Source: a virus
Virus record (IMG/VR): IMGVR_UViG_3300030117_003071
Location: 1 to 36,599 of that record
Length of the DNA stretch: 36,599 nt
Direction: 5' to 3' (one strand)
In this document: positions 1 to 36,599 of the stretch, in pieces
How the letters are laid out: every line of letters begins with the position of its first letter
How positions within the stretch are numbered: the first letter of the stretch is position 1
Made by a program: the position numbers and the translations under genes
Notes under the pieces: generated by a model
Told to the model about the DNA's origin: nothing
Seen by the model: only the letters and a program-made list of their open reading frames with translations
The model's database searches: none

Positions 1-7
1 GTGTCAT
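1..7 (-). CDS. 5' end of a truncated leftward early gene
   Basis: Only the start codon (ATG at 7-5, minus strand) and four further bases are in the window, so no product can be inferred. The call rests on context. A complete consensus promoter (34-62) points at it, and the leader motif ATCAACCAC ends two bases before the ATG, just as at other early genes here. If the right-hand end of the window were joined directly, the frame would hit TAG after five codons, so the rest of this gene lies outside the window. Confidence 0.4.
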
Positions 8-33
8 TTGTGGTTGATCTTGACTACTCCTTT

Positions 34-62
34 ATCTTAATAAGATTATTGCTTAATGTCAA
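34..62 (-). promoter_or_regulatory. Early promoter P1 with operator palindrome over the -10
   Basis: On the minus strand, TTGACA (62-57), a 17-bp spacer and TAAGAT (39-34) form a near-perfect sigma-70 promoter. The perfect palindrome ATCTTAATAAGAT (34-46) covers the -10. An AATGTTATT repeat just upstream of the -35 sits 22 bp from AATCTTATT at the -10. The leader carries the complement of GTGGTTGAT (10-18). The promoter lies inside the last codons of the upstream gene (stop at 48-46). Confidence 0.8.
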
Positions 63-405
63 TAACATTAATTGGTTTTTTATATTCGTGGTATTCATCA
101 AACAATGCTCCATCTGCATTTGCAGCTTCTAGCCATCCTTTCGGGTGCAGCTCTTCCTCTAAAGGTTTTTGTTCAACCTTTTTTATTGCCTGAAGCGTAT
201 CAAGTGCTTCAACTAAAGGATTTAATTCTTTGCGAGATAAACCAGCTTTTTTAATTTCAATATCATTGATTGATAAAAGCAATCTCTGGATTGCTCTATA
301 AGCAACACCAGCATCATTAATTGCGGTTGTTTCCATTGGTTCCCAATTTCCAGCAGATTCTTCTTTATACAATTTGCCTTTAATCATTCTGACTTCTTTT
401 GACAT
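46..405 (-). CDS. Hypothetical early protein, 119 aa
   Basis: I do not recognise this protein. It is charged and soluble, with no membrane segment and no clear motif. A longer frame opens at 477, but that start lies upstream of a strong terminator hairpin (434-462) whose sequence would then be translated, so I chose the internal ATG at 405 (MSKEVRMIKGKLYKEE). No Shine-Dalgarno sequence is evident before it; a run of seven C on the coding strand lies about 15 bases upstream. Its last codons (INVIDIKQ) are the P1 promoter itself. It appears to have no promoter of its own and would depend on read-through of the terminator from the gene at 468-617. Real gene likely, function unknown. Confidence 0.7.
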   Translation of the reverse strand: MSKEVRMIKGKLYKEESAGNWEPMETTAINDAGVAYRAIQRLLLSINDIEIKKAGLSRKELNPLVEALDTLQAIKKVEQKPLEEELHPKGWLEAANADGALFDEYHEYKKPINVIDIKQ

Positions 406-433
406 GGTTCTTAGATAGGGGGGGTGGATGTAG

Positions 434-462
434 GAAAAATAAAAAGCCTCCCGAAGGAGGCT
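434..462 (-). terminator. Rho-independent terminator with UUCG loop, leftward
   Basis: On the minus strand, stem AGCCTCC/GGAGGCT (7 bp, 462-445) closed by the loop TTCG is followed by TTTTATTTTT. This is a textbook intrinsic terminator just after the stop of the 49-aa gene. It stands between that gene and the one starting at 405. Confidence 0.9.
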
Positions 463-467
463 ATCTT

Positions 468-617
468 TTAGAGCCATTCATTGGGATAAACAACTCTTTC
501 TTGTTCAACTATCGCTTCAACTGATTCCTCGACTTCTTTGATATTAAGTTGAAAAATCTCATCTCCTTCTTTCATTGTCTTAACGATTTGTCCGAAGGTG
601 TCAGCAAGTTTGCCCAT
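468..617 (-). CDS. Small acidic early protein, 49 aa
   Basis: This short gene begins at ATG 617 (MGKLADTFGQIVKTMKEG) and ends at TAA 470-468. It is transcribed from promoter P2 (647-675) and followed directly by a UUCG terminator, so it forms a self-contained transcription unit. The protein is acidic in its second half (EEVEESVEAIVEQE type composition) with no recognisable domain. AGGAC in the leader is a weak ribosome-binding site, and the leader motif TCAACCAC (complement at 632-639) lies upstream of it. Function unknown; the promoter-gene-terminator arrangement makes it convincing despite its size. Confidence 0.7.
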   Translation of the reverse strand: MGKLADTFGQIVKTMKEGDEIFQLNIKEVEESVEAIVEQERVVYPNEWL

Positions 618-759
618 GAATTAAGTCCTGTGTGGTTGACTTCTTAATCTTAATAAGATTATGGCATTTAGTCAATCGGCCCCTTAACCATTCACCATGT
701 CTAACTTGCTGTTCCCTTATCTTCTGGCAATGCTCGCACTCACATAAATATTTCTGCAT
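601..759 (-). CDS. Possible small Cys-rich protein, 52 aa
   Basis: The frame starts at ATG 759 and ends at TGA 603-601. The N-terminus reads MQKYLCECEHCQKIRE, a CxCxxC cluster that could bind zinc, and a fourth cysteine follows near residue 33. It runs through promoter P2 and overlaps the start of the 49-aa gene by 17 bases in another frame. Two other genes here (ending at 46 and 36465) also carry a promoter in their 3' end, which makes this arrangement plausible. A weak ribosome-binding site (AAGGAA) is rather far upstream. Without homologues this could be a chance frame. Confidence 0.4.
   Translation of the reverse strand: MQKYLCECEHCQKIREQQVRHGEWLRGRLTKCHNLIKIKKSTTQDLIHGQTC
647..675 (-). 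promoter_or_regulatory. Early promoter P2 with operator palindrome over the -10
   Basis: On the minus strand, TTGACT (675-670), a 17-bp spacer and TAAGAT (652-647). The palindrome ATCTTAATAAGAT at 647-659 is perfect. Unlike the other copies, the sequence upstream of the -35 (GGGGCCGA) lacks the second AATCTTATT element. The leader has GTCAACCAC (complement 632-640). It drives the 49-aa gene. Confidence 0.75.
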
Positions 760-828
760 TGGCTTGGATAGTTCCTTGCCTTACACTAATGGCCTATTAA
801 ACTTGAAGCATTTAAGCTTCTTTTCTTT

Positions 829-1341
829 TTGACTTCAATACAAGATTTAAAAAGCGACCATAAAAACGCTCGTAAAAGGACAGACCGTTCGTCCTTTTTA
901 ATCAAAGAATCATTAGAAAAATTTGGGGCTGCTCGGTCAATAGTTATAGATGAAGAAAACAGAATCCTTGCTGGCAATGGAACCATTGAAGGTGCAAAAG
1001 CAGCAGGAATAAAAAACCTTCGAGTGATAGAAACAGACGGCAAAGAAATTATTGCTGTAAAAAGAACTGGACTAACAGAGGAGGACAAAGTTGGTTTAGC
1101 TCTTGCTGATAATAGAACATCTGAGTTATCTGAATGGGATGCTCACATGCTTCAGGAACTAACTCAAGAACATGATATTTCTAGCTGGTTTGATTCTGAA
1201 GATTTAAAAGACTTAGGTGTAGAAGCACCTGATTTTAATCCTGCTTCTTTAGAAGATCAGGGTGACTTAGGCAAATTTGAGAAAAAAGAAATTAACTGTA
1301 CTTGTCCTAAATGTGGCTATGAGTTCATACAACAAATCTGA
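829..1341 (+). CDS. ParB-like (ParB/Srx fold) protein with C-terminal zinc ribbon
   Basis: This 170-residue protein has the ParB N-terminal nuclease-like fold. The N-terminus has the arginine-rich segment typical of the family (KNARKRTDRS, residues 12-21), followed by the ILAGNGTIEGAKAAG signature (about 45-59). The remainder is acidic and ends in a zinc-ribbon-like CTCPKCGYEF (about 157-166). Phage ParB-like proteins of this size near terminase genes are often paired with DNA-modification genes; the biochemical role (DNA binding, nuclease or nucleotide-dependent switch) is not certain. The only credible start is TTG at 829, because the frame upstream has no ATG or GTG before the stop at 787. 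The end overlaps the Mom-like gene by 23 bases, suggesting translational coupling. It is the first gene of the rightward block. Confidence 0.75.
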   Translation: MTSIQDLKSDHKNARKRTDRSSFLIKESLEKFGAARSIVIDEENRILAGNGTIEGAKAAGIKNLRVIETDGKEIIAVKRTGLTEEDKVGLALADNRTSELSEWDAHMLQELTQEHDISSWFDSEDLKDLGVEAPDFNPASLEDQGDLGKFEKKEINCTCPKCGYEFIQQI

Positions 1342-1984
1342 TCTGCATCTTAACTGGGCAAATTATGCTGCAGTTCTTTATGCTTGTAAAAAGTGGCACT
1401 ACTCCAAAAGTGTACCTACTGGGAAATTAATTAAGGTTGGAGTTTGGGAAAAAGGTGTTTTTATTGGGTGTCTTGTTTACAGCAGAGGTGCTAATTACAG
1501 GATGCTTAATAAATACGGATTAAGACAAGATCAAGGCTGTGAATTAACACGGATTGCTCTTTCTTCTCATATAACAACTGTTTCTCGTATTCTTTCTATT
1601 TCTTTGAAGTTTCTTAAAAAAAGCAGTCCTTCTCTTCAGTTGGTTGTTTCCTATGCTGATCCTATGCAAGATCATCATGGGGGTGTTTATCAAGCAAGTA
1701 ATTGGATTTATTCAGGCTTGAGCAGTCCTGCACCTCAATGGTGGTTTAAAGGTAAATGGGCACACAATAAAACAGTTTACGAGTCTAAGTTATCCAAATC
1801 TGAGAAAAGTAGGTTAAAGCGTCGTGTCGTTCCGGGTAAACACACTTATCTAATGCCTCTGACTTCTCAAATGAGGGAGAAAGCTCTATCCTTATCAAAG
1901 CCCTACCCTATGCGTCTGAAGCAGGTTCAAGTCAGTACCCCTGACACGAACGGAGGGGCAGCACCTACCCAGACGCTTTTATGA
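1319..1984 (+). CDS. mom: Mom-like DNA adenine modification protein
   Basis: The protein resembles phage Mu Mom, which converts adenine in DNA to N6-carbamoylmethyl-adenine and so protects phage DNA from host restriction. The region ACKKWHYSKSVPTGKL (about residues 22-37), the central GVFIGCLVYSRGAN and the later SYADPMQDHHGGVYQASNW match the GNAT-like Mom fold as I remember it. I chose the ATG at 1319 (MSSYNKSDLHLNW); the frame opens earlier at 1277, but that would add residues overlapping the ParB zinc ribbon. In Mu, the zinc-finger protein Com activates mom translation; here the preceding gene ends in a zinc ribbon and overlaps the mom start. Expression with the packaging genes would modify DNA just before encapsidation. 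Fairly sure of the family, not of activity. Confidence 0.75.
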   Translation: MSSYNKSDLHLNWANYAAVLYACKKWHYSKSVPTGKLIKVGVWEKGVFIGCLVYSRGANYRMLNKYGLRQDQGCELTRIALSSHITTVSRILSISLKFLKKSSPSLQLVVSYADPMQDHHGGVYQASNWIYSGLSSPAPQWWFKGKWAHNKTVYESKLSKSEKSRLKRRVVPGKHTYLMPLTSQMREKALSLSKPYPMRLKQVQVSTPDTNGGAAPTQTLL

Positions 1985-2003
1985 TTGTGTTAATAATATA
2001 AGC

Positions 2004-2324
2004 ATGGCTAAAAAGGGCACTAAAGCAGAAACAATCATAAGAGCACAAAAGTTTGCTCAGATTATTGCTAATGGTGGGAGAAGGTCAGATTGTGTTCAAT
2101 ATGCTTCAAATAAATGGGGGGTTAGTGCAAGAGCAGCAGATGAGTATTTAGCGATAGCTCGGGAAGCTTTGCAAAAGGATTGGGATCTTCAGCGACCTCA
2201 GATGGTGGCAGATCTTTTGAGTCAATGCAGCACCTTACAGATGGAAGCTAGAAGGGCTGGTCAATATCACATTGCTCTTGGTGCAATTAATACAGCAGCT
2301 AAATTAGCCTCTCTTTGCTCTTGA
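2004..2324 (+). CDS. terS: Terminase small subunit
   Basis: This 106-residue basic protein has an N-terminal helix-turn-helix-like segment (QIIANGGRRSDCVQYASNKWGV region, residues 18-40, followed by ARAADEYLAIARE) and a helical C-terminus, as in small terminase subunits that recognise phage DNA for packaging. It lies directly upstream of the large subunit and its stop TGA overlaps the TTG start of that gene. The start ATG 2004 follows an AT-rich stretch without a clear Shine-Dalgarno sequence. Position and fold support the call; sequence identity among small subunits is generally poor. Confidence 0.75.
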   Translation: MAKKGTKAETIIRAQKFAQIIANGGRRSDCVQYASNKWGVSARAADEYLAIAREALQKDWDLQRPQMVADLLSQCSTLQMEARRAGQYHIALGAINTAAKLASLCS

Positions 2325-3685
2325 ATATTCTCGAAGAATTACCAGCAGGTCACGTTTTATATCCTCAAGGATTTACTGCCTTTACTGTTTCACCTGAACA
2401 ACAAGCACAAGAAACAGATTTAGTTCGACAGCGTATTTTTGACGGCTTATTACATTATCAGCAAAATATTTGTAAAGACTTAGAACATAGAATTGTTGGA
2501 TTTTGTGCAGGTTATGGTGCAGGAAAGACAAGAACCCTTTGTGCATGGACTACCTTATGTGCTCTTGATAACCCCAATACGATTGGGGCTGTTTTCGCTC
2601 CTACTGGGGCTTTGGTTCGTGATGTTTTGCAGCGTTCTCTTGAAGAATTTTGGGAATCACATGACATCAACTATGAATACAGAGCCTCACCTTTACCCGA
2701 ATACAAACTAAATCTTCCTAATGGAGAAGTTACCGTTCTTTGCCGTTCAATGGAATCTTGGCAGAGAATCATAGGCGTGAACTTGTCTTTTATAGGTTCA
2801 GACGAGTTAGACACTACAAAATCGGACATAGGTCAGAGAGCTATTGAAAAATTCTTAGGCAGATTAAGAGCAGGGAATAGAAGACAATTAGGTCTTTTTT
2901 CTACTCCTGAAGGTTTTGGTACGTTCTATAATTTGTTTGTCCGAGAAGGTCACAAGGAAGACCGAGCACTCTTCAAAGCTCGAACGGCTGACAACCCTTA
3001 CTTGCCGCCTGACTTTCTACAAGCATTACTTGAAAATTATCCAGCTTCTTTAGTTCGTGCCTACACCGAAGGAGAATTTTGCAATCTTCAAACGGGAGCT
3101 GTTTACTGTCGTTTTAGTCGAGAAAAGCACGTAACTGAAGAAATGCCCGACCACTCAGAAGAAATTATTAGAGTTGGTTGTGACTTTAACGTTGGAAATT
3201 GCAACGCAGCAATCGGAGTAATCAGCAAAGGACATCTATACATTTTCGATGAAATAGGTGGTGCATATGACACAGACTCAATGGCTGACCAATTGCGAGA
3301 AAAGTTTCCGCACAATACGATCTACGCATATCCAGACGCTTCAGGTGGAAACAGATCAACAAATGCTGCTAAGACCGACATCGAATTATTGCAGCAAAGA
3401 AGAATTGTCAACTTGTCAGGTGCAAGCAATCCTTATGTCAGGGATAGAGTTGCAGCAGTTCAAGCAATGTTGCTTAATGGGAAAGAAGAAATAAGATTAC
3501 ATATTCATCCACGTTGTAAGAAAACAATTGAGTCTTTAGAGCTTCAGGCATATGCAGAAGATGGCACTCCAGATAAGACAATGAATCTGGATCACATGGC
3601 TGATTCCTTAGGTTATTTAATATGGAAGGAGTTCAATCCATTACACATGAACGTAGGGAGAGGAACGGGTATTAGAATTTATTAG
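2321..3685 (+). CDS. terL: Terminase large subunit (ATPase-nuclease packaging motor)
   Basis: The protein powers DNA translocation into the prohead and cuts the concatemer. The frame can be read from TTG 2315; numbering from there, Walker A GYGAGKT is at 66-72, Walker B LSFIGSDE at about 157-164 and motif III STPEG at 196-200. The C-terminal RNase H-like nuclease has GCDFNVGN (D290), AYPDASGG (D340) and a final HMADSLGYL. The length of about 455 residues is normal for Terminase_6-type large subunits. I favour the TTG at 2321, because it forms a TTGA overlap with the stop of the small subunit; 2315 is also possible. All catalytic motifs are intact. The gene is followed by a short gap and the portal gene. 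Confidence 0.95.
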   Translation: MNILEELPAGHVLYPQGFTAFTVSPEQQAQETDLVRQRIFDGLLHYQQNICKDLEHRIVGFCAGYGAGKTRTLCAWTTLCALDNPNTIGAVFAPTGALVRDVLQRSLEEFWESHDINYEYRASPLPEYKLNLPNGEVTVLCRSMESWQRIIGVNLSFIGSDELDTTKSDIGQRAIEKFLGRLRAGNRRQLGLFSTPEGFGTFYNLFVREGHKEDRALFKARTADNPYLPPDFLQALLENYPASLVRAYTEGEFCNLQTGAVYCRFSREKHVTEEMPDHSEEIIRVGCDFNVGNCNAAIGVISKGHLYIFDEIGGAYDTDSMADQLREKFPHNTIYAYPDASGGNRSTNAAKTDIELLQQRRIVNLSGASNPYVRDRVAAVQAMLLNGKEEIRLHIHPRCKKTIESLELQAYAEDGTPDKTMNLDHMADSLGYLIWKEFNPLHMNVGRGTGIRIY

Positions 3686-3726
3686 CTTTTATCTATAAAC
3701 TATCTACATAGTGTCGAGGTTTAATC

Positions 3727-5154
3727 GTGTATAGCGGATTCAATTATTACAACAGGGCAAAAGCAGGTGATACGACTGATATAAATGATCCTAATCAAGC
3801 ATGGCAAAATCAAGAGCCTCATTGGATTTTGATTGAAGATTTGATAGGTGGAACTTATGAGATGAGAAGAAGACACCGTAGATATTTACCTCAGGAACCA
3901 AGAGAACAAGATGAAAGTTATGACAATAGATTGTCCCGATCAGTTGTTCAACCTTTTTATGTCCGACTAGAACGCATGTTGGCTGGAATGCTGACAAGAA
4001 AGCCTGTTCGATTAAATGATGTTGCTGATGTTATTAGAGAGCAGTTATTTGATGTCGATCTTCAAGGCAATGATCTAAATATATGGACATACGAAACAGC
4101 AAGAAAAATGATTCGTTACGGTCATGTTGGTGTTTTGGTTGATGCACCAGCAACAGGGGAAGGGGGGCGTCCTTATTGGGTTAGTTATACTCCAAGAGAT
4201 ATTTTAGGTTGGAGGACAGAAATGATAGAAGGATCACAAAAGTTAGTACAACTTAGATTATTAGAAAAAGTTATAGAGCCAGAAGGTTTATATGGTGAGC
4301 AGATTATTGAACAAGTCAGATTGTTAACTCCTGGTGCTTTTGAAATTCACAGAAAGAACGACAAAGGAGAGTTTCAGTTGTTTGATGAAGGGACAATGAG
4401 TTTACCTGAAATACCTTTTTCTGTTGCTTATGCAAATCGAGTTAATTTAATGGAATCACGTCCGCCAATGGAAGACATAGCAGAATTAAACTTGAAGGCA
4501 TATCAAACACAAAGTGACTTAGATAATCAATTACATATCAGTGCTGTGCCAATGTTGGCGTTTTATGGATTTCCTCAGAGCTCGGAGGAAGTAAGTGCAG
4601 GCCCAGGTGAAGCAATTGCCTTTCCTGCTGAAGGTCGTGCCGAATATATAGAAAGCAAAGGAACCAGCTATGACGCTCAATTTAAAAGATTAGATCAATT
4701 GCAAAGTCAAATAAACGAATTGGGCTTAGCTGCTGTACTTGGACAAAAACTTTCAGCCGAAACAGCCGAATCCAAGAAAATAGATAGAAGTCAAGGTGAC
4801 AGCACCATGATGGTAGTTGCTCAACAAATGCAAGATATGATTGATAATTGTCTTTTGTTTCATGCTCAATATTTAGGGTCAAATGAATCAGGTAGTAGTT
4901 TCGTTAATCGTGATTTCTTAACATCTCGTTTAGATCCTCAGGAAATAGGGAGTTTGCTCCAGCTATATACAGCCGGAACAATTACACAAGAAACATTATT
5001 AAAGCAATTGCATGAAGGTGAAGTTTTAGGTGATGATTTTGAAATAGAAGAAGAAGTTGAAGCAACTCAGGCTGGTGGACTAATTGAAATGGAATCACCT
5101 CAAGAAGAAGTAAAAGAAGAAATTCCAACTAATAAAAATGACATTGCTTCCTGA
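3727..5154 (+). CDS. Portal protein (DUF4055 type)
   Basis: The 475-residue protein matches the DUF4055 family, which I regard as phage portal proteins: the dodecameric ring at one capsid vertex through which DNA enters and leaves. Typical features are an N-terminal aromatic segment, the NRLSRSVVQPFYVRLERMLAG helix region (about 63-83), a GRPYWVSYTPRDILGW segment, and a late helix followed by an acidic tail (EEEVEATQAGG and beyond). The start is GTG 3727 with a GAGG ribosome-binding site eight bases upstream; no better ATG exists. It sits between large terminase and the MuF-type head protein, the standard order for head modules. Confidence 0.88.
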   Translation: MYSGFNYYNRAKAGDTTDINDPNQAWQNQEPHWILIEDLIGGTYEMRRRHRRYLPQEPREQDESYDNRLSRSVVQPFYVRLERMLAGMLTRKPVRLNDVADVIREQLFDVDLQGNDLNIWTYETARKMIRYGHVGVLVDAPATGEGGRPYWVSYTPRDILGWRTEMIEGSQKLVQLRLLEKVIEPEGLYGEQIIEQVRLLTPGAFEIHRKNDKGEFQLFDEGTMSLPEIPFSVAYANRVNLMESRPPMEDIAELNLKAYQTQSDLDNQLHISAVPMLAFYGFPQSSEEVSAGPGEAIAFPAEGRAEYIESKGTSYDAQFKRLDQLQSQINELGLAAVLGQKLSAETAESKKIDRSQGDSTMMVVAQQMQDMIDNCLLFHAQYLGSNESGSSFVNRDFLTSRLDPQEIGSLLQLYTAGTITQETLLKQLHEGEVLGDDFEIEEEVEATQAGGLIEMESPQEEVKEEIPTNKNDIAS

Positions 5155-5157
5155 TGA

Positions 5158-6384
5158 ATGAGCACTTCCGAAGCCTTTTATAGAAATGCTATTGATCTGA
5201 ATCGGTACAGTAATAGTGTTTCCAAAAAAATAATAAAGTCCTATAACGATGTTGTTTTGGAAGCTGCAGCTCGTTTGGCAACTGTTGATGAATTAAATGC
5301 TCCTCAAACGGCTGTTCGATTAAGAACTTTATTGTCAGAATTACAATTAAATTTAGGATCTTGGTCTATTGATAGTTCAAAAGTTACTGCTTTAGAATTA
5401 CAAGGATTAGCTCAATTACAGTCTGATTTTATTTCTAATGAATTAAAAAAAGTATTTCCAAAGGATTTCAGGAAAAATATTAAGACTGTTTATGTTAGTC
5501 CTGATTTTGCTGAATCAGTTGTCAAGACTGATCCTACAAAATTAAATGTTTTTGCTTTGCCTGGTGAATTTGAAAGATCAATCAAGGAAGGGATGCCTCA
5601 GCCTGTCTTCAGATTGACAGCAGGAGATGGTGCTGTTATTACTTTGCCTAATGGGCAAACCGTTGAAAAAGCTTTTAGAGGATTAGCCTCTAGTCAATCG
5701 GATTTATTTAGAAAAACAGTTCGGAATGGATTATTAAGTGGTGATTCAACACAGCAAATAGTACGCAATTTGATAGGTCGTCTTCATTTCGGACAAGCTG
5801 GAAGTGTGAGACAGATAGCACAAGCAGGTGGATCAGCGACTAAAATGGCGAACCAACAAATAATGACAATAGTAAGAACAAGTATTAATCAAGTTTCTAA
5901 TTCTGCAAGTCAGAAAGTTTACGAAGCAAATCAAGATGTAACAGATAAGTATGAATATGTGGCTACGCTTGACTCAAAAACAAGTGCCGTTTGTGCAAGA
6001 CTTGATGGACAAACTTTTATTTATGGCAATGGGCCGACACCTCCTCAACATTTTAACTGTAGGTCAACAACTGTCCCGATTGTTAATTGGAACTCATTAG
6101 AAAAAAAATATCCAACATTAAAAAGGCCAAAAGAAACAAATTTAATAACTAGACCAAGTGAGTCAGGACGAGTACCTCAAGGCATGACCTATGCTGATTG
6201 GTTATTAAAACAACCACGTTCAGTGCAAGCAGAAGTATTTGGTAAATGGAAGTCTCAATATTTTGTAAAATTATCAAAGAAGGAAGGCGCTCAATCAGCA
6301 TTAAGAAAAATTGTTCGTAAGGATGGATCTGAATTAACATTAAAACAATTAGAAAGTCGTTATCCTTTTCTATCTGATGCCTAA
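5158..6384 (+). CDS. Minor head protein, SPP1 gp7 / Mu F family
   Basis: The 408-residue protein carries the SPP1 gp7-like signature near residues 270-315: TLDSKTSAVCARLDGQTF followed by PPQHFNCRSTTVP, including the conserved CRS. Members bind the portal and act in head assembly and DNA ejection. The N-terminal half is helical and the C-terminus basic. It begins three bases after the portal stop and overlaps by eight bases a tiny lysine-rich frame at its 3' end. No fused protease or toxin domain is seen. Confident family assignment. Confidence 0.9.
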   Translation: MSTSEAFYRNAIDLNRYSNSVSKKIIKSYNDVVLEAAARLATVDELNAPQTAVRLRTLLSELQLNLGSWSIDSSKVTALELQGLAQLQSDFISNELKKVFPKDFRKNIKTVYVSPDFAESVVKTDPTKLNVFALPGEFERSIKEGMPQPVFRLTAGDGAVITLPNGQTVEKAFRGLASSQSDLFRKTVRNGLLSGDSTQQIVRNLIGRLHFGQAGSVRQIAQAGGSATKMANQQIMTIVRTSINQVSNSASQKVYEANQDVTDKYEYVATLDSKTSAVCARLDGQTFIYGNGPTPPQHFNCRSTTVPIVNWNSLEKKYPTLKRPKETNLITRPSESGRVPQGMTYADWLLKQPRSVQAEVFGKWKSQYFVKLSKKEGAQSALRKIVRKDGSELTLKQLESRYPFLSDA

Positions 6385-6436
6385 AAATAAATACATTAAA
6401 AAAAGCCAGAAAAAAGTCAAAGGGAAGAAAAAGTAA
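6377..6436 (+). CDS. Possible 19-aa lysine-rich peptide
   Basis: A start codon overlapping the end of the MuF-type gene opens a 19-codon frame whose product is almost half lysine (MPKNKYIKKSQKKVKGKKK) and ends at TAA 6436. The position between the MuF-type protein and the scaffold, and the extreme bias, are suggestive of a small DNA-binding or capsid-internal peptide. Low-complexity A-rich DNA can give this by chance, so it is a weak call. Confidence 0.25.
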   Translation: MPKNKYIKKSQKKVKGKKK

Positions 6437-6469
6437 TATACTTTTAAAAGTTATAACCCTGTGGGTTTT

Positions 6470-7159
6470 ATGCCAGAAGAAGCTACTGCTCCTGTGGAGC
6501 AAGCTGTCGATTCCGAAAAAGAGAATCTAAAAGCTGAATTAGAAGCAATGCGTAGGAAAAACGTAGAGCTATTAGATGATTACAAAAAAGCAAGAGAGAA
6601 AGCAAAAGCTGTCCCTGCTGACGTTGATGTTCAAGCCTTACTTGATTTCAAAGCAAAAGCTGAACAAGACGAATTAGAGCAGAAAGGAAAATACGGTGAA
6701 GCTAAACAAGCGTTAGAACAACAATATAGAGACAAATCATCAACAGACAAAAAACGAATAGAAGAACTTGAAGCCAAAATTCGAGAACTTGAATTAATTT
6801 CACCTGCAAGTCAAGCATTAGCTGAAATAGTCCATGACCCTAGTTTAGTTTTACAAAACTTTTTACCAAAAGATAAAATTGATATAGAAGAAGGTAAGCC
6901 AGTTGTTGTTGACGGATATGAGCGTATTCCTGTGGCTGAATGGGCCAAAACAAAGCTAAGAGAACAGGCTCCTTATTTGTTAAAACAACAGTCACCACAA
7001 GGAGGCGGAGCACCTGCTGGTAGAAGTTCAGGCGGTGAAATTCCTACTGGAACAAAAAACCCATTTGCACAAGAAACTTTCAATATTACAGAACAGATGA
7101 GGTTGTATAGAACTGACAAAGATTTATATGATCGCTTGAAAAATGCAGTTAAACGCTAA
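6470..7159 (+). CDS. Capsid scaffolding protein
   Basis: The protein, about 229 residues, is acidic and mostly coiled coil in its first 110 residues (KENLKAELEAMRRKNVELLD; RIEELEAKIRELELI). A flexible Gly-rich segment follows (GGGAPAGRSSGGE) and the C-terminus is short and basic (MRLYRTDKDLYDRLKNAVKR), the part that in scaffolds binds the coat protein. Position directly before the major capsid gene supports this role. ATG 6470 is preferred over GTG 6461, because the GTG lies in the loop of a small hairpin AACCC-TGT-GGGTT (6455-6467). Confidence 0.82.
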   Translation: MPEEATAPVEQAVDSEKENLKAELEAMRRKNVELLDDYKKAREKAKAVPADVDVQALLDFKAKAEQDELEQKGKYGEAKQALEQQYRDKSSTDKKRIEELEAKIRELELISPASQALAEIVHDPSLVLQNFLPKDKIDIEEGKPVVVDGYERIPVAEWAKTKLREQAPYLLKQQSPQGGGAPAGRSSGGEIPTGTKNPFAQETFNITEQMRLYRTDKDLYDRLKNAVKR

Positions 7160-7177
7160 TATATATTGATAAGGCAA

Positions 7178-7207
7178 GGCTGTGCTGAGCCATCGGGTTT
7201 GTGACCC
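7178..7207 (+). promoter_or_regulatory. Two small hairpins in the leader of the capsid gene
   Basis: Between scaffold and capsid genes lie GGCT-6-AGCC (7178-7191) and GGGT-5-ACCC (7195-7207). There is no T-run after them and no clear Shine-Dalgarno sequence before the capsid ATG at 7238. They could stabilise or process the abundant capsid mRNA. The stems are short, so this is tentative. Confidence 0.3.
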
Positions 7208-7237
7208 ACATCGTAAAACTAATTTCTGGTAATTTTT

Positions 7238-8263
7238 ATGGCCACCGTAAGGTCGGACGTAATCATTCCTGAGGTCTTTACGCCGTACTTGATTGAGCAG
7301 ACAACTCAGCGTGATGCCTTCTTGGCTAGCGGTGTGGTTCAACCAATGGCCGAGCTTAATGCGACCGAGGGGGGTGATTTTTGCAACGTCCCTTTCTGGA
7401 AAGCAAACCTTTCTGGAGATTTTGAAGTTCTATCAGATAGCACTTCTTTAACACCTGGCAAGATTCAAGCTGACAAGCAGATTTCTGTAATTCTTCACAG
7501 AGGTCGTGCTTGGGAGGCAAGAGACTTAGCTGCTTTAGCTGCTGGCTCTGATCCAATGGCTGCTATTGGTGCAAAAGTTGGTGCTTACATTGCCAACCAA
7601 AGACAGAAAGATTTACTTTCAACTCTTTCTGGTGTATTTGGTTCAATCAATGCAAATGACAGTAACTCTGCTTTGTTTGCTAATTGTATTGACTCAGAGA
7701 GTGGCGATACTCCTACAGGATTAAGTCCTAAGCATGTAGCAAAAGCCAAGTCGATTCTTGGAGATGCTGGCGATCAGCTAACTGCTGTTTGTATGCACTC
7801 AAAGGTCTATTACGATCTCGTAGAACGCAAATTAGTGGATTATGTCGTCAGTGGAGATACTAATGCTGGCGCAACCGCTTCTGGTGGTTCAATTGTTGCT
7901 GCTTACGGTAGTAATGGTGCTGTTCCTACTTATTGCGGCTTAAGAGTTATCGTTTCTGATGATGTCGCAACTACTGGAAGTGGCGCAAGTACAGAGTACT
8001 CAACCTACTTCTTTACTGCTGGAGCTATAGCTTCTGGTGAGCAAGCAGGTCTAACAACTGAAACTGATCGTGATATTTTAGCCAAATCAGACGCTATGGC
8101 TGTTGATTTGCATTACACATATCACCCTGTTGGTACTAAGTGGGCTGTTACAACAACAAACCCAACTCGTGCTCAGCTTGAAACCGTAGCCAACTGGTCG
8201 AAGGTCTACGAGCAAAAGAACATTGGAATCGTGAGAGCGACCAATGTTTCAGCTCAAGATTAG
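7238..8263 (+). CDS. Major capsid protein
   Basis: The 341-residue protein fits the HK97-fold coat protein families: an N-terminal arm (VIIPEVFTPYLIEQTTQRDAF), the segment GRAWEARDLAALAAGSDPMAAIG (about 90-112), a helix with ANQRQKDLL, and a C-terminal part with HYTYHPVGTKWAVTTTNPTRAQL typical of P-domain and A-domain strands. It follows the scaffold and precedes a decoration-type protein. Codon use in the first 50 codons is richer in G and C than its neighbours, as often seen in strongly expressed genes. No protease gene is visible, so assembly probably relies on the separate scaffold. Confidence 0.92.
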   Translation: MATVRSDVIIPEVFTPYLIEQTTQRDAFLASGVVQPMAELNATEGGDFCNVPFWKANLSGDFEVLSDSTSLTPGKIQADKQISVILHRGRAWEARDLAALAAGSDPMAAIGAKVGAYIANQRQKDLLSTLSGVFGSINANDSNSALFANCIDSESGDTPTGLSPKHVAKAKSILGDAGDQLTAVCMHSKVYYDLVERKLVDYVVSGDTNAGATASGGSIVAAYGSNGAVPTYCGLRVIVSDDVATTGSGASTEYSTYFFTAGAIASGEQAGLTTETDRDILAKSDAMAVDLHYTYHPVGTKWAVTTTNPTRAQLETVANWSKVYEQKNIGIVRATNVSAQD

Positions 8264-8275
8264 AGGTAATTAATT

Positions 8276-8641
8276 ATGCCTTCTCAATTTGAAGTAACTG
8301 CTGGTAAGGCTGTTGGGCCTACTACTGGTGGTACTGTTACTCAGGCGACTAACAAGTCAACTGCTGTCACTCTAAATACAGAGTCAGGACAGATCACAAT
8401 GAATAATGCTGCTCTGGCTGATGGAGCAGAAGTTACATTCCAAGTAAACAATGATCGTGTAGCTGCAACAGATTGTCCTTATGCCTGTCTTGGGGCTACT
8501 GGAACTGCTGGTGCTTACACAGTTAATGTTTCTGCTGTAGCTGCTGGTTCGTTTAAAGTTACTGTTGGAAATGTTTCTGGCGGTGCTTTAAGTGAAGCTG
8601 CTGTTATTAACTTTGTACTCTGGAAAGGAGCATCTAGTTAA
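8276..8641 (+). CDS. Head decoration / fibre-like beta protein
   Basis: The 121-residue all-beta protein contains the widespread phage structural module with NKSTAVTLNTESGQITMNNAAL (residues 26-47), TFQVNNDRVAATD and a C-terminal SEAAVINFVLWK. Copies of this module are commonly found just after major capsid genes and in tail fibres, and are thought to decorate the particle. An AGAGGT ribosome-binding site lies nine bases before the ATG. Its stop overlaps the next start (TAATG). Role as capsid decoration is inferred from position. Confidence 0.72.
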   Translation: MPSQFEVTAGKAVGPTTGGTVTQATNKSTAVTLNTESGQITMNNAALADGAEVTFQVNNDRVAATDCPYACLGATGTAGAYTVNVSAVAAGSFKVTVGNVSGGALSEAAVINFVLWKGASS

Positions 8642-8799
8642 TGGGAATGTTCGCATTTAGGCGAATGAAGGAAAGGGAGGCTGCCGCACAGGTGGCCTCT
8701 ATTCCTGTTGAAGCTGTTAAGCCAAAACAAAAACGCAAGCGTAAACCTAAGGTTTCTACAAATGGCGATAACAATAGTGGCGACAGTAGGAGCAGCTAA
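8641..8799 (+). CDS. Small basic protein, 52 aa
   Basis: The gene starts in a TAATG overlap with the decoration gene and ends inside the next gene (38-base overlap in another frame). The protein has a charged N-terminus (MGMFAFRRMKEREAAAQV), a run of lysines and arginines (KPKQKRKRKPK, about residues 28-38) and a Ser/Asn-rich tail. Small basic proteins often sit in this position in head modules; possible roles are DNA contact or joining assembly. No recognised family. The tight overlaps on both sides favour a real gene. Confidence 0.6.
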   Translation: MGMFAFRRMKEREAAAQVASIPVEAVKPKQKRKRKPKVSTNGDNNSGDSRSS

Positions 8800-9322
8800 C
8801 TCAAATAGTTATCTGTCGCTAACGGACGCTCAAGCATTAATTGATGGTTTTATTCAAGATGATGACGGTGTCGCTTGGGATTCATCAACTGACGATCAAA
8901 AAAATAGAGCTTTATTTACGGCAACTCAAAGGATTGACCGTGAAAGATTTTTAGGTGCTAAAGCAACAAATACACAGGCATTACAATGGCCTAGAGATGG
9001 GGTAAGAAAACCTGATACTTTTACAAATACTTATAGTGCTGGTTTCCCTTTTCGTTTAACCACTGATTACTACACAACAACAGAAATACCTGAACAGATA
9101 AAATATGCTCAAATCGTTTTAGCTGTTTATTTAAATAACAATAAAGATGGTTTAGGACTTAGTGGATTAGAAGACTTTAAAAAGATAAAACTTGGTACAT
9201 TAGATGCAACGCCGAACAGTTACGGAGCTGTTGGAGCTGATAGGGTCCCACCAATGTTTGAAAGGTACTTTACAGGCATTAGAATAAGTGGGCCTGGTAA
9301 TCTTGCTATTAAACGAAGCTAA
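8762..9322 (+). CDS. Head-tail connector / adaptor protein (gp6, DnaT-like family)
   Basis: About 186 residues starting MAITIVATVGAANSNSYLSL. The pattern NSYLSLTDAQAL, a tryptophan about 30 residues later, NRALFTATQRIDRERFLG and QALQWPRDGVRKPD is characteristic of proteins labelled DnaT-like but acting as head-tail adaptors beneath the portal. The frame could be read from 8708, but ATG 8762 gives the family's usual N-terminus. It is followed by a TAATG overlap to the next neck gene. The adaptor role is established for the family by position rather than by anything unique here. Confidence 0.78.
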   Translation: MAITIVATVGAANSNSYLSLTDAQALIDGFIQDDDGVAWDSSTDDQKNRALFTATQRIDRERFLGAKATNTQALQWPRDGVRKPDTFTNTYSAGFPFRLTTDYYTTTEIPEQIKYAQIVLAVYLNNNKDGLGLSGLEDFKKIKLGTLDATPNSYGAVGADRVPPMFERYFTGIRISGPGNLAIKRS

Positions 9323-9555
9323 TGGGAATCTCTTATCCTGCTGCAATTATCATTACAGATACGGCTGCTCATACTGGTCGTTTTGGTAAAATCCACGCAT
9401 TAGAAGATGCTGTGATGACATTAGTTAGTCCTAATGTCACAGAGAATGGATCTACTACTGTTTCTTCAATTCCTATAAAACATGGAAGCGAAGTAGAAGG
9501 GATTTTTACAAGTATTACTTTGGCAAGTGGTACTGTCATTGCTTATAGAGTTTAA
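9322..9555 (+). CDS. Conserved small phage structural protein, 77 aa
   Basis: The protein begins MGISYPAAIIITDTAAHTGRFGK and ends in SITLASGTVIAYRV. I recognise it as a small beta-rich protein recurrent in phage head-tail regions, with the TDTxxHTGxFGxIHALED and ITLASGTVIAY patterns, but no function is established that I know of. It overlaps both neighbours by one base (TAATG), so it is translationally coupled to the adaptor and head-closure genes; a virion role is likely. Confidence 0.65.
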   Translation: MGISYPAAIIITDTAAHTGRFGKIHALEDAVMTLVSPNVTENGSTTVSSIPIKHGSEVEGIFTSITLASGTVIAYRV

Positions 9556-9911
9556 TGTCTTTAGTCTCTGGTTTAAGAAAAGTCACGTCAAAAAGTTTTA
9601 AGGCTTTTGGTGGAGATGTAACGATCAGAAAGAATACAGCAGGAACTTATAACAAAACAACAGGTGAATTAGTTTCAAGTGCTTCAGATACAACTGTTAA
9701 GGGACTTGTTTCAAATGTAAATAATAGGGAAGTAAATTCTTTGATACAGGCAGAGGATAAAATTTGTGAGATAGCAGCAAAAGATCTTACTTATGTTCCT
9801 ACTCCTAAGGATCGTGTTGTAATTAGTTCGGTTGTTTATAAAATTATTCAAGTAAAAACAGAAGAAAGAGAGAACATCCCTATAAGTTATAAATTATTCT
9901 TGAGGTCGTAA
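9555..9911 (+). CDS. Head closure / stopper-like protein
   Basis: The 118-residue beta-rich protein reads like a head-closure (head-tail joining) protein: an N-terminal helix, FGGDVTIRKNTAGTYNKTTGEL, and a C-terminal half PTPKDRVVISSVVYKIIQVKTEE, the usual SH3-like beta-barrel ending. Size and position between the adaptor and the HK97 gp10-like neck protein match a stopper. It is flanked by TAATG overlaps on both sides. Moderately confident. Confidence 0.7.
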   Translation: MSLVSGLRKVTSKSFKAFGGDVTIRKNTAGTYNKTTGELVSSASDTTVKGLVSNVNNREVNSLIQAEDKICEIAAKDLTYVPTPKDRVVISSVVYKIIQVKTEERENIPISYKLFLRS

Positions 9912-10264
9912 TGACTAGACAAATAAGATTAGATCAAATAGATGATGTAATGGCAGAGGCCGTTCAGGAGTTGGTTCGTGTTACAACTTTAGAATGGTCG
10001 AAAAGGGTGAAAAAAGCGACTCCAGTAGATACTGGAAGACTTAGGGCCGCGTGGCAGACAGATGTCTCACAACCTTATATAGGCACAGTATTTAATAATG
10101 TTGTCTATGCAGAACCAGTTGCTTATGGTGAAAACCTTCCACCTTCTTGGGGTGGTATTTACAGAACAAGACAACAGACAGTAAAAGGGTATCCAGAATT
10201 AATTGGTAAAGAATTAGAGGTTTGGGCTAAAAAAGAATATGAAAAAATCAAGAGGTCAATCTGA
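9911..10264 (+). CDS. Neck / tail completion protein (HK97 gp10-like)
   Basis: The 117-residue protein carries KRVKKATPVDTGRLRAAWQT (about residues 31-50), the hallmark of the HK97 gp10 / lambda Z-like family, with the following VVYAEPVAYGE. These proteins join tail and head and are needed for mature tails to attach. Starts in TAATG after the stopper gene and ends in TGATG with the tail terminator gene. A confident family assignment. Confidence 0.85.
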   Translation: MTRQIRLDQIDDVMAEAVQELVRVTTLEWSKRVKKATPVDTGRLRAAWQTDVSQPYIGTVFNNVVYAEPVAYGENLPPSWGGIYRTRQQTVKGYPELIGKELEVWAKKEYEKIKRSI

Positions 10265-10686
10265 TGGCAGCAATTGATTTAAATTCAATTAGAGCAACAA
10301 TTGAATCAAGATTATCTGATGAATTAAGAACAAGTCCTCCTGTTCCTGTTGTTTTTAACAATATTCCTTATGATTCGATTTCTGCTGATAACTTTGTTCA
10401 ATGTCAAGTCAACTTTGGGTCTAATTCTTATTTAATTCAAGGTGGCAGTACATCATCTATAAATTCTGTTACAGGATTAATCCTTTTAAATATTTACACT
10501 TCAGAAGGCACTGGTTCTGGTTCTAATTTGACGATAGCAAAACGGATTAGAGATTTATATAATCGTCAAACAGTTTCGGGTGTAGTTTTTGATGCACCTG
10601 TTGGACCTGAAACATTAACAGGTGCTCCTGATGGTTTTTACCAAACACAGATTAGAATAAGTTTTGAAGTCTTTGAAAGTATTTGA
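10264..10686 (+). CDS. Tail terminator protein (gpU-like, DUF4128)
   Basis: The 140-residue protein has the arrangement of tail terminators: an N-terminal helix (SIRATIESRLSDELR), PVVFNNIPYD, a long beta region, a helix with AKRIRDLYNRQ (about 94-104) and a C-terminal strand YQTQIRISFEVFE. Such proteins cap the growing tail tube and fix its length together with the tape measure. It follows the neck gene by a TGATG overlap. Confidence 0.8.
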   Translation: MAAIDLNSIRATIESRLSDELRTSPPVPVVFNNIPYDSISADNFVQCQVNFGSNSYLIQGGSTSSINSVTGLILLNIYTSEGTGSGSNLTIAKRIRDLYNRQTVSGVVFDAPVGPETLTGAPDGFYQTQIRISFEVFESI

Positions 10687-10688
10687 CT

Positions 10689-10832
10689 ATGGAATTTACA
10701 GAAGAAATGCTTGATGCTATTGAGGCCGTAAAGGGAGTAAGAAATCCTGATTATTGGGACCCTCGTTGTAAAAGGTATATGGAAAGAAATAAAACAGAAG
10801 TAAAAGAAGTAAAAGAGGAAGAAAAGAGTTAA
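10689..10832 (+). CDS. Small charged protein, 47 aa
   Basis: Two bases after the tail terminator gene, ATG 10689 opens a 47-residue frame (MEFTEEMLDAIEAVKGVRNP, then DYWDPRCKRYMER) with a Glu/Lys-rich tail. It ends 29 bases before the tail tube gene. The single Cys and the aromatic centre give no clear domain. Position in a compact head-tail operon with no other use for the DNA supports a real gene, of unknown function. Confidence 0.55.
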   Translation: MEFTEEMLDAIEAVKGVRNPDYWDPRCKRYMERNKTEVKEVKEEEKS

Positions 10833-10861
10833 TATATTTGCAATAGTACTTTTTTGATAAC

Positions 10862-11281
10862 ATGGCTGCTATTAGAGGCGATATTGGAAAGGTTATGTTC
10901 CATAATGCCGCAGGGACAGAAGCTGAGGTAGCAGGAACACGGTCTTGGTCTTTAAGTGTGACGAAAGACACTTTAGAAACTACTGTTCAAGGTAAAACCT
11001 CAAAGGAATTTGTTGGAGGACTTATTTCTGGTGAAGGTTCGGCTGAATTGATCTACGACAATGCTGGTAACTCTGATTACTTAGCATTTGTTGAAGATGT
11101 TTTAACAACAGCCGATGCTGGTGACGCTTTGTTCGAATTATTTCCTGATAAAGATGCATCATCAAAAAAACTAGCTTTTTCTGGAATTATTACGAGTGCT
11201 GAATTTGGAGCAACACTTGGAGAAACACAAATAATAAACGTTTCCTTTATAACAAATGGTGCTATTACGTCAGATATTTAA
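10862..11281 (+). CDS. Major tail tube protein
   Basis: The 139-residue protein (MAAIRGDIGKVMFHNAAG) shows the tail tube pattern: EVAGTRSWSLSVTKDTLETTVQG (about 22-44), then FVGGLISGEGSAELIYDN and a C-terminal GETQIINVSFITNGAI. It forms the stacked hexameric tube of the non-contractile tail. The order terminator - tube - chaperone - tape measure is exactly that of lambda-like phages. The leader is AT-rich with no Shine-Dalgarno sequence. Confidence 0.9.
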   Translation: MAAIRGDIGKVMFHNAAGTEAEVAGTRSWSLSVTKDTLETTVQGKTSKEFVGGLISGEGSAELIYDNAGNSDYLAFVEDVLTTADAGDALFELFPDKDASSKKLAFSGIITSAEFGATLGETQIINVSFITNGAITSDI

Positions 11282-11309
11282 TAAGATTACAATTACCAAT
11301 ACTTAAAAC

Positions 11310-11666
11310 ATGGCAGCAGAAAAAAGAACAGTAAATCTAATCACTGAGGCTTTTAGTGATGAAATGTCTAGCCGTCGAAAATATGAGTTAAAGAATAGAA
11401 ACGGTAAGAAAATTGTTGATTTGTATTTTCCTCCATTAACAAGGCACGATAGGCAACGGGCACAATCTTCAGCAGGAACAGATGAAGCTTTAACGGTTTC
11501 AACTCAATTACTTTGTCAGATGGCAGAATTAGAAAATGGCAAAAAAGCGTTCAACTTGGCTGATGCACCAAATTTACAAAGAGAACTGCCTGAAAATGTA
11601 TTGAATGAAATTGAGTTGTTTTTGTTTAATGTTCAGATTGATTTAGATACAGCAAAAAAAAGTTAA
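11310..11666 (+). CDS. Tail assembly chaperone, short product (gpG-like)
   Basis: The 118-residue protein precedes the tape measure gene and acts as a chaperone that coats the tape measure during tail assembly. It has the helical, charged character of gpG proteins (YELKNRNGKKIVDLYFPPLT; ELPENVLNEIELFLFNVQ). The zero-frame product stops at TAA 11666, just after a run of eight A (11654-11661). A second product made by -1 frameshifting at this run extends to 11839. Confidence 0.85.
   Translation: MAAEKRTVNLITEAFSDEMSSRRKYELKNRNGKKIVDLYFPPLTRHDRQRAQSSAGTDEALTVSTQLLCQMAELENGKKAFNLADAPNLQRELPENVLNEIELFLFNVQIDLDTAKKS
11654..11660 (+). promoter_or_regulatory. Slippery site for programmed -1 frameshift
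   Basis: Codons GCA AAA AAA AGT TAA give the heptamer A AAA AAA (X XXY YYZ type) two codons before the stop. A -1 slip continues in an open frame for 59 codons. Downstream, AGGGGAA (about 11667-11673) could pair with TTTTTCCT (about 11693-11700) as a weak stimulatory stem. The site is where lambda-like phages make G and GT products. Confidence 0.8.
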
Positions 11667-11839
11667 AGGGGAATAATTGGCTTTACTTTGAATTTTTCCT
11701 AGCAACAGAATTAGGTCAAACGGTGAGTACTCTTAGGTCATCAATGACTGAGGAGGAAATTATTTATTTTGCTGCTTATTACGAGATAAAAGCGGAAGAA
11801 GAAAAAAGAGCAGCAGAACGAAGCAAAAGGAGAGTATAA
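11660..11839 (+). CDS. Frameshift extension of the tail chaperone (gpT part of gpGT)
   Basis: Reached only by the -1 frameshift, this frame has no suitable early start of its own. It encodes 59 residues, KLKGNNWLYFEFFLATELG, then SMTEEEIIYFAAYYEIKAEE, matching the T-domain pattern (W, F-F, L, MT-E-E, YY-I-AEE) that binds the tail tube protein. The predicted fusion is about 176 residues, sharing the first 117 codons of the short product. It ends 33 bases before the tape measure start. Confidence 0.85.
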   Translation, partial: KLKGNNWLYFEFFLATELGQTVSTLRSSMTEEEIIYFAAYYEIKAEEEKRAAERSKRRV

Positions 11840-11871
11840 GGTTAAACTATATGAAAAGGTTTGTGTAAGTA

Positions 11872-13959
11872 GTGGCCCAGTCAAATGTAAAACTCACGGT
11901 TGATGCAAGAGGGGCAATATCTTCTTTAAATAAGACTTCTTTAGCTACAAATAAATTATCAGCAGCAGCAAAGGGAACCACAACATCTTTAGCAGGGGCG
12001 TCAACTGCAGCAAAAGGTTTAGCAGCGTCATTAGCAGCAACTATGGGGCCAATTATTGCAATTGGTGCTGCCTTTTCAACTGTTAATAGTGCATTGAGTA
12101 GTTTTTCAGATAGAGAAAGGGATATAAATATTCTTAAACAGGGTTTAGAAAATCTAGGGAAAGGTGGAACTGATTCTTTGAATAGATTACAAGAAGCGGC
12201 AAGCAAATTAGGTGATGAGACTTTATTTAATCAGGAAGAATTTACTAGAGGTTTTAATTTATTAACAAGTTTTAGAAAAATAGGAGTTGAGTCTTATGAA
12301 CGAGTTGCTCAAGCGGCTGCTGATGTTGCTCAACTTAACCAAGTAGATGTAAAAACTTCCTTTATGCAATTAGCAAAAGCATTGGAAGATCCAGAAAGGA
12401 ACTTGTCTGCTTTGAATCGTTCGGGTATTTCTTTTACTAAGACTCAAACAGAAATAATCAAGACATTGATGAAGGCAAACAGAACAGCCGAAGCTCATTC
12501 TATGATCTTAGATGTTGTTGGAAATGCTTATAATAGAACGTCTCAAGCGGCTGCAAAAGGTTTTGCTGGACAGGTTGATTCTTTAGGAGAGGCTTGGCGT
12601 GATTTTGGAGAAGCCTTAGGCAAAGCGGTTCTTCCTGTTTTAAGTCCAGTTGTTCAAGGGATGACAGCTTTAATTAATTTCCTTAATTCGGCTGGAGGTA
12701 AAGCGACAGCGATTATTTTGGGCATCACTTTAGCGGTTAAAGGTTTATCTGTTGTCTTGCCTCTTGTAAACGCTAATTTGCTTGCAATAAAAGTCTCAGC
12801 ACAAATTGCGACAGGTCAATTAGTTGCCACGCAAGCAACACTTGCTGCAACCTCTGCTGGATTTGCTACTGCTACTGCTGCTGCTAATGCTTTTAAACTT
12901 GCTTTGGCAAAAACAGGAATTGGATTAGTAGTTTTAGCTTTGGGATTTATGACGGCTGAAATTATAAAAGCTAGTGATGAACAAAAAAGATTTAATCAAA
13001 TATTAGAGGAAGGTAGTGCCGCAACTGTAACTGAAGAAATAGAAAAAACGACAGCAGAGCTTGAGGCGTTAGAAACCAAGCTAAAAGGATTGCCTGAGGT
13101 AATGCCATTTAAAGAATTAACAGTTGAAGGTTACAACAAAGAAATAGACGAAACTAAGAAAAAACTAGACGACCTAAATGAAAGGCTTGTCATTGCTCAA
13201 GGAATAGAACTTTGGAAAGAATTTGAGAAAACAAACACAACACTCCAAGCTCAAAACGCTGAATTAGAGGCAAGTATTGAAAGATCCAAATTGAAAACTG
13301 AGGAGGCTAAAAAAGAATTTGATATGCAAGCAAAAATAAATGAATTAAATGAAAAATATGGAGAGTCTACAGCAGCTTCATTAATTGAAATTTTAAAAGA
13401 AAATCAAGCACATGAAGCAACTATCGAAGCAATCAAAAAGAAAGGAGAAGCAGCAGATGCATTAAAAGATAAATACAAAGCGATTGGTGACACAATCCGA
13501 TCAGAAATTACTAGTTCTATCAAGGATGCAATTCAAGGAAGCAAATCTTTAGGAGAGGCGATGGGGCAAATCCTGAACAAAATTGCAGATCAAGCAATGG
13601 AGGTAGCTCTTAACATGGCTTTATGGGGATCGGCTGGAACAGGAGGATCAGGGGGATTGTTAGGAGGACTATTGTCAGGACTTGGTTTTGCAAATGGAGG
13701 ACGGCCACCTGTAGGTAAAGCTTCAGTTGTAGGAGAGCGTGGCCCTGAATTGTTTGTCCCCAAGACTGCGGGTACAATTGTTCCTAATGACAAATTAAGC
13801 GGAGGAGGCGAGGTTAATGTTGTTATAAATGTAGACGCGTCTGGCTCATCAGTTGAAGGAGATGAACAAGGTGCTAAACAGTTCGGAATGGTATTATCTG
13901 CTGCTATACAACAAGAACTGATTAATCAACGTAGACCAGGAGGACTTTTAAACGCTTAA
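11872..13959 (+). CDS. Tail tape measure protein
   Basis: The 695-residue protein sets tail length. It has an Ala/Ser-rich N-terminus, hydrophobic segments (about residues 48-68, 277-293 and 343-362) that probably help DNA entry, a central charged coiled-coil region (380-530) and the C-terminal signature FANGGRPPVGKASVVGERGP followed by ELFVPKTAGTIVPND seen in lambda-like tape measures. By the usual 1.5 angstrom per residue the tail would be roughly 100 nm long (inference). The start is GTG 11872; a nearby upstream ATG gives only five codons. Confidence 0.93.
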   Translation: MAQSNVKLTVDARGAISSLNKTSLATNKLSAAAKGTTTSLAGASTAAKGLAASLAATMGPIIAIGAAFSTVNSALSSFSDRERDINILKQGLENLGKGGTDSLNRLQEAASKLGDETLFNQEEFTRGFNLLTSFRKIGVESYERVAQAAADVAQLNQVDVKTSFMQLAKALEDPERNLSALNRSGISFTKTQTEIIKTLMKANRTAEAHSMILDVVGNAYNRTSQAAAKGFAGQVDSLGEAWRDFGEALGKAVLPVLSPVVQGMTALINFLNSAGGKATAIILGITLAVKGLSVVLPLVNANLLAIKVSAQIATGQLVATQATLAATSAGFATATAAANAFKLALAKTGIGLVVLALGFMTAEIIKASDEQKRFNQILEEGSAATVTEEIEKTTAELEALETKLKGLPEVMPFKELTVEGYNKEIDETKKKLDDLNERLVIAQGIELWKEFEKTNTTLQAQNAELEASIERSKLKTEEAKKEFDMQAKINELNEKYGESTAASLIEILKENQAHEATIEAIKKKGEAADALKDKYKAIGDTIRSEITSSIKDAIQGSKSLGEAMGQILNKIADQAMEVALNMALWGSAGTGGSGGLLGGLLSGLGFANGGRPPVGKASVVGERGPELFVPKTAGTIVPNDKLSGGGEVNVVINVDASGSSVEGDEQGAKQFGMVLSAAIQQELINQRRPGGLLNA

Positions 13960-13961
13960 TT

Positions 13962-14306
13962 ATGGCTAATTTTCCTACAACTGTTGCTCCTGCTTATGGA
14001 GCTTCTAAAAATAGCAAACCTATTATTAGAGTGGCTTCCTTTGGTTCAGGGTATAGTCAAAGATCAACAATTGGAATTAATCAAGATTTAAAAATATGGA
14101 ATTTTAGCTGGCGTAATATTTCGGAAACAGATGCGGATGAAATAGAAACATTCCTTGAGGCAAGAGGCGGTTATGAAAGTTTCAGTTATCAACCTACAGG
14201 AGAATCTGCAGCTAAAAAATATATTTGTCCCGAATGGAATAAAACAATTCCATATTTAAATAGAGCTAATATTTCAGCCACTTTTATACAGGTAGCAGAA
14301 CCATGA
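13962..14306 (+). CDS. Minor tail protein M-like
   Basis: The 114-residue protein has the lambda gpM pattern: VASFGSGYSQRSTIGINQD near residues 25-43, then WNFSWRNISETDADEIETFL and a final YLNRANISATFIQVAEP. M belongs to the tail tip, linking tube and baseplate hub. It starts three bases after the tape measure stop and overlaps the L-like gene by four bases. Confidence 0.88.
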   Translation: MANFPTTVAPAYGASKNSKPIIRVASFGSGYSQRSTIGINQDLKIWNFSWRNISETDADEIETFLEARGGYESFSYQPTGESAAKKYICPEWNKTIPYLNRANISATFIQVAEP

Positions 14307-14869
14307 CAACAGTTCCCCAGTCAATACAAGAGCAGATACAAAAGCTTGAGCCTTCAGCAATTATTGAACTTTTTCAGTTACATTTAACGCTTGCTGTTAA
14401 TGGTGTTGATGATATTTTGTATTATCATGCAGGTACAAACGAGTTATACGGAAATATCGTATTTGGTGGTTTGACTTATGTGGCAATGCCTTGTGAAATG
14501 AATGGCTTTAAAAGAACAACAACTGGAACATTGCCAAGGCCAACGTTTACCGTCGCAAATGCTAATAGTGGTGTTTCAGCTTTGTTATCTCAATATAATT
14601 TTTTAAATGCAAAAATTGTAAGAATTAGAACTTGTAAAAAATTCTTAGATGCTGTTAATTTTACAGTTACAGGCGGTGTAAATTCAACGGCTGATCCTAC
14701 TGCAATATTTGAGGCGGATGATACTTGGTATATTGACAGAATGGCATCTGAAAATATTAACGCTGTTCAATTTGAATTGGTGACGAAATTAGATTTAACT
14801 AATCTTCTTTTGCCTCGTCGTCAGGTTATAGAACAAGATGGATTCCCTGGAACAAGGATTCAAATGTGA
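14303..14869 (+). CDS. Minor tail protein L-like, lacking the C-terminal Cys domain
   Basis: The 188-residue protein matches the N-terminal part of lambda gpL: ALIELFQLHL-like start (AIIELFQLHLTLAVNGV), GGLTYVAMPCEMNGFKRTTTG, PRPTFTVAN and ELVTKLDLTNLLLPRRQV. Lambda L is about 232 residues and ends in a Cys-rich, iron-sulphur-binding domain; here the protein stops soon after LPRRQV and has no such cysteines. It overlaps M by four bases and the JAMM gene by 32 bases. Confidence 0.85.
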   Translation: MTTVPQSIQEQIQKLEPSAIIELFQLHLTLAVNGVDDILYYHAGTNELYGNIVFGGLTYVAMPCEMNGFKRTTTGTLPRPTFTVANANSGVSALLSQYNFLNAKIVRIRTCKKFLDAVNFTVTGGVNSTADPTAIFEADDTWYIDRMASENINAVQFELVTKLDLTNLLLPRRQVIEQDGFPGTRIQM

Positions 14870-15158
14870 GGCCGTTAAACACGCACTAGAAGAAACACCC
14901 AAAGAGGCATGTGGTGTTGTTGTTAAAGGTGTTTATTATCGTTGTAGAAATATTGCCGAAAATCCTACTTATGATTTTGTTTTAGATCCTAGAGACTATT
15001 TAAAAGCAAGATTAAAAGGGAAAATTGAAACAGTTGTCCATTCACATCCAGAAGGAGGAGGAGCAAGCAATTTAGATATGATAGCTTGTAAGCAAATGAA
15101 TTTACCTTGGCATATTTATTTAGTTCCAAAAGATGAATGGTTAATTATTCAGCCTTAA
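14838..15158 (+). CDS. Tail tip JAMM/MPN peptidase (N-terminal half of lambda K)
   Basis: The 106-residue protein has the complete JAMM zinc-protease motif: E23 in PKEACGVVV, H68 and H70 in VVHSHPEGG, then S77 and D80 (ASNLD). In lambda, gpK joins this domain to an NlpC/P60 peptidoglycan hydrolase; here only the JAMM domain is present and no P60 domain is encoded next to it. It may cleave a tail-tip protein or a cell-wall substrate. The start at ATG 14838 overlaps L in another frame. Confidence 0.85.
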   Translation: MDSLEQGFKCEAVKHALEETPKEACGVVVKGVYYRCRNIAENPTYDFVLDPRDYLKARLKGKIETVVHSHPEGGGASNLDMIACKQMNLPWHIYLVPKDEWLIIQP

Positions 15159-15192
15159 TGGTTAGACTGTGAAAAAGTAAAAGGTCTTAATA

Positions 15193-16617
15193 ATGTTGCA
15201 ACGGGTTTTGCTCCTAGATGAATTAGGGGAAAAATTCGGTGAAGTGCATGAGTATTACAATCTTAGAACGCCTAATGATGCAATTAAACTTTTAGGGATT
15301 AACAATCCTGAATTTTTAAAAGAACTGATTACATCAGGTGAGAGAGGTATTGGATACAGGGTGCTGCAGGGCGGAGTAGATTTTGAATTGGAAGATATGT
15401 TATTACCTTTTGGTAAGAATGATTTAGTGATAACACCTGTTGTTATGGGTAGCAGCCTTTGGAGGACGTTAACAGGTGTGGCACTAGTTAGCTTGGCTCT
15501 TGCAACTGGTGGTTTCTCGGCCATAGGAGCTACTGGCTTTACTAGTGCAGGTATAGCATCAGGTTTAAATTTAGCTTCAACAAGCGCACTGACTACAGCT
15601 ATTGCAATAGGTGGAAATGTTGGTATTGCTTTAACTTTAGGCGGGATTGCTCAGATGTTATCTCCACAGCCACCTGGCCCAATGGAGATGTCTAACCCTA
15701 GTAGTTTCTTAAATGGTGGTGGTGCTCAATCAGTTAATAGAGGTGCTAATGGGCAAGAATCTTATTATTACAGAGGAGCTTTAAACAGTGTTGGTGCAGG
15801 TGCAACGGTTCCTGTTGTGTTTGGGACAGCCTTAATTGGTAGTCACATACTTTCTGCTGATTTAGATATTTCTGATGAAAGTGATCCTCTAAAAAGATGG
15901 ATCAAAAAGCCAGGTGCAAGTACTGTCAGAATAAATGGTGAGCCTATAAGTAGAAGTGTATTTGTTGAAGCAGGAGGAGTAAGGTCAAAACGTTTACCTG
16001 CTACAAATAGTTCAGGATCAATGGATTATGCTGGTTGGTTCTATCAAACCAATACTTCTGATGGTGGTATTACTTGTTATAGAAATACGGTTGTGCCTAT
16101 TGATTTAAGTAATCCATCTAGAGTTGATGTTGATGTCAATAGAGGTAGTGTTTCTTTGCAAGGAGAAACATCAGGAACGCATGATACAAGACGTTTTCAA
16201 ATTGGTTTTAGATTAAAGAATGGTTTGTTTAAATATGTAGGAGATAAGAAATCTACAAAAATTGATGGCTTTATCACCTTAAAAATAATAATCAAATCTT
16301 TAGCAGACAAATTTGGTCGTCCTGATGTAGGAAGTGCAACAATTACTGTTCAAGGGTTATTAAATACCACTCAAGATTATGCTTGGGTTAGTTGGTTCCC
16401 TTTTGGAAAAATAAAGGATGAAGATAATTATAAAGTGTCTGTTCAAGTTGTTGATCATGGTTTAGAAATACCAGAAGGAAAAACTGAATCAGATATGATT
16501 GAAATTATTCAATTTGGTCATTTATGGGCAGGATGGAAACCTTTTACTGGAGAAGGACTCCCTAATGGAGAGGCCCCAACACTTGAGGAAATGTTTAGAA
16601 ACCATCCTGATATTTAA
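15193..16617 (+). CDS. Tail assembly protein I-like, with long C-terminal extension
   Basis: The first 200 residues resemble lambda gpI: a compact N-terminal domain (LLDELGEKFGEVHEYYNLRT), a DFELEDMLLPF segment, and a hydrophobic, Gly/Ala-rich stretch (about 85-155), then PQPPGPMEMSNPSSFLNGG. Lambda I is about 220 residues, while this protein has 474: the extra C-terminal half is beta-rich (DSGS-poor, with VNRGSVSLQGETSGTHDTRR) and resembles domains usually found in J-type hub proteins. This suggests a fusion or redistribution of hub domains. It precedes J by two bases. Confidence 0.82.
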   Translation: MLQRVLLLDELGEKFGEVHEYYNLRTPNDAIKLLGINNPEFLKELITSGERGIGYRVLQGGVDFELEDMLLPFGKNDLVITPVVMGSSLWRTLTGVALVSLALATGGFSAIGATGFTSAGIASGLNLASTSALTTAIAIGGNVGIALTLGGIAQMLSPQPPGPMEMSNPSSFLNGGGAQSVNRGANGQESYYYRGALNSVGAGATVPVVFGTALIGSHILSADLDISDESDPLKRWIKKPGASTVRINGEPISRSVFVEAGGVRSKRLPATNSSGSMDYAGWFYQTNTSDGGITCYRNTVVPIDLSNPSRVDVDVNRGSVSLQGETSGTHDTRRFQIGFRLKNGLFKYVGDKKSTKIDGFITLKIIIKSLADKFGRPDVGSATITVQGLLNTTQDYAWVSWFPFGKIKDEDNYKVSVQVVDHGLEIPEGKTESDMIEIIQFGHLWAGWKPFTGEGLPNGEAPTLEEMFRNHPDI

Positions 16618-16619
16618 CA

Positions 16620-19600
16620 ATGGCTTTAAATTCTACTTCTACAATTAAACTTATTGAGCTTCTTTGCGAGGGGCCAATAGAAGGTTTTGTTGATAGAAAT
16701 AAAAATATTTATTTAGATGAAACACCTTTAGAAGATAACGATGACAATTTAAATTTTCCTGAAGGAAGTTTTAGTTTTGATTTTGTTAATGGAACTCCAA
16801 ATCAGCCAAGGTTAGAAGCAAGGCCACCAGCCAGGAGAAAAACAAGGTCAATATCTGTAGTAACAGATATAAACAAAGAAATTGGATCAAATTATGATGA
16901 AACTTATAACACCAGAAACGAAGTTAAAGAAGTAAACGGTAGAGATTACGGGTACGGAGAGGTTGTTCATCAGATTACAAACGCAACAAAAGTAGTAGAT
17001 CCTAATGATGCCGATAACCCCAATCTATTAAATGAAATTGCATCTATTGAATTAATATTTACTATTCCTGCTTTATTTTCAACAGCTCAAGAAGGCTTAG
17101 CTAAGGGGCAATTGTTTAACGCTAGTGTAAGGATTAGAGTTTATATAAAAGATAAAAATAGTGAATATGGTAGTGCTGTTTGGGATCATACAACAACAGG
17201 AATTAGTACTTCTAATTATCAAGTAAAGTCACCTCCGATCAATTTAGAAGGTGATGGTCCTTGGTTTGTAAAAGTAAAAAAGAGAAGTAGTGCTTCTTTT
17301 AACTGGAACAATCAAGAAAAAGATTTTGAAATACGTTTTGCCGATTTTGAAGAAGTTTCCGAAAATTTCCCTCTAAAAGGTAGTAGGGCAAATCGAATAA
17401 TTTGGAGCACCTTAATAGAAAACACACAAACAAATTCAGTTTCTAATTACCCTAATTCTGCCTGTATTTCTTTAAATTTATCAACTGAAGAATTTTCGAG
17501 TTTACCTACTAGAGCATATTTAGTACGAGGATTGATTGTTGCAGCTCCTCATAATTCAAAAGTAAGAGATGACGGTAGTTTGTACTTTCCTCCTGACTCT
17601 GATTTTAATGGGTCGTTAAAAAATAAATGGACAACATGCCCTGTTTGTGCTTTTTATGCAATGGCTACAAATAGCCGATGGGGTGCAGCTCTTCCTACTT
17701 CTAGTTTTAATTGGGTTGATTTATATCCTCTTTGTCAATATGCAAACCAATTGGTAGAGACTCCTGATGGAGACGAACCTAGATTTGCAATTAATACAGT
17801 TATTGGTAGTAGAACAGATGCTTTTAGAGTTTTAAGGGATCTAGCTAGTGTTTTTAGAGGTATGTCATACTGGGCAAGTAATACAATTCAATTAACAGCA
17901 GATCACGGAAACCTTGATGGAACTAATGTTTTACCTGTTCATCTTTATAATAATTCTAATGTAATTGAAGGTGTCTTTAATTATTCAGGTACCTCTTTAA
18001 AAGCTAGAAGTACTTCCGTTCGTGTTACTTATAACGACCCCGATAATTTTTATAAACCTAATTTTGTTATTGAAGAAGATGACGATTTAATTGCAAAATA
18101 TGGTAGGCAAGTTAAAGAAATTACAGCGTTTGGATGTACTTCAAAATATCAAGCGCAAAGGATGGCTAGATGGTTAATGAAATCGGAGGAATTAGATCAA
18201 CATATTGTCACTTTTTCAACAGGACTTGAAGGAGTTGCTGTTTTCCCTGGTCAAGTTTTTGCCGTAGCTGACACATTAAGACAAGGATCAAGATTATCAG
18301 GCAGAGTTGCAAGTGCTACAAAATCTTCAATTACATGTGATCAAACTATTGTTTTACCAAGTGGCTCTGATCATCAAATAACTTGTAAATTAAAAGATGG
18401 AAGTGTAGAGACAAAAAATATTAGTTCGGTTTCTGGAGCTACTGTTAATTGTTCTGCTTTTTCTACAGCTCCTTTATCTGAAAGCGTTTGGTCTATCTCT
18501 GCTTCTTCTGTTGTTGAGCAAAAATTCAGATGTACTGCAGTAGATGAACAAGGTGATGGGACGTGTTCTATTACAGGTGTTGAGTTTAATGATTCAATTT
18601 ATGCGGCGGCTGATACTACTTCAGAAATTACTTACGAAGACATAACAACATTTGATGATAAACCTCAAAAAATTGACAATTTAGAAGTATCTTTTTCGGA
18701 AATTAGTGTAAATAATAATACTGTTAATAGGGCTTCTTGGAATTGGTCAAGAGGTGTCAATGGCTCAAGCGTTAGCTTTGAAATTCAATGGAGAATTGGT
18801 GAAGGAAGTTATCAACAAACAATTAGAACAACTAATACGGGTTTTGATGTTGATGGTGTTCCTAGTGGTCAAATTTTGACCTTTAGGGTTAGAGCCATCG
18901 GCCCTGAACCTTTAAACAAAAAAAGTGGTTATACACGAAAATCTATTGTCGTTCCTTATCCTTCTTCAGGAGGAGACGATGGGCCTATCGTTTTACCCCC
19001 TAATCCTGAAGAAGTAACAGTTCAAGCTACTAGTAATGACGAAGTTGTTTTGAGGTGGGCCATCCCCGAAACATGGGGCGGTATTCATTCTAATTTAATT
19101 GCTTTAATTCGTCATTCAGATAAAACAGACGGCACAGGAACATGGTCTGATTCAACATTATTAAGAGATGTCCAAGCCACAACTGACTCGGCTGTGTTGC
19201 CTTTGTTGAATGGCGAATACATGGTTAAATTTAAAGATACAGATGGGAATAAAAGTGTTAATGAAGCAAGTGCTCTTATTAATTTACCTGATGCTATTCC
19301 TAGAAAAGAAATAACAGTTAGAAGAGAAGATACTGATAATCCACCATTTCAAGGTCAAAAAGATCATGTTGAATACTCAAGTGAATATGATGCTTTGATT
19401 TTATCTGGTACGGAGTATTGGGATAGTCTAGCTGGAGATATTGACTCATGGCCTACTATTGACTTTACAGGTGACATAAGAAAATCAGGGTATTATTACT
19501 TTAATAATATTGTTGATTTAAATGGAATTTATACACTTGTTATAGAAAGAAAATTAAGAAGTAGAGGCTTACTTTTTGATGATACGATTGATGATAAGAA

Positions 19601-20150
19601 AGATAAAATTAATAAATGGCCTGATATTGATGGTGCTTTAGCTGATGAAACATCTACTAAAATGTTTTTCAGAAAAAGTAATAATGCAATAACAATTGAT
19701 GACATAATTAAAGAAGACGGTTATAAACTTTTATTAGAAGACGGTTCTAATATAGAACAAGAAAGTACAACAGTTTTTGATGATTGGGTGCCAATGGAAA
19801 GAGGTAGATATACAGGCCGAATTTTTCAATTTAGAGTTGAATTGTCTTCAAAATCAGAAGATCAGTCACCGATGCTTGACGAGCTTGGATATGTTTTGCA
19901 GATGGATCGTAGAACAGAGAGCCTTTCAACTTCTTCCTCTGCAGGAGCAACAGCCGTAACTTATGCACAAGCTTTTTATGAAACCCCTCAATTAGGTATT
20001 ACTTCAAACAATATGGATACAGGAGATTACTATGTGATCAGTTCAGAATCTAAAACTGGATTTACAATTCATTTTAAAGACTCATCTGGAAGCAGTCTGG
20101 CAAGATCATTCTCTTATCAGGCTAACGGTTACGGGGCCGAGGGTTCCTAA
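16620..20150 (+). CDS. Tail tip attachment / host specificity protein J-like
   Basis: The 1176-residue protein is the central tail fibre hub. The N-terminus (IKLIELLCEGPIEGFVDRN, then IYLDETPLEDND and FVNGTPNQPRLE) is diagnostic for the lambda J family. A central hub region follows (SRWGAALPTSSFNW and FRVLRDLASVFRGMSYWASN near 343-421), then fibronectin type III-like domains (from about 680) and a C-terminal beta domain (AYAQAFYETPQLGITSNNMD) of the type used for receptor contact. Size is close to lambda J (1132). The C-terminal region is where receptor specificity normally lies. Confidence 0.93.
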   Translation: MALNSTSTIKLIELLCEGPIEGFVDRNKNIYLDETPLEDNDDNLNFPEGSFSFDFVNGTPNQPRLEARPPARRKTRSISVVTDINKEIGSNYDETYNTRNEVKEVNGRDYGYGEVVHQITNATKVVDPNDADNPNLLNEIASIELIFTIPALFSTAQEGLAKGQLFNASVRIRVYIKDKNSEYGSAVWDHTTTGISTSNYQVKSPPINLEGDGPWFVKVKKRSSASFNWNNQEKDFEIRFADFEEVSENFPLKGSRANRIIWSTLIENTQTNSVSNYPNSACISLNLSTEEFSSLPTRAYLVRGLIVAAPHNSKVRDDGSLYFPPDSDFNGSLKNKWTTCPVCAFYAMATNSRWGAALPTSSFNWVDLYPLCQYANQLVETPDGDEPRFAINTVIGSRTDAFRVLRDLASVFRGMSYWASNTIQLTADHGNLDGTNVLPVHLYNNSNVIEGVFNYSGTSLKARSTSVRVTYNDPDNFYKPNFVIEEDDDLIAKYGRQVKEITAFGCTSKYQAQRMARWLMKSEELDQHIVTFSTGLEGVAVFPGQVFAVADTLRQGSRLSGRVASATKSSITCDQTIVLPSGSDHQITCKLKDGSVETKNISSVSGATVNCSAFSTAPLSESVWSISASSVVEQKFRCTAVDEQGDGTCSITGVEFNDSIYAAADTTSEITYEDITTFDDKPQKIDNLEVSFSEISVNNNTVNRASWNWSRGVNGSSVSFEIQWRIGEGSYQQTIRTTNTGFDVDGVPSGQILTFRVRAIGPEPLNKKSGYTRKSIVVPYPSSGGDDGPIVLPPNPEEVTVQATSNDEVVLRWAIPETWGGIHSNLIALIRHSDKTDGTGTWSDSTLLRDVQATTDSAVLPLLNGEYMVKFKDTDGNKSVNEASALINLPDAIPRKEITVRREDTDNPPFQGQKDHVEYSSEYDALILSGTEYWDSLAGDIDSWPTIDFTGDIRKSGYYYFNNIVDLNGIYTLVIERKLRSRGLLFDDTIDDKKDKINKWPDIDGALADETSTKMFFRKSNNAITIDDIIKEDGYKLLLEDGSNIEQESTTVFDDWVPMERGRYTGRIFQFRVELSSKSEDQSPMLDELGYVLQMDRRTESLSTSSSAGATAVTYAQAFYETPQLGITSNNMDTGDYYVISSESKTGFTIHFKDSSGSSLARSFSYQANGYGAEGS

Positions 20151-20177
20151 AACACCATTCAATAGAATTTCAAACTT

Positions 20178-21425
20178 ATGGCAACTCACGACTACTCACT
20201 AGCCAACCAATCTGGCTCTAGTTTCCGAACAGATTTAAATAACGCTTTAGCAGCAATTGTTTCGGGCAACAGCTCAGGCTCAGCTCCATCCACGACTTTT
20301 GCCTATATGGAGTGGAACGACACATCTAACGGCGTTAAAAAAATTAGGAATAGTGCTAATACAGCGTGGATACAGTTATTTCAATTAGATGGAACATTAA
20401 CAATGGAAGCGGGTGCAACAGGCACTCCTGGTCTTGCAATAAGAGGTGATTTGAATACAGGAATATGGTCTTCAGGTACAGACCTTTTAAATTTCTCTAC
20501 AGGTGGAACTGAAAGATTAGAACTTGGAGCTGCAACAGTATTTAATGAGACTGGTGCGGACGTTGATTTTAGGATTGAAGGTAGTACTGCAGGAAATTTA
20601 TTTTATGTCGATGCTGGAAATAATCGAATAGGACTTAAAACAAATTCTCCAGCCGTTTTATTTCATCTAAAAGCAGAAAATGATTCAACAACTGATGCAA
20701 ATAATGCAATTAGGATTACTGATTCACATACAACTGCTGGAGCAAATCATGTCTGTGGTCGGATTGAATTTGAAACAGCCGATAGCTCTACAGCCGCAGG
20801 TGTTAATGCTCAGATTGATTGTCTCTATTCAGGAACTGCTGCAAAAGGTGAGTTGCAATTTAGAACAGGACAGGCGGGTTCTTTAGTAGACACTTTAAGG
20901 CTTGAAGATACTGGTGATATTAAGGTAGGTGCTGGCGACTTGTATTTTGGGACATCAGGTAAAGGTATTGTTTTAGGAACGACAAGTAATACAGACGCAA
21001 ATACTCTTGATGATTATGAAGAGGGTACCTTCACGCTACTACCAGCAGATGCGGCTAGTGGAGGAAATACCAGTTCTACAACATATGTAGGATATTACAT
21101 AAAAATAGGAAAACAGGTGACTGTCTTTGCAAGGATGCTCAATATAGATTCAACTGGTCTTACTGCTGACAATGACGTTTTCATCCAAGGAATGCCTTTT
21201 ACTTCTGGTGATTCAACAAATATGGAATTTGTAGGACCAGCTAATATCTACGCCGATTCTGAGGCTGATAGTACTGGCTATGTTGCCAATATTTTAAATA
21301 ATGATAATTTTGTAAGATTCCATGAACAGAAAGATAATCAATCAAGAGATTATCTAAGATGGACTGAAATACAGGATGGAACAAGCGATATTTTATTCAG
21401 TTTGACATATATAGCAGCTTCATAG
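20178..21425 (+). CDS. Tail fibre protein
   Basis: The 415-residue protein begins MATHDYSLANQSGSSFRTDL, a fibre N-terminus that includes NALAAIVSGNSSGSAPSTTF and YMEWNDTSNGVKKIRNSAN, frequent in marine phages. Beta-repeat segments follow (FSTGGTERLELG; GNLFYVDAGNNRIGLKTNSP), then a linker ending DDYEEGTFTLL and a C-terminal globular domain. No enzymatic motif is visible. It is the first of four fibre-type genes behind J. Confidence 0.8.
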   Translation: MATHDYSLANQSGSSFRTDLNNALAAIVSGNSSGSAPSTTFAYMEWNDTSNGVKKIRNSANTAWIQLFQLDGTLTMEAGATGTPGLAIRGDLNTGIWSSGTDLLNFSTGGTERLELGAATVFNETGADVDFRIEGSTAGNLFYVDAGNNRIGLKTNSPAVLFHLKAENDSTTDANNAIRITDSHTTAGANHVCGRIEFETADSSTAAGVNAQIDCLYSGTAAKGELQFRTGQAGSLVDTLRLEDTGDIKVGAGDLYFGTSGKGIVLGTTSNTDANTLDDYEEGTFTLLPADAASGGNTSSTTYVGYYIKIGKQVTVFARMLNIDSTGLTADNDVFIQGMPFTSGDSTNMEFVGPANIYADSEADSTGYVANILNNDNFVRFHEQKDNQSRDYLRWTEIQDGTSDILFSLTYIAAS

Positions 21426-21483
21426 ACCGTTAGCACGTCTTAAAACTAAGCCATAAACCTGTTTTAATCGGAGATTAATCCTA

Positions 21484-21768
21484 ATGGCATTAACAGAATC
21501 ACAAGAGAACGACAAAATAGAGGTCGTCAATAAATGGAATGTAGGAGTAAGAAAAGCAACCGTCATCAAGAAAGATGGTGTGGAACTTACTCGTTCTTTT
21601 CATAGAAAAGTATTAACACCAGGAACACTTGATGCAAGTGACAACCTAGTAGCTACTGATATATCTGGAGAGGATGCAGATGTTCAGGCTATATGTAACG
21701 CAGCGTGGACGGATCAAGTCAAAGCAGACTATAAAGCTTTTTTAATTGCTGCAAAAACAAGTAGTTAA
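21484..21768 (+). CDS. Fibre-associated small protein, 94 aa
   Basis: The protein (MALTESQENDKIEVVNKWNV; TVIKKDGVELTRSFHRKVL) belongs to a small family I associate with marine phage fibre clusters, sometimes placed next to fibres as possible assembly or trimerisation helpers; no function is established. A GGAG ribosome-binding site sits in the loop of a small hairpin TTAATC-GGA-GATTAA (21464-21478) just before the ATG. Its stop codon lies in the loop of a strong terminator. Confidence 0.7.
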   Translation: MALTESQENDKIEVVNKWNVGVRKATVIKKDGVELTRSFHRKVLTPGTLDASDNLVATDISGEDADVQAICNAAWTDQVKADYKAFLIAAKTSS

Positions 21769-21792
21769 TTTACTACTTGTTTCTTTCTTTTT
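21755..21792 (+). terminator. Rho-independent terminator, rightward
   Basis: A perfect 11-bp stem AAACAAGTAGT/ACTACTTGTTT (21755-21765 and 21772-21782) with loop TAATTT is followed by a pyrimidine stretch CTTTCTTTTTCTTTTTC. The stop codon of the 94-aa gene is in the stem-loop. It would end or reduce transcription in the middle of the fibre block. Confidence 0.85.
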
Positions 21793-21826
21793 CTTTTTCT
21801 ATATTATTAAAATCTATTGGTTTTTT

Positions 21827-22018
21827 ATGGCTGACTTACAAAGCAAACTAGACGAAGTAAAGAATCGTTTATCTCAGAATGTTGGAAGAGTTGAACAAAT
21901 CAGAAAAGAAATTCAAAACCTACAACAAGAAGGAGAAAGTTTAACTCAACCAATTTTAGAAGACACAGGAGCAAAAAAGATGCTTGAAAGTATAATAAAT
22001 GAAGTAGAAACAGAGTAA
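21827..22018 (+). CDS. Short coiled-coil protein, 63 aa
   Basis: The protein MADLQSKLDEVKNRLSQNVG, followed by VEQIRKEIQNLQQEGESL, is a heptad-rich amphipathic helix without hydrophobic membrane segment. An upstream in-frame start at 21746 would translate the terminator region into an implausible poly-Phe segment, so ATG 21827 is preferred. It lies between two fibre genes, four bases before the second, and may oligomerise or assist fibre assembly. Function unknown. Confidence 0.65.
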   Translation: MADLQSKLDEVKNRLSQNVGRVEQIRKEIQNLQQEGESLTQPILEDTGAKKMLESIINEVETE

Positions 22019-22021
22019 CAA

Positions 22022-23263
22022 ATGTCAGACCGTAAGATTACGGCATTAACTGAATTATCCACCCCTGCTGCTGATGACGTTTTTGCTATTATTGACTCTA
22101 GTGAAGGAGAAAATATACATAAAAATAAAAAGATTCAATATACAACCTTATTAAGAAATTTTCCGGCAGGAAATGCTTCAGCGCCTTCTATTGGTTGGAC
22201 TGACGATTCAGGCGCAACAGGTTTATATCGCTCGGCTGCAAACACAATGAGTGTTTCAGTTAATGAGAATTTTATTGGGTCTTTCCAATCAAGTGGTTTT
22301 CAATTAGGAGCAGGAACACCAACGGCTCAATTACATTTATTTAGTACAGATACAACTGACCAAGTTATTATTGAAAACTCAGATACGGGGTCTGACACTG
22401 CTCCTGATGTTGTTTTGTTTAGAAGTTCGGCAAGTCCTGCTGATAATGATAATTTAGGTTATTTAATTTTTAGGGGTAAAGATTCAGCAGCTAATGATTG
22501 TGAATATGCGGCGGTTAGGGGTCGGATTGATGACGCTACCGATGGCAGTGAAGACGGCTTTTTAGATTTCCTTACCCAATCGTCTGGGACGTTAGGTCTG
22601 AGTATGAGGATTGCAGGATTAAATATTGGAATGGGTGAGACCGATCCGTTGCATCCTCTTCACATAAGAACGGAAATTGCTGGTACAGCCTTATTTGTTA
22701 GTTCTGTTGCTAATACTGCTGCTTCAAGTGCTGATATTACTATGTTTGCAAAGAGGGGAACATCTGGTGCAGGTCAAGACAACGACATCTTAAGCACAAT
22801 AACTTTTCAAGGTAAAAACGATGCAACAAGTCCTGAAGCTGTTCAATATGCAGCAATTCAATCTGTAATTCTTGATGCTTCAAATGGAACAGAAGACGGA
22901 CAAATTAATTTCAGAACGTCAGAACAAGGAGTTTTAACAACTCAGTTTTCAATTGACACTAATATCACAATTAGTGATGCAGTAAATATTGTTACTAACA
23001 CAACAACAGGCACTAAGATTTGCACTGCTACTACGCAAAAACTGGCATTTTGGAACGCCACCCCTGTTGATCAACCTGCTGCTGTCACTGATTTAACTGT
23101 TACGGCTAGTTCTGGAACACTACCAACGCCAAACGGATCTGTAACCATTGCAAACGCTGCTTCTGCTACAACAACGGAGCTTCTTGAGTATTGCGTTGAA
23201 CTTGAATCAAAGCTTGAATCTGCTCTTGCTCGCTTAAGAGAAGTTGGTTTAATTGCAACTTAA
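22022..23263 (+). CDS. Tail fibre protein with internal duplication
   Basis: The 413-residue protein begins MSDRKITALTELSTPAADDV, a common phage fibre start. Two related beta modules lie at roughly residues 125-195 and 235-300: each has a hydrophobic strand, GY(L)IFRGK or ITFQGKN, an EYAAVRGRI or QYAAIQSVI strand, DAT/DAS-DG or NG, and ED-G--(D/N)F-T. The C-terminal part has the motif TGTKICTATTQKLAFWNATP and a helical end (ELESKLESALARLREVG), a trimerising cap. It is one of four fibre genes, probably forming a side or tip fibre. Confidence 0.8.
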   Translation: MSDRKITALTELSTPAADDVFAIIDSSEGENIHKNKKIQYTTLLRNFPAGNASAPSIGWTDDSGATGLYRSAANTMSVSVNENFIGSFQSSGFQLGAGTPTAQLHLFSTDTTDQVIIENSDTGSDTAPDVVLFRSSASPADNDNLGYLIFRGKDSAANDCEYAAVRGRIDDATDGSEDGFLDFLTQSSGTLGLSMRIAGLNIGMGETDPLHPLHIRTEIAGTALFVSSVANTAASSADITMFAKRGTSGAGQDNDILSTITFQGKNDATSPEAVQYAAIQSVILDASNGTEDGQINFRTSEQGVLTTQFSIDTNITISDAVNIVTNTTTGTKICTATTQKLAFWNATPVDQPAAVTDLTVTASSGTLPTPNGSVTIANAASATTTELLEYCVELESKLESALARLREVGLIAT

Positions 23264-23340
23264 GCATTAGGTGCAAAGGCAATAACGCAACTAAACCCAT
23301 AAAAAGGATTAGAGTTGTTTGTGAAATAGCTTTTGAAAAC

Positions 23341-23598
23341 ATGCAAAAGATTATTAATGTTATTAGTTTAATCTCTTTCCTTCTTGTTGTTTCTATTCTT
23401 GGCGGAGGAACTTATTCTTATTTTTGGCTAACAAATGAAGATAATCAAAAGATGATTAAAGAAAAACTAATGAAAGAGGTGACATCTTCTATTTCATTAC
23501 CTTCTCTTTCTGGCCCTGCCTTACCTACTGGAGCGTTAAGTCCTGCTCAGAAAAAGAACGAAAAGAAAAAGGCTGTAGGTGTCCCGTTTTCTCTGTAG
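23341..23598 (+). CDS. Small single-span membrane protein, 85 aa
   Basis: One transmembrane helix (residues 5-27, VISLISFLLVVSILGGGTYSY) precedes a charged helix (NQKMIKEKLMKEVTSS) and a Pro/Leu-rich tail. This plan resembles a small membrane protein I remember from marine cyanophages (KIINV start, TM, LP-rich C-terminus), whose function is unknown. Its location among fibre genes does not reveal a role; a cell-envelope target during infection is possible. Confidence 0.65.
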   Translation: MQKIINVISLISFLLVVSILGGGTYSYFWLTNEDNQKMIKEKLMKEVTSSISLPSLSGPALPTGALSPAQKKNEKKKAVGVPFSL

Positions 23599-23642
23599 AC
23601 AAAATAAGGTTGATGCTAAACTAACAATAAAAATTTATAACG

Positions 23643-23981
23643 ATGGCAATTGGACCAGGTACTTATGACATGACGATCCAACGGCGATCCGATCACAATG
23701 TCCCGTTTTCGTTTAAGGCTGGAGGAAGTGCTCTTAATTTGACTGGATATACTTTAGCCAGCCAAGTGTGGGACTTAACTCGCACCACGAAGGCAGCCGA
23801 CGCAACAATTTCTATCACTAATACAACAGGTGGCTTATTTGATTGGAAATTAACAGATACCCAAACGGCAACCTTAACGTCAGATGAATATAAGTACGAT
23901 ATTTTAGTAACTGATGGAAGTGGAAATAAAGAGTATTGGGTTGAAGGAACGATTTACATGAACCAAGGATTTACAGCATGA
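23643..23981 (+). CDS. Fibre/baseplate-associated beta protein, 112 aa
   Basis: The protein MAIGPGTYDMTIQRRSDHNV continues with a beta-sandwich pattern (PFSFKAGGSALNLTGYTLAS; FDWKLTDTQTATL; YKYDILVTDGSGN; YWVEGTIYMNQGF) that matches small adhesin-associated or fibre-attachment proteins found beside phage fibres (BppU N-terminal-like). It overlaps the next gene by four bases. The structural role is inferred. Confidence 0.65.
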   Translation: MAIGPGTYDMTIQRRSDHNVPFSFKAGGSALNLTGYTLASQVWDLTRTTKAADATISITNTTGGLFDWKLTDTQTATLTSDEYKYDILVTDGSGNKEYWVEGTIYMNQGFTA

Positions 23982-24241
23982 CAAATACAGTTAATGTTAC
24001 TGAAACTCAAAACACCGTTACTGTTGATGAGACAACGAACACGGTCACGGTTACAGAAAGTGCTGCTACTGTTGTAGAAGTATCAACGCAAGGCCCACAA
24101 GGTCCAGCAGGTACAGGCTTTGATATTGATAGCTCGGGTAAAGTAAATCAAAGTGTTGTTTATTACGACTCAACAGCGGGGCAGTTCAAGGCCGACGATA
24201 CTTGGACAATTAAAACTTTAGTCTTTGGAGGAGACTTTTAA
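23978..24241 (+). CDS. Small fibre protein with collagen-like segment
   Basis: The 87-residue protein starts with Thr/Val repeats (NTVTVDETTNTVTVTESAAT), predicted as a beta-spiral, followed by a short collagen-like GPQGPAGTG (about 39-47) and a small C-terminal domain (VVYYDSTAGQFKADDTWTIK). Such segments join trimeric fibre parts. It overlaps the preceding gene and is three bases from the next fibre gene. Confidence 0.7.
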   Translation: MTNTVNVTETQNTVTVDETTNTVTVTESAATVVEVSTQGPQGPAGTGFDIDSSGKVNQSVVYYDSTAGQFKADDTWTIKTLVFGGDF

Positions 24242-24244
24242 ATC

Positions 24245-25507
24245 ATGGCTAACACAATCAGAATCAAAAAAAGAGCATCAAGCGGTTCTGCTGGTGCGCC
24301 TTCGACTTTAGCTCCTTCAGAATTAGCTTTTAATGAAAATACGGGTGATTTAAAACTGTATTACGGCTATGGAGATAATGGATCAGGTGAGGCAAGTTCT
24401 GTAATTGCTGTTGGTGGTTCGGGTGCTTTCTTCAATAAGACTGACACAAGAACAGCAAATACTATCCTTAGCGGACCAACGGCAGGCGGCGCAGCGGCTC
24501 CCACGTTCAGGTCACTTGTTGCGGCTGATTTATTAAAGCTGAATGAATTTACGGCTCCTGATGGTGCTGTTTCTCTAAACAGTCAAAAGATTACAGGCTT
24601 AGCAGCTCCGGCAGCTGATACTGACGCAGCCACTAAAGGATACGTTGATTCCACTAGTGAAGGATTAGACGTAAAGGATTCTTGCAAAGTCGCGACCACG
24701 GCGAATATCACACTTGCAAATACGCAAACCGTAGACGGTGTTTCTTTGGCGGCTAATGATCGGGTGCTCGTTAAAGATCAGAGCACAGCCAGTCAAAATG
24801 GATTGTACAAGGTTGTAGATGGTGGCAGTTGGACGAGAACCGATGATATGGCGGCATCGTCAGATGCTGCAGGTGCGTTTACATTTATAGAACAAGGCTC
24901 AGCCAATGCGGATATTGGGTTTGTCTGTACTTCTAACAAAGGAAGCGCGGTCGTGGGCACTAATAACTTAGCGTTCAGCACATTTTCATCTTCTGGAAAT
25001 GTTACGGCTGGAGATGGTCTTGATAAGTCTGGTAATGAATTAAGTGTCGATTTAAAAAGCAATGGTGGATTAGTTATTGAATCGACAGAGTTAGCCGTAA
25101 AACTAGATGCTAGTTCAATCACTGGAACGCTTGCTGTAGGAGATGGAGGGACAGGAGCAACATCAGCTAGTGCGGCTCGTACTGCTTTAGGGTTGGCTAT
25201 TGGTACAAATGTTGTTGCTTATGCGGCTGATTTAAATACGCTTAGTTCTTGCCAATCTGGAGGAGCTGCGGCTTTAGCTGCTCTGACTTCAACAGAAATT
25301 GCAATTCTCGACGGCGCAACTGTAACGACTTCCGAGCTAAATATCCTTGATGGTGTTACTAGCACAGCAACAGAATTAAATTTATTAGACGGTGTTACTG
25401 CTACAACGACCGAATTGAATTATGTAGACGGTGTTACCTCTGCAATTCAAACTCAACTAGATGCCAAACTAACGTCTAGTTCAACAGTTGATGGAGGAAC
25501 GTTCTAA
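24245..25507 (+). CDS. Tail fibre protein with C-terminal LDGVT repeats
   Basis: The 420-residue protein has the N-terminal module MANTIRIKKRASSGSAGAPS, then SELAFNENTGDLKLYYG, which attaches phage fibres in cyanophage-like viruses. A middle domain (ITGLAAPAADTDAATKGYVD; KVATTANITLANTQTVDGVS; NDRVLVKDQ; NGLYKVV) follows. The C-terminus has repeats of the form TELN-LDGVT (about residues 352-400), a trimeric beta helix. The gene ends immediately before another fibre gene with the same first six residues (MANTIR). Confidence 0.85.
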   Translation: MANTIRIKKRASSGSAGAPSTLAPSELAFNENTGDLKLYYGYGDNGSGEASSVIAVGGSGAFFNKTDTRTANTILSGPTAGGAAAPTFRSLVAADLLKLNEFTAPDGAVSLNSQKITGLAAPAADTDAATKGYVDSTSEGLDVKDSCKVATTANITLANTQTVDGVSLAANDRVLVKDQSTASQNGLYKVVDGGSWTRTDDMAASSDAAGAFTFIEQGSANADIGFVCTSNKGSAVVGTNNLAFSTFSSSGNVTAGDGLDKSGNELSVDLKSNGGLVIESTELAVKLDASSITGTLAVGDGGTGATSASAARTALGLAIGTNVVAYAADLNTLSSCQSGGAAALAALTSTEIAILDGATVTTSELNILDGVTSTATELNLLDGVTATTTELNYVDGVTSAIQTQLDAKLTSSSTVDGGTF

Positions 25508-27580
25508 ATGGCAAATACAATTAGGCACAAAAGAGGCACTAGTGACCCCAGTGCTTCGGACTTTTCTGCTACAGCAGAATTATTAGTTAATACGACTGAT
25601 GGTGGTTTATTTACAAAAAAGGATGATGGATCTGTTGTTGAAATAGGAGCTGGTGGAGGAGGCAGTACCACTTTATCTAGTGATGCACAAGGAAATACAA
25701 TAGGGGGAACAAACGCTGGTGATAGTTTCAGCGGCACATCTGCAGAAAAAAATACTCTGTTTGGATATAACGCAGGAACAGCCCTTGAAACTGGAGATGA
25801 GAATACTTTTTATGGATATGATGCAGGAAAGGTATGTACTTATCGACGTAATACTGCTATTGGATATAACGCAGGTATTGCTCTTGTTGACGGTCAACTA
25901 AATTCAATTTTAGGCTGGAAAGCGGCAGAATCTCTTACAACTGGTACGGGTAATACAATTGTTGGAGCCTACGAGGCTGGTAATAACATCACAACTGGAT
26001 CAAACAATATTGTATTAGGTCAGGCGTATGCAAACTCAACGGGTAGTAACAATATTGTCATAGGAAATGTTTCATTAATGAACTCTAGTGACTCTGAAAA
26101 TACTGTCATTGGAACTGGTGACATGTATTGTCAAAGTACTACTGGATCAATAGTTATAGGTCACGACGCTAGGCATGGACAAAGTGGTCCTGGTGGTGAT
26201 AATTGCATAACTTTAGGCTATACAAATATTACTCATTTCAGTATTCCTGGTATTAATTTTGAGTTAAAAGATAATGGTGGAGCCGCTACTAATGGTCAAG
26301 TATTAACTGCTGATAGTAATGGCTATGGGTATTGGGCTGATGCTGCGGGTGGTGGTGGTGGCGGATTGTCCAGTGATGCACAGCGAAATACAGTTGGTGG
26401 ATCTAATGCGGGTAATTCTTTTACAGGGACCGACGCAACAGATAACACTCTAATTGGATACGACGCTGGAACGGACATCACAACAGCAGACTATAACTCG
26501 TTTTACGGCTCATATGCTGGAGAAAATTGCACTACTGGTTCTTCGAATTGTGCGTACGGCTTTGAGGCTGGAGAAGCTTTAACTACAGGCCAGAAGAACG
26601 TTTTAATCGGACATGAGGCAGCAAGAGCGTCAACAGTGAATACAAATTGTGTTGCAATTGGTTATCAAGCTCTTAGAGATAATGTTGATGGAACTGAGGT
26701 TACCTGGCGTGGAAATGTTGCCATTGGTACGGAGGCTGGGCGTGGTTCTACAGCTTACAATAATACTTACGTTGGTTTTAAAGCAGGTCAATCACCTAGT
26801 GATGCATCAGGGCAAGTTTTTGTAGGGTATGAAGCAGGAGTATATAACCAAGGACACACAAACGTAGGTATTGGTTGGAAAGCCTTGGCAACGTATGGTC
26901 AACATTCTGATGGCGGTAGCTTTTCAAATGCTTACAACGTTGGGATTGGGAGGATGGCTGGATATGGGAGTAATGCAAGCGGTAGGTATAACGTCATGCT
27001 TGGCTTCCATACTATGTCTTCGAGGACTTCTGCAGATTCAGTCGTTGCTCTAGGGAAGGAAGCAGGCGATAGCATAACTACAGGTAGTGATAACGTCTTA
27101 ATTGGAGCTAATGCAGGATTTACAGGAACGAATAACCTTACCACTGGTTCAAATAATATTCTAATCGGACATGATGCAGCGGCTAGTTCGGCAACAGTTT
27201 CAAATGAAATAACACTTGGTGATAGCAATATTTCTAGCTTGCGTTGTCAAGTTCAAACGATTAGCTCTCTTTCTGATGAACGAGATAAAACACAAATAGA
27301 AGAATTACCTGTTGGGTTGGACTTTGTAAGTCAATTAAAACCTGTCAAGTTCAAATGGAAATCAAGAGAAGGTATAACAAAAGATGGGACAACTGAATCA
27401 GGTTTTATTGCTCAACAACTTCAAACAGCGCAAAAGGAAAATGACGCTGATTATTTAGGTTTAGTTTATGATAACGACCCTGAACGCCTGGAGGCTTCTT
27501 ACGGAAAGCTAATTCCCGTACTTTGCAAGGCGATACAAGAGCTTAAAATGGAAATTGAAACTCTTAAAAACAATGGCTGA
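25508..27580 (+). CDS. Large tail fibre with YadA-like repeats and S74 intramolecular chaperone
   Basis: The 690-residue protein has a fibre N-terminus (MANTIRHKRGTSDPSAS), then many repeats of the NT-IGYNAG / NNI-IG-DA type, as in trimeric autotransporter heads. The repeat region occurs twice, each opening with LSSDAQ-NT-GG-NAG (near residues 56 and 287). The C-terminus (DERDKTQIEELPVGLDFVSQ; LKPVKFKWKSREG; GFIAQQLQTA) is a peptidase S74 intramolecular chaperone that trimerises the fibre and then cleaves itself off, with the catalytic Ser at the start of the domain (LSDERDK). It overlaps the next gene by eight bases. Confidence 0.9.
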   Translation: MANTIRHKRGTSDPSASDFSATAELLVNTTDGGLFTKKDDGSVVEIGAGGGGSTTLSSDAQGNTIGGTNAGDSFSGTSAEKNTLFGYNAGTALETGDENTFYGYDAGKVCTYRRNTAIGYNAGIALVDGQLNSILGWKAAESLTTGTGNTIVGAYEAGNNITTGSNNIVLGQAYANSTGSNNIVIGNVSLMNSSDSENTVIGTGDMYCQSTTGSIVIGHDARHGQSGPGGDNCITLGYTNITHFSIPGINFELKDNGGAATNGQVLTADSNGYGYWADAAGGGGGGLSSDAQRNTVGGSNAGNSFTGTDATDNTLIGYDAGTDITTADYNSFYGSYAGENCTTGSSNCAYGFEAGEALTTGQKNVLIGHEAARASTVNTNCVAIGYQALRDNVDGTEVTWRGNVAIGTEAGRGSTAYNNTYVGFKAGQSPSDASGQVFVGYEAGVYNQGHTNVGIGWKALATYGQHSDGGSFSNAYNVGIGRMAGYGSNASGRYNVMLGFHTMSSRTSADSVVALGKEAGDSITTGSDNVLIGANAGFTGTNNLTTGSNNILIGHDAAASSATVSNEITLGDSNISSLRCQVQTISSLSDERDKTQIEELPVGLDFVSQLKPVKFKWKSREGITKDGTTESGFIAQQLQTAQKENDADYLGLVYDNDPERLEASYGKLIPVLCKAIQELKMEIETLKNNG

Positions 27581-27824
27581 AAGAACACCTGAAGAAGTCG
27601 CTAAAATCTTCACTAATGCAGGTGATAGCGTCACTTTCATAAATAATGTTTGCGCTCAGGAAGTAATTACGGATGAGGACAAAGAAGGATTGTCAAGGAA
27701 CGCGAGGCATTTAGAAATTATAAAAGCGTATAAGAAAGAAGACGGTACAACTTCTATTTGGACCACTGAGGATTTCACTGCTCAGGACACTGCGGTGGCT
27801 CTAGCTAAGTCAAAGTATGAATGA
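27573..27824 (+). CDS. Fibre-adjacent small protein, 83 aa
   Basis: The protein MAERTPEEVAKIFTNAGDSV continues as a helical, mixed-charge chain with AQEVITDEDKEGLSRNARHL near the centre. It starts inside the last codons of the large fibre and ends in an ATGA overlap with the zinc-finger gene. It resembles small proteins found next to fibres in marine phages; function unknown. Confidence 0.6.
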   Translation: MAERTPEEVAKIFTNAGDSVTFINNVCAQEVITDEDKEGLSRNARHLEIIKAYKKEDGTTSIWTTEDFTAQDTAVALAKSKYE

Positions 27825-28000
27825 TTAAAGATTTCGACGAATTTCTTATAATTAATAATAAGATCTACAAATGCGTGGGATCTATGGGGTCCATGCTTAA
27901 GAGTTGTCCTCATTGTGGGGATAAGTTTTTTACAAAAGAGCAACGTAAAATTTATTGTTCTGGTGCATGTAAGACGAGGGCTTATAGAGATAGAAATTGA
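27821..28000 (+). CDS. Small zinc-finger protein, 59 aa
   Basis: The gene starts in an ATGA overlap and ends in a TTGA overlap with the next gene. The protein contains CPHCGDKF and YCSGACKTRAYRDRN (residues 29-59), a treble-clef/FCS-like zinc finger that could bind nucleic acid or protein. No other domain is visible. It might regulate late expression or be a structural helper. The spacing of the four cysteines supports a real gene despite its size. Confidence 0.7.
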   Translation: MIKDFDEFLIINNKIYKCVGSMGSMLKSCPHCGDKFFTKEQRKIYCSGACKTRAYRDRN

Positions 28001-28671
28001 TTCCTAAAATTGAAATTCCTTCGATTGAAATCAAAACATATTTAATACAAGCACCTGTTGTTAATCCTCCAAACGTACCAATCAATGTACCGATAGGATT
28101 CCCAGTGATTGAAATGCCTTGTGTTAAAGCAAGGCGAGGTAATGAAAATGATGCTTTATTAAATAACGACCCAGATGGCAATTTGATTCTGTGTCCTGCA
28201 CAGACACCAAGTTATGAGCCTATGAATTACGAGCCTCATAAGCTTGTACCTATAAAAGAAGAAGAGCCTCAAAGATACGAAGAGCCAGAAATCCCTCCAG
28301 CAGCAGAAGTACCAGAAGCAACGCCAGAAGCGTGTCCTCCCGATGGTGCGCCTGAGATTGGAACAAAAGTAGAAGAAGGTACTAAACAGATTATTAAGTA
28401 TGAATTGGTAGGAAACCGTTGTGTAACTAGATATAAAAAATTAAATGTCCAACAACAGATAATTGATGCTATTCCTACAGTTCCTCAAGTTGTTAAAACT
28501 GGTTCAATAACGCTCGTAGCAACTACAGCAGCATTGTCAGCTCCACTGTTGTTGAAGACAATCAAGCCCATCATCAAGCAAATAGTAAAGAAGGTAAAGA
28601 AGCTACTAAAGAAAGATAAGGTGTTATCTATTTCTGAGAGGAGGAAGGCTCAGAGGGAGGCGAGGAAATAA
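27997..28671 (+). CDS. Pro-rich cyanophage-type protein with C-terminal membrane-like helix
   Basis: The 224-residue protein begins (TTG start, TTGA overlap) with IPKIEIPSIEIKTYLIQAPV and VNPPNVPINVPIGFPVIEMP, a Pro/Ile-rich N-terminus I recognise from marine cyanophages, where it is uncharacterised. It has cysteines (PCVKAR, ILCPAQ, EACPPDG, NRCVTRY), an acidic Pro-rich middle (EEPQRYEEPEIPPAAEVPEA), one hydrophobic segment (about 170-186, SITLVATTAALSAPLLL) and a Lys-rich tail. Membrane anchoring with a basic end is likely. Its 3' end overlaps the convergent gene by 44 bases. Confidence 0.7.
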   Translation: MIPKIEIPSIEIKTYLIQAPVVNPPNVPINVPIGFPVIEMPCVKARRGNENDALLNNDPDGNLILCPAQTPSYEPMNYEPHKLVPIKEEEPQRYEEPEIPPAAEVPEATPEACPPDGAPEIGTKVEEGTKQIIKYELVGNRCVTRYKKLNVQQQIIDAIPTVPQVVKTGSITLVATTAALSAPLLLKTIKPIIKQIVKKVKKLLKKDKVLSISERRKAQREARK

Positions 28672-29407
28672 GGTGTCGATGTGGTAAGACTTGGCCCATT
28701 TTAGGTTTCACTACGATGTCTTCACAGAGATTAAAGTAAGGAGAATCTGTGGCAAATTCAATTCCTTGTAGTTTTAATTTTCCACATTCACGTAATCTTG
28801 CTATATGCCAATCTAGTTTTTTATTATCAATTAGTTGCTGTTGATGTTCTCCTTGTAGCTTTGCATTTCTTAAACAACGCTCTTGAAATCTTTTATCAAG
28901 TGGCATGGAAAAAGTTAAACTTGCTCCGACATTAAGTGAGAAATTATCCTTGTGTCCTGTCCTTGTTCTTTGATGATATAAAATGTCTCCTTCGTCGCTG
29001 TAGACTGGGGAGTCGTACCAATATTCTCTAGGTTTTTGGAACGAATGTGAGTCAGTTATAAAAGGAGAAAATGTCAACATTGGTCCCTGACAAACAACAC
29101 CACCTCCATATTGGTTTTGTATAAGATTTCCTTGTAATGTCTGGATCGCCATATTAGTTAGCGATGCACTTGTATTTGCTACGGGGGCTGCTGTTTGTGA
29201 AGTATTAGCTAATGCGTTTGATCCACTAAATAATATTATTGCGAGAAAACTGAAGTAGTTTCTGTTGTGCTTTCTAGTATTGTTGTGCGGTTGATTGTTG
29301 TTACGTTCTGAAGACCAGGGCCAATGTAACTTTCTGCGTATTGAAACGCCTGACCTGGATTTGCAATCGTGACGTTTGGCTTCTGGTTTAAATCTGCTCC
29401 TGTCCAT
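28628..29407 (-). CDS. Exported cyanophage-type protein; start unclear
   Basis: From about residue 53 the protein shows a classic signal peptide: HNRNYFSFLAIILFSGSNALA, cleaved before NTSQ. The mature part (GVVCQGPMLTFSPFITDSHS; RTGHKDNFSLNVGASLTFSM; LDKRFQERCLRNAK; VLPHRHLI) resembles a family I recall from cyanophages, function unknown. The problem is the start: the only ATG is at 29407, giving an odd, very basic 50-residue N-extension inside the upstream gene (172-base overlap). The expected start, near 29290, has no ATG, GTG or TTG. A rare start codon, or frameshifting from the upstream gene near its stop, are alternatives. The last gene of a five-gene leftward cassette. Confidence 0.75.
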   Translation of the reverse strand: MDRSRFKPEAKRHDCKSRSGVSIRRKLHWPWSSERNNNQPHNNTRKHNRNYFSFLAIILFSGSNALANTSQTAAPVANTSASLTNMAIQTLQGNLIQNQYGGGVVCQGPMLTFSPFITDSHSFQKPREYWYDSPVYSDEGDILYHQRTRTGHKDNFSLNVGASLTFSMPLDKRFQERCLRNAKLQGEHQQQLIDNKKLDWHIARLRECGKLKLQGIEFATDSPYFNLCEDIVVKPKMGQVLPHRHLISSPPSEPSSSQK

Positions 29408-29661
29408 GTATAACTCGTTCCATTTATTGTTTCATTGATCGTTGTTGGTGGAGGTGAAAGAGTTGAGCCGTCAATAGAAAGATTCGTTCCATTGATCGTA
29501 TAAGTATGCCCAGTGTTGTAATCAGTAGAAACAATAGTTTCAGTGATGTTTTGTGTGGTCCGTGTAACGGCTGACATGGTTCCAGACGAGAAGTTTGGTA
29601 CGACGGGGACAGCATAAGAAGGTGTAAAAAAGAATAAAAATAATGATAAAAGGCTTTTCAT
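29236..29661 (-). CDS. Exported protein with signal peptide, 141 aa
   Basis: The N-terminus MKSLLSLFLFFFTPSYA is a signal peptide, cleaved before VPVVPN. The mature part is Thr/Asn-rich beta (TRTTQNITETIVSTDYNTGH; YTINGTNLSIDGSTL), with PGQAFQYAESYIGPGLQNVT. It resembles the exported protein encoded two genes upstream (29756-30256): both have T-NIT--T, Y-I/V-G-N and AF-(Y/F)-ES. It begins with a TAATG overlap behind the 31-residue peptide. No function known; likely acts in the periplasm or outer membrane. Confidence 0.75.
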   Translation of the reverse strand: MKSLLSLFLFFFTPSYAVPVVPNFSSGTMSAVTRTTQNITETIVSTDYNTGHTYTINGTNLSIDGSTLSPPPTTINETINGTSYTWTGADLNQKPNVTIANPGQAFQYAESYIGPGLQNVTTINRTTILESTTETTSVFSQ

Positions 29662-29756
29662 TATCTATGTATATCCATGTAGTGCTTCCACATTAAAAAA
29701 TTAAACCCAACAAGGATAACGACAGCAATAGCAGCAACAATAAGAGGAACGTGCAT
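29661..29756 (-). CDS. 31-aa single-helix membrane peptide
   Basis: MHVPLIVAAIAVVILVGFNF continues LMWKHYMDIHR: one transmembrane helix with a short charged C-terminus. Both ends are coupled by one-to-three-base TAATG overlaps with the exported-protein genes either side, exactly fitting the space between them. That fit, and the composition, argue strongly that it is expressed. It may be a holin-like, pinholin-like or scaffold peptide of the exported set; no homologue is recognised. Confidence 0.65.
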   Translation of the reverse strand: MHVPLIVAAIAVVILVGFNFLMWKHYMDIHR

Positions 29757-30256
29757 TACTTCACCGTCAGACTCGTTACTACTGAACCCACCGCAGAAGT
29801 GTTCGCCCCTCCAGCCGTAAGAGTCACAACTCCCGCAGAATTAATGGTCCCTGCGAGTGAACCTGCCACACCGCCCGACATCGTTAAAACTTCACCGTAC
29901 GCTGGCATGTCTGCCACCACACCTGAAGTCACATCAACTCCTGATCCTATTGGATTTGTAGCATCACCTTGAGTCCAACTTTCTGAGAAGGAGAAAGCCG
30001 ACCCAGCAGTATTCACGTCATACGCTCCGACATCAAGTGTTGCTGCTGTAGTAGCAGTACCAGCAGTTAACTTTCCGAAATGAGCATCAGTAGCAACTTT
30101 AATATTGGAACCTGAGACTGCATAAGTACTGCCTATACGGTTTGAATCTGTATAGGCTCCATTAACTGTCAACTGAGTTGAAGTTGTGATGTTATGTGTC
30201 ATATCTGCGTAAGCAGAAGGGGCTGCTAGGAATAGCAGCAAGAAAAGTTTCTTCAT
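29756..30256 (-). CDS. Exported beta-rich protein with signal peptide, 166 aa
   Basis: MKKLFLLLFLAAPSAYA is a clear signal peptide, cleaved before DMTHN. The mature part is Thr/Gly/Ala-rich (NITTSTQLTVNGAYTDSNRI; STYAVSGSNIKV; GSAFSFSESWTQGD), which suggests a secreted beta-sheet or repeat protein. This is a family I recall from marine cyanophages and cyanobacteria without known function. It overlaps the 2-TM protein gene by four bases and the 31-aa peptide by three. The DNA is relatively GC-rich in its 5' part on the plus strand, unlike neighbours. Confidence 0.75.
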   Translation of the reverse strand: MKKLFLLLFLAAPSAYADMTHNITTSTQLTVNGAYTDSNRIGSTYAVSGSNIKVATDAHFGKLTAGTATTAATLDVGAYDVNTAGSAFSFSESWTQGDATNPIGSGVDVTSGVVADMPAYGEVLTMSGGVAGSLAGTINSAGVVTLTAGGANTSAVGSVVTSLTVK

Positions 30257-30570
30257 GGGATCAATTTTCCACTTGGATCTACCTTCTTGCCTGTTATAGG
30301 ATCTATTCTGTCTTTGTTTGGTATAGGAGGAGCCTTTTGTGGCCCTATCTTACCGCCGCCATTCTTAGAAGGGGCAAGGCCAAATGCAGCTAAACTTCCA
30401 GAAAACACCGAAGCTATGAACGTGGGATCGAAATCAAGAATTTTCTGACCATTTGGCAAACGGACGTACGAAAAAGTTAACAGCGATGCGCTCCAAATCA
30501 ACACGATCAATTTGACTAAATCGCCAAGCCATTCGCGATCCTGTTCTTTTTTCTCTTCCTGTTCTTCCAT
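30253..30570 (-). CDS. Two-helix membrane protein, possible holin-like, 105 aa
   Basis: A charged N-terminus (MEEQEEKKEQDREWLGDLVK) leads to two hydrophobic segments (about 18-35 LVKLIVLIWSASLLTFSY and 50-66 FIASVFSGSLAAFGLA), then a Gly/Pro/Lys tail (KNGGGKIGPQKAPPIPNKDR). Size and topology fit holins, but no endolysin is nearby, so the lysis role is only inference. It is the first gene of the five-gene cassette of membrane/exported proteins, read from the divergent region 30571-30617. Confidence 0.65.
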   Translation of the reverse strand: MEEQEEKKEQDREWLGDLVKLIVLIWSASLLTFSYVRLPNGQKILDFDPTFIASVFSGSLAAFGLAPSKNGGGKIGPQKAPPIPNKDRIDPITGKKVDPSGKLIP

Positions 30571-30617
30571 TAAGACAGAGGTAAAGATAAGCTAAGACTA
30601 CACAAGAATAGTCCGAT

Positions 30618-30803
30618 ATGCCTCAAGAACTACTAGCAGCACTGATAGGGGCAGCTATTTCTGGAGCGTTAATGGTTTTAGCGAACCAAACGAACAAAAG
30701 GCAAAGAGATATACGTGAAATATTCCATCGTTTAAATGCTATTGATAAGGAAATTGCTACGCTTACGGCAAGACGTGACCCAAATGGATGGAGGAAAAGA
30801 TAG
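30618..30803 (+). CDS. Small membrane-anchored protein, 61 aa
   Basis: The N-terminus MPQELLAALIGAAISGALMV forms one membrane helix, and the rest (NKRQRDIREIFHRLNAIDKE) is a charged amphipathic helix. The plan resembles small cyanophage or phage proteins near lysis genes (spanin- or holin-like), but no lipobox or second helix is present. It is divergent from the exported cassette across a 47-base gap that contains GACTA-8-TAGTC (a weak inverted repeat). Confidence 0.6.
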   Translation: MPQELLAALIGAAISGALMVLANQTNKRQRDIREIFHRLNAIDKEIATLTARRDPNGWRKR

Positions 30804-30868
30804 CAGCAGCTAAAGCCAGAATTAAGGAGTTAGAAATATTGATTAAACACTGGGAAAAACAAAAATGA
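30788..30868 (+). CDS. 26-aa coiled-coil peptide
   Basis: ATG 30788 opens MEEKIAAAKARIKELEILIK, HWEKQK and stops at TGA 30868. It overlaps the end of the preceding gene by 16 bases in another frame, and its heptad-like composition looks non-random. It may partner with the 61-aa membrane protein. The small size keeps confidence low. Confidence 0.45.
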   Translation: MEEKIAAAKARIKELEILIKHWEKQK

Positions 30869-30944
30869 ATTGTTGGCACTATGGATAAAACTTAGCTAAT
30901 TTTTAAGTGGATCTGAATTAGATCTGCGATTAAGAGGAATGGAA

Positions 30945-31160
30945 CTAATCCCGCCTTACCCATAGCGGGATTTTTTTTAGATTAGCTTCGTAAGCTTTTG
31001 CAATCCTGTCTTCTAGTTCAAGCCTTTTGCTGATCGCATATAAACCTGTGTAAAGGGCATGAAATTTGTGAGTCTTTTTTTCTCTTCCATCAAGCTTGTA
31101 CCAGCGATTCATATTTTCAACTCGTTGATTATCTTCTTTAATCCATTCGGTTTTATACAT
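30945..31160 (-). CDS. Hypothetical protein, 71 aa
   Basis: The protein MYKTEWIKEDNQRVENMNRW continues YKLDGREKKTHKFHALYTGL and ends KKIPLWVRRD. It is soluble, basic and rich in aromatic residues; I have a faint memory of a similar MNRWY-LDGR-KK-H---LYTGL pattern in marine phages, function unknown. Its start codon overlaps in CATG with the ATG of the plus-strand gene, and its last codons lie in a rightward terminator stem. Confidence 0.65.
   Translation of the reverse strand: MYKTEWIKEDNQRVENMNRWYKLDGREKKTHKFHALYTGLYAISKRLELEDRIAKAYEANLKKIPLWVRRD
30947..30978 (+). terminator. Rho-independent terminator, rightward
   Basis: AATCCCGC/GCGGGATT (30947-30954 and 30965-30972; 8 bp) with a 10-base loop is followed by TTTTTTTT (30971-30978). 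It ends the unit 30618-30868. On the other strand it lacks a T-run, so leftward transcripts should pass. It overlaps the 3' end of the leftward gene at 30945. Confidence 0.88.
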
Positions 31161-31491
31161 GACAATTAATAAGTTAGTTGATTGGTTAATAGTTGAACCC
31201 TCTCTTGAGCAGGAGTTAAAACTCGAACTAGAAGAGAGGGCTATTTTACTTTCTGACGATCATCAAGAGACAGCAAATTTATGTGCTTCTTTATGGCGAC
31301 AGAATTGGTATAAAGACGAAATTTTAAAAAATTGTCTTGGAAGGATTGGAGATCTAGAAGGAAAATTAGTTCACATGGAAATGCAAAACTCTAGATCTTG
31401 TTGGCAGCGTTTACTTAAAAAGGTATTTCCTCAGAAGAAGATCTCCTCAAATCCTGAGATTGAAGCTGTGCTTCGGTCTTTTGTGGATTGA
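31159..31491 (+). CDS. Hypothetical phage protein, 110 aa
   Basis: MTINKLVDWLIVEPSLEQEL continues with a helical protein, including ANLCASLWRQNWYKDEILKN (about 39-58) and RIGDLEGKLVHME, a pattern I associate with small helical marine phage proteins of unknown function. Its ATG shares two bases with the ATG of the opposite gene (CATG at 31158-31161), so any promoter must lie within that gene. The 3' end overlaps the convergent SSB-like gene by 77 bases. Confidence 0.6.
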   Translation: MTINKLVDWLIVEPSLEQELKLELEERAILLSDDHQETANLCASLWRQNWYKDEILKNCLGRIGDLEGKLVHMEMQNSRSCWQRLLKKVFPQKKISSNPEIEAVLRSFVD

Positions 31492-31780
31492 TGTTTCCAA
31501 AAGATCCATATTGGCCTTCTTTGCCTTTAGCATTTAACCAAACCACATCAACTTGAACCTCTTCATTATTTTTGAAATCCCAAACCTTACCTTTTTTGAT
31601 TTTGTCAGTTGTATCACCTAAAGACATTAGATAATCACAAAAGGCAGAAATAGAAGCTACAGGAATTGCTAATGCTAACTGCTGAGGAAATTTTCCATCT
31701 TCGTCATAGCTATTTTCGCCTACTGTCCACTTGATTGGATGAGGGAGAGCAGGTTGAAATTTGTACTCGTTTCTTGGCAT
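31415..31780 (-). CDS. ssb: Single-stranded DNA-binding-like protein
   Basis: The 121-residue protein has a beta-rich body (KGKVWDFKNNEEVQVDVVWL; NAKGKEGQYGSFGNI) and the C-terminal acidic tip SSSEEIPF, closely like the DxDDDIPF end of bacterial SSB through which partners bind. Directly downstream of the ERF-type annealing protein gene, which fits a role in recombination or replication. The OB fold itself is divergent, so this is a probable rather than certain SSB. Confidence 0.7.
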   Translation of the reverse strand: MPRNEYKFQPALPHPIKWTVGENSYDEDGKFPQQLALAIPVASISAFCDYLMSLGDTTDKIKKGKVWDFKNNEEVQVDVVWLNAKGKEGQYGSFGNINPQKTEAQLQSQDLRRSSSEEIPF

Positions 31781-31859
31781 TTTTTTGATTAAGTAAATTG
31801 CGGTTTTTTAGTTGAAGTAGAACTTGCTGAGCAGCATGTTCAATTGCTTCTGGTGTCAT
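31710..31859 (-). CDS. Possible small protein between ERF and SSB genes, 49 aa
   Basis: Four bases after the ERF stop, ATG 31859 opens MTPEAIEHAAQQVLLQLKNR, a helical N-terminus, then a basic part (NLLNQKNAKKRVQ). From codon 27 it overlaps the SSB-like gene in another frame. Tight spacing in the operon supports translation; the poorer C-terminal composition reduces confidence. Confidence 0.4.
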   Translation of the reverse strand: MTPEAIEHAAQQVLLQLKNRNLLNQKNAKKRVQISTCSPSSNQVDSRRK

Positions 31860-31863
31860 TTGC

Positions 31864-32562
31864 TCAAGCTAATTTTTCAATAGCTTGCTGCAAAAATTGA
31901 CCATGTGAAGCAAGTGTTATGTGTTGTGGCGAAATTGAATCAGCCGAGATGTTGAACTCCTGTTTAAAAGCACTTAACACCTTTTTCTTTTTTAAATCAT
32001 CTAATGCTGAAATCTTGCTACCAATTTCTGCTTTAGCTGCTGGAGTCATAAAATCATTCTTTTTTTGCTCTACTTTCTTCACTTGTGAATCTGGTCTGGT
32101 TGGTGTTCTGCTAATGCCTGTTTTTTTTGGTGATAGCTCTTTTACATCACCTAGTTCTGTGTCTTGCTCAGTGTTAGTATCCATATCTGGTTCAATTCCA
32201 AGCAACATTTTTATTGCATATCGTCTTGAGTAGGTTTGACTTCCACCCCATGCAAACATAGGTTTTGCACCCATATTTTCAGGCAGAAAAAGAGGCAGTT
32301 CGCTTTTTATCTCTTCTCCAGACTCAACATGAATCAAACGGGTAACAATTAAAGTTTGACCATGATCGTTATAAGCTTGAGGCTGAATAAGAATCAAACC
32401 ATTAGCATGTAGAACAGGTTGAATTGATGAAATTAAATTTTCTAATGAGCAATATTTATATTGAAATTTACCCATCCCTGCTGTCTTGTCTTTTTTAATA
32501 TCAGGGAGTTGTTTTTGAAAGTTTAGAAGTGACTCATAGAGAGTCTTGTTTTTCTGTGCCAT
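31864..32562 (-). CDS. erf: ERF-family single-strand annealing protein
   Basis: The 232-residue protein has the ERF domain in its first 135 residues: SLLNFQKQLPDIKKDKTA, FQYKYCSLENLISSIQPVLH, GLILIQPQ, GQTLIVTRLIHVESGEE and FAWGGSQTYSRRYAIKMLLG. ERF proteins anneal single strands during phage recombination and genome circularisation. The C-terminus is variable and charged. It is driven by promoter P3, and ATG follows the leader motif ATCAACCAC by two bases. Its partners are the SSB-like protein and the nuclease and resolvase genes upstream. Confidence 0.9.
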   Translation of the reverse strand: MAQKNKTLYESLLNFQKQLPDIKKDKTAGMGKFQYKYCSLENLISSIQPVLHANGLILIQPQAYNDHGQTLIVTRLIHVESGEEIKSELPLFLPENMGAKPMFAWGGSQTYSRRYAIKMLLGIEPDMDTNTEQDTELGDVKELSPKKTGISRTPTRPDSQVKKVEQKKNDFMTPAAKAEIGSKISALDDLKKKKVLSAFKQEFNISADSISPQHITLASHGQFLQQAIEKLA

Positions 32563-32585
32563 GGGTGGTTGATATTTGCTATTTA

Positions 32586-32614
32586 ATCTTAATAAGCTAA
32601 ATACTTATTGTCAA
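32586..32614 (-). promoter_or_regulatory. Early promoter P3 with operator-like palindrome
   Basis: Minus strand: TTGACA (32614-32609), 17-bp spacer, TAAGAT (32591-32586). The palindrome at 32586-32598 is ATCTTAATAAGCT, one mismatch. TATCTTATT lies just before the -35. The stop of the upstream resolvase gene (TGA) is inside the -35. The leader has ATCAACCAC (complement 32565-32573) just before the ERF start. Confidence 0.8.
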
Positions 32615-33069
32615 TAAGATAAAGCAAAAGGTGTTATAAAAATGTTTGCTCCCAATAGTTCATCTTCCTTTGCATATCTTTTAATGGCCTTTAATGATAC
32701 CACCAAGCTGTCATCCTTGATAACAGTTCCTCCTGCCTTCGCTGATAATCCATCTAAAGTTGATCTACATAATTTGTCTATGTCTCCTGTTTGTGAACTT
32801 GTTACAAACTCAGGTGCTTTTTGTTTTAATTTGTTTGCATTTTTTCCTGTTCCAAAATGACTTTTTGGTCTAGCAAATAAAAACACAATTTCTATTTCTA
32901 CAGCTCTACCAATTACTAATCCTTCGTAATGATCTATGGCAGCAGCTCGAACATCTTGCCGCCAAGGTTTAACTTTCTTGCTGTTCTCAATCATAATTCC
33001 ATGACCAATATGTCTCTTGCTTCCTTGTGGAGCTGGAAGACCTCGAACAGGAATAAAAATTTTATCCAT
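32611..33069 (-). CDS. rusA: RusA-family Holliday junction resolvase
   Basis: The 152-residue protein fits RusA endonucleases: an N-terminal strand IPVRGLPAPQGSKRH, the acidic motif GDIDKLCRSTLDGL (D96 and D98) and KDDSLVVSLKAIKR (D119/D120), giving the conserved acidic triad. RusA cuts four-way junctions formed in recombination or before packaging. It begins with a one-base overlap with the nuclease gene, and its stop is part of promoter P3. Confidence 0.88.
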   Translation of the reverse strand: MDKIFIPVRGLPAPQGSKRHIGHGIMIENSKKVKPWRQDVRAAAIDHYEGLVIGRAVEIEIVFLFARPKSHFGTGKNANKLKQKAPEFVTSSQTGDIDKLCRSTLDGLSAKAGGTVIKDDSLVVSLKAIKRYAKEDELLGANIFITPFALSY

Positions 33070-33746
33070 TAAAAAACTTCAACCTTTTCTTCAAAAGCTT
33101 CCCAAGCTTCTTTCCATTTCAATCGACAAGTTAAAGGGTCTTGCTCTTCTCCAAAAACACATTTCCCTGGCCTTGCCCAAACTGTTCTACAACTATCAAC
33201 AACAATTCCATGATGGTTTGCGAGTGCGTCAACGTAACTTCCTAATTGAGCATCTGTTGAATAAGGTCTGGCGTTTTTCTTTGATTGCGTTTTTAAATCA
33301 ATTAAAACTAATTTTTGCAATGTGTGGTCATAACCCAAAAGATCAAATTGCCCACCTACTGATTTTTCTAAATCAGCCAGCATATATTCAACAGCCCAAG
33401 GCTCGAAGGTAGACCAATATTCATTTTCTAAAAGTGGAGTAACCCATTCTTCATAATCACCTGCATCTGGATTTTTTTCACCCAACATTCTTTGCTGTAA
33501 ACACCAATGCACTTTTTCACCTCTGGGCTGCCAGATATGTCTATATCTTTCAATGTTTGCTAAAGCTTCTGGACTCTTTCTACTTGCAATTTGTGTTGTA
33601 AAAAAAGCCAACCATTCACCTGTTGGCTCCCAACAATATTGGTGGCGTTCTTCATCCCGATACATGGGAAGAGGATCAAGCTTTAAATGACTCCAAGGTG
33701 GGTCACGGTGCAAGCTTGCGTTGTTGCTTAGTTCTTGATATTTCAT
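33069..33746 (-). CDS. PD-(D/E)XK nuclease (RecB/Cas4-like exonuclease)
   Basis: The 225-residue protein has H80 (GEKVHWCLQQ), E120 region, D135 in GGQFDLLGYD, then D150 and K152 in LVLIDLKTQSK, and Q167--Y171 in AQLGSYVD: the full RecB/Cas4-type motif series. It probably degrades one strand to supply substrate for the ERF annealing protein. It overlaps the small gene before it by four bases and RusA by one. No Cas4-type cysteine cluster is present. Confidence 0.85.
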   Translation of the reverse strand: MKYQELSNNASLHRDPPWSHLKLDPLPMYRDEERHQYCWEPTGEWLAFFTTQIASRKSPEALANIERYRHIWQPRGEKVHWCLQQRMLGEKNPDAGDYEEWVTPLLENEYWSTFEPWAVEYMLADLEKSVGGQFDLLGYDHTLQKLVLIDLKTQSKKNARPYSTDAQLGSYVDALANHHGIVVDSCRTVWARPGKCVFGEEQDPLTCRLKWKEAWEAFEEKVEVF

Positions 33747-33934
33747 TCTTTAAAATCCTGAATCTGTTGGATTAAATCTAAATATTCATTTTTTGAGTTT
33801 ATATATTTACTTAAAGCAAGCTCCTTTTCAATTGGATCTTCTTCGGTCAAAAGTTTCCATTTGTTTCTGAGTTCTTCAGATTCTTGTTTTTTGAATAAAG
33901 CATTGAGCTTTATGGTTTTTAAATTGTTTTTCAT
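33743..33934 (-). CDS. Small helical protein, 63 aa
   Basis: MKNNLKTIKLNALFKKQESE continues with charged helices (ELRNKWKLLTEEDPIEKELA; LSKYINSKNEYLDLIQQIQD). Four-base overlaps with both neighbours place it firmly in the early operon. No recognised family; possible partner of the nuclease or of the winged-helix protein. Confidence 0.6.
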   Translation of the reverse strand: MKNNLKTIKLNALFKKQESEELRNKWKLLTEEDPIEKELALSKYINSKNEYLDLIQQIQDFKE

Positions 33935-34242
33935 TTGTTAAACAGATTGAATTGGTTGTTTTTGTCTGTTCTTAATTGCCATTGATGTTCTTTTTTTCCA
34001 TATCGGCCCATAACTTTTTTATCTGTTTTCTCTAGATCGCCTTGGTTTGTCATATCCGTTAAAGCTCTTCTAATTGAAGTGATCGGATAAGCGTCATTAA
34101 GCATTTTGCAAATAACAGAAGCACTTAATGGGTTTCCTTGATCGTGAAAACACAAAAGTATTTTTTTCTCTTGTGTTTTAGCTTTTGCATGAGATTCAGC
34201 AAGTTCTGAACCTGTTTCTTCTGTGGTGTTGTAATAGCTCAT
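33931..34242 (-). CDS. Winged-helix DNA-binding protein, 103 aa
   Basis: The protein has a wHTH-like core: KILLCFHDQGNPLSASVICK (residues 27-46), MLNDAYPITSIRRALTDMTN (recognition helix region) and a wing GDLEKTDKKVMGRYGKKEHQ. This is similar to phage proteins controlling replication or early expression. Ends NNQFNLFNK, a motif resembling clamp-binding Q--LF peptides (QFNLF), which is only a suggestion. It overlaps the next gene by four bases. Confidence 0.65.
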   Translation of the reverse strand: MSYYNTTEETGSELAESHAKAKTQEKKILLCFHDQGNPLSASVICKMLNDAYPITSIRRALTDMTNQGDLEKTDKKVMGRYGKKEHQWQLRTDKNNQFNLFNK

Positions 34243-34245
34243 TTT

Positions 34246-34518
34246 TTAGGTTGCCAAATCTTTCGGGTCGATTATTTCCACCGATTCAGAAGGTGGGGTT
34301 GCTTCTCTTGCTAAGTTCCTAAATCTGACACCTTCATATCCTCTTGGGAAGATGGCAAGGTTTGAATTTGCATCATCAATACATCTTTGAGCACCAGGGC
34401 TTAGTTGGTCTAAATCTTCCAACGTCCACATAGGCTTGCTTGGGTTTGATGGATTTGGGGTTGTAAGCCCCCGTTTAAGCAGTTTTATGATTGAGGCTCT
34501 GTTGTATAAAGGTTCCAT
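34246..34518 (-). CDS. Hypothetical early protein, 90 aa
   Basis: MEPLYNRASIIKLLKRGLTT continues with PNPSNPSKPMWTLEDLDQLS and GYEGVRFRNLAREA. The N-terminal helix could bind DNA or protein, but no family is recognised. It overlaps the upstream gene by one base and ends three bases before the winged-helix gene, so the operon position is secure. Confidence 0.6.
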   Translation of the reverse strand: MEPLYNRASIIKLLKRGLTTPNPSNPSKPMWTLEDLDQLSPGAQRCIDDANSNLAIFPRGYEGVRFRNLAREATPPSESVEIIDPKDLAT

Positions 34519-35099
34519 TATTCAAACCCCTTGGAAGCGGTGAATACCCGTTGTGCGGGGTGTCTTGTTGTTGGTTCAGGATTCCATGAAGTTGTTTTTG
34601 TTTTGGCAAAAGTTTCGTAGTTTTGCAAGGTGATGCTTTGCCACTCATTAGCAATTGCCAAAGTGATTTGATCTTTGACTGCATCTTCACCATATTTCTT
34701 TTTTATCCCTATTAAACCTTTTTCACCCATCAGCAAATCAAAAGCTGCCTCTGTCTTTTTCCCTTTCTTTGAGTGCCAGAAATCAACGATCAAACTAGAT
34801 AAAGAGACAAGTTCAAAAGGAATTAAATCTGGACTAAATTTAAACCTCGTTTTTTTAAAATTTTCTTTCTCCTTATTTATACTATTAGGTACTCTCTTTG
34901 TATTAGATAAAGTACCTTCACTTTTTTTTGTTTCTCTCTCTCTTTCGTTCGGTACTTTAAGGGTATCACATGCGTCAAGGGTTGCAAGTCCCTTAGAGAT
35001 CATTTCGTTAACAAAGCTTGTGGTGGACAGCCATGATGGTTTTTTGGCTTCACATGCCTTTATCAGTTCGGGTGCAATTCGGGTGGAGTTTGCAGGCAT
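34518..35099 (-). CDS. Possible replication-initiation protein, 193 aa
   Basis: The N-terminal 45 residues (STRIAPELIKACEAKKPSWL, STTSFVNEMISKGLATL) resemble a ribbon-helix-helix or similar small DNA-binding module seen in cyanobacterial phages. After a Lys/Glu-rich linker comes a helical domain (VDFWHSKKGKKTEAAFDLLM; VKDQITLAIANEWQSITLQN) like the C-termini of phage replisome organisers, where A-I-NEWQ-I patterns occur. It is the first gene of the recombination/replication operon, read from promoter P4. The replication role is inferred. Confidence 0.55.
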   Translation of the reverse strand: MPANSTRIAPELIKACEAKKPSWLSTTSFVNEMISKGLATLDACDTLKVPNERERETKKSEGTLSNTKRVPNSINKEKENFKKTRFKFSPDLIPFELVSLSSLIVDFWHSKKGKKTEAAFDLLMGEKGLIGIKKKYGEDAVKDQITLAIANEWQSITLQNYETFAKTKTTSWNPEPTTRHPAQRVFTASKGFE

Positions 35100-35141
35100 T
35101 TTGTATTAGGTCTGTGGTTGGTTTGAGTAATGAACGTACTA

Positions 35142-35169
35142 ATTATGCTACATACAGTTTTAATGTCAA
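35142..35169 (-). promoter_or_regulatory. Early promoter P4, no operator palindrome at the -10
   Basis: Minus strand: TTGACA (35169-35164), 16-bp spacer, CATAAT (35147-35142). The upstream AATCCTATT element is kept, but there is no ATCTTA-N-TAAGAT palindrome over the -10. The leader has CCAACCAC (complement 35114-35121) in place of TCAACCAC. It drives the recombination/replication operon, probably with different regulation from the other copies. Confidence 0.7.
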
Positions 35170-35225
35170 TAGGATTAACTGATAAAAAAAGTTATCTTGT
35201 TTTAAAAGGGGTTTGCAACAATGTG

Positions 35226-35231
35226 TATAAT
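35226..35231 (+). promoter_or_regulatory. Possible -10 box of a rightward promoter
   Basis: A perfect TATAAT lies 33 bases before the ATG of the rightward 51-aa gene, back-to-back with P4. No good -35 is found at 16-18 bp (AT-rich TTTAAAAGGG there). This would make 35142-35231 a divergent control region. Confidence 0.4.
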
Positions 35232-35263
35232 TAGCTTGACCTGAAGCTCAGAGGCGTTTGCCA

Positions 35264-35419
35264 ATGACCACTAGGACTCAACAAATAAAAAAAGATCTCC
35301 AATGTTATGGAGTAGACCCTTTCCAAATTGCAGCAGAAGCAATTGAACGGGGTGATCGTTTAGCCCTTCAAGTAAAACGATTAGAAGCAATCATTGATCA
35401 ATCTTCTGTCAAAGCCTGA
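35264..35419 (+). CDS. Small protein of the control region, 51 aa
   Basis: MTTRTQQIKKDLQCYGVDPF continues QIAAEAIERGDRLALQVKRL, helical and charged, ending QSSVKA. It is the only rightward gene in the early control region and overlaps the 3' end of the ribbon-helix-helix gene by 22 bases, tail to tail. It is unrecognised; an antirepressor, a small regulator or an antitoxin-like partner are possible. Confidence 0.55.
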   Translation: MTTRTQQIKKDLQCYGVDPFQIAAEAIERGDRLALQVKRLEAIIDQSSVKA

Positions 35420-35559
35420 TCAATTAGACCTCTGACAATTTCGCTATTGCTTACACCAGCAGCTACAGCTAATTGATTAACTTTGTTTTTTATTTCTGGT
35501 GTAACACTGGTTTGTAGTATTTCGCTCCAGAGTTCAGACCCTCTTGCTTTGTTTGGCAT
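35398..35559 (-). CDS. Ribbon-helix-helix (CopG/Arc-type) regulator, 53 aa
   Basis: After MPNKARGSELWSEILQ comes an RHH motif: TSVTPEIKNKVNQLAVAAG (strand and first helix) and VSNSEIVRGLIDQALTED (turn and second helix, with the S--E-VR-L pattern). RHH proteins bind short palindromes as dimers of dimers. A degenerate copy of the phage operator (35575-35587) precedes this gene, and an AGGAG ribosome-binding site lies seven bases before its ATG, unlike most neighbours. It is a good candidate for the protein that recognises the repeated ATCTTA-N-TAAGAT sites, but this is inference. Confidence 0.75.
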   Translation of the reverse strand: MPNKARGSELWSEILQTSVTPEIKNKVNQLAVAAGVSNSEIVRGLIDQALTED

Positions 35560-35574
35560 AATCAGCTCCTGTTA

Positions 35575-35587
35575 ATCTTAATAATAT
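35575..35587 (-). promoter_or_regulatory. Degenerate operator / weak promoter before the RHH gene
   Basis: ATCTTAATAATAT (plus strand) matches the operator palindrome at 12 of 13 positions. On the minus strand it gives TAAGAT as -10, but the hexamer 17 bp upstream (TTTCAG) is a poor -35 and lies in the stem of the terminator for the preceding gene. It could be a low-level, autoregulated promoter. Confidence 0.5.
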
Positions 35588-35624
35588 AATAAAAAACCTG
35601 AAAAGCTATTGCCTCTCAGGTTTT
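35585..35624 (-). terminator. Rho-independent terminator, leftward
   Basis: On the minus strand, AAAACCTGA/TCAGGTTTT (9 bp, 35624-35616 and 35601-35593) with a 14-base loop is followed by TTTTATTATATT. It lies 11 bases after the stop of the 76-aa gene. Confidence 0.8.
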
Positions 35625-35634
35625 GGTGTTTTGT

Positions 35635-35865
35635 TTAGTAGTTCAAGCCTACTGTGTGCTTAGTGCAGCTCCAAATAAGGTTTTCTTTTTTGGCTGCTTT
35701 GATGAGTTTCTTTTTCTCATCTTCTGAATAAGCATGTTCCTCCCATTTGTTGGTTGTGATGAACCAGTAGTAACTAGGATTTTCCTCCGCATGTTTTTCT
35801 TCTTTTGCTTGTATTTCAAGCTGGTCCATGTGGCGGTTTAAATCTGATTCAACTGGGCAAGACAT
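35635..35865 (-). CDS. Hypothetical early protein, 76 aa
   Basis: MSCPVESDLNRHMDQLEIQA continues as an acidic/basic helical protein with an aromatic segment (NPSYYWFITTNKWEEHAYSE) and ends KKENLIWSCTKHTVGLNY. The frame opens earlier (35901), but that would start within the promoter; ATG 35865 directly follows the ATCAACCAC leader motif. It has its own promoter and terminator. Function unknown. Confidence 0.65.
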   Translation of the reverse strand: MSCPVESDLNRHMDQLEIQAKEEKHAEENPSYYWFITTNKWEEHAYSEDEKKKLIKAAKKENLIWSCTKHTVGLNY

Positions 35866-35888
35866 GTGGTTGATGTGTAACTGATTTA

Positions 35889-35917
35889 ATCTTAATAACA
35901 TTAGTGCATAATGTCAA
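35889..35917 (-). promoter_or_regulatory. Early promoter P6 with operator-like palindrome
   Basis: Minus strand: TTGACA (35917-35912), 17-bp spacer, TAAGAT (35894-35889). The palindrome ATCTTAATAACAT (35889-35901) has one mismatch. AATCTTATT lies before the -35, 22 bp from AATGTTATT at the -10. The leader motif ATCAACCAC (complement 35866-35874) directly touches the ATG at 35865, with no Shine-Dalgarno sequence. Confidence 0.8.
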
Positions 35918-35942
35918 TAAGATTAGCTGATTATTACAAGGC

Positions 35943-35965
35943 AAAAAAAAGACCCTTTCGGGTCT
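35943..35965 (-). terminator. Rho-independent terminator, leftward
   Basis: Minus strand: AGACCC/GGGTCT (35965-35960 and 35955-35950) with loop GAAA, followed by T8 (35950-35943). It ends the transcript of the 147-aa gene. Confidence 0.88.
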
Positions 35966-35978
35966 GTTGTCTTTTGAC

Positions 35979-36422
35979 TTATTTCATATAAAGCCAGCCG
36001 CCGCTCCAACCTACATTGTCAGGATTTAAAACGAACTCTCTGCTTTTTTGCTCTCTCAAGTCATATCTAACGTGCTTTGCTGGTGCTTTCCATCCAGCAG
36101 GCTTATAGATTTCACCTGTTTGCTTGTCAACAAAAGCATGAACGCTTCCATCTCTGTACTCGTTGATGTCGTTGTAAGTATCAAATTCTTGAGCAATAAT
36201 TTTTAGATACTTTTTACCAGGCTGAATACGAAACCTCATTAACTTGGCTGTTCCGTTTTCTACTGCTTTGATTTCATTGCTTGTGTATTCTGTCGCTCTT
36301 TCTTGGTTCATGGCCTTCATGCTTCTTAAGTGGTAACGCTTGTAGTTTTCTGCAAGTGCTTCACAAAGCTGCTCAGTCCATTCAAGAATTTGGGCTTCAG
36401 TTGTTGTTTGAGTAACGGTCAT
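35979..36422 (-). CDS. Conserved phage early protein, 147 aa
   Basis: The protein has a helical N-terminus (ILEWTEQLCEALAENYKRYH) and a C-terminal domain with GSVHAFVDKQTGEIYKPAGW, KAPAKHVRYDLRE, a pattern I recognise from uncharacterised phage proteins (VHAFVD--TG-VYK-A-WK-PAK). No activity is established. ATG 36422 follows promoter P7 and a leader with ATCAACCAC; the transcript ends at the terminator 35943-35965. Confidence 0.75.
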   Translation of the reverse strand: MTVTQTTTEAQILEWTEQLCEALAENYKRYHLRSMKAMNQERATEYTSNEIKAVENGTAKLMRFRIQPGKKYLKIIAQEFDTYNDINEYRDGSVHAFVDKQTGEIYKPAGWKAPAKHVRYDLREQKSREFVLNPDNVGWSGGWLYMK

Positions 36423-36449
36423 TTGTAAGTCGTGGTTGATTACGTTCTA

Positions 36450-36478
36450 ATCTTAATAAGATTATTAGATAATGTCAA
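36450..36478 (-). promoter_or_regulatory. Early promoter P7 with perfect operator palindrome
   Basis: Minus strand: TTGACA (36478-36473), 17-bp spacer, TAAGAT (36455-36450). The palindrome ATCTTAATAAGAT at 36450-36462 is perfect. AATCTTATT occurs both before the -35 and at the -10, starting 22 bp apart. The leader has ATCAACCAC (complement 36432-36440). The promoter lies at the end of the partial upstream gene (stop at 36467-36465). Confidence 0.85.
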
Positions 36479-36599
36479 TAAGATTAATTATTTGTTGCAG
36501 ATCTGTAATATTAGGGGCTTGGTCTGACAAGTGGCAATGAAGAACCTCAACCACGGGATTCTTCAAATCAGCAAGCCCCGTTCTTATTCTAATTGAGAT
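36465..36599 (-). CDS. 3' end of a truncated leftward gene
   Basis: A frame runs open from the window edge for 44 residues to TAA 36467-36465; the visible end is RTGLADLKNPVVEVLHCHLS, DQAPNITDLQQIINLIDII. Composition is protein-like. Like the gene ending at 46, its last codons encode the promoter (LIDII from TTGACATTATC). No family is recognised from the fragment. Confidence 0.55.
   Translation of the reverse strand: MSIRIRTGLADLKNPVVEVLHCHLSDQAPNITDLQQIINLIDII

Follow-up and report, generated by a model that had tools for sequence, protein, structure and literature searches.

A palindromic operator on the early promoters of an uncultured cyanosiphovirus group and a candidate ribbon-helix-helix repressor

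The window analysed here comprises positions 1–36,599 of the IMG/VR record IMGVR_UViG_3300030117_003071, a record of 39.3 kb that reaches past it. The window falls within an uncultured group of cyanosiphoviruses, and its host is presumably a marine cyanobacterium. Five minus-strand promoters of the form TTGACA/T-17-TAAGAT, all with a 17-bp spacer, lie at 34–62, 647–675, 32586–32614, 35889–35917 and 36450–36478. Their −10 element is contained in ATCTTA-N-TAAGAT, which is perfect in three of the five, with AGCTTA at 32586 and ATGTTA at 35889 as the variant left arms. In four of them a second copy covers the −35, at a distance of 22 bp from the first; it is missing at 647, and the promoter at 35142–35169 (TTGACA-16-CATAAT) keeps the upstream copy alone. 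This layout had been described in an earlier note on this DNA, which proposed a repeated operator controlling at least five transcription units. The proposal is borne out, the operator being superimposed on the promoters of at least seven. Since the palindrome has symmetric TA flanks, the actual unit is 17 bp long, TAATCTTA-N-TAAGATTA. Two further promoters lie beyond the window, at record positions 37289–37317 and 37741–37769, and operator-only copies (TAATCTTATTGAGATTA) stand upstream of them at 37309, 37349 and 37800. The features of the window are as follows.

32–48, minus strand: operator TAATCTTATTAAGATAA over the −10 of promoter 34–62, which drives a gene cut off at the record end (an MTPTTQ... 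family in relatives)
54–70, minus strand: further operator-like copy TAATGTTATTGACATTA of promoter 34–62, covering its −35
468–617: ORF driven by promoter 647–675
645–661, minus strand: perfect operator TAATCTTATTAAGATTA of promoter 647–675 (TTGACT), covering its −10; no −35 copy
31864–32562: Erf-family annealing protein, driven by promoter 32586–32614
32584–32600, minus strand: operator TTAGCTTATTAAGATTA of promoter 32586–32614
32606–32622: −35 copy TTATCTTATTGACAATA of the same promoter
34518–35099: primosomal-protein-like gene, driven by promoter 35142–35169
35161–35177, minus strand: lone upstream copy TAATCCTATTGACATTA at promoter 35142–35169
35398–35559, minus strand: 53-aa ribbon-helix-helix (RHH; CopG/Arc-type) protein, the proposed repressor and autoregulator
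35573–35589, minus strand: variant operator TTATATTATTAAGATTA, 13 bp ahead of the RHH start codon, without a −35
35635–35865: 76-aa protein, driven by promoter 35889–35917
35887–35903, minus strand: operator TAATGTTATTAAGATTA of promoter 35889–35917, with a −35 copy at 35909–35925
35979–36422: DUF7717 protein, driven by promoter 36450–36478
36432–36438 (approximate to a base), minus strand: an example of the leader word CAACCAC, with others near 10, 632, 32565, 35114 and 35866
36448–36464, minus strand: perfect operator of promoter 36450–36478, with a −35 copy at 36470–36486

The variant operator at the RHH gene directly follows a terminator hairpin (35593–35624). The word CAACCAC lies downstream of each such window promoter, that at 35142 included, and is probably a 5′-UTR element separate from the operator, which might conceivably pair with the 3′ end of 16S rRNA. 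The TA flanks, the two promoters beyond the window with their operator-only copies, the variant operator and the leader word had all been overlooked in the earlier note.

The loose promoter pattern by itself is mildly unusual, five matches being reached in 4 of 100 shuffles. The 17-bp palindrome, allowing up to two mismatches, occurs 13 times in the 39.3-kb record as against about 0.03 times per dinucleotide shuffle, with a maximum of one in 100 shuffles, and all 13 sites fall within the early region. In a few relatives a single site falls in the late region. In 49 non-redundant sites, conservation of the outer arm, the one that does not form the −10, comes close to that of the −10 and exceeds that of the −35: the left-arm columns hold 1.27–2.0 bits, the centre 0.74 and the −35 positions 0.77–1.86. 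The centre base is free (T, A, C, rarely G) while both arms are retained. Upstream of orthologues of the downstream genes, the palindrome had 0–3 mismatches in 112 cases, six or more in 74 and an intermediate number in only 2; 28 downstream families were seen behind the operator. The earlier note had regarded a lack of conservation beyond the −35 and −10 hexamers as fatal to the operator. That objection clearly fails, since conservation in related phages extends to the outer arm and the TA flanks. Within the window's own clade the second copy, 22 bp away, is widespread, and this spacing makes cooperative binding at the paired operators plausible.

Three clades differ in how the operator is used. 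The window's clade combines a consensus −35 with the double operator. The sister clade B retains the −10 operator as its single copy and has lost or exchanged the one over the −35; the −35 itself is poor there (TGTACA/CATACA or none), and TGCAA-type repeats lie upstream. Clade C, typified by the record G004, retains the RHH gene, and most of its early promoters are an operator-free TTGACA-17-TATACT cassette; two or three operator sites are left, none of them at the RHH gene, and in G004 itself no copy lies on the −10 of the early TATACT promoters, the remaining sites being elsewhere. The clade C cassette bears on the reading that these are plain strong sigma-70 early promoters, alike through selection for strength or copying of cassettes and read by RNA polymerase alone. 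A spacer of exactly 17 bp, the consensus −35 and a conserved G about 7 nt past the −10, the likely start, agree with that reading, as does the repetition of a cassette without an operator. However, the outer arm and TA flanks are conserved nearly like the −10, the palindrome survives the loss of TTGACA in clade B and, at the RHH gene, the loss of a usable −10 in four loci (L048, L239, L240 and L246, where TAAGAT has become TGAGAT), and the operator-only copies stand upstream of promoters. We thus consider plain promoters a distinctly unlikely explanation.

A search of 257 Gb of genomes for TTGAC combined with the palindrome gave no match, and no host contig. The bare palindrome matched genomes spread over unrelated taxa, and 390 cyanobacterial genomes contained eight perfect sites in seven genomes, none of these in genomes of 1.6–1.9 Mb. 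As judged from these searches, the palindrome is phage-specific, and a host regulon was rejected. The phage might instead exploit a host cyanobacterial regulator that binds the palindrome; use of host factors is common among phages. The scarcity of perfect sites in cyanobacteria and the scatter of the other matches over unrelated taxa nevertheless make this very improbable.

The operator sites most likely bind the phage-encoded 53-aa RHH protein. In its family, 18 of 19 members match PF01402 (Pfam RHH_1; best E-value 2.3e-7), the window's own protein scoring 17.3 bits, under the 20.5-bit gathering score. RHH proteins are obligate dimers with an N-terminal strand ahead of two helices. The monomer model is modest (pLDDT 79, pTM 0.52) and has helices at 21–34 and 38–51 after an extended stretch, the N-terminal strand being unassigned. 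Foldseek with this model returned mostly RHH proteins (CopG, Arc, AmrZ, antitoxins), yet none with an E-value below 0.5; PDB 1par, P22 Arc, is among them. A profile search of PDB sequences gave no clear homologue, the best match being a designed protein (3e-4). Residues Q16, S18, V19 and T20 are invariant across the 19 members, which is consistent with sequence-specific DNA binding through the strand.

The linkage of this gene to the operator was followed in both directions. The RHH gene is present in all operator-bearing records that span the locus. In the reverse test, starting from the RHH protein in IMG/VR, operator sites were found at 26 of 26 encoding loci, 7 of them known only via the protein, and 15 DUF7717-bearing loci without an RHH match had no operator sites. 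A conserved operator copy precedes the RHH gene by 13–44 bp in each of the 18 records from outside clade C that were examined. A predicted operator at the regulator's own gene is what Aca-type autoregulation would entail, as far as site presence can indicate.

The RHH–operator link is confined to one phage group, so that any other gene conserved in the early module correlates equally. The binder could be another phage product: a 51-aa protein, an NrdR-like zinc-ribbon protein, a winged-helix-like protein or a regulator not recognised as such, for instance the 76-aa protein. The 51-aa plus-strand protein (35264–35419), attractive for its cI-like divergent arrangement with a promoter of its own and for its absence from G004, was rejected as it is missing from the operator-bearing G050. 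The NrdR-like protein (record 37997–38278) has a genuine NrdR-type N-terminal domain (Pfam 3.8e-14) and was set aside on its absence from the operator-rich G032, G042, G050, G051, G053 and G055. The place of the winged-helix-like protein (33931–34242) is taken by a G004-type protein in the operator-bearing G042, and it too was discarded. The 76-aa protein is found in all operator records spanning the locus and is missing from G004, but it has no DNA-binding signature and G004 does have sites. Another binder is, in our estimate, unlikely.

The earlier note had likened the regulon to those of temperate phages or immunity systems. The occlusion of the promoters and the pairing of the sites do recall lambdoid operators, and other cyanosiphoviruses, for example P-SS2, have integration genes (PMC3751600). 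However, no tyrosine integrase (PF00589) was detected in five records, those of 39–42 kb included; the promoter-operator combination is missing from the 257 Gb of genomes and from host contigs; the relative KBS2A is described in the literature as probably exclusively lytic; and the RHH gene sits among its would-be early targets without an independent maintenance promoter. The temperate setting is thus disfavoured, an immunity repressor appearing decidedly improbable, and an autoregulated early repressor of a probably lytic cyanosiphophage fits the data better. The cultured relatives KBS-S-2A, S-H1, MED4-117 and MED4-184 have neither operator sites nor an RHH match, and therefore no isolate with the system was found. 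In the papers searched, early gene control in cyanobacterial siphophages is nowhere described.

From the promoters, the palindrome, its conservation and phage specificity and its linkage to the RHH gene, we infer that the RHH protein binds the operator as a repressor serving early shut-off in the lytic cycle. Early units would start at host sigma-70-type promoters in which the right arm of the palindrome doubles as the −10 (TAAGAT); in the window's clade the −35 (TTGACA) usually lies inside a degenerate second copy two helical turns upstream. The RHH protein, with TAATCTTANTAAGATTA as its candidate target, would be produced early from a gene that has a weaker operator copy; as it builds up, RNA polymerase would be occluded at all operator promoters and at the RHH gene itself. 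Such occlusion would shut off a burst of small genes of the host-takeover type and the Erf recombinase in a coordinated and self-limited way. We give this reading as a whole a probability of roughly 60%. The RHH protein might instead be an activator or switch factor that turns promoters on, mainly in clade B, where the −35 is poor and TGCAA-type repeats lie upstream; the viral RHH protein AvtR is both activator and repressor (PMC5569661). An operator over the −10 is, however, placed for occlusion, and the window promoters should need no activator because their −35 is consensus. Activation is accordingly an improbable role. We read the RHH protein as a candidate autoregulated early-gene repressor in the manner of Arc, SvtR or Aca, rather than a lysogeny repressor.

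In lambdoid phages, early promoters likewise carry the cI operator in multiple copies, in the service of lysogeny. Mycobacteriophage stoperators, which also serve lysogeny, are asymmetric and spread over the genome (PMC9283540). A many-copy early operator is common to all of these, whereas in the present group no tyrosine integrase was detected in the five records, and the sites in this record are palindromes that occur in the early region alone, unlike the asymmetric, dispersed sites of L5-like stoperators. T4-type early promoter/stem-loop cassettes are terminator–promoter units between small modular early genes, as here; we know of no operator palindrome in them. P22 Arc is a small RHH regulator like the candidate here. 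So are SIRV1 SvtR and SSV1 F55, and SvtR, besides repressing its own gene, binds several further viral promoters (PMC5569661). Their operator sequences are different, the likeness being limited to the RHH domain, and here a single palindrome recurs within at least seven promoters. A further parallel is Aca: Aca1/Aca2 are anti-CRISPR-associated autorepressors (PMC8434428), and in SIRV2 one conserved regulatory sequence is common to all early genes, a co-encoded repressor being proposed to shut them off (PMC11065993). In Aca1/Aca2 and Aca8/SIRV2, as here, inverted repeats overlap the −10/−35 of strong early promoters of the controlled genes. The described Aca proteins are (winged) helix-turn-helix proteins (PMC8434428, PMC11065993) whereas the candidate is an RHH protein, presumably acting in a marine cyanobacterium; the regulon has no known anti-CRISPR, and none was identified here, Aca proteins being defined as helix-turn-helix regulators linked to an anti-CRISPR. 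By analogy, the RHH system would work like Aca, yet it is not filed as Aca.

The proposed operator–RHH control would be a new family within a familiar type of control. In other viruses, the defences of the host are often what small early genes act against (PMC11065993), and it is possible, though tentative, that the palindrome marks an anti-defence/host-takeover regulon of marine cyanosiphophages in which the RHH family controls swappable small early genes. If so, metagenomes could be mined for counter-defence genes by means of the operator, and the swaps of the −35 module and of whole promoter sets between clades would show regulon rewiring. The three clades form a natural series for studying how a phage regulon gets rewired. 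Functionally uncharacterised small early genes can be sought through the operator, and, if our reading is right, regulator, operator and regulon would be in hand together in a group that has come to light almost entirely through metagenomes.

The earlier note had described five minus-strand promoters whose -10 is half of a palindrome (ATCTTA-N-TAAGAT), and had read the repeated element as an operator:

34-62, minus strand, TTGACA/T-17-TAAGAT promoter with operator
647-675, minus strand, the same
32586-32614, minus strand, the same
35889-35917, minus strand, the same
36450-36478, minus strand, the same

The coordinates, mismatches and upstream copies (a related repeat over the -35 in four of the five) were all exactly as described there, and the operator reading was right in kind. 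The promoter pattern by itself was mildly unusual against shuffled sequences; the palindrome TAATCTTA-N-TAAGATTA, allowing up to 2 mismatches, occurred at 13 sites against 0.03 expected. Two additional promoters lie a short way past the window end in the record, with operator-only copies (TAATCTTATTGAGATTA) upstream of them. These copies have an unbroken TAATCT-N5-AGATTA, suggesting that in the -35 copies (TAATCTTATTGACATTA) the TTGACA strikes a balance between the needs of operator and promoter.

The window is the part 1-36599 of a 39321-base IMG/VR record and stops exactly at a 10-N scaffold gap (record 36600-36609), on either side of which lie the operator-like sequences TTCTAATC and ATCTCAATTAG. 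Such repeats may have caused the assembly break, and the gap may conceal one more promoter. One gene (MTPTTQ...DLTGLYFTL in the related record G034) is split between the two ends of the record, its start and tail lying at 1-16 and about 39290-39321, so the record appears to be circularly permuted and to lack a few hundred bases. The window has a siphovirus gene set (terminase, portal, J-like central tail fibre, Erf, RusA and PD-(D/E)XK nuclease), and its portal shares 63-76% identity with the portals of the Prochlorococcus/Synechococcus siphophages KBS-S-2A, S-H1, MED4-117 and MED4-184, by which we assign it to an uncultured cyanosiphovirus. Structural genes occupy the plus strand and early genes the minus strand; we infer the 'early' label from gene content and promoters. 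A ParB-like protein (829-1341, plus) and a Mom-family DNA-modification protein (1277-1984, plus; Pfam Mom, 1.3e-39) adjoin and are likely a DNA-modification pair. A 93-aa protein (record 37997-38278; 1998-2279, minus strand, in locus L008) carries an NrdR-type zinc ribbon (Pfam, 3.8e-14), its length being insufficient for the usual ATP-cone.

Scanning IMG/VR with TTGAC-N11-ATCTTATTAAGAT yielded 33 stretches, the majority of them relatives with several sites apiece. Outside the search pattern, conservation was symmetric (TA 5' and TA 3'), and the centre base varied among T, A, C and, rarely, G. To lessen selection for the motif itself, we examined the upstream DNA of orthologues of the downstream genes. 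In this set, seeded with genes located behind sites, the best palindrome match had 0-3 mismatches in 112 cases, at least 6 in 74 and an intermediate number in 2, so that an operator site is either there or not. When 49 non-redundant sites were aligned on the palindrome, the left arm held nearly as much information as the -10, and the -35 held less.

The relatives fall into three clades. Clade A, the window's group (with records G050 and G005 as divergent members), has a consensus -35, the operator on the -10 and usually a second copy on the -35. In clade B the operator is retained, the -35 is TGTACA or CATACA, or none is recognisable, and farther upstream TGCAA-like repeats recur at a spacing of about 11 bp (loci L082-L092, e.g. 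L086 and L088). The combination of these repeats with a missing TTGACA suggests that a second factor may act there. In clade C (G004-like records), related genes lie behind another repeated promoter, TTGACA-17-TATACT; G004 and loci L241, L242, L244 and L245 have up to 10 near-identical TTGACA-17-TATACT-AAAGAAGTCA early cassettes in place of the operator set, and two or three operator sites are kept at other places (three in G004 against 0.01 expected). Common to all three clades is the leader word AACCAC directly 5' of the start codon. In the window's record it reads CAACCAC (AACCAC in other clades) and lies within the short leaders of early units at varying distance from the -10, often immediately 5' of an ATG that has no Shine-Dalgarno sequence. 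Of its 9 occurrences in the record, 7 are of this type:

about 10, 632, 32565, 35114, 35866 and 36432, minus strand, and record 37274, CAACCAC in leaders

Five related records have an additional operator in the structural region, beside a scaffold-like gene, which in some relatives apparently drives a small inserted gene (MAKKEPYL..., MAKEVKTSD...):

G032 16702-16718, structural-region operator
G042 15157-15173, structural-region operator
G053 24806-24822, structural-region operator
G055 36712-36728, structural-region operator
G050 33849-33865, structural-region operator

Could the palindrome be an element of the host? TTGAC plus palindrome had zero matches in 257 Gb of genomes, and the bare palindrome fell in scattered taxa among the matches listed. 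Within 390 cyanobacterial genomes scanned, 7 contained it (8 sites in total), none of them among the genomes of 1.6-1.9 Mb. With this distribution the palindrome is unlikely to belong to the host, which makes a phage protein the likely binder. In a matrix of early genes by records, the gene for a 53-aa ribbon-helix-helix (RHH) protein (35398-35559, minus) was the only DNA-binding-type gene in every locus-covering operator record. A reverse search from the RHH alignment gave 26 loci, 7 of them new, and operator sites were present in 26/26; none were found in 15 loci with relatives of the DUF7717 protein (35979-36422, minus) but without an RHH match. The RHH gene's own operator copy lies 13-15 bp before the start codon in clade A and part of clade B, and 40-44 bp before it in the rest of clade B; four loci have TGAGAT there in place of TAAGAT, yet the operator is still recognisable. 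The clade C RHH gene is without an upstream copy of its own. All of this comes from a single phage group, in which any other gene belonging to this early module would show an equal correlation with the operator; the association is therefore linkage and not proof. The end of the RHH gene is overlapped by a conserved 51-aa gene on the opposite strand (35264-35419, plus), which has its own operator-free promoter, diverges from the promoter at 35142-35169 and is absent from G050 and G004.

The window's RHH copy alone falls below the Pfam cutoff, but in its family 18 of 19 proteins hit RHH_1 (best 2.3e-7). Among the NCBIfam matches are several families of the RHH kind, from plasmid copy control and antitoxins. 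The predicted model has an extended segment followed by two helices. In fold comparison it came closest to CopG, Arc, AmrZ, MatP and antitoxins, at E-values that are weak for a very short chain. Q16, S18, V19 and T20 are invariant in the putative RHH strand. The half-site spacing, ATCT-N5-AGAT, is presumably similar to that of the P22 Arc operator.

RHH-mediated early shut-off is most likely how the system works. Host RNA polymerase would fire the early promoters at once; the RHH protein, made from the same early region, would accumulate, bind the operators plus a weaker site at its own gene, and shut off the early gene set. The early units are short: their leaders run to tens of bases, a terminator often follows, and their products are mostly small proteins without assigned function. 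Downstream of operator sites, the group as a whole has 28 families plus Erf; nearly all of the ten families searched were without annotation. The temperate reading of the operator set put forward in the earlier note was not supported. A search of five records for a tyrosine integrase (PF00589) found none, and the relative KBS2A is probably lytic in the view of its authors (PMC3751600); for these reasons timing control is preferred over lysogeny. The closest working analogues are the Aca autorepressors, with inverted repeats that lie across the -10 and the -35 (PMC8434428), the regulatory sequence shared by early genes of SIRV2 (PMC11065993), and repressors of the type of SvtR, a viral RHH repressor (PMC5569661). 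The present system is not a member of the Aca group as described (HTH, anti-CRISPR linked; PMC8434428, PMC11065993). It would represent a familiar kind of control with a named, testable candidate regulator, the RHH protein.

Follow-up and report, generated by a model that had tools for sequence, protein, structure and literature searches.

Genes and Features of the Locus

The stretch of viral DNA analyzed here (IMG/VR record IMGVR_UViG_3300030117_003071, positions 1 to 36,599; 36,599 nucleotides in full, hereafter "the window") carries a gene for a ParB-like protein, an overlapping mom gene and, over the 3' end of mom, a tRNA-Gly-like element (Table 1). An earlier reading made without database searches (the sequence-only reading) had placed the gene pair at the head of the packaging operon, and this position holds, the terminase large subunit, portal and MuF genes (Pfam, PHROG) all coming after it. 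Elsewhere in the window, an Erf-like annealing protein and an exonuclease of a recombination set are encoded on the minus strand at 31864–32562 and 33069–33746.

Table 1. Positions of the genes, motifs and RNA arms of the parB-mom locus within the window
Feature	Position	Strand	Evidence or remark
ParB-like protein, putative Mom partner, 170 aa, TTG start	829–1341	+	PHROG 620, E = 1.3e-27
Single cysteine knuckle in the ParB tail, DQGxLDxxxxKxxxCxCPxCGxEF	1255–1338	+	C159, P160 and C162 invariant, also in distant homologues
Overlap of the parB and mom reading frames, 23 bases; ATG of mom inside the CGYEF codons, no Shine-Dalgarno sequence	1319–1341	+	
Mom-family GNAT-fold DNA modification enzyme, 221 aa, ATG start	1319–1984	+	Pfam PF25680; predicted fold as in 8bv8; S89
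tRNA-Gly-like element over the mom 3' end; D-arm-less, U73, 3' CCA not encoded	1912–1980	+	Covariance model R1
Acceptor stem, 5' strand GCGTCTG; 7 bp with CAGACGC at 1970–1976; U73 at 1977	1912–1918	+	
Anticodon arm, loop GTACCCC; anticodon ACC (Gly) at 1937–1939	1930–1946	+	
T arm GGAGG-GGCAGCA-CCTACC, one bulged A	1952–1969	+	
Beginning of the packaging operon: small ORF of unknown function (phrog_34910) and gene for the terminase large subunit	2004–3685	+	

PHROG 620 ("ParB-like partition protein") is the best PHROG match of the upstream open reading frame, and several related PHROGs match as well. In the Pfam search no model fires for this protein, ParB_N included; ParB_N does match its homologue in locus L007. 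The AlphaFold model (pLDDT 63) is too poor for use. The C-terminal end of the protein is INCTCPKCGYEFIQQI, and its three cysteines all lie within CTCPKC, which makes one knuckle. The sequence-only reading had described a ParB-like protein with a zinc ribbon; the ParB-like part stands on the PHROG 620 match, and the zinc ribbon does not, a single knuckle not being a four-ligand ribbon. Among the NCBIfam zinc families the closest to the tail is YnfU, at E = 0.0019, below the cut-off. In comparison with homologues the tail motif reads roughly F-x-P-x4-DQG-x-LD-x8-CPxCGxEF.

A survey of Mom neighbours for such proteins, suggested by the same reading, covered 140 mom loci, taken from phage records and from contigs of viruses and genomes. 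Upstream of mom, 117 of them have a ParB with CxxC near the C-terminal end, 5 a ParB lacking CxxC and 11 no ParB, the remaining 7 being truncated. The parB-mom arrangement is therefore not a matter of chance. The overlap of exactly 23 bases between the frame ending CTCPKCGYEF and the start of mom was confirmed, both frames being present as placed. Overlapping genes are found in 84 of the 97 loci with both ends placed (mostly by 14, 17 or 23 bases), and a Shine-Dalgarno sequence is absent from the mom start in 73 of 101. A mom start within the CGxEF codons, usually without a Shine-Dalgarno sequence, fits translational coupling, and mom translation is likely coupled to parB.

Mom of phage Mu is known to be translationally controlled (PMC6483171), and for the window a Com-like control of mom had been proposed, in which the cysteine tail of ParB would act as translational activator. 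The conserved overlap, the mostly missing Shine-Dalgarno sequence and the similarity of the tail to the second half of the Com ribbon agree with this. However, Mu Com is a four-cysteine ribbon which matches its own Pfam model, Zn_ribbon_Com, whereas the window ParB has one CxxC knuckle and no match to that model. Com-like proteins with both CxxC pairs precede Mu-like moms in other genomes, those moms being without ParB, so that Com belongs with the Mu-like lineage instead. ParBs of the same family also occur in tailless fusions with N6-methyltransferase-type domains or, CxxC-tailed, next to C5-methyltransferases, and the overlap is explained by simple coupling. The proposal was given up, and an activator of this kind is considered quite improbable.

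Owing to its pairing with both N6- and C5-methyltransferases, ParB seems to be a partner for DNA-modifying enzymes in general. In six loci (L069, L071, L072, L077, L083, L089) a ParB with the tail HRCPSCGYEW lies directly 5' of a C5-methyltransferase-like reading frame, and the cysteine tail is thus not specific for Mom. The phage ParB-methyltransferase fusions (PHROG 498) likewise have a ParB-type N-terminal domain working with a DNA-modifying enzyme, but they are single proteins with neither cysteine tail nor tRNA-like element.

The downstream gene product matches Pfam PF25680 (E = 1.1e-39, 136.7 bits, cut-off 27.1) and PHROG 1384 (E = 7e-53). Its AlphaFold model (pLDDT 89) agrees with the crystal structure of Mu Mom (PDB 8bv8; Foldseek E = 2e-11, Z = 20.1, rmsd 3.1 over 183 residues), as the sequence-only reading had expected of a structure prediction. 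The predicted catalytic serine, S89, aligns with S124 of Mu Mom, whose replacement by alanine gives an inactive enzyme, and is invariant in 10 diverse Moms. Sequence, predicted fold and conserved serine thus support the earlier suggestion of a Mom-type adenine modification in this phage. The nearest non-Mom structures to the model are CoA-dependent GNATs; no aminoacyl-tRNA transferase is among the fold neighbours listed, which carries no weight either way. According to the alignment, Mu Mom stops at PYPK, exactly where the C-terminal extension of the window Mom starts, and residues 201–221 of the latter are predicted by AlphaFold to be disordered. The Mu com-mom system shares with the window a homologous Mom of the same fold with the catalytic serine and a mom start overlapping the upstream gene. 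It differs in having four-cysteine Com instead of ParB, an 80-base overlap and no tRNA element, and the window Mom frame runs on into the tRNA.

The tRNA-Gly-Like Element and Its Link to Mom

Annotated tRNA-Gly genes beside mom in two phages led to inspection of the mom 3' ends. These are a tRNA-Gly(ccc) in Microbacterium phage Appa and a tRNA-Gly directly after mom in Salinibacter phage B2_17. In the window, the inspected region encodes the last 23 Mom residues, predicted to be disordered, and also forms acceptor, anticodon and T arms in the proper order, the D arm with G18-G19 being absent. The full bacterial glycine identity set is present. U33 is kept, yet the D arm is missing and the T stem is bulged. 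ARAGORN and Rfam report nothing at 1912–1980, and the sequence-only reading had not noticed the element. Most relatives encode 3' TCCA, unlike the window element. Between the window and its relative L012, 62 of the 69 element positions are identical, and the rest of mom is 63% identical.

By the first descriptor, at least three of four glycine features were found in 106 of the 140 mom loci versus 1 reverse complement (presumably the Appa tRNA), 2 upstream windows and 0 shuffles. Inspection by eye added at least nine loci that the descriptor had missed (L003, L009, L117, L134, L144, L172, L178, L190, L192), so that about 115 of 140 carry the element. Sampling of the loci is uneven, but at the level of Mom clusters (60% identity) the carriers number 19 of 26, the L012 cluster counted among them. 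In nearly all loci the element overlaps or touches the mom frame; in several it lies partly or wholly past the stop codon, and relative to mom it occupies all three reading frames (39/24/15). It is therefore the RNA, not a peptide, that is conserved.

In an alignment of 17 sequences, 99.3% of cells are paired and both-sided changes occur in 10 of 16 pairs; the covariation score is 0.528 versus 0.164 for shuffled and at most 0.114 for slid alignments. Across 56 non-redundant elements G1-C72, C2-G71, G3-C70 and U73 do not change, while each of the acceptor pairs 4–7 covaries among at least four pair types. C35 is kept in 55 of 56 elements, C36 in 53, and the bulged A of the T stem in 55. The experimentally known identity set of bacterial tRNA-Gly consists of U73, G1-C72, C2-G71, G3-C70, C35 and C36 (PMC9976931), i.e., the invariant and near-invariant positions of the element, and the RNA is therefore of the tRNA-Gly type. 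Its anticodons are mostly ACC or UCC, GCC being nearly absent. U33 is missing from 52 of 85 elements, in any glycine register found or any other, and is kept in about a third.

The family ranges from near-canonical tRNA-Gly through a long class with a D stem, mostly without GG, to the short, D-arm-less class. The near-canonical members are L158, called tRNA-Gly(acc) by ARAGORN, L257, matched by the Rfam tRNA model, and L093, also recognized by a standard finder.

Covariance model R1 was built from 17 short-class sequences with the window held out; it is limited to this class because MAFFT misaligned the long one. In the 36.6-kb window it finds the element at E = 1.6e-8, the next best site having E = 1.4. 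Applied to held-out mom loci, it locates the element at the mom 3' end in most of them; 69 ParB loci in which no mom is linked give no significant match. In a genome of 9.1 Mb one site is returned, at mom, and over 398 genomes only two further sites appear, L337 and L332. The L332 match (E = 9.9e-5) is a canonical, ordinary tRNA-Gly near tuf, and scores near 35 bits alone therefore cannot separate Mom-type from ordinary tRNA-Gly.

A search with the RNA pattern alone gives 119 viral loci, 106 of them with Mom in the adjacent 1.5 kb. In at least five of the non-adjacent loci (L238, L257, L268, L276, L314) the element stands just before a divergent Mom-family gene, and L270 has the same element as this set. 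The other loci without adjacent Mom are cut by contig ends or unclear, apart from L292, which is described below. The RNA pattern thus returns Mom genes almost exclusively.

The element is absent from Mu, Enterococcus phage phiEf11, chromosomal Paenibacillus, Yersinia/Serratia and actinomycete moms and from several other phage Moms; it belongs mainly to the ParB-linked Mom lineage. Both phiEf11 and Appa share with the window the parB-mom pair, the overlapping ends and the same ParB tail. They differ from it in that phiEf11 has no recognizable element and that the tRNA-Gly(ccc) of Appa is near-canonical and convergent to mom, not D-arm-less inside it. Firmicutes ParB-Mom loci without the element have a long hairpin after mom (L092, 3640–3750; L180, L183, L185, L188), for example GAGATAGCGG...CCGCTATCTC, which is possibly a terminator or another dedicated RNA.

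Nearly the same element occurs beside a divergent Mom, about 30% identical to that of the window, in L033 (4881–4949), L056 and L063. The L033 Mom matches PF25680 at E = 1e-48, and the ParB of this group has a different, cysteine-free tail. The RNA seems, therefore, to follow Mom more strictly than the ParB tail does. A planctomycete contig (L204) has a second copy of the element at 6692–6749, near-identical and standing alone, some 2 kb downstream of its mom.

The tRNA-Gly-like RNA itself is well established, as are its conservation and covariation, its glycine identity and its association with Mom. In the published, mostly open-access literature searched, no prior report of a tRNA linked to Mom was found.

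A Putative Glycyl-tRNA Donor and Alternative Explanations

The product of Mu Mom is N6-carbamoylmethyl-adenine, in which a glycine-derived group is joined to adenine N6 via the alpha carbon of glycine. The RNA keeps the features read by glycyl-tRNA synthetase, loses those read by the ribosome and is linked to Mom in both directions, and this combination is best explained if it serves as the glycyl donor of Mom. A dedicated non-translating glycyl-tRNA thus probably donates glycine to the GNAT enzyme Mom for adenine modification, with ParB as the DNA-side partner. From the features of the element and its neighbours we infer its charging, its processing, the glycyl transfer, the rearrangement and the role of ParB as follows.

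The locus would represent a Mom-type cassette of three parts, in which the GNAT enzyme Mom is joined by a ParB-like protein and by a dedicated tRNA-Gly that takes no part in translation and is encoded at the mom 3' end. The RNA could be excised from the mom transcript by tRNA-processing enzymes, with CCA added where it is not encoded. Charging with glycine could be performed by the host glycyl-tRNA synthetase, since the element retains the whole bacterial glycine identity set. The lost D arm, the bulged T stem and, in most relatives, the absence of U33 would exclude the RNA from EF-Tu and the ribosome. Mom would take the glycyl-tRNA as donor and transfer the glycyl group to adenine N6 of phage DNA. 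Because glycine is attached via its alpha carbon in the Mu product, simple acyl transfer would need an extra step. N6-glycyl-adenine and N6-carbamoylmethyl-adenine are isomers, and an intramolecular shift from N to N (Smiles-type), passing through a five-membered ring, could convert the former into the latter; this step is suggested on chemical grounds only. ParB, translationally coupled to Mom, may hold or direct the enzyme on DNA. Excision of an element lying within the reading frame would also truncate the mom message, which could be a built-in limit on the amount of enzyme.

A similar use of tRNA is described in Staphylococcus aureus, where non-proteinogenic tRNA-Gly species avoid EF-Tu and feed the Fem glycyl transferases (PMC4052509). 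Common to both systems are a dedicated tRNA-Gly, EF-Tu-avoiding features and a non-ribosomal glycyl transfer, which is proposed for the window. The acceptor of the Fem enzymes is peptidoglycan, whereas adenine in DNA is the proposed acceptor here. The window tRNA differs from its S. aureus counterparts in lying within the gene of the transferase and in lacking a D arm altogether, and features used in translation are relaxed further in its family than in S. aureus. U73 shields glycyl-tRNA from DTD, non-proteinogenic species included (PMC6097841).

Against the donor function stand the assumption in the literature that Mom uses an acyl-CoA such as glycyl-CoA (PMC7824862), the CoA-dependent GNATs as its closest non-Mom structures and the U33 kept by the window element. 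Some Moms have no such element, so the enzyme can do without it; their donor may be host glycyl-tRNA or something else. A regulatory or mRNA-processing signal is another possible role of the element. As a signal acting in cis, it would be cut by RNase P/Z, which would trim or destabilize the mom mRNA, make the message non-stop where the element sits inside the frame and so limit a toxic enzyme, glycine charging being incidental. Such a role agrees with the overlap or contact of the element with the mom frame in nearly all loci and with the translational control already known for Mu mom (PMC6483171). A cleavage signal, however, has no need for near-invariant C35 and C36, invariant U73 or the G1-C72 and C2-G71 pairs, and the element occurs upstream of the gene as well (the L257 group), on the opposite strand (Appa) and as the stand-alone second copy in L204. 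This explanation is therefore held to be unlikely, with a small though real chance of being correct.

An ordinary phage tRNA-Gly serving translation and lying near mom by chance would account for the near-canonical members L093, L158 and L257. It is very improbable for the family, in most of which the D arm is lost, the T stem has a bulged A and U33 is missing (52 of 85); ACC anticodons are common where GCC is nearly absent, and in the genomes the element and Mom are linked almost exclusively to each other. Temperate phages often carry pieces of tRNA genes as integration (att) sites, and the element could in principle be such a copy of a host tRNA gene. Instead of a piece, a whole tRNA is present, which shows covariation of its own and in which the D and T arms are degenerate; acceptor positions 4–7 vary freely between phages while the location is fixed at mom, and no integrase is seen beside the element in the window (Pfam, PHROG). 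An att site is hence extremely improbable, and a glycyl donor for Mom is retained as the preferred function.

Related Loci and Significance

Two loci carry the element beside other enzymes. In L292 (6275–6350, the same locus as L330) a DruA-family gene (PF14236, E = 8e-28), which has a ParB-like gene upstream of it, contains the element at its 3' end. This may hint at tRNA dependence of DruA-like proteins too. In L337 (3062–3128; also L338) a D-arm-less element of 56.5 bits stands upstream of the gene for a phage protein with DAM-like and GNAT-like parts (PF22555, PF22559), and a ParB-like gene lies downstream. Each of these two families is represented by a single locus; viral contigs yielded no close relatives of either protein beyond the same sequences.

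A general class may tentatively be proposed, at somewhat less than an even chance, in which non-translating glycyl-tRNAs of phages feed Mom, DAM-like plus GNAT and DruA-like enzymes, usually partnered by ParB, and glycine reaches adenine N6 via acyl transfer and rearrangement. If such a class exists, it would, to our knowledge, be the first case in which amino acids carried by tRNA are used on DNA.

Standard tools overlook a whole class of degenerate phage tRNAs that lies within coding sequence, and covariance model R1 provides a marker for finding related modification systems. With a dedicated glycyl-tRNA inside mom, the glycine source of Mom can be tested directly, and tRNA biology and DNA modification would be connected. 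The element beside mom suggests that this phage may decorate its DNA with glycine from a tRNA of its own rather than from a coenzyme.

Follow-up and report, generated by a model that had tools for sequence, protein, structure and literature searches.

Two-component spanins such as lambda Rz/Rz1 and T7 gp18.5/gp18.7 combine an inner-membrane anchor with an outer-membrane lipoprotein. The two proteins have conserved cysteines, and their genes are neighbours that overlap extensively in different frames and, in T7-like phages, lie near the tail fibre and terminase genes. A survey by Kongari et al. (2018; PMC6139136) listed 91 phages in which no spanin could be identified, including 20 from Prochlorococcus or Synechococcus, and suggested fragile outer membranes as the explanation for the spanin-less cyanophages. 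Genes of the cassette analyzed here are found in at least 11 phages named as spanin-less in that survey (P-SSP7, Syn9, S-RSM4, S-SM1, S-SM2, S-ShM2, S-SSM5, S-SSM7, P-SSM2, P-SSM4 and P-SSM7), and most of the carriers that were compared with the list are published as spanin-less. Syn5 and P60 are also on the list and do not contain the cassette. Judged from sequence and gene context, the cassette has a probability of roughly one half of being a host-envelope module that is expressed late and contributes to the lysis or release of marine cyanophages.

The analyzed stretch of DNA (the window) comprises 36.6 kb of a 39.3-kb virus record. The capsid and tail half of the window is related to the Prochlorococcus and Synechococcus siphoviruses MED4-184, MED4-117, KBS-S-2A and S-H1. 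The tail fibre genes, including an S74 tail fibre gene (25508–27580), are followed by the rightward gene 570 (27997–28671, plus strand), which faces a leftward unit in the order 721-564-31-mer-650-848. Genes are referred to by their PHROG family numbers. The leftward unit is encoded on the minus strand and starts with 721 (30253–30570; DUF6450/phrog_721), a 105-residue membrane protein with two helices and charged tails. It continues with 564 (29756–30256; phrog_564), a 166-residue signal-peptide protein of predicted beta type, the 31-residue single-helix peptide (31-mer; 29661–29756) and 650 (29236–29661; DUF6322/phrog_650), a 141-residue signal-peptide protein. The last gene, 848 (28628–29407; phrog_848/phrog_1755), encodes an exported protein of 259 residues and starts within 650 in the +2 frame. 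The successive overlaps along the unit are 4 nt (ATGA), 1 nt and 1 nt (both TAATG) and 172 nt (29236–29407), and 570 overlaps the end of 848 by 44 nt. Five minus-strand open reading frames at 28628–30570, with three tight junctions and a larger last overlap, had been described in a sequence-only reading of the window, and all of these features were recovered. Hydropathy analysis likewise reproduced the two helices of the first protein, the one helix of the 31-mer and a membrane-like helix in the convergent Pro-rich protein, which was placed near its C-terminus. The five genes and 570 form a genuine and conserved envelope cassette of late type.

Each cassette protein except the 31-mer, which has no family, matched a cyanophage PHROG or DUF family in profile searches (E values of 1e-32 to 1e-84). 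All of the families (phrog_721/DUF6450, phrog_564, phrog_650/DUF6322, phrog_848 and phrog_570) are annotated without function. No function was found for the cassette proteins in Pfam or NCBIfam, profile searches of PDB sequences gave nothing significant for 848, 650 and 564, and a limited literature search found no paper that gives these genes a function. The earlier proposal of an undescribed system is supported only in part, as the families already exist as DUF and PHROG entries without a function and include at least some long-known hypothetical genes of T4-like cyanophages.

The 721 family is small and contains two hydrophobic segments in 174 of 180 members (hydropathy threshold of 1.0). 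Its members, including the window protein, have the size and two-helix topology of class II holins and also share their charged tails; the likeness is one of topology, and no known holin family was matched by sequence. The positional counterpart in T7 is gp17.5, a class II holin. The exported nature of three proteins that had been proposed for the window extends to their families. Signal-peptide-like N-termini are found in 202 of 205 unique 650 members and 132 of 133 unique 564 members, and a strict AxA cleavage motif is present in 179 of 198 unique 848 sequences. In 848, a basic n-region of ∼50 residues precedes a short hydrophobic stretch, and this N-terminus appears more like a cleaved signal than the type II inner-membrane anchor of an i-spanin. 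The mature part of 848 contains four invariant cysteine residues. By comparison, 650 has almost no cysteine and ends in an invariant S-x-F-x-Q motif. The 650 and 564 proteins are divergent paralogues (hhalign probability of 96.5). The 570 protein contains 15% proline ahead of its C-terminal helix, and its tail has a median net charge of +14 across the family.

AF2 models of modest quality (pTM values of 0.42 and 0.47) present 650 with two very long beta strands of 23–24 residues and 848 with beta strands followed by a predicted 42-residue helix. Neither model had a significant match in the PDB. The weak Foldseek matches, the best of which were to beta-stem pores, flagellar rings and phage collar or tail proteins, were not accepted as evidence (best E value of 0.023 for 650; FlgH L-ring for 848, with an E value of 0.024 over 64 columns and a TM score of 0.2).

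The 650/848 pair resembles two-component spanins in the features described above but differs in the proteins themselves. The gene overlap is similar to that of Rz/Rz1 without homology, both 650 and 848 appear to have cleavable-type signals, no lipoprotein is present, and the gene order and lengths differ. A lipobox-like motif is observed in 0 of 198 sequences of 848, 0 of 133 of 564 and 3 of 205 of 650. Because the lipobox is absent from 848 and 564 and almost absent from 650, the cassette does not encode a canonical o-spanin or u-spanin. A unimolecular spanin is also not found in 570, which has its helix at the C-terminus and no lipobox-like motif in any of 195 sequences. As a C-terminally anchored protein, 570 corresponds to one of the alternative i-spanin designs imagined by Kongari et al. 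(PMC6139136), although the N-terminal part of 570 has no export signal.

The overlap between 650 and 848 is conserved. An open 848 frame, always in the same register relative to 650, is present in each of the 228 loci in which the pair could be interpreted, and the overlap length is nearly fixed within each group at 172 nt in siphoviruses, 166 nt in T4-like phages and 112 nt in most T7-like phages. When 650 was resampled synonymously, the 848 frame stayed open in ∼2% (siphovirus), 8% (T4-like) and 12% (T7-like) of cases. Suppression of synonymous sites in the overlap held only in T7-like loci and failed as proof of dual coding in the siphovirus and T4-like groups; dual coding therefore rests on the open-frame test. 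The annotated start of PSSP7_045, the 848 homologue of P-SSP7 (L004:38627-38783), appears to be placed ∼50 codons downstream of the true one, so that the signal region and the overlap with PSSP7_044 are hidden.

Searches by tblastn with single proteins returned 395–455 phage records each for 564, 721, 848 and 650, all of them marine cyanophages or marine uncultured viruses by name, and 120 records for 570, which evolves faster. The carriers are T4-like myoviruses, T7-like podoviruses in two arrangements and MED4-184-type siphoviruses, which include the window. Viral-library matches of 848 with E values below 0.001 are cyanophage or uncultured-phage proteins where named. A bacterial origin was rejected, as the 14 genome-collection matches appear to be cyanophage contigs that ended up in MAG or SAG bins. 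Two contigs that encode 848, one of 188 kb filed under Nonlabens xiamenensis and one of 189 kb from a Prochlorococcus single cell (L254 and L257), have the size of a cyanomyovirus genome and are probably phage contigs inside host assemblies. The cassette is not a universal part of the T4-like core: 848, 650, 564 and 570 were not found in S-CREM2 or S-SZBM1, two phages with published virion proteomes that were scanned with all models up to the last 5.9 kb and the last 27.8 kb, respectively, and S-CREM2 contains only a weak 721-like match (E value of 7e-5).

Gene order was compared in three groups of IMG/VR loci, which were read with profiles built here: window-like loci (L011–L090, gathered with the 848 protein of the window and presumed to be siphoviruses), T4-like loci (L093–L172) and T7-like loci (L173–L252). 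In window-like loci, 721-564-(31-mer)-650-848 converges on 570. In T4-like loci, 564-650-848 faces an operon that comprises 721, PS, in many cases a gene for a 163-type protein, and 570. In P-SSP7-like loci, 570-721-650-848 run in one direction (65 of 80 loci, with the remaining loci mostly incomplete), and in the smaller T7-like phage P-SCSP1g, 721-650-848 converges on a 570-like gene. The order matches Syn9 gp161–gp167, S-PRM1 gp005–gp009 and MED4-184 CPAG_00006–00011. It is kept across unrelated cyanophages, with the 650/848 overlap and an adjacent or convergent 570, and conservation of gene order in relatives was a condition that the sequence-only reading had placed on its proposal. The invariant core consists of 721, the Pro-rich, C-terminally anchored 570 with its cationic tail and the exported overlapping pair 650/848. 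The 564 gene is missing from most T7-like cassettes, and the 31-mer is found in the cassettes of many, but not all, siphovirus relatives. The window has its own features: 721 heads the operon that includes 564, as it does in MED4-184, this operon has gained a 31-mer, PS is located elsewhere, and no 163 gene was found.

Two further small genes were noted. PS, a widespread cyanophage gene labelled 'plasmid stability' (Syn9 gp162; L006:7591-7854), encodes a small membrane protein with an N-terminal anchor and accompanies the cassette; no match supporting a plasmid role was found. The window copy (23341–23598, plus strand), an N-terminal helix with a short tail, is set among the tail-fibre genes and is displaced relative to T4-like phages. 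The 54–58-residue proteins of phrog_2738 are common to Syn5 gp48, MED4-184 CPAG_00012 and T7-like phages (L005:36665-36835, L007:6171-6335 and L238:5572-5748), where their genes adjoin the lysis slot or the cassette.

In a tree of 848, the separation of the T7-like and T4-like groups is well supported, and that of the siphoviruses less so. The 721 protein of the window is 72% identical to that of the T4-like phage S-PRM1 and 49% to that of MED4-184, and its 564 protein is 72% identical to the T4-like copies of several single-cell marine viruses and 37% to that of MED4-184. Both proteins are also nearer to T4-like copies than to those of many window-like relatives. Alleles therefore seem to have been exchanged between virion types, an argument against any function bound to the structure of the virion.

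In T4-like loci, the hexamer TAAATA occurs within 70 nt upstream of 564 in 57 of 68 loci (median position of −28) and upstream of 721 in 48 of 56 loci (median position of −27), compared with 104 of 4000 random segments; these counts take related loci as independent. In Syn9, TAAATA is located ∼30 nt before the start of 9 of 19 structural genes and 0 of 26 early or replication genes, a class assigned from annotation, and the exact hexamer is absent at the annotated starts of the Syn9 cassette genes. Because the element precedes both 564 and 721, both convergent arms of the cassette look late in T4-like phages.

In P-SSP7-like phages, 570-721-650-848 is located between the tail-fibre genes and the small terminase. 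In the T7-like phage P60, which lacks the cassette, the same interval contains an endolysin (phrog_181; E value of 2.8e-31) and two small membrane proteins, one of which has a coiled coil and is related to Syn5 gp47. KBS-S-2A, a siphovirus that likewise lacks the cassette, has a P60-homologous endolysin and small membrane genes after its tail fibres. This GH19-like endolysin region is comparable to the cassette in its place after the tail fibres and, in P60, directly before the small terminase, but it has no homology to the cassette. P60-type endolysins were found in 3 of 6 records counted as cassette-negative (the podovirus P60, the siphovirus KBS-S-2A and the myovirus S-CREM2) and 0 of 25 cassette-positive records, so that the two did not co-occur in any record examined (p = 0.004, ignoring relatedness, in a small and phylogenetically uneven sample in which P60 was scanned for the cassette except for its last 0.7 kb and S-SZBM1 except for 27.8 kb). 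Syn5 and S-H1 lack both the cassette and a P60-type endolysin. A GH24 lysozyme is encoded in 15 of the 50 T7-like cassette records searched, in all 15 on the same strand and 1.0–2.4 kb downstream of 848. Neither GH24 lysozyme nor P60-type endolysin was found in the T4-like and siphovirus carriers searched, and an endolysin next to the cassette is therefore seen only in some T7-like phages. The 39.3-kb record of the window was negative for both enzymes and for a GH19 domain, and no GH19 domain was found in the T4-like carriers searched. A 61-residue protein with a membrane segment and a predicted coiled coil is encoded divergently from 721 (30618–30803, plus strand) and is related to a KBS-S-2A gene (L008:5996-6241; E value of 3e-5). 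As the KBS-S-2A relative lies ∼0.4 kb before the endolysin, the 61-residue protein may be an additional lysis gene.

The late-promoter-like elements, the T7-like slot, the adjacent lysozyme and the exclusion of the P60-type endolysin favour a role in lysis or release. The late promoters and the slot also fit other late functions. A late envelope module could keep the cell intact, delay lysis or shed vesicles rather than rupture the outer membrane; this would suit the long latent periods of cyanophages (8 h for P-HM2; PMC5082946) and membrane proteins (721, 163, PS and 570) that have no assigned enzyme or pore role, but it does not by itself account for the replacement of the cassette, in the slot that it shares with them, by lysis genes that include an endolysin, and we regard it as unlikely. 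Superinfection exclusion or surface remodelling, in which the exported proteins would coat or alter the outer membrane and block adsorption of other phages, is a distinctly improbable reading. Three exported proteins, two of which are beta-rich paralogues, and a recent exchange of 564 and 721 alleles between siphoviruses and T4-like phages would fit such an arms race. However, exclusion is usually established early in infection, late-promoter-like elements precede both T4-like arms, and the core occupies the T7-like lysis slot in mutual exclusion with the P60-type endolysin. Of the outer-membrane roles proposed in the sequence-only reading, lysis and release therefore gained ground and superinfection exclusion lost it. 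That 650, 848, 564 and 570 are minor virion or assembly components with misleading signal-like N-termini is similarly improbable. Late-type promoters, the proximity to tail-fibre genes in the window and P-SSP7 and the 18 hypothetical proteins newly detected in S-SM1 virions (PMC3037559) speak for this reading. The occurrence of the same families in siphoviruses, myoviruses and podoviruses, whose particles have unrelated tails, the signal-like N-termini of nearly all 650 and 564 proteins, the AxA motif of most 848 proteins and the invariant cysteines of 848 speak against it.

Under a role in lysis or release, the best-supported assignments, which we infer, are a holin for 721 and outer-membrane disruption for 650, 848 and 570. 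The 721 protein would act as a holin-like protein in the inner membrane. The 650 and 848 proteins would be exported by Sec and reach their folded state in the oxidising periplasm, where 848 would form disulfides and its long helix and 650 its long beta strands. Together with 570 anchored in the inner membrane, they would disrupt the outer membrane, and the cassette would serve the function of a spanin while not belonging to that class. More tentatively, 650 and 848 might assemble at the outer membrane into a ring or pore with 570 as the inner-membrane partner, a lipoprotein-free and exchangeable system shared by several morphotypes.

A large part of the main photosynthetic organisms of the ocean is killed by cyanophages, and the cassette is the best candidate yet for the means by which marine cyanophages open the outer membrane. 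A conserved cassette for exported proteins, late-type and located in the lysis slot of spanin-less phages, provides named genes to test, and with such a role hundreds of records that now read 'plasmid stability' or 'hypothetical' would need new labels.
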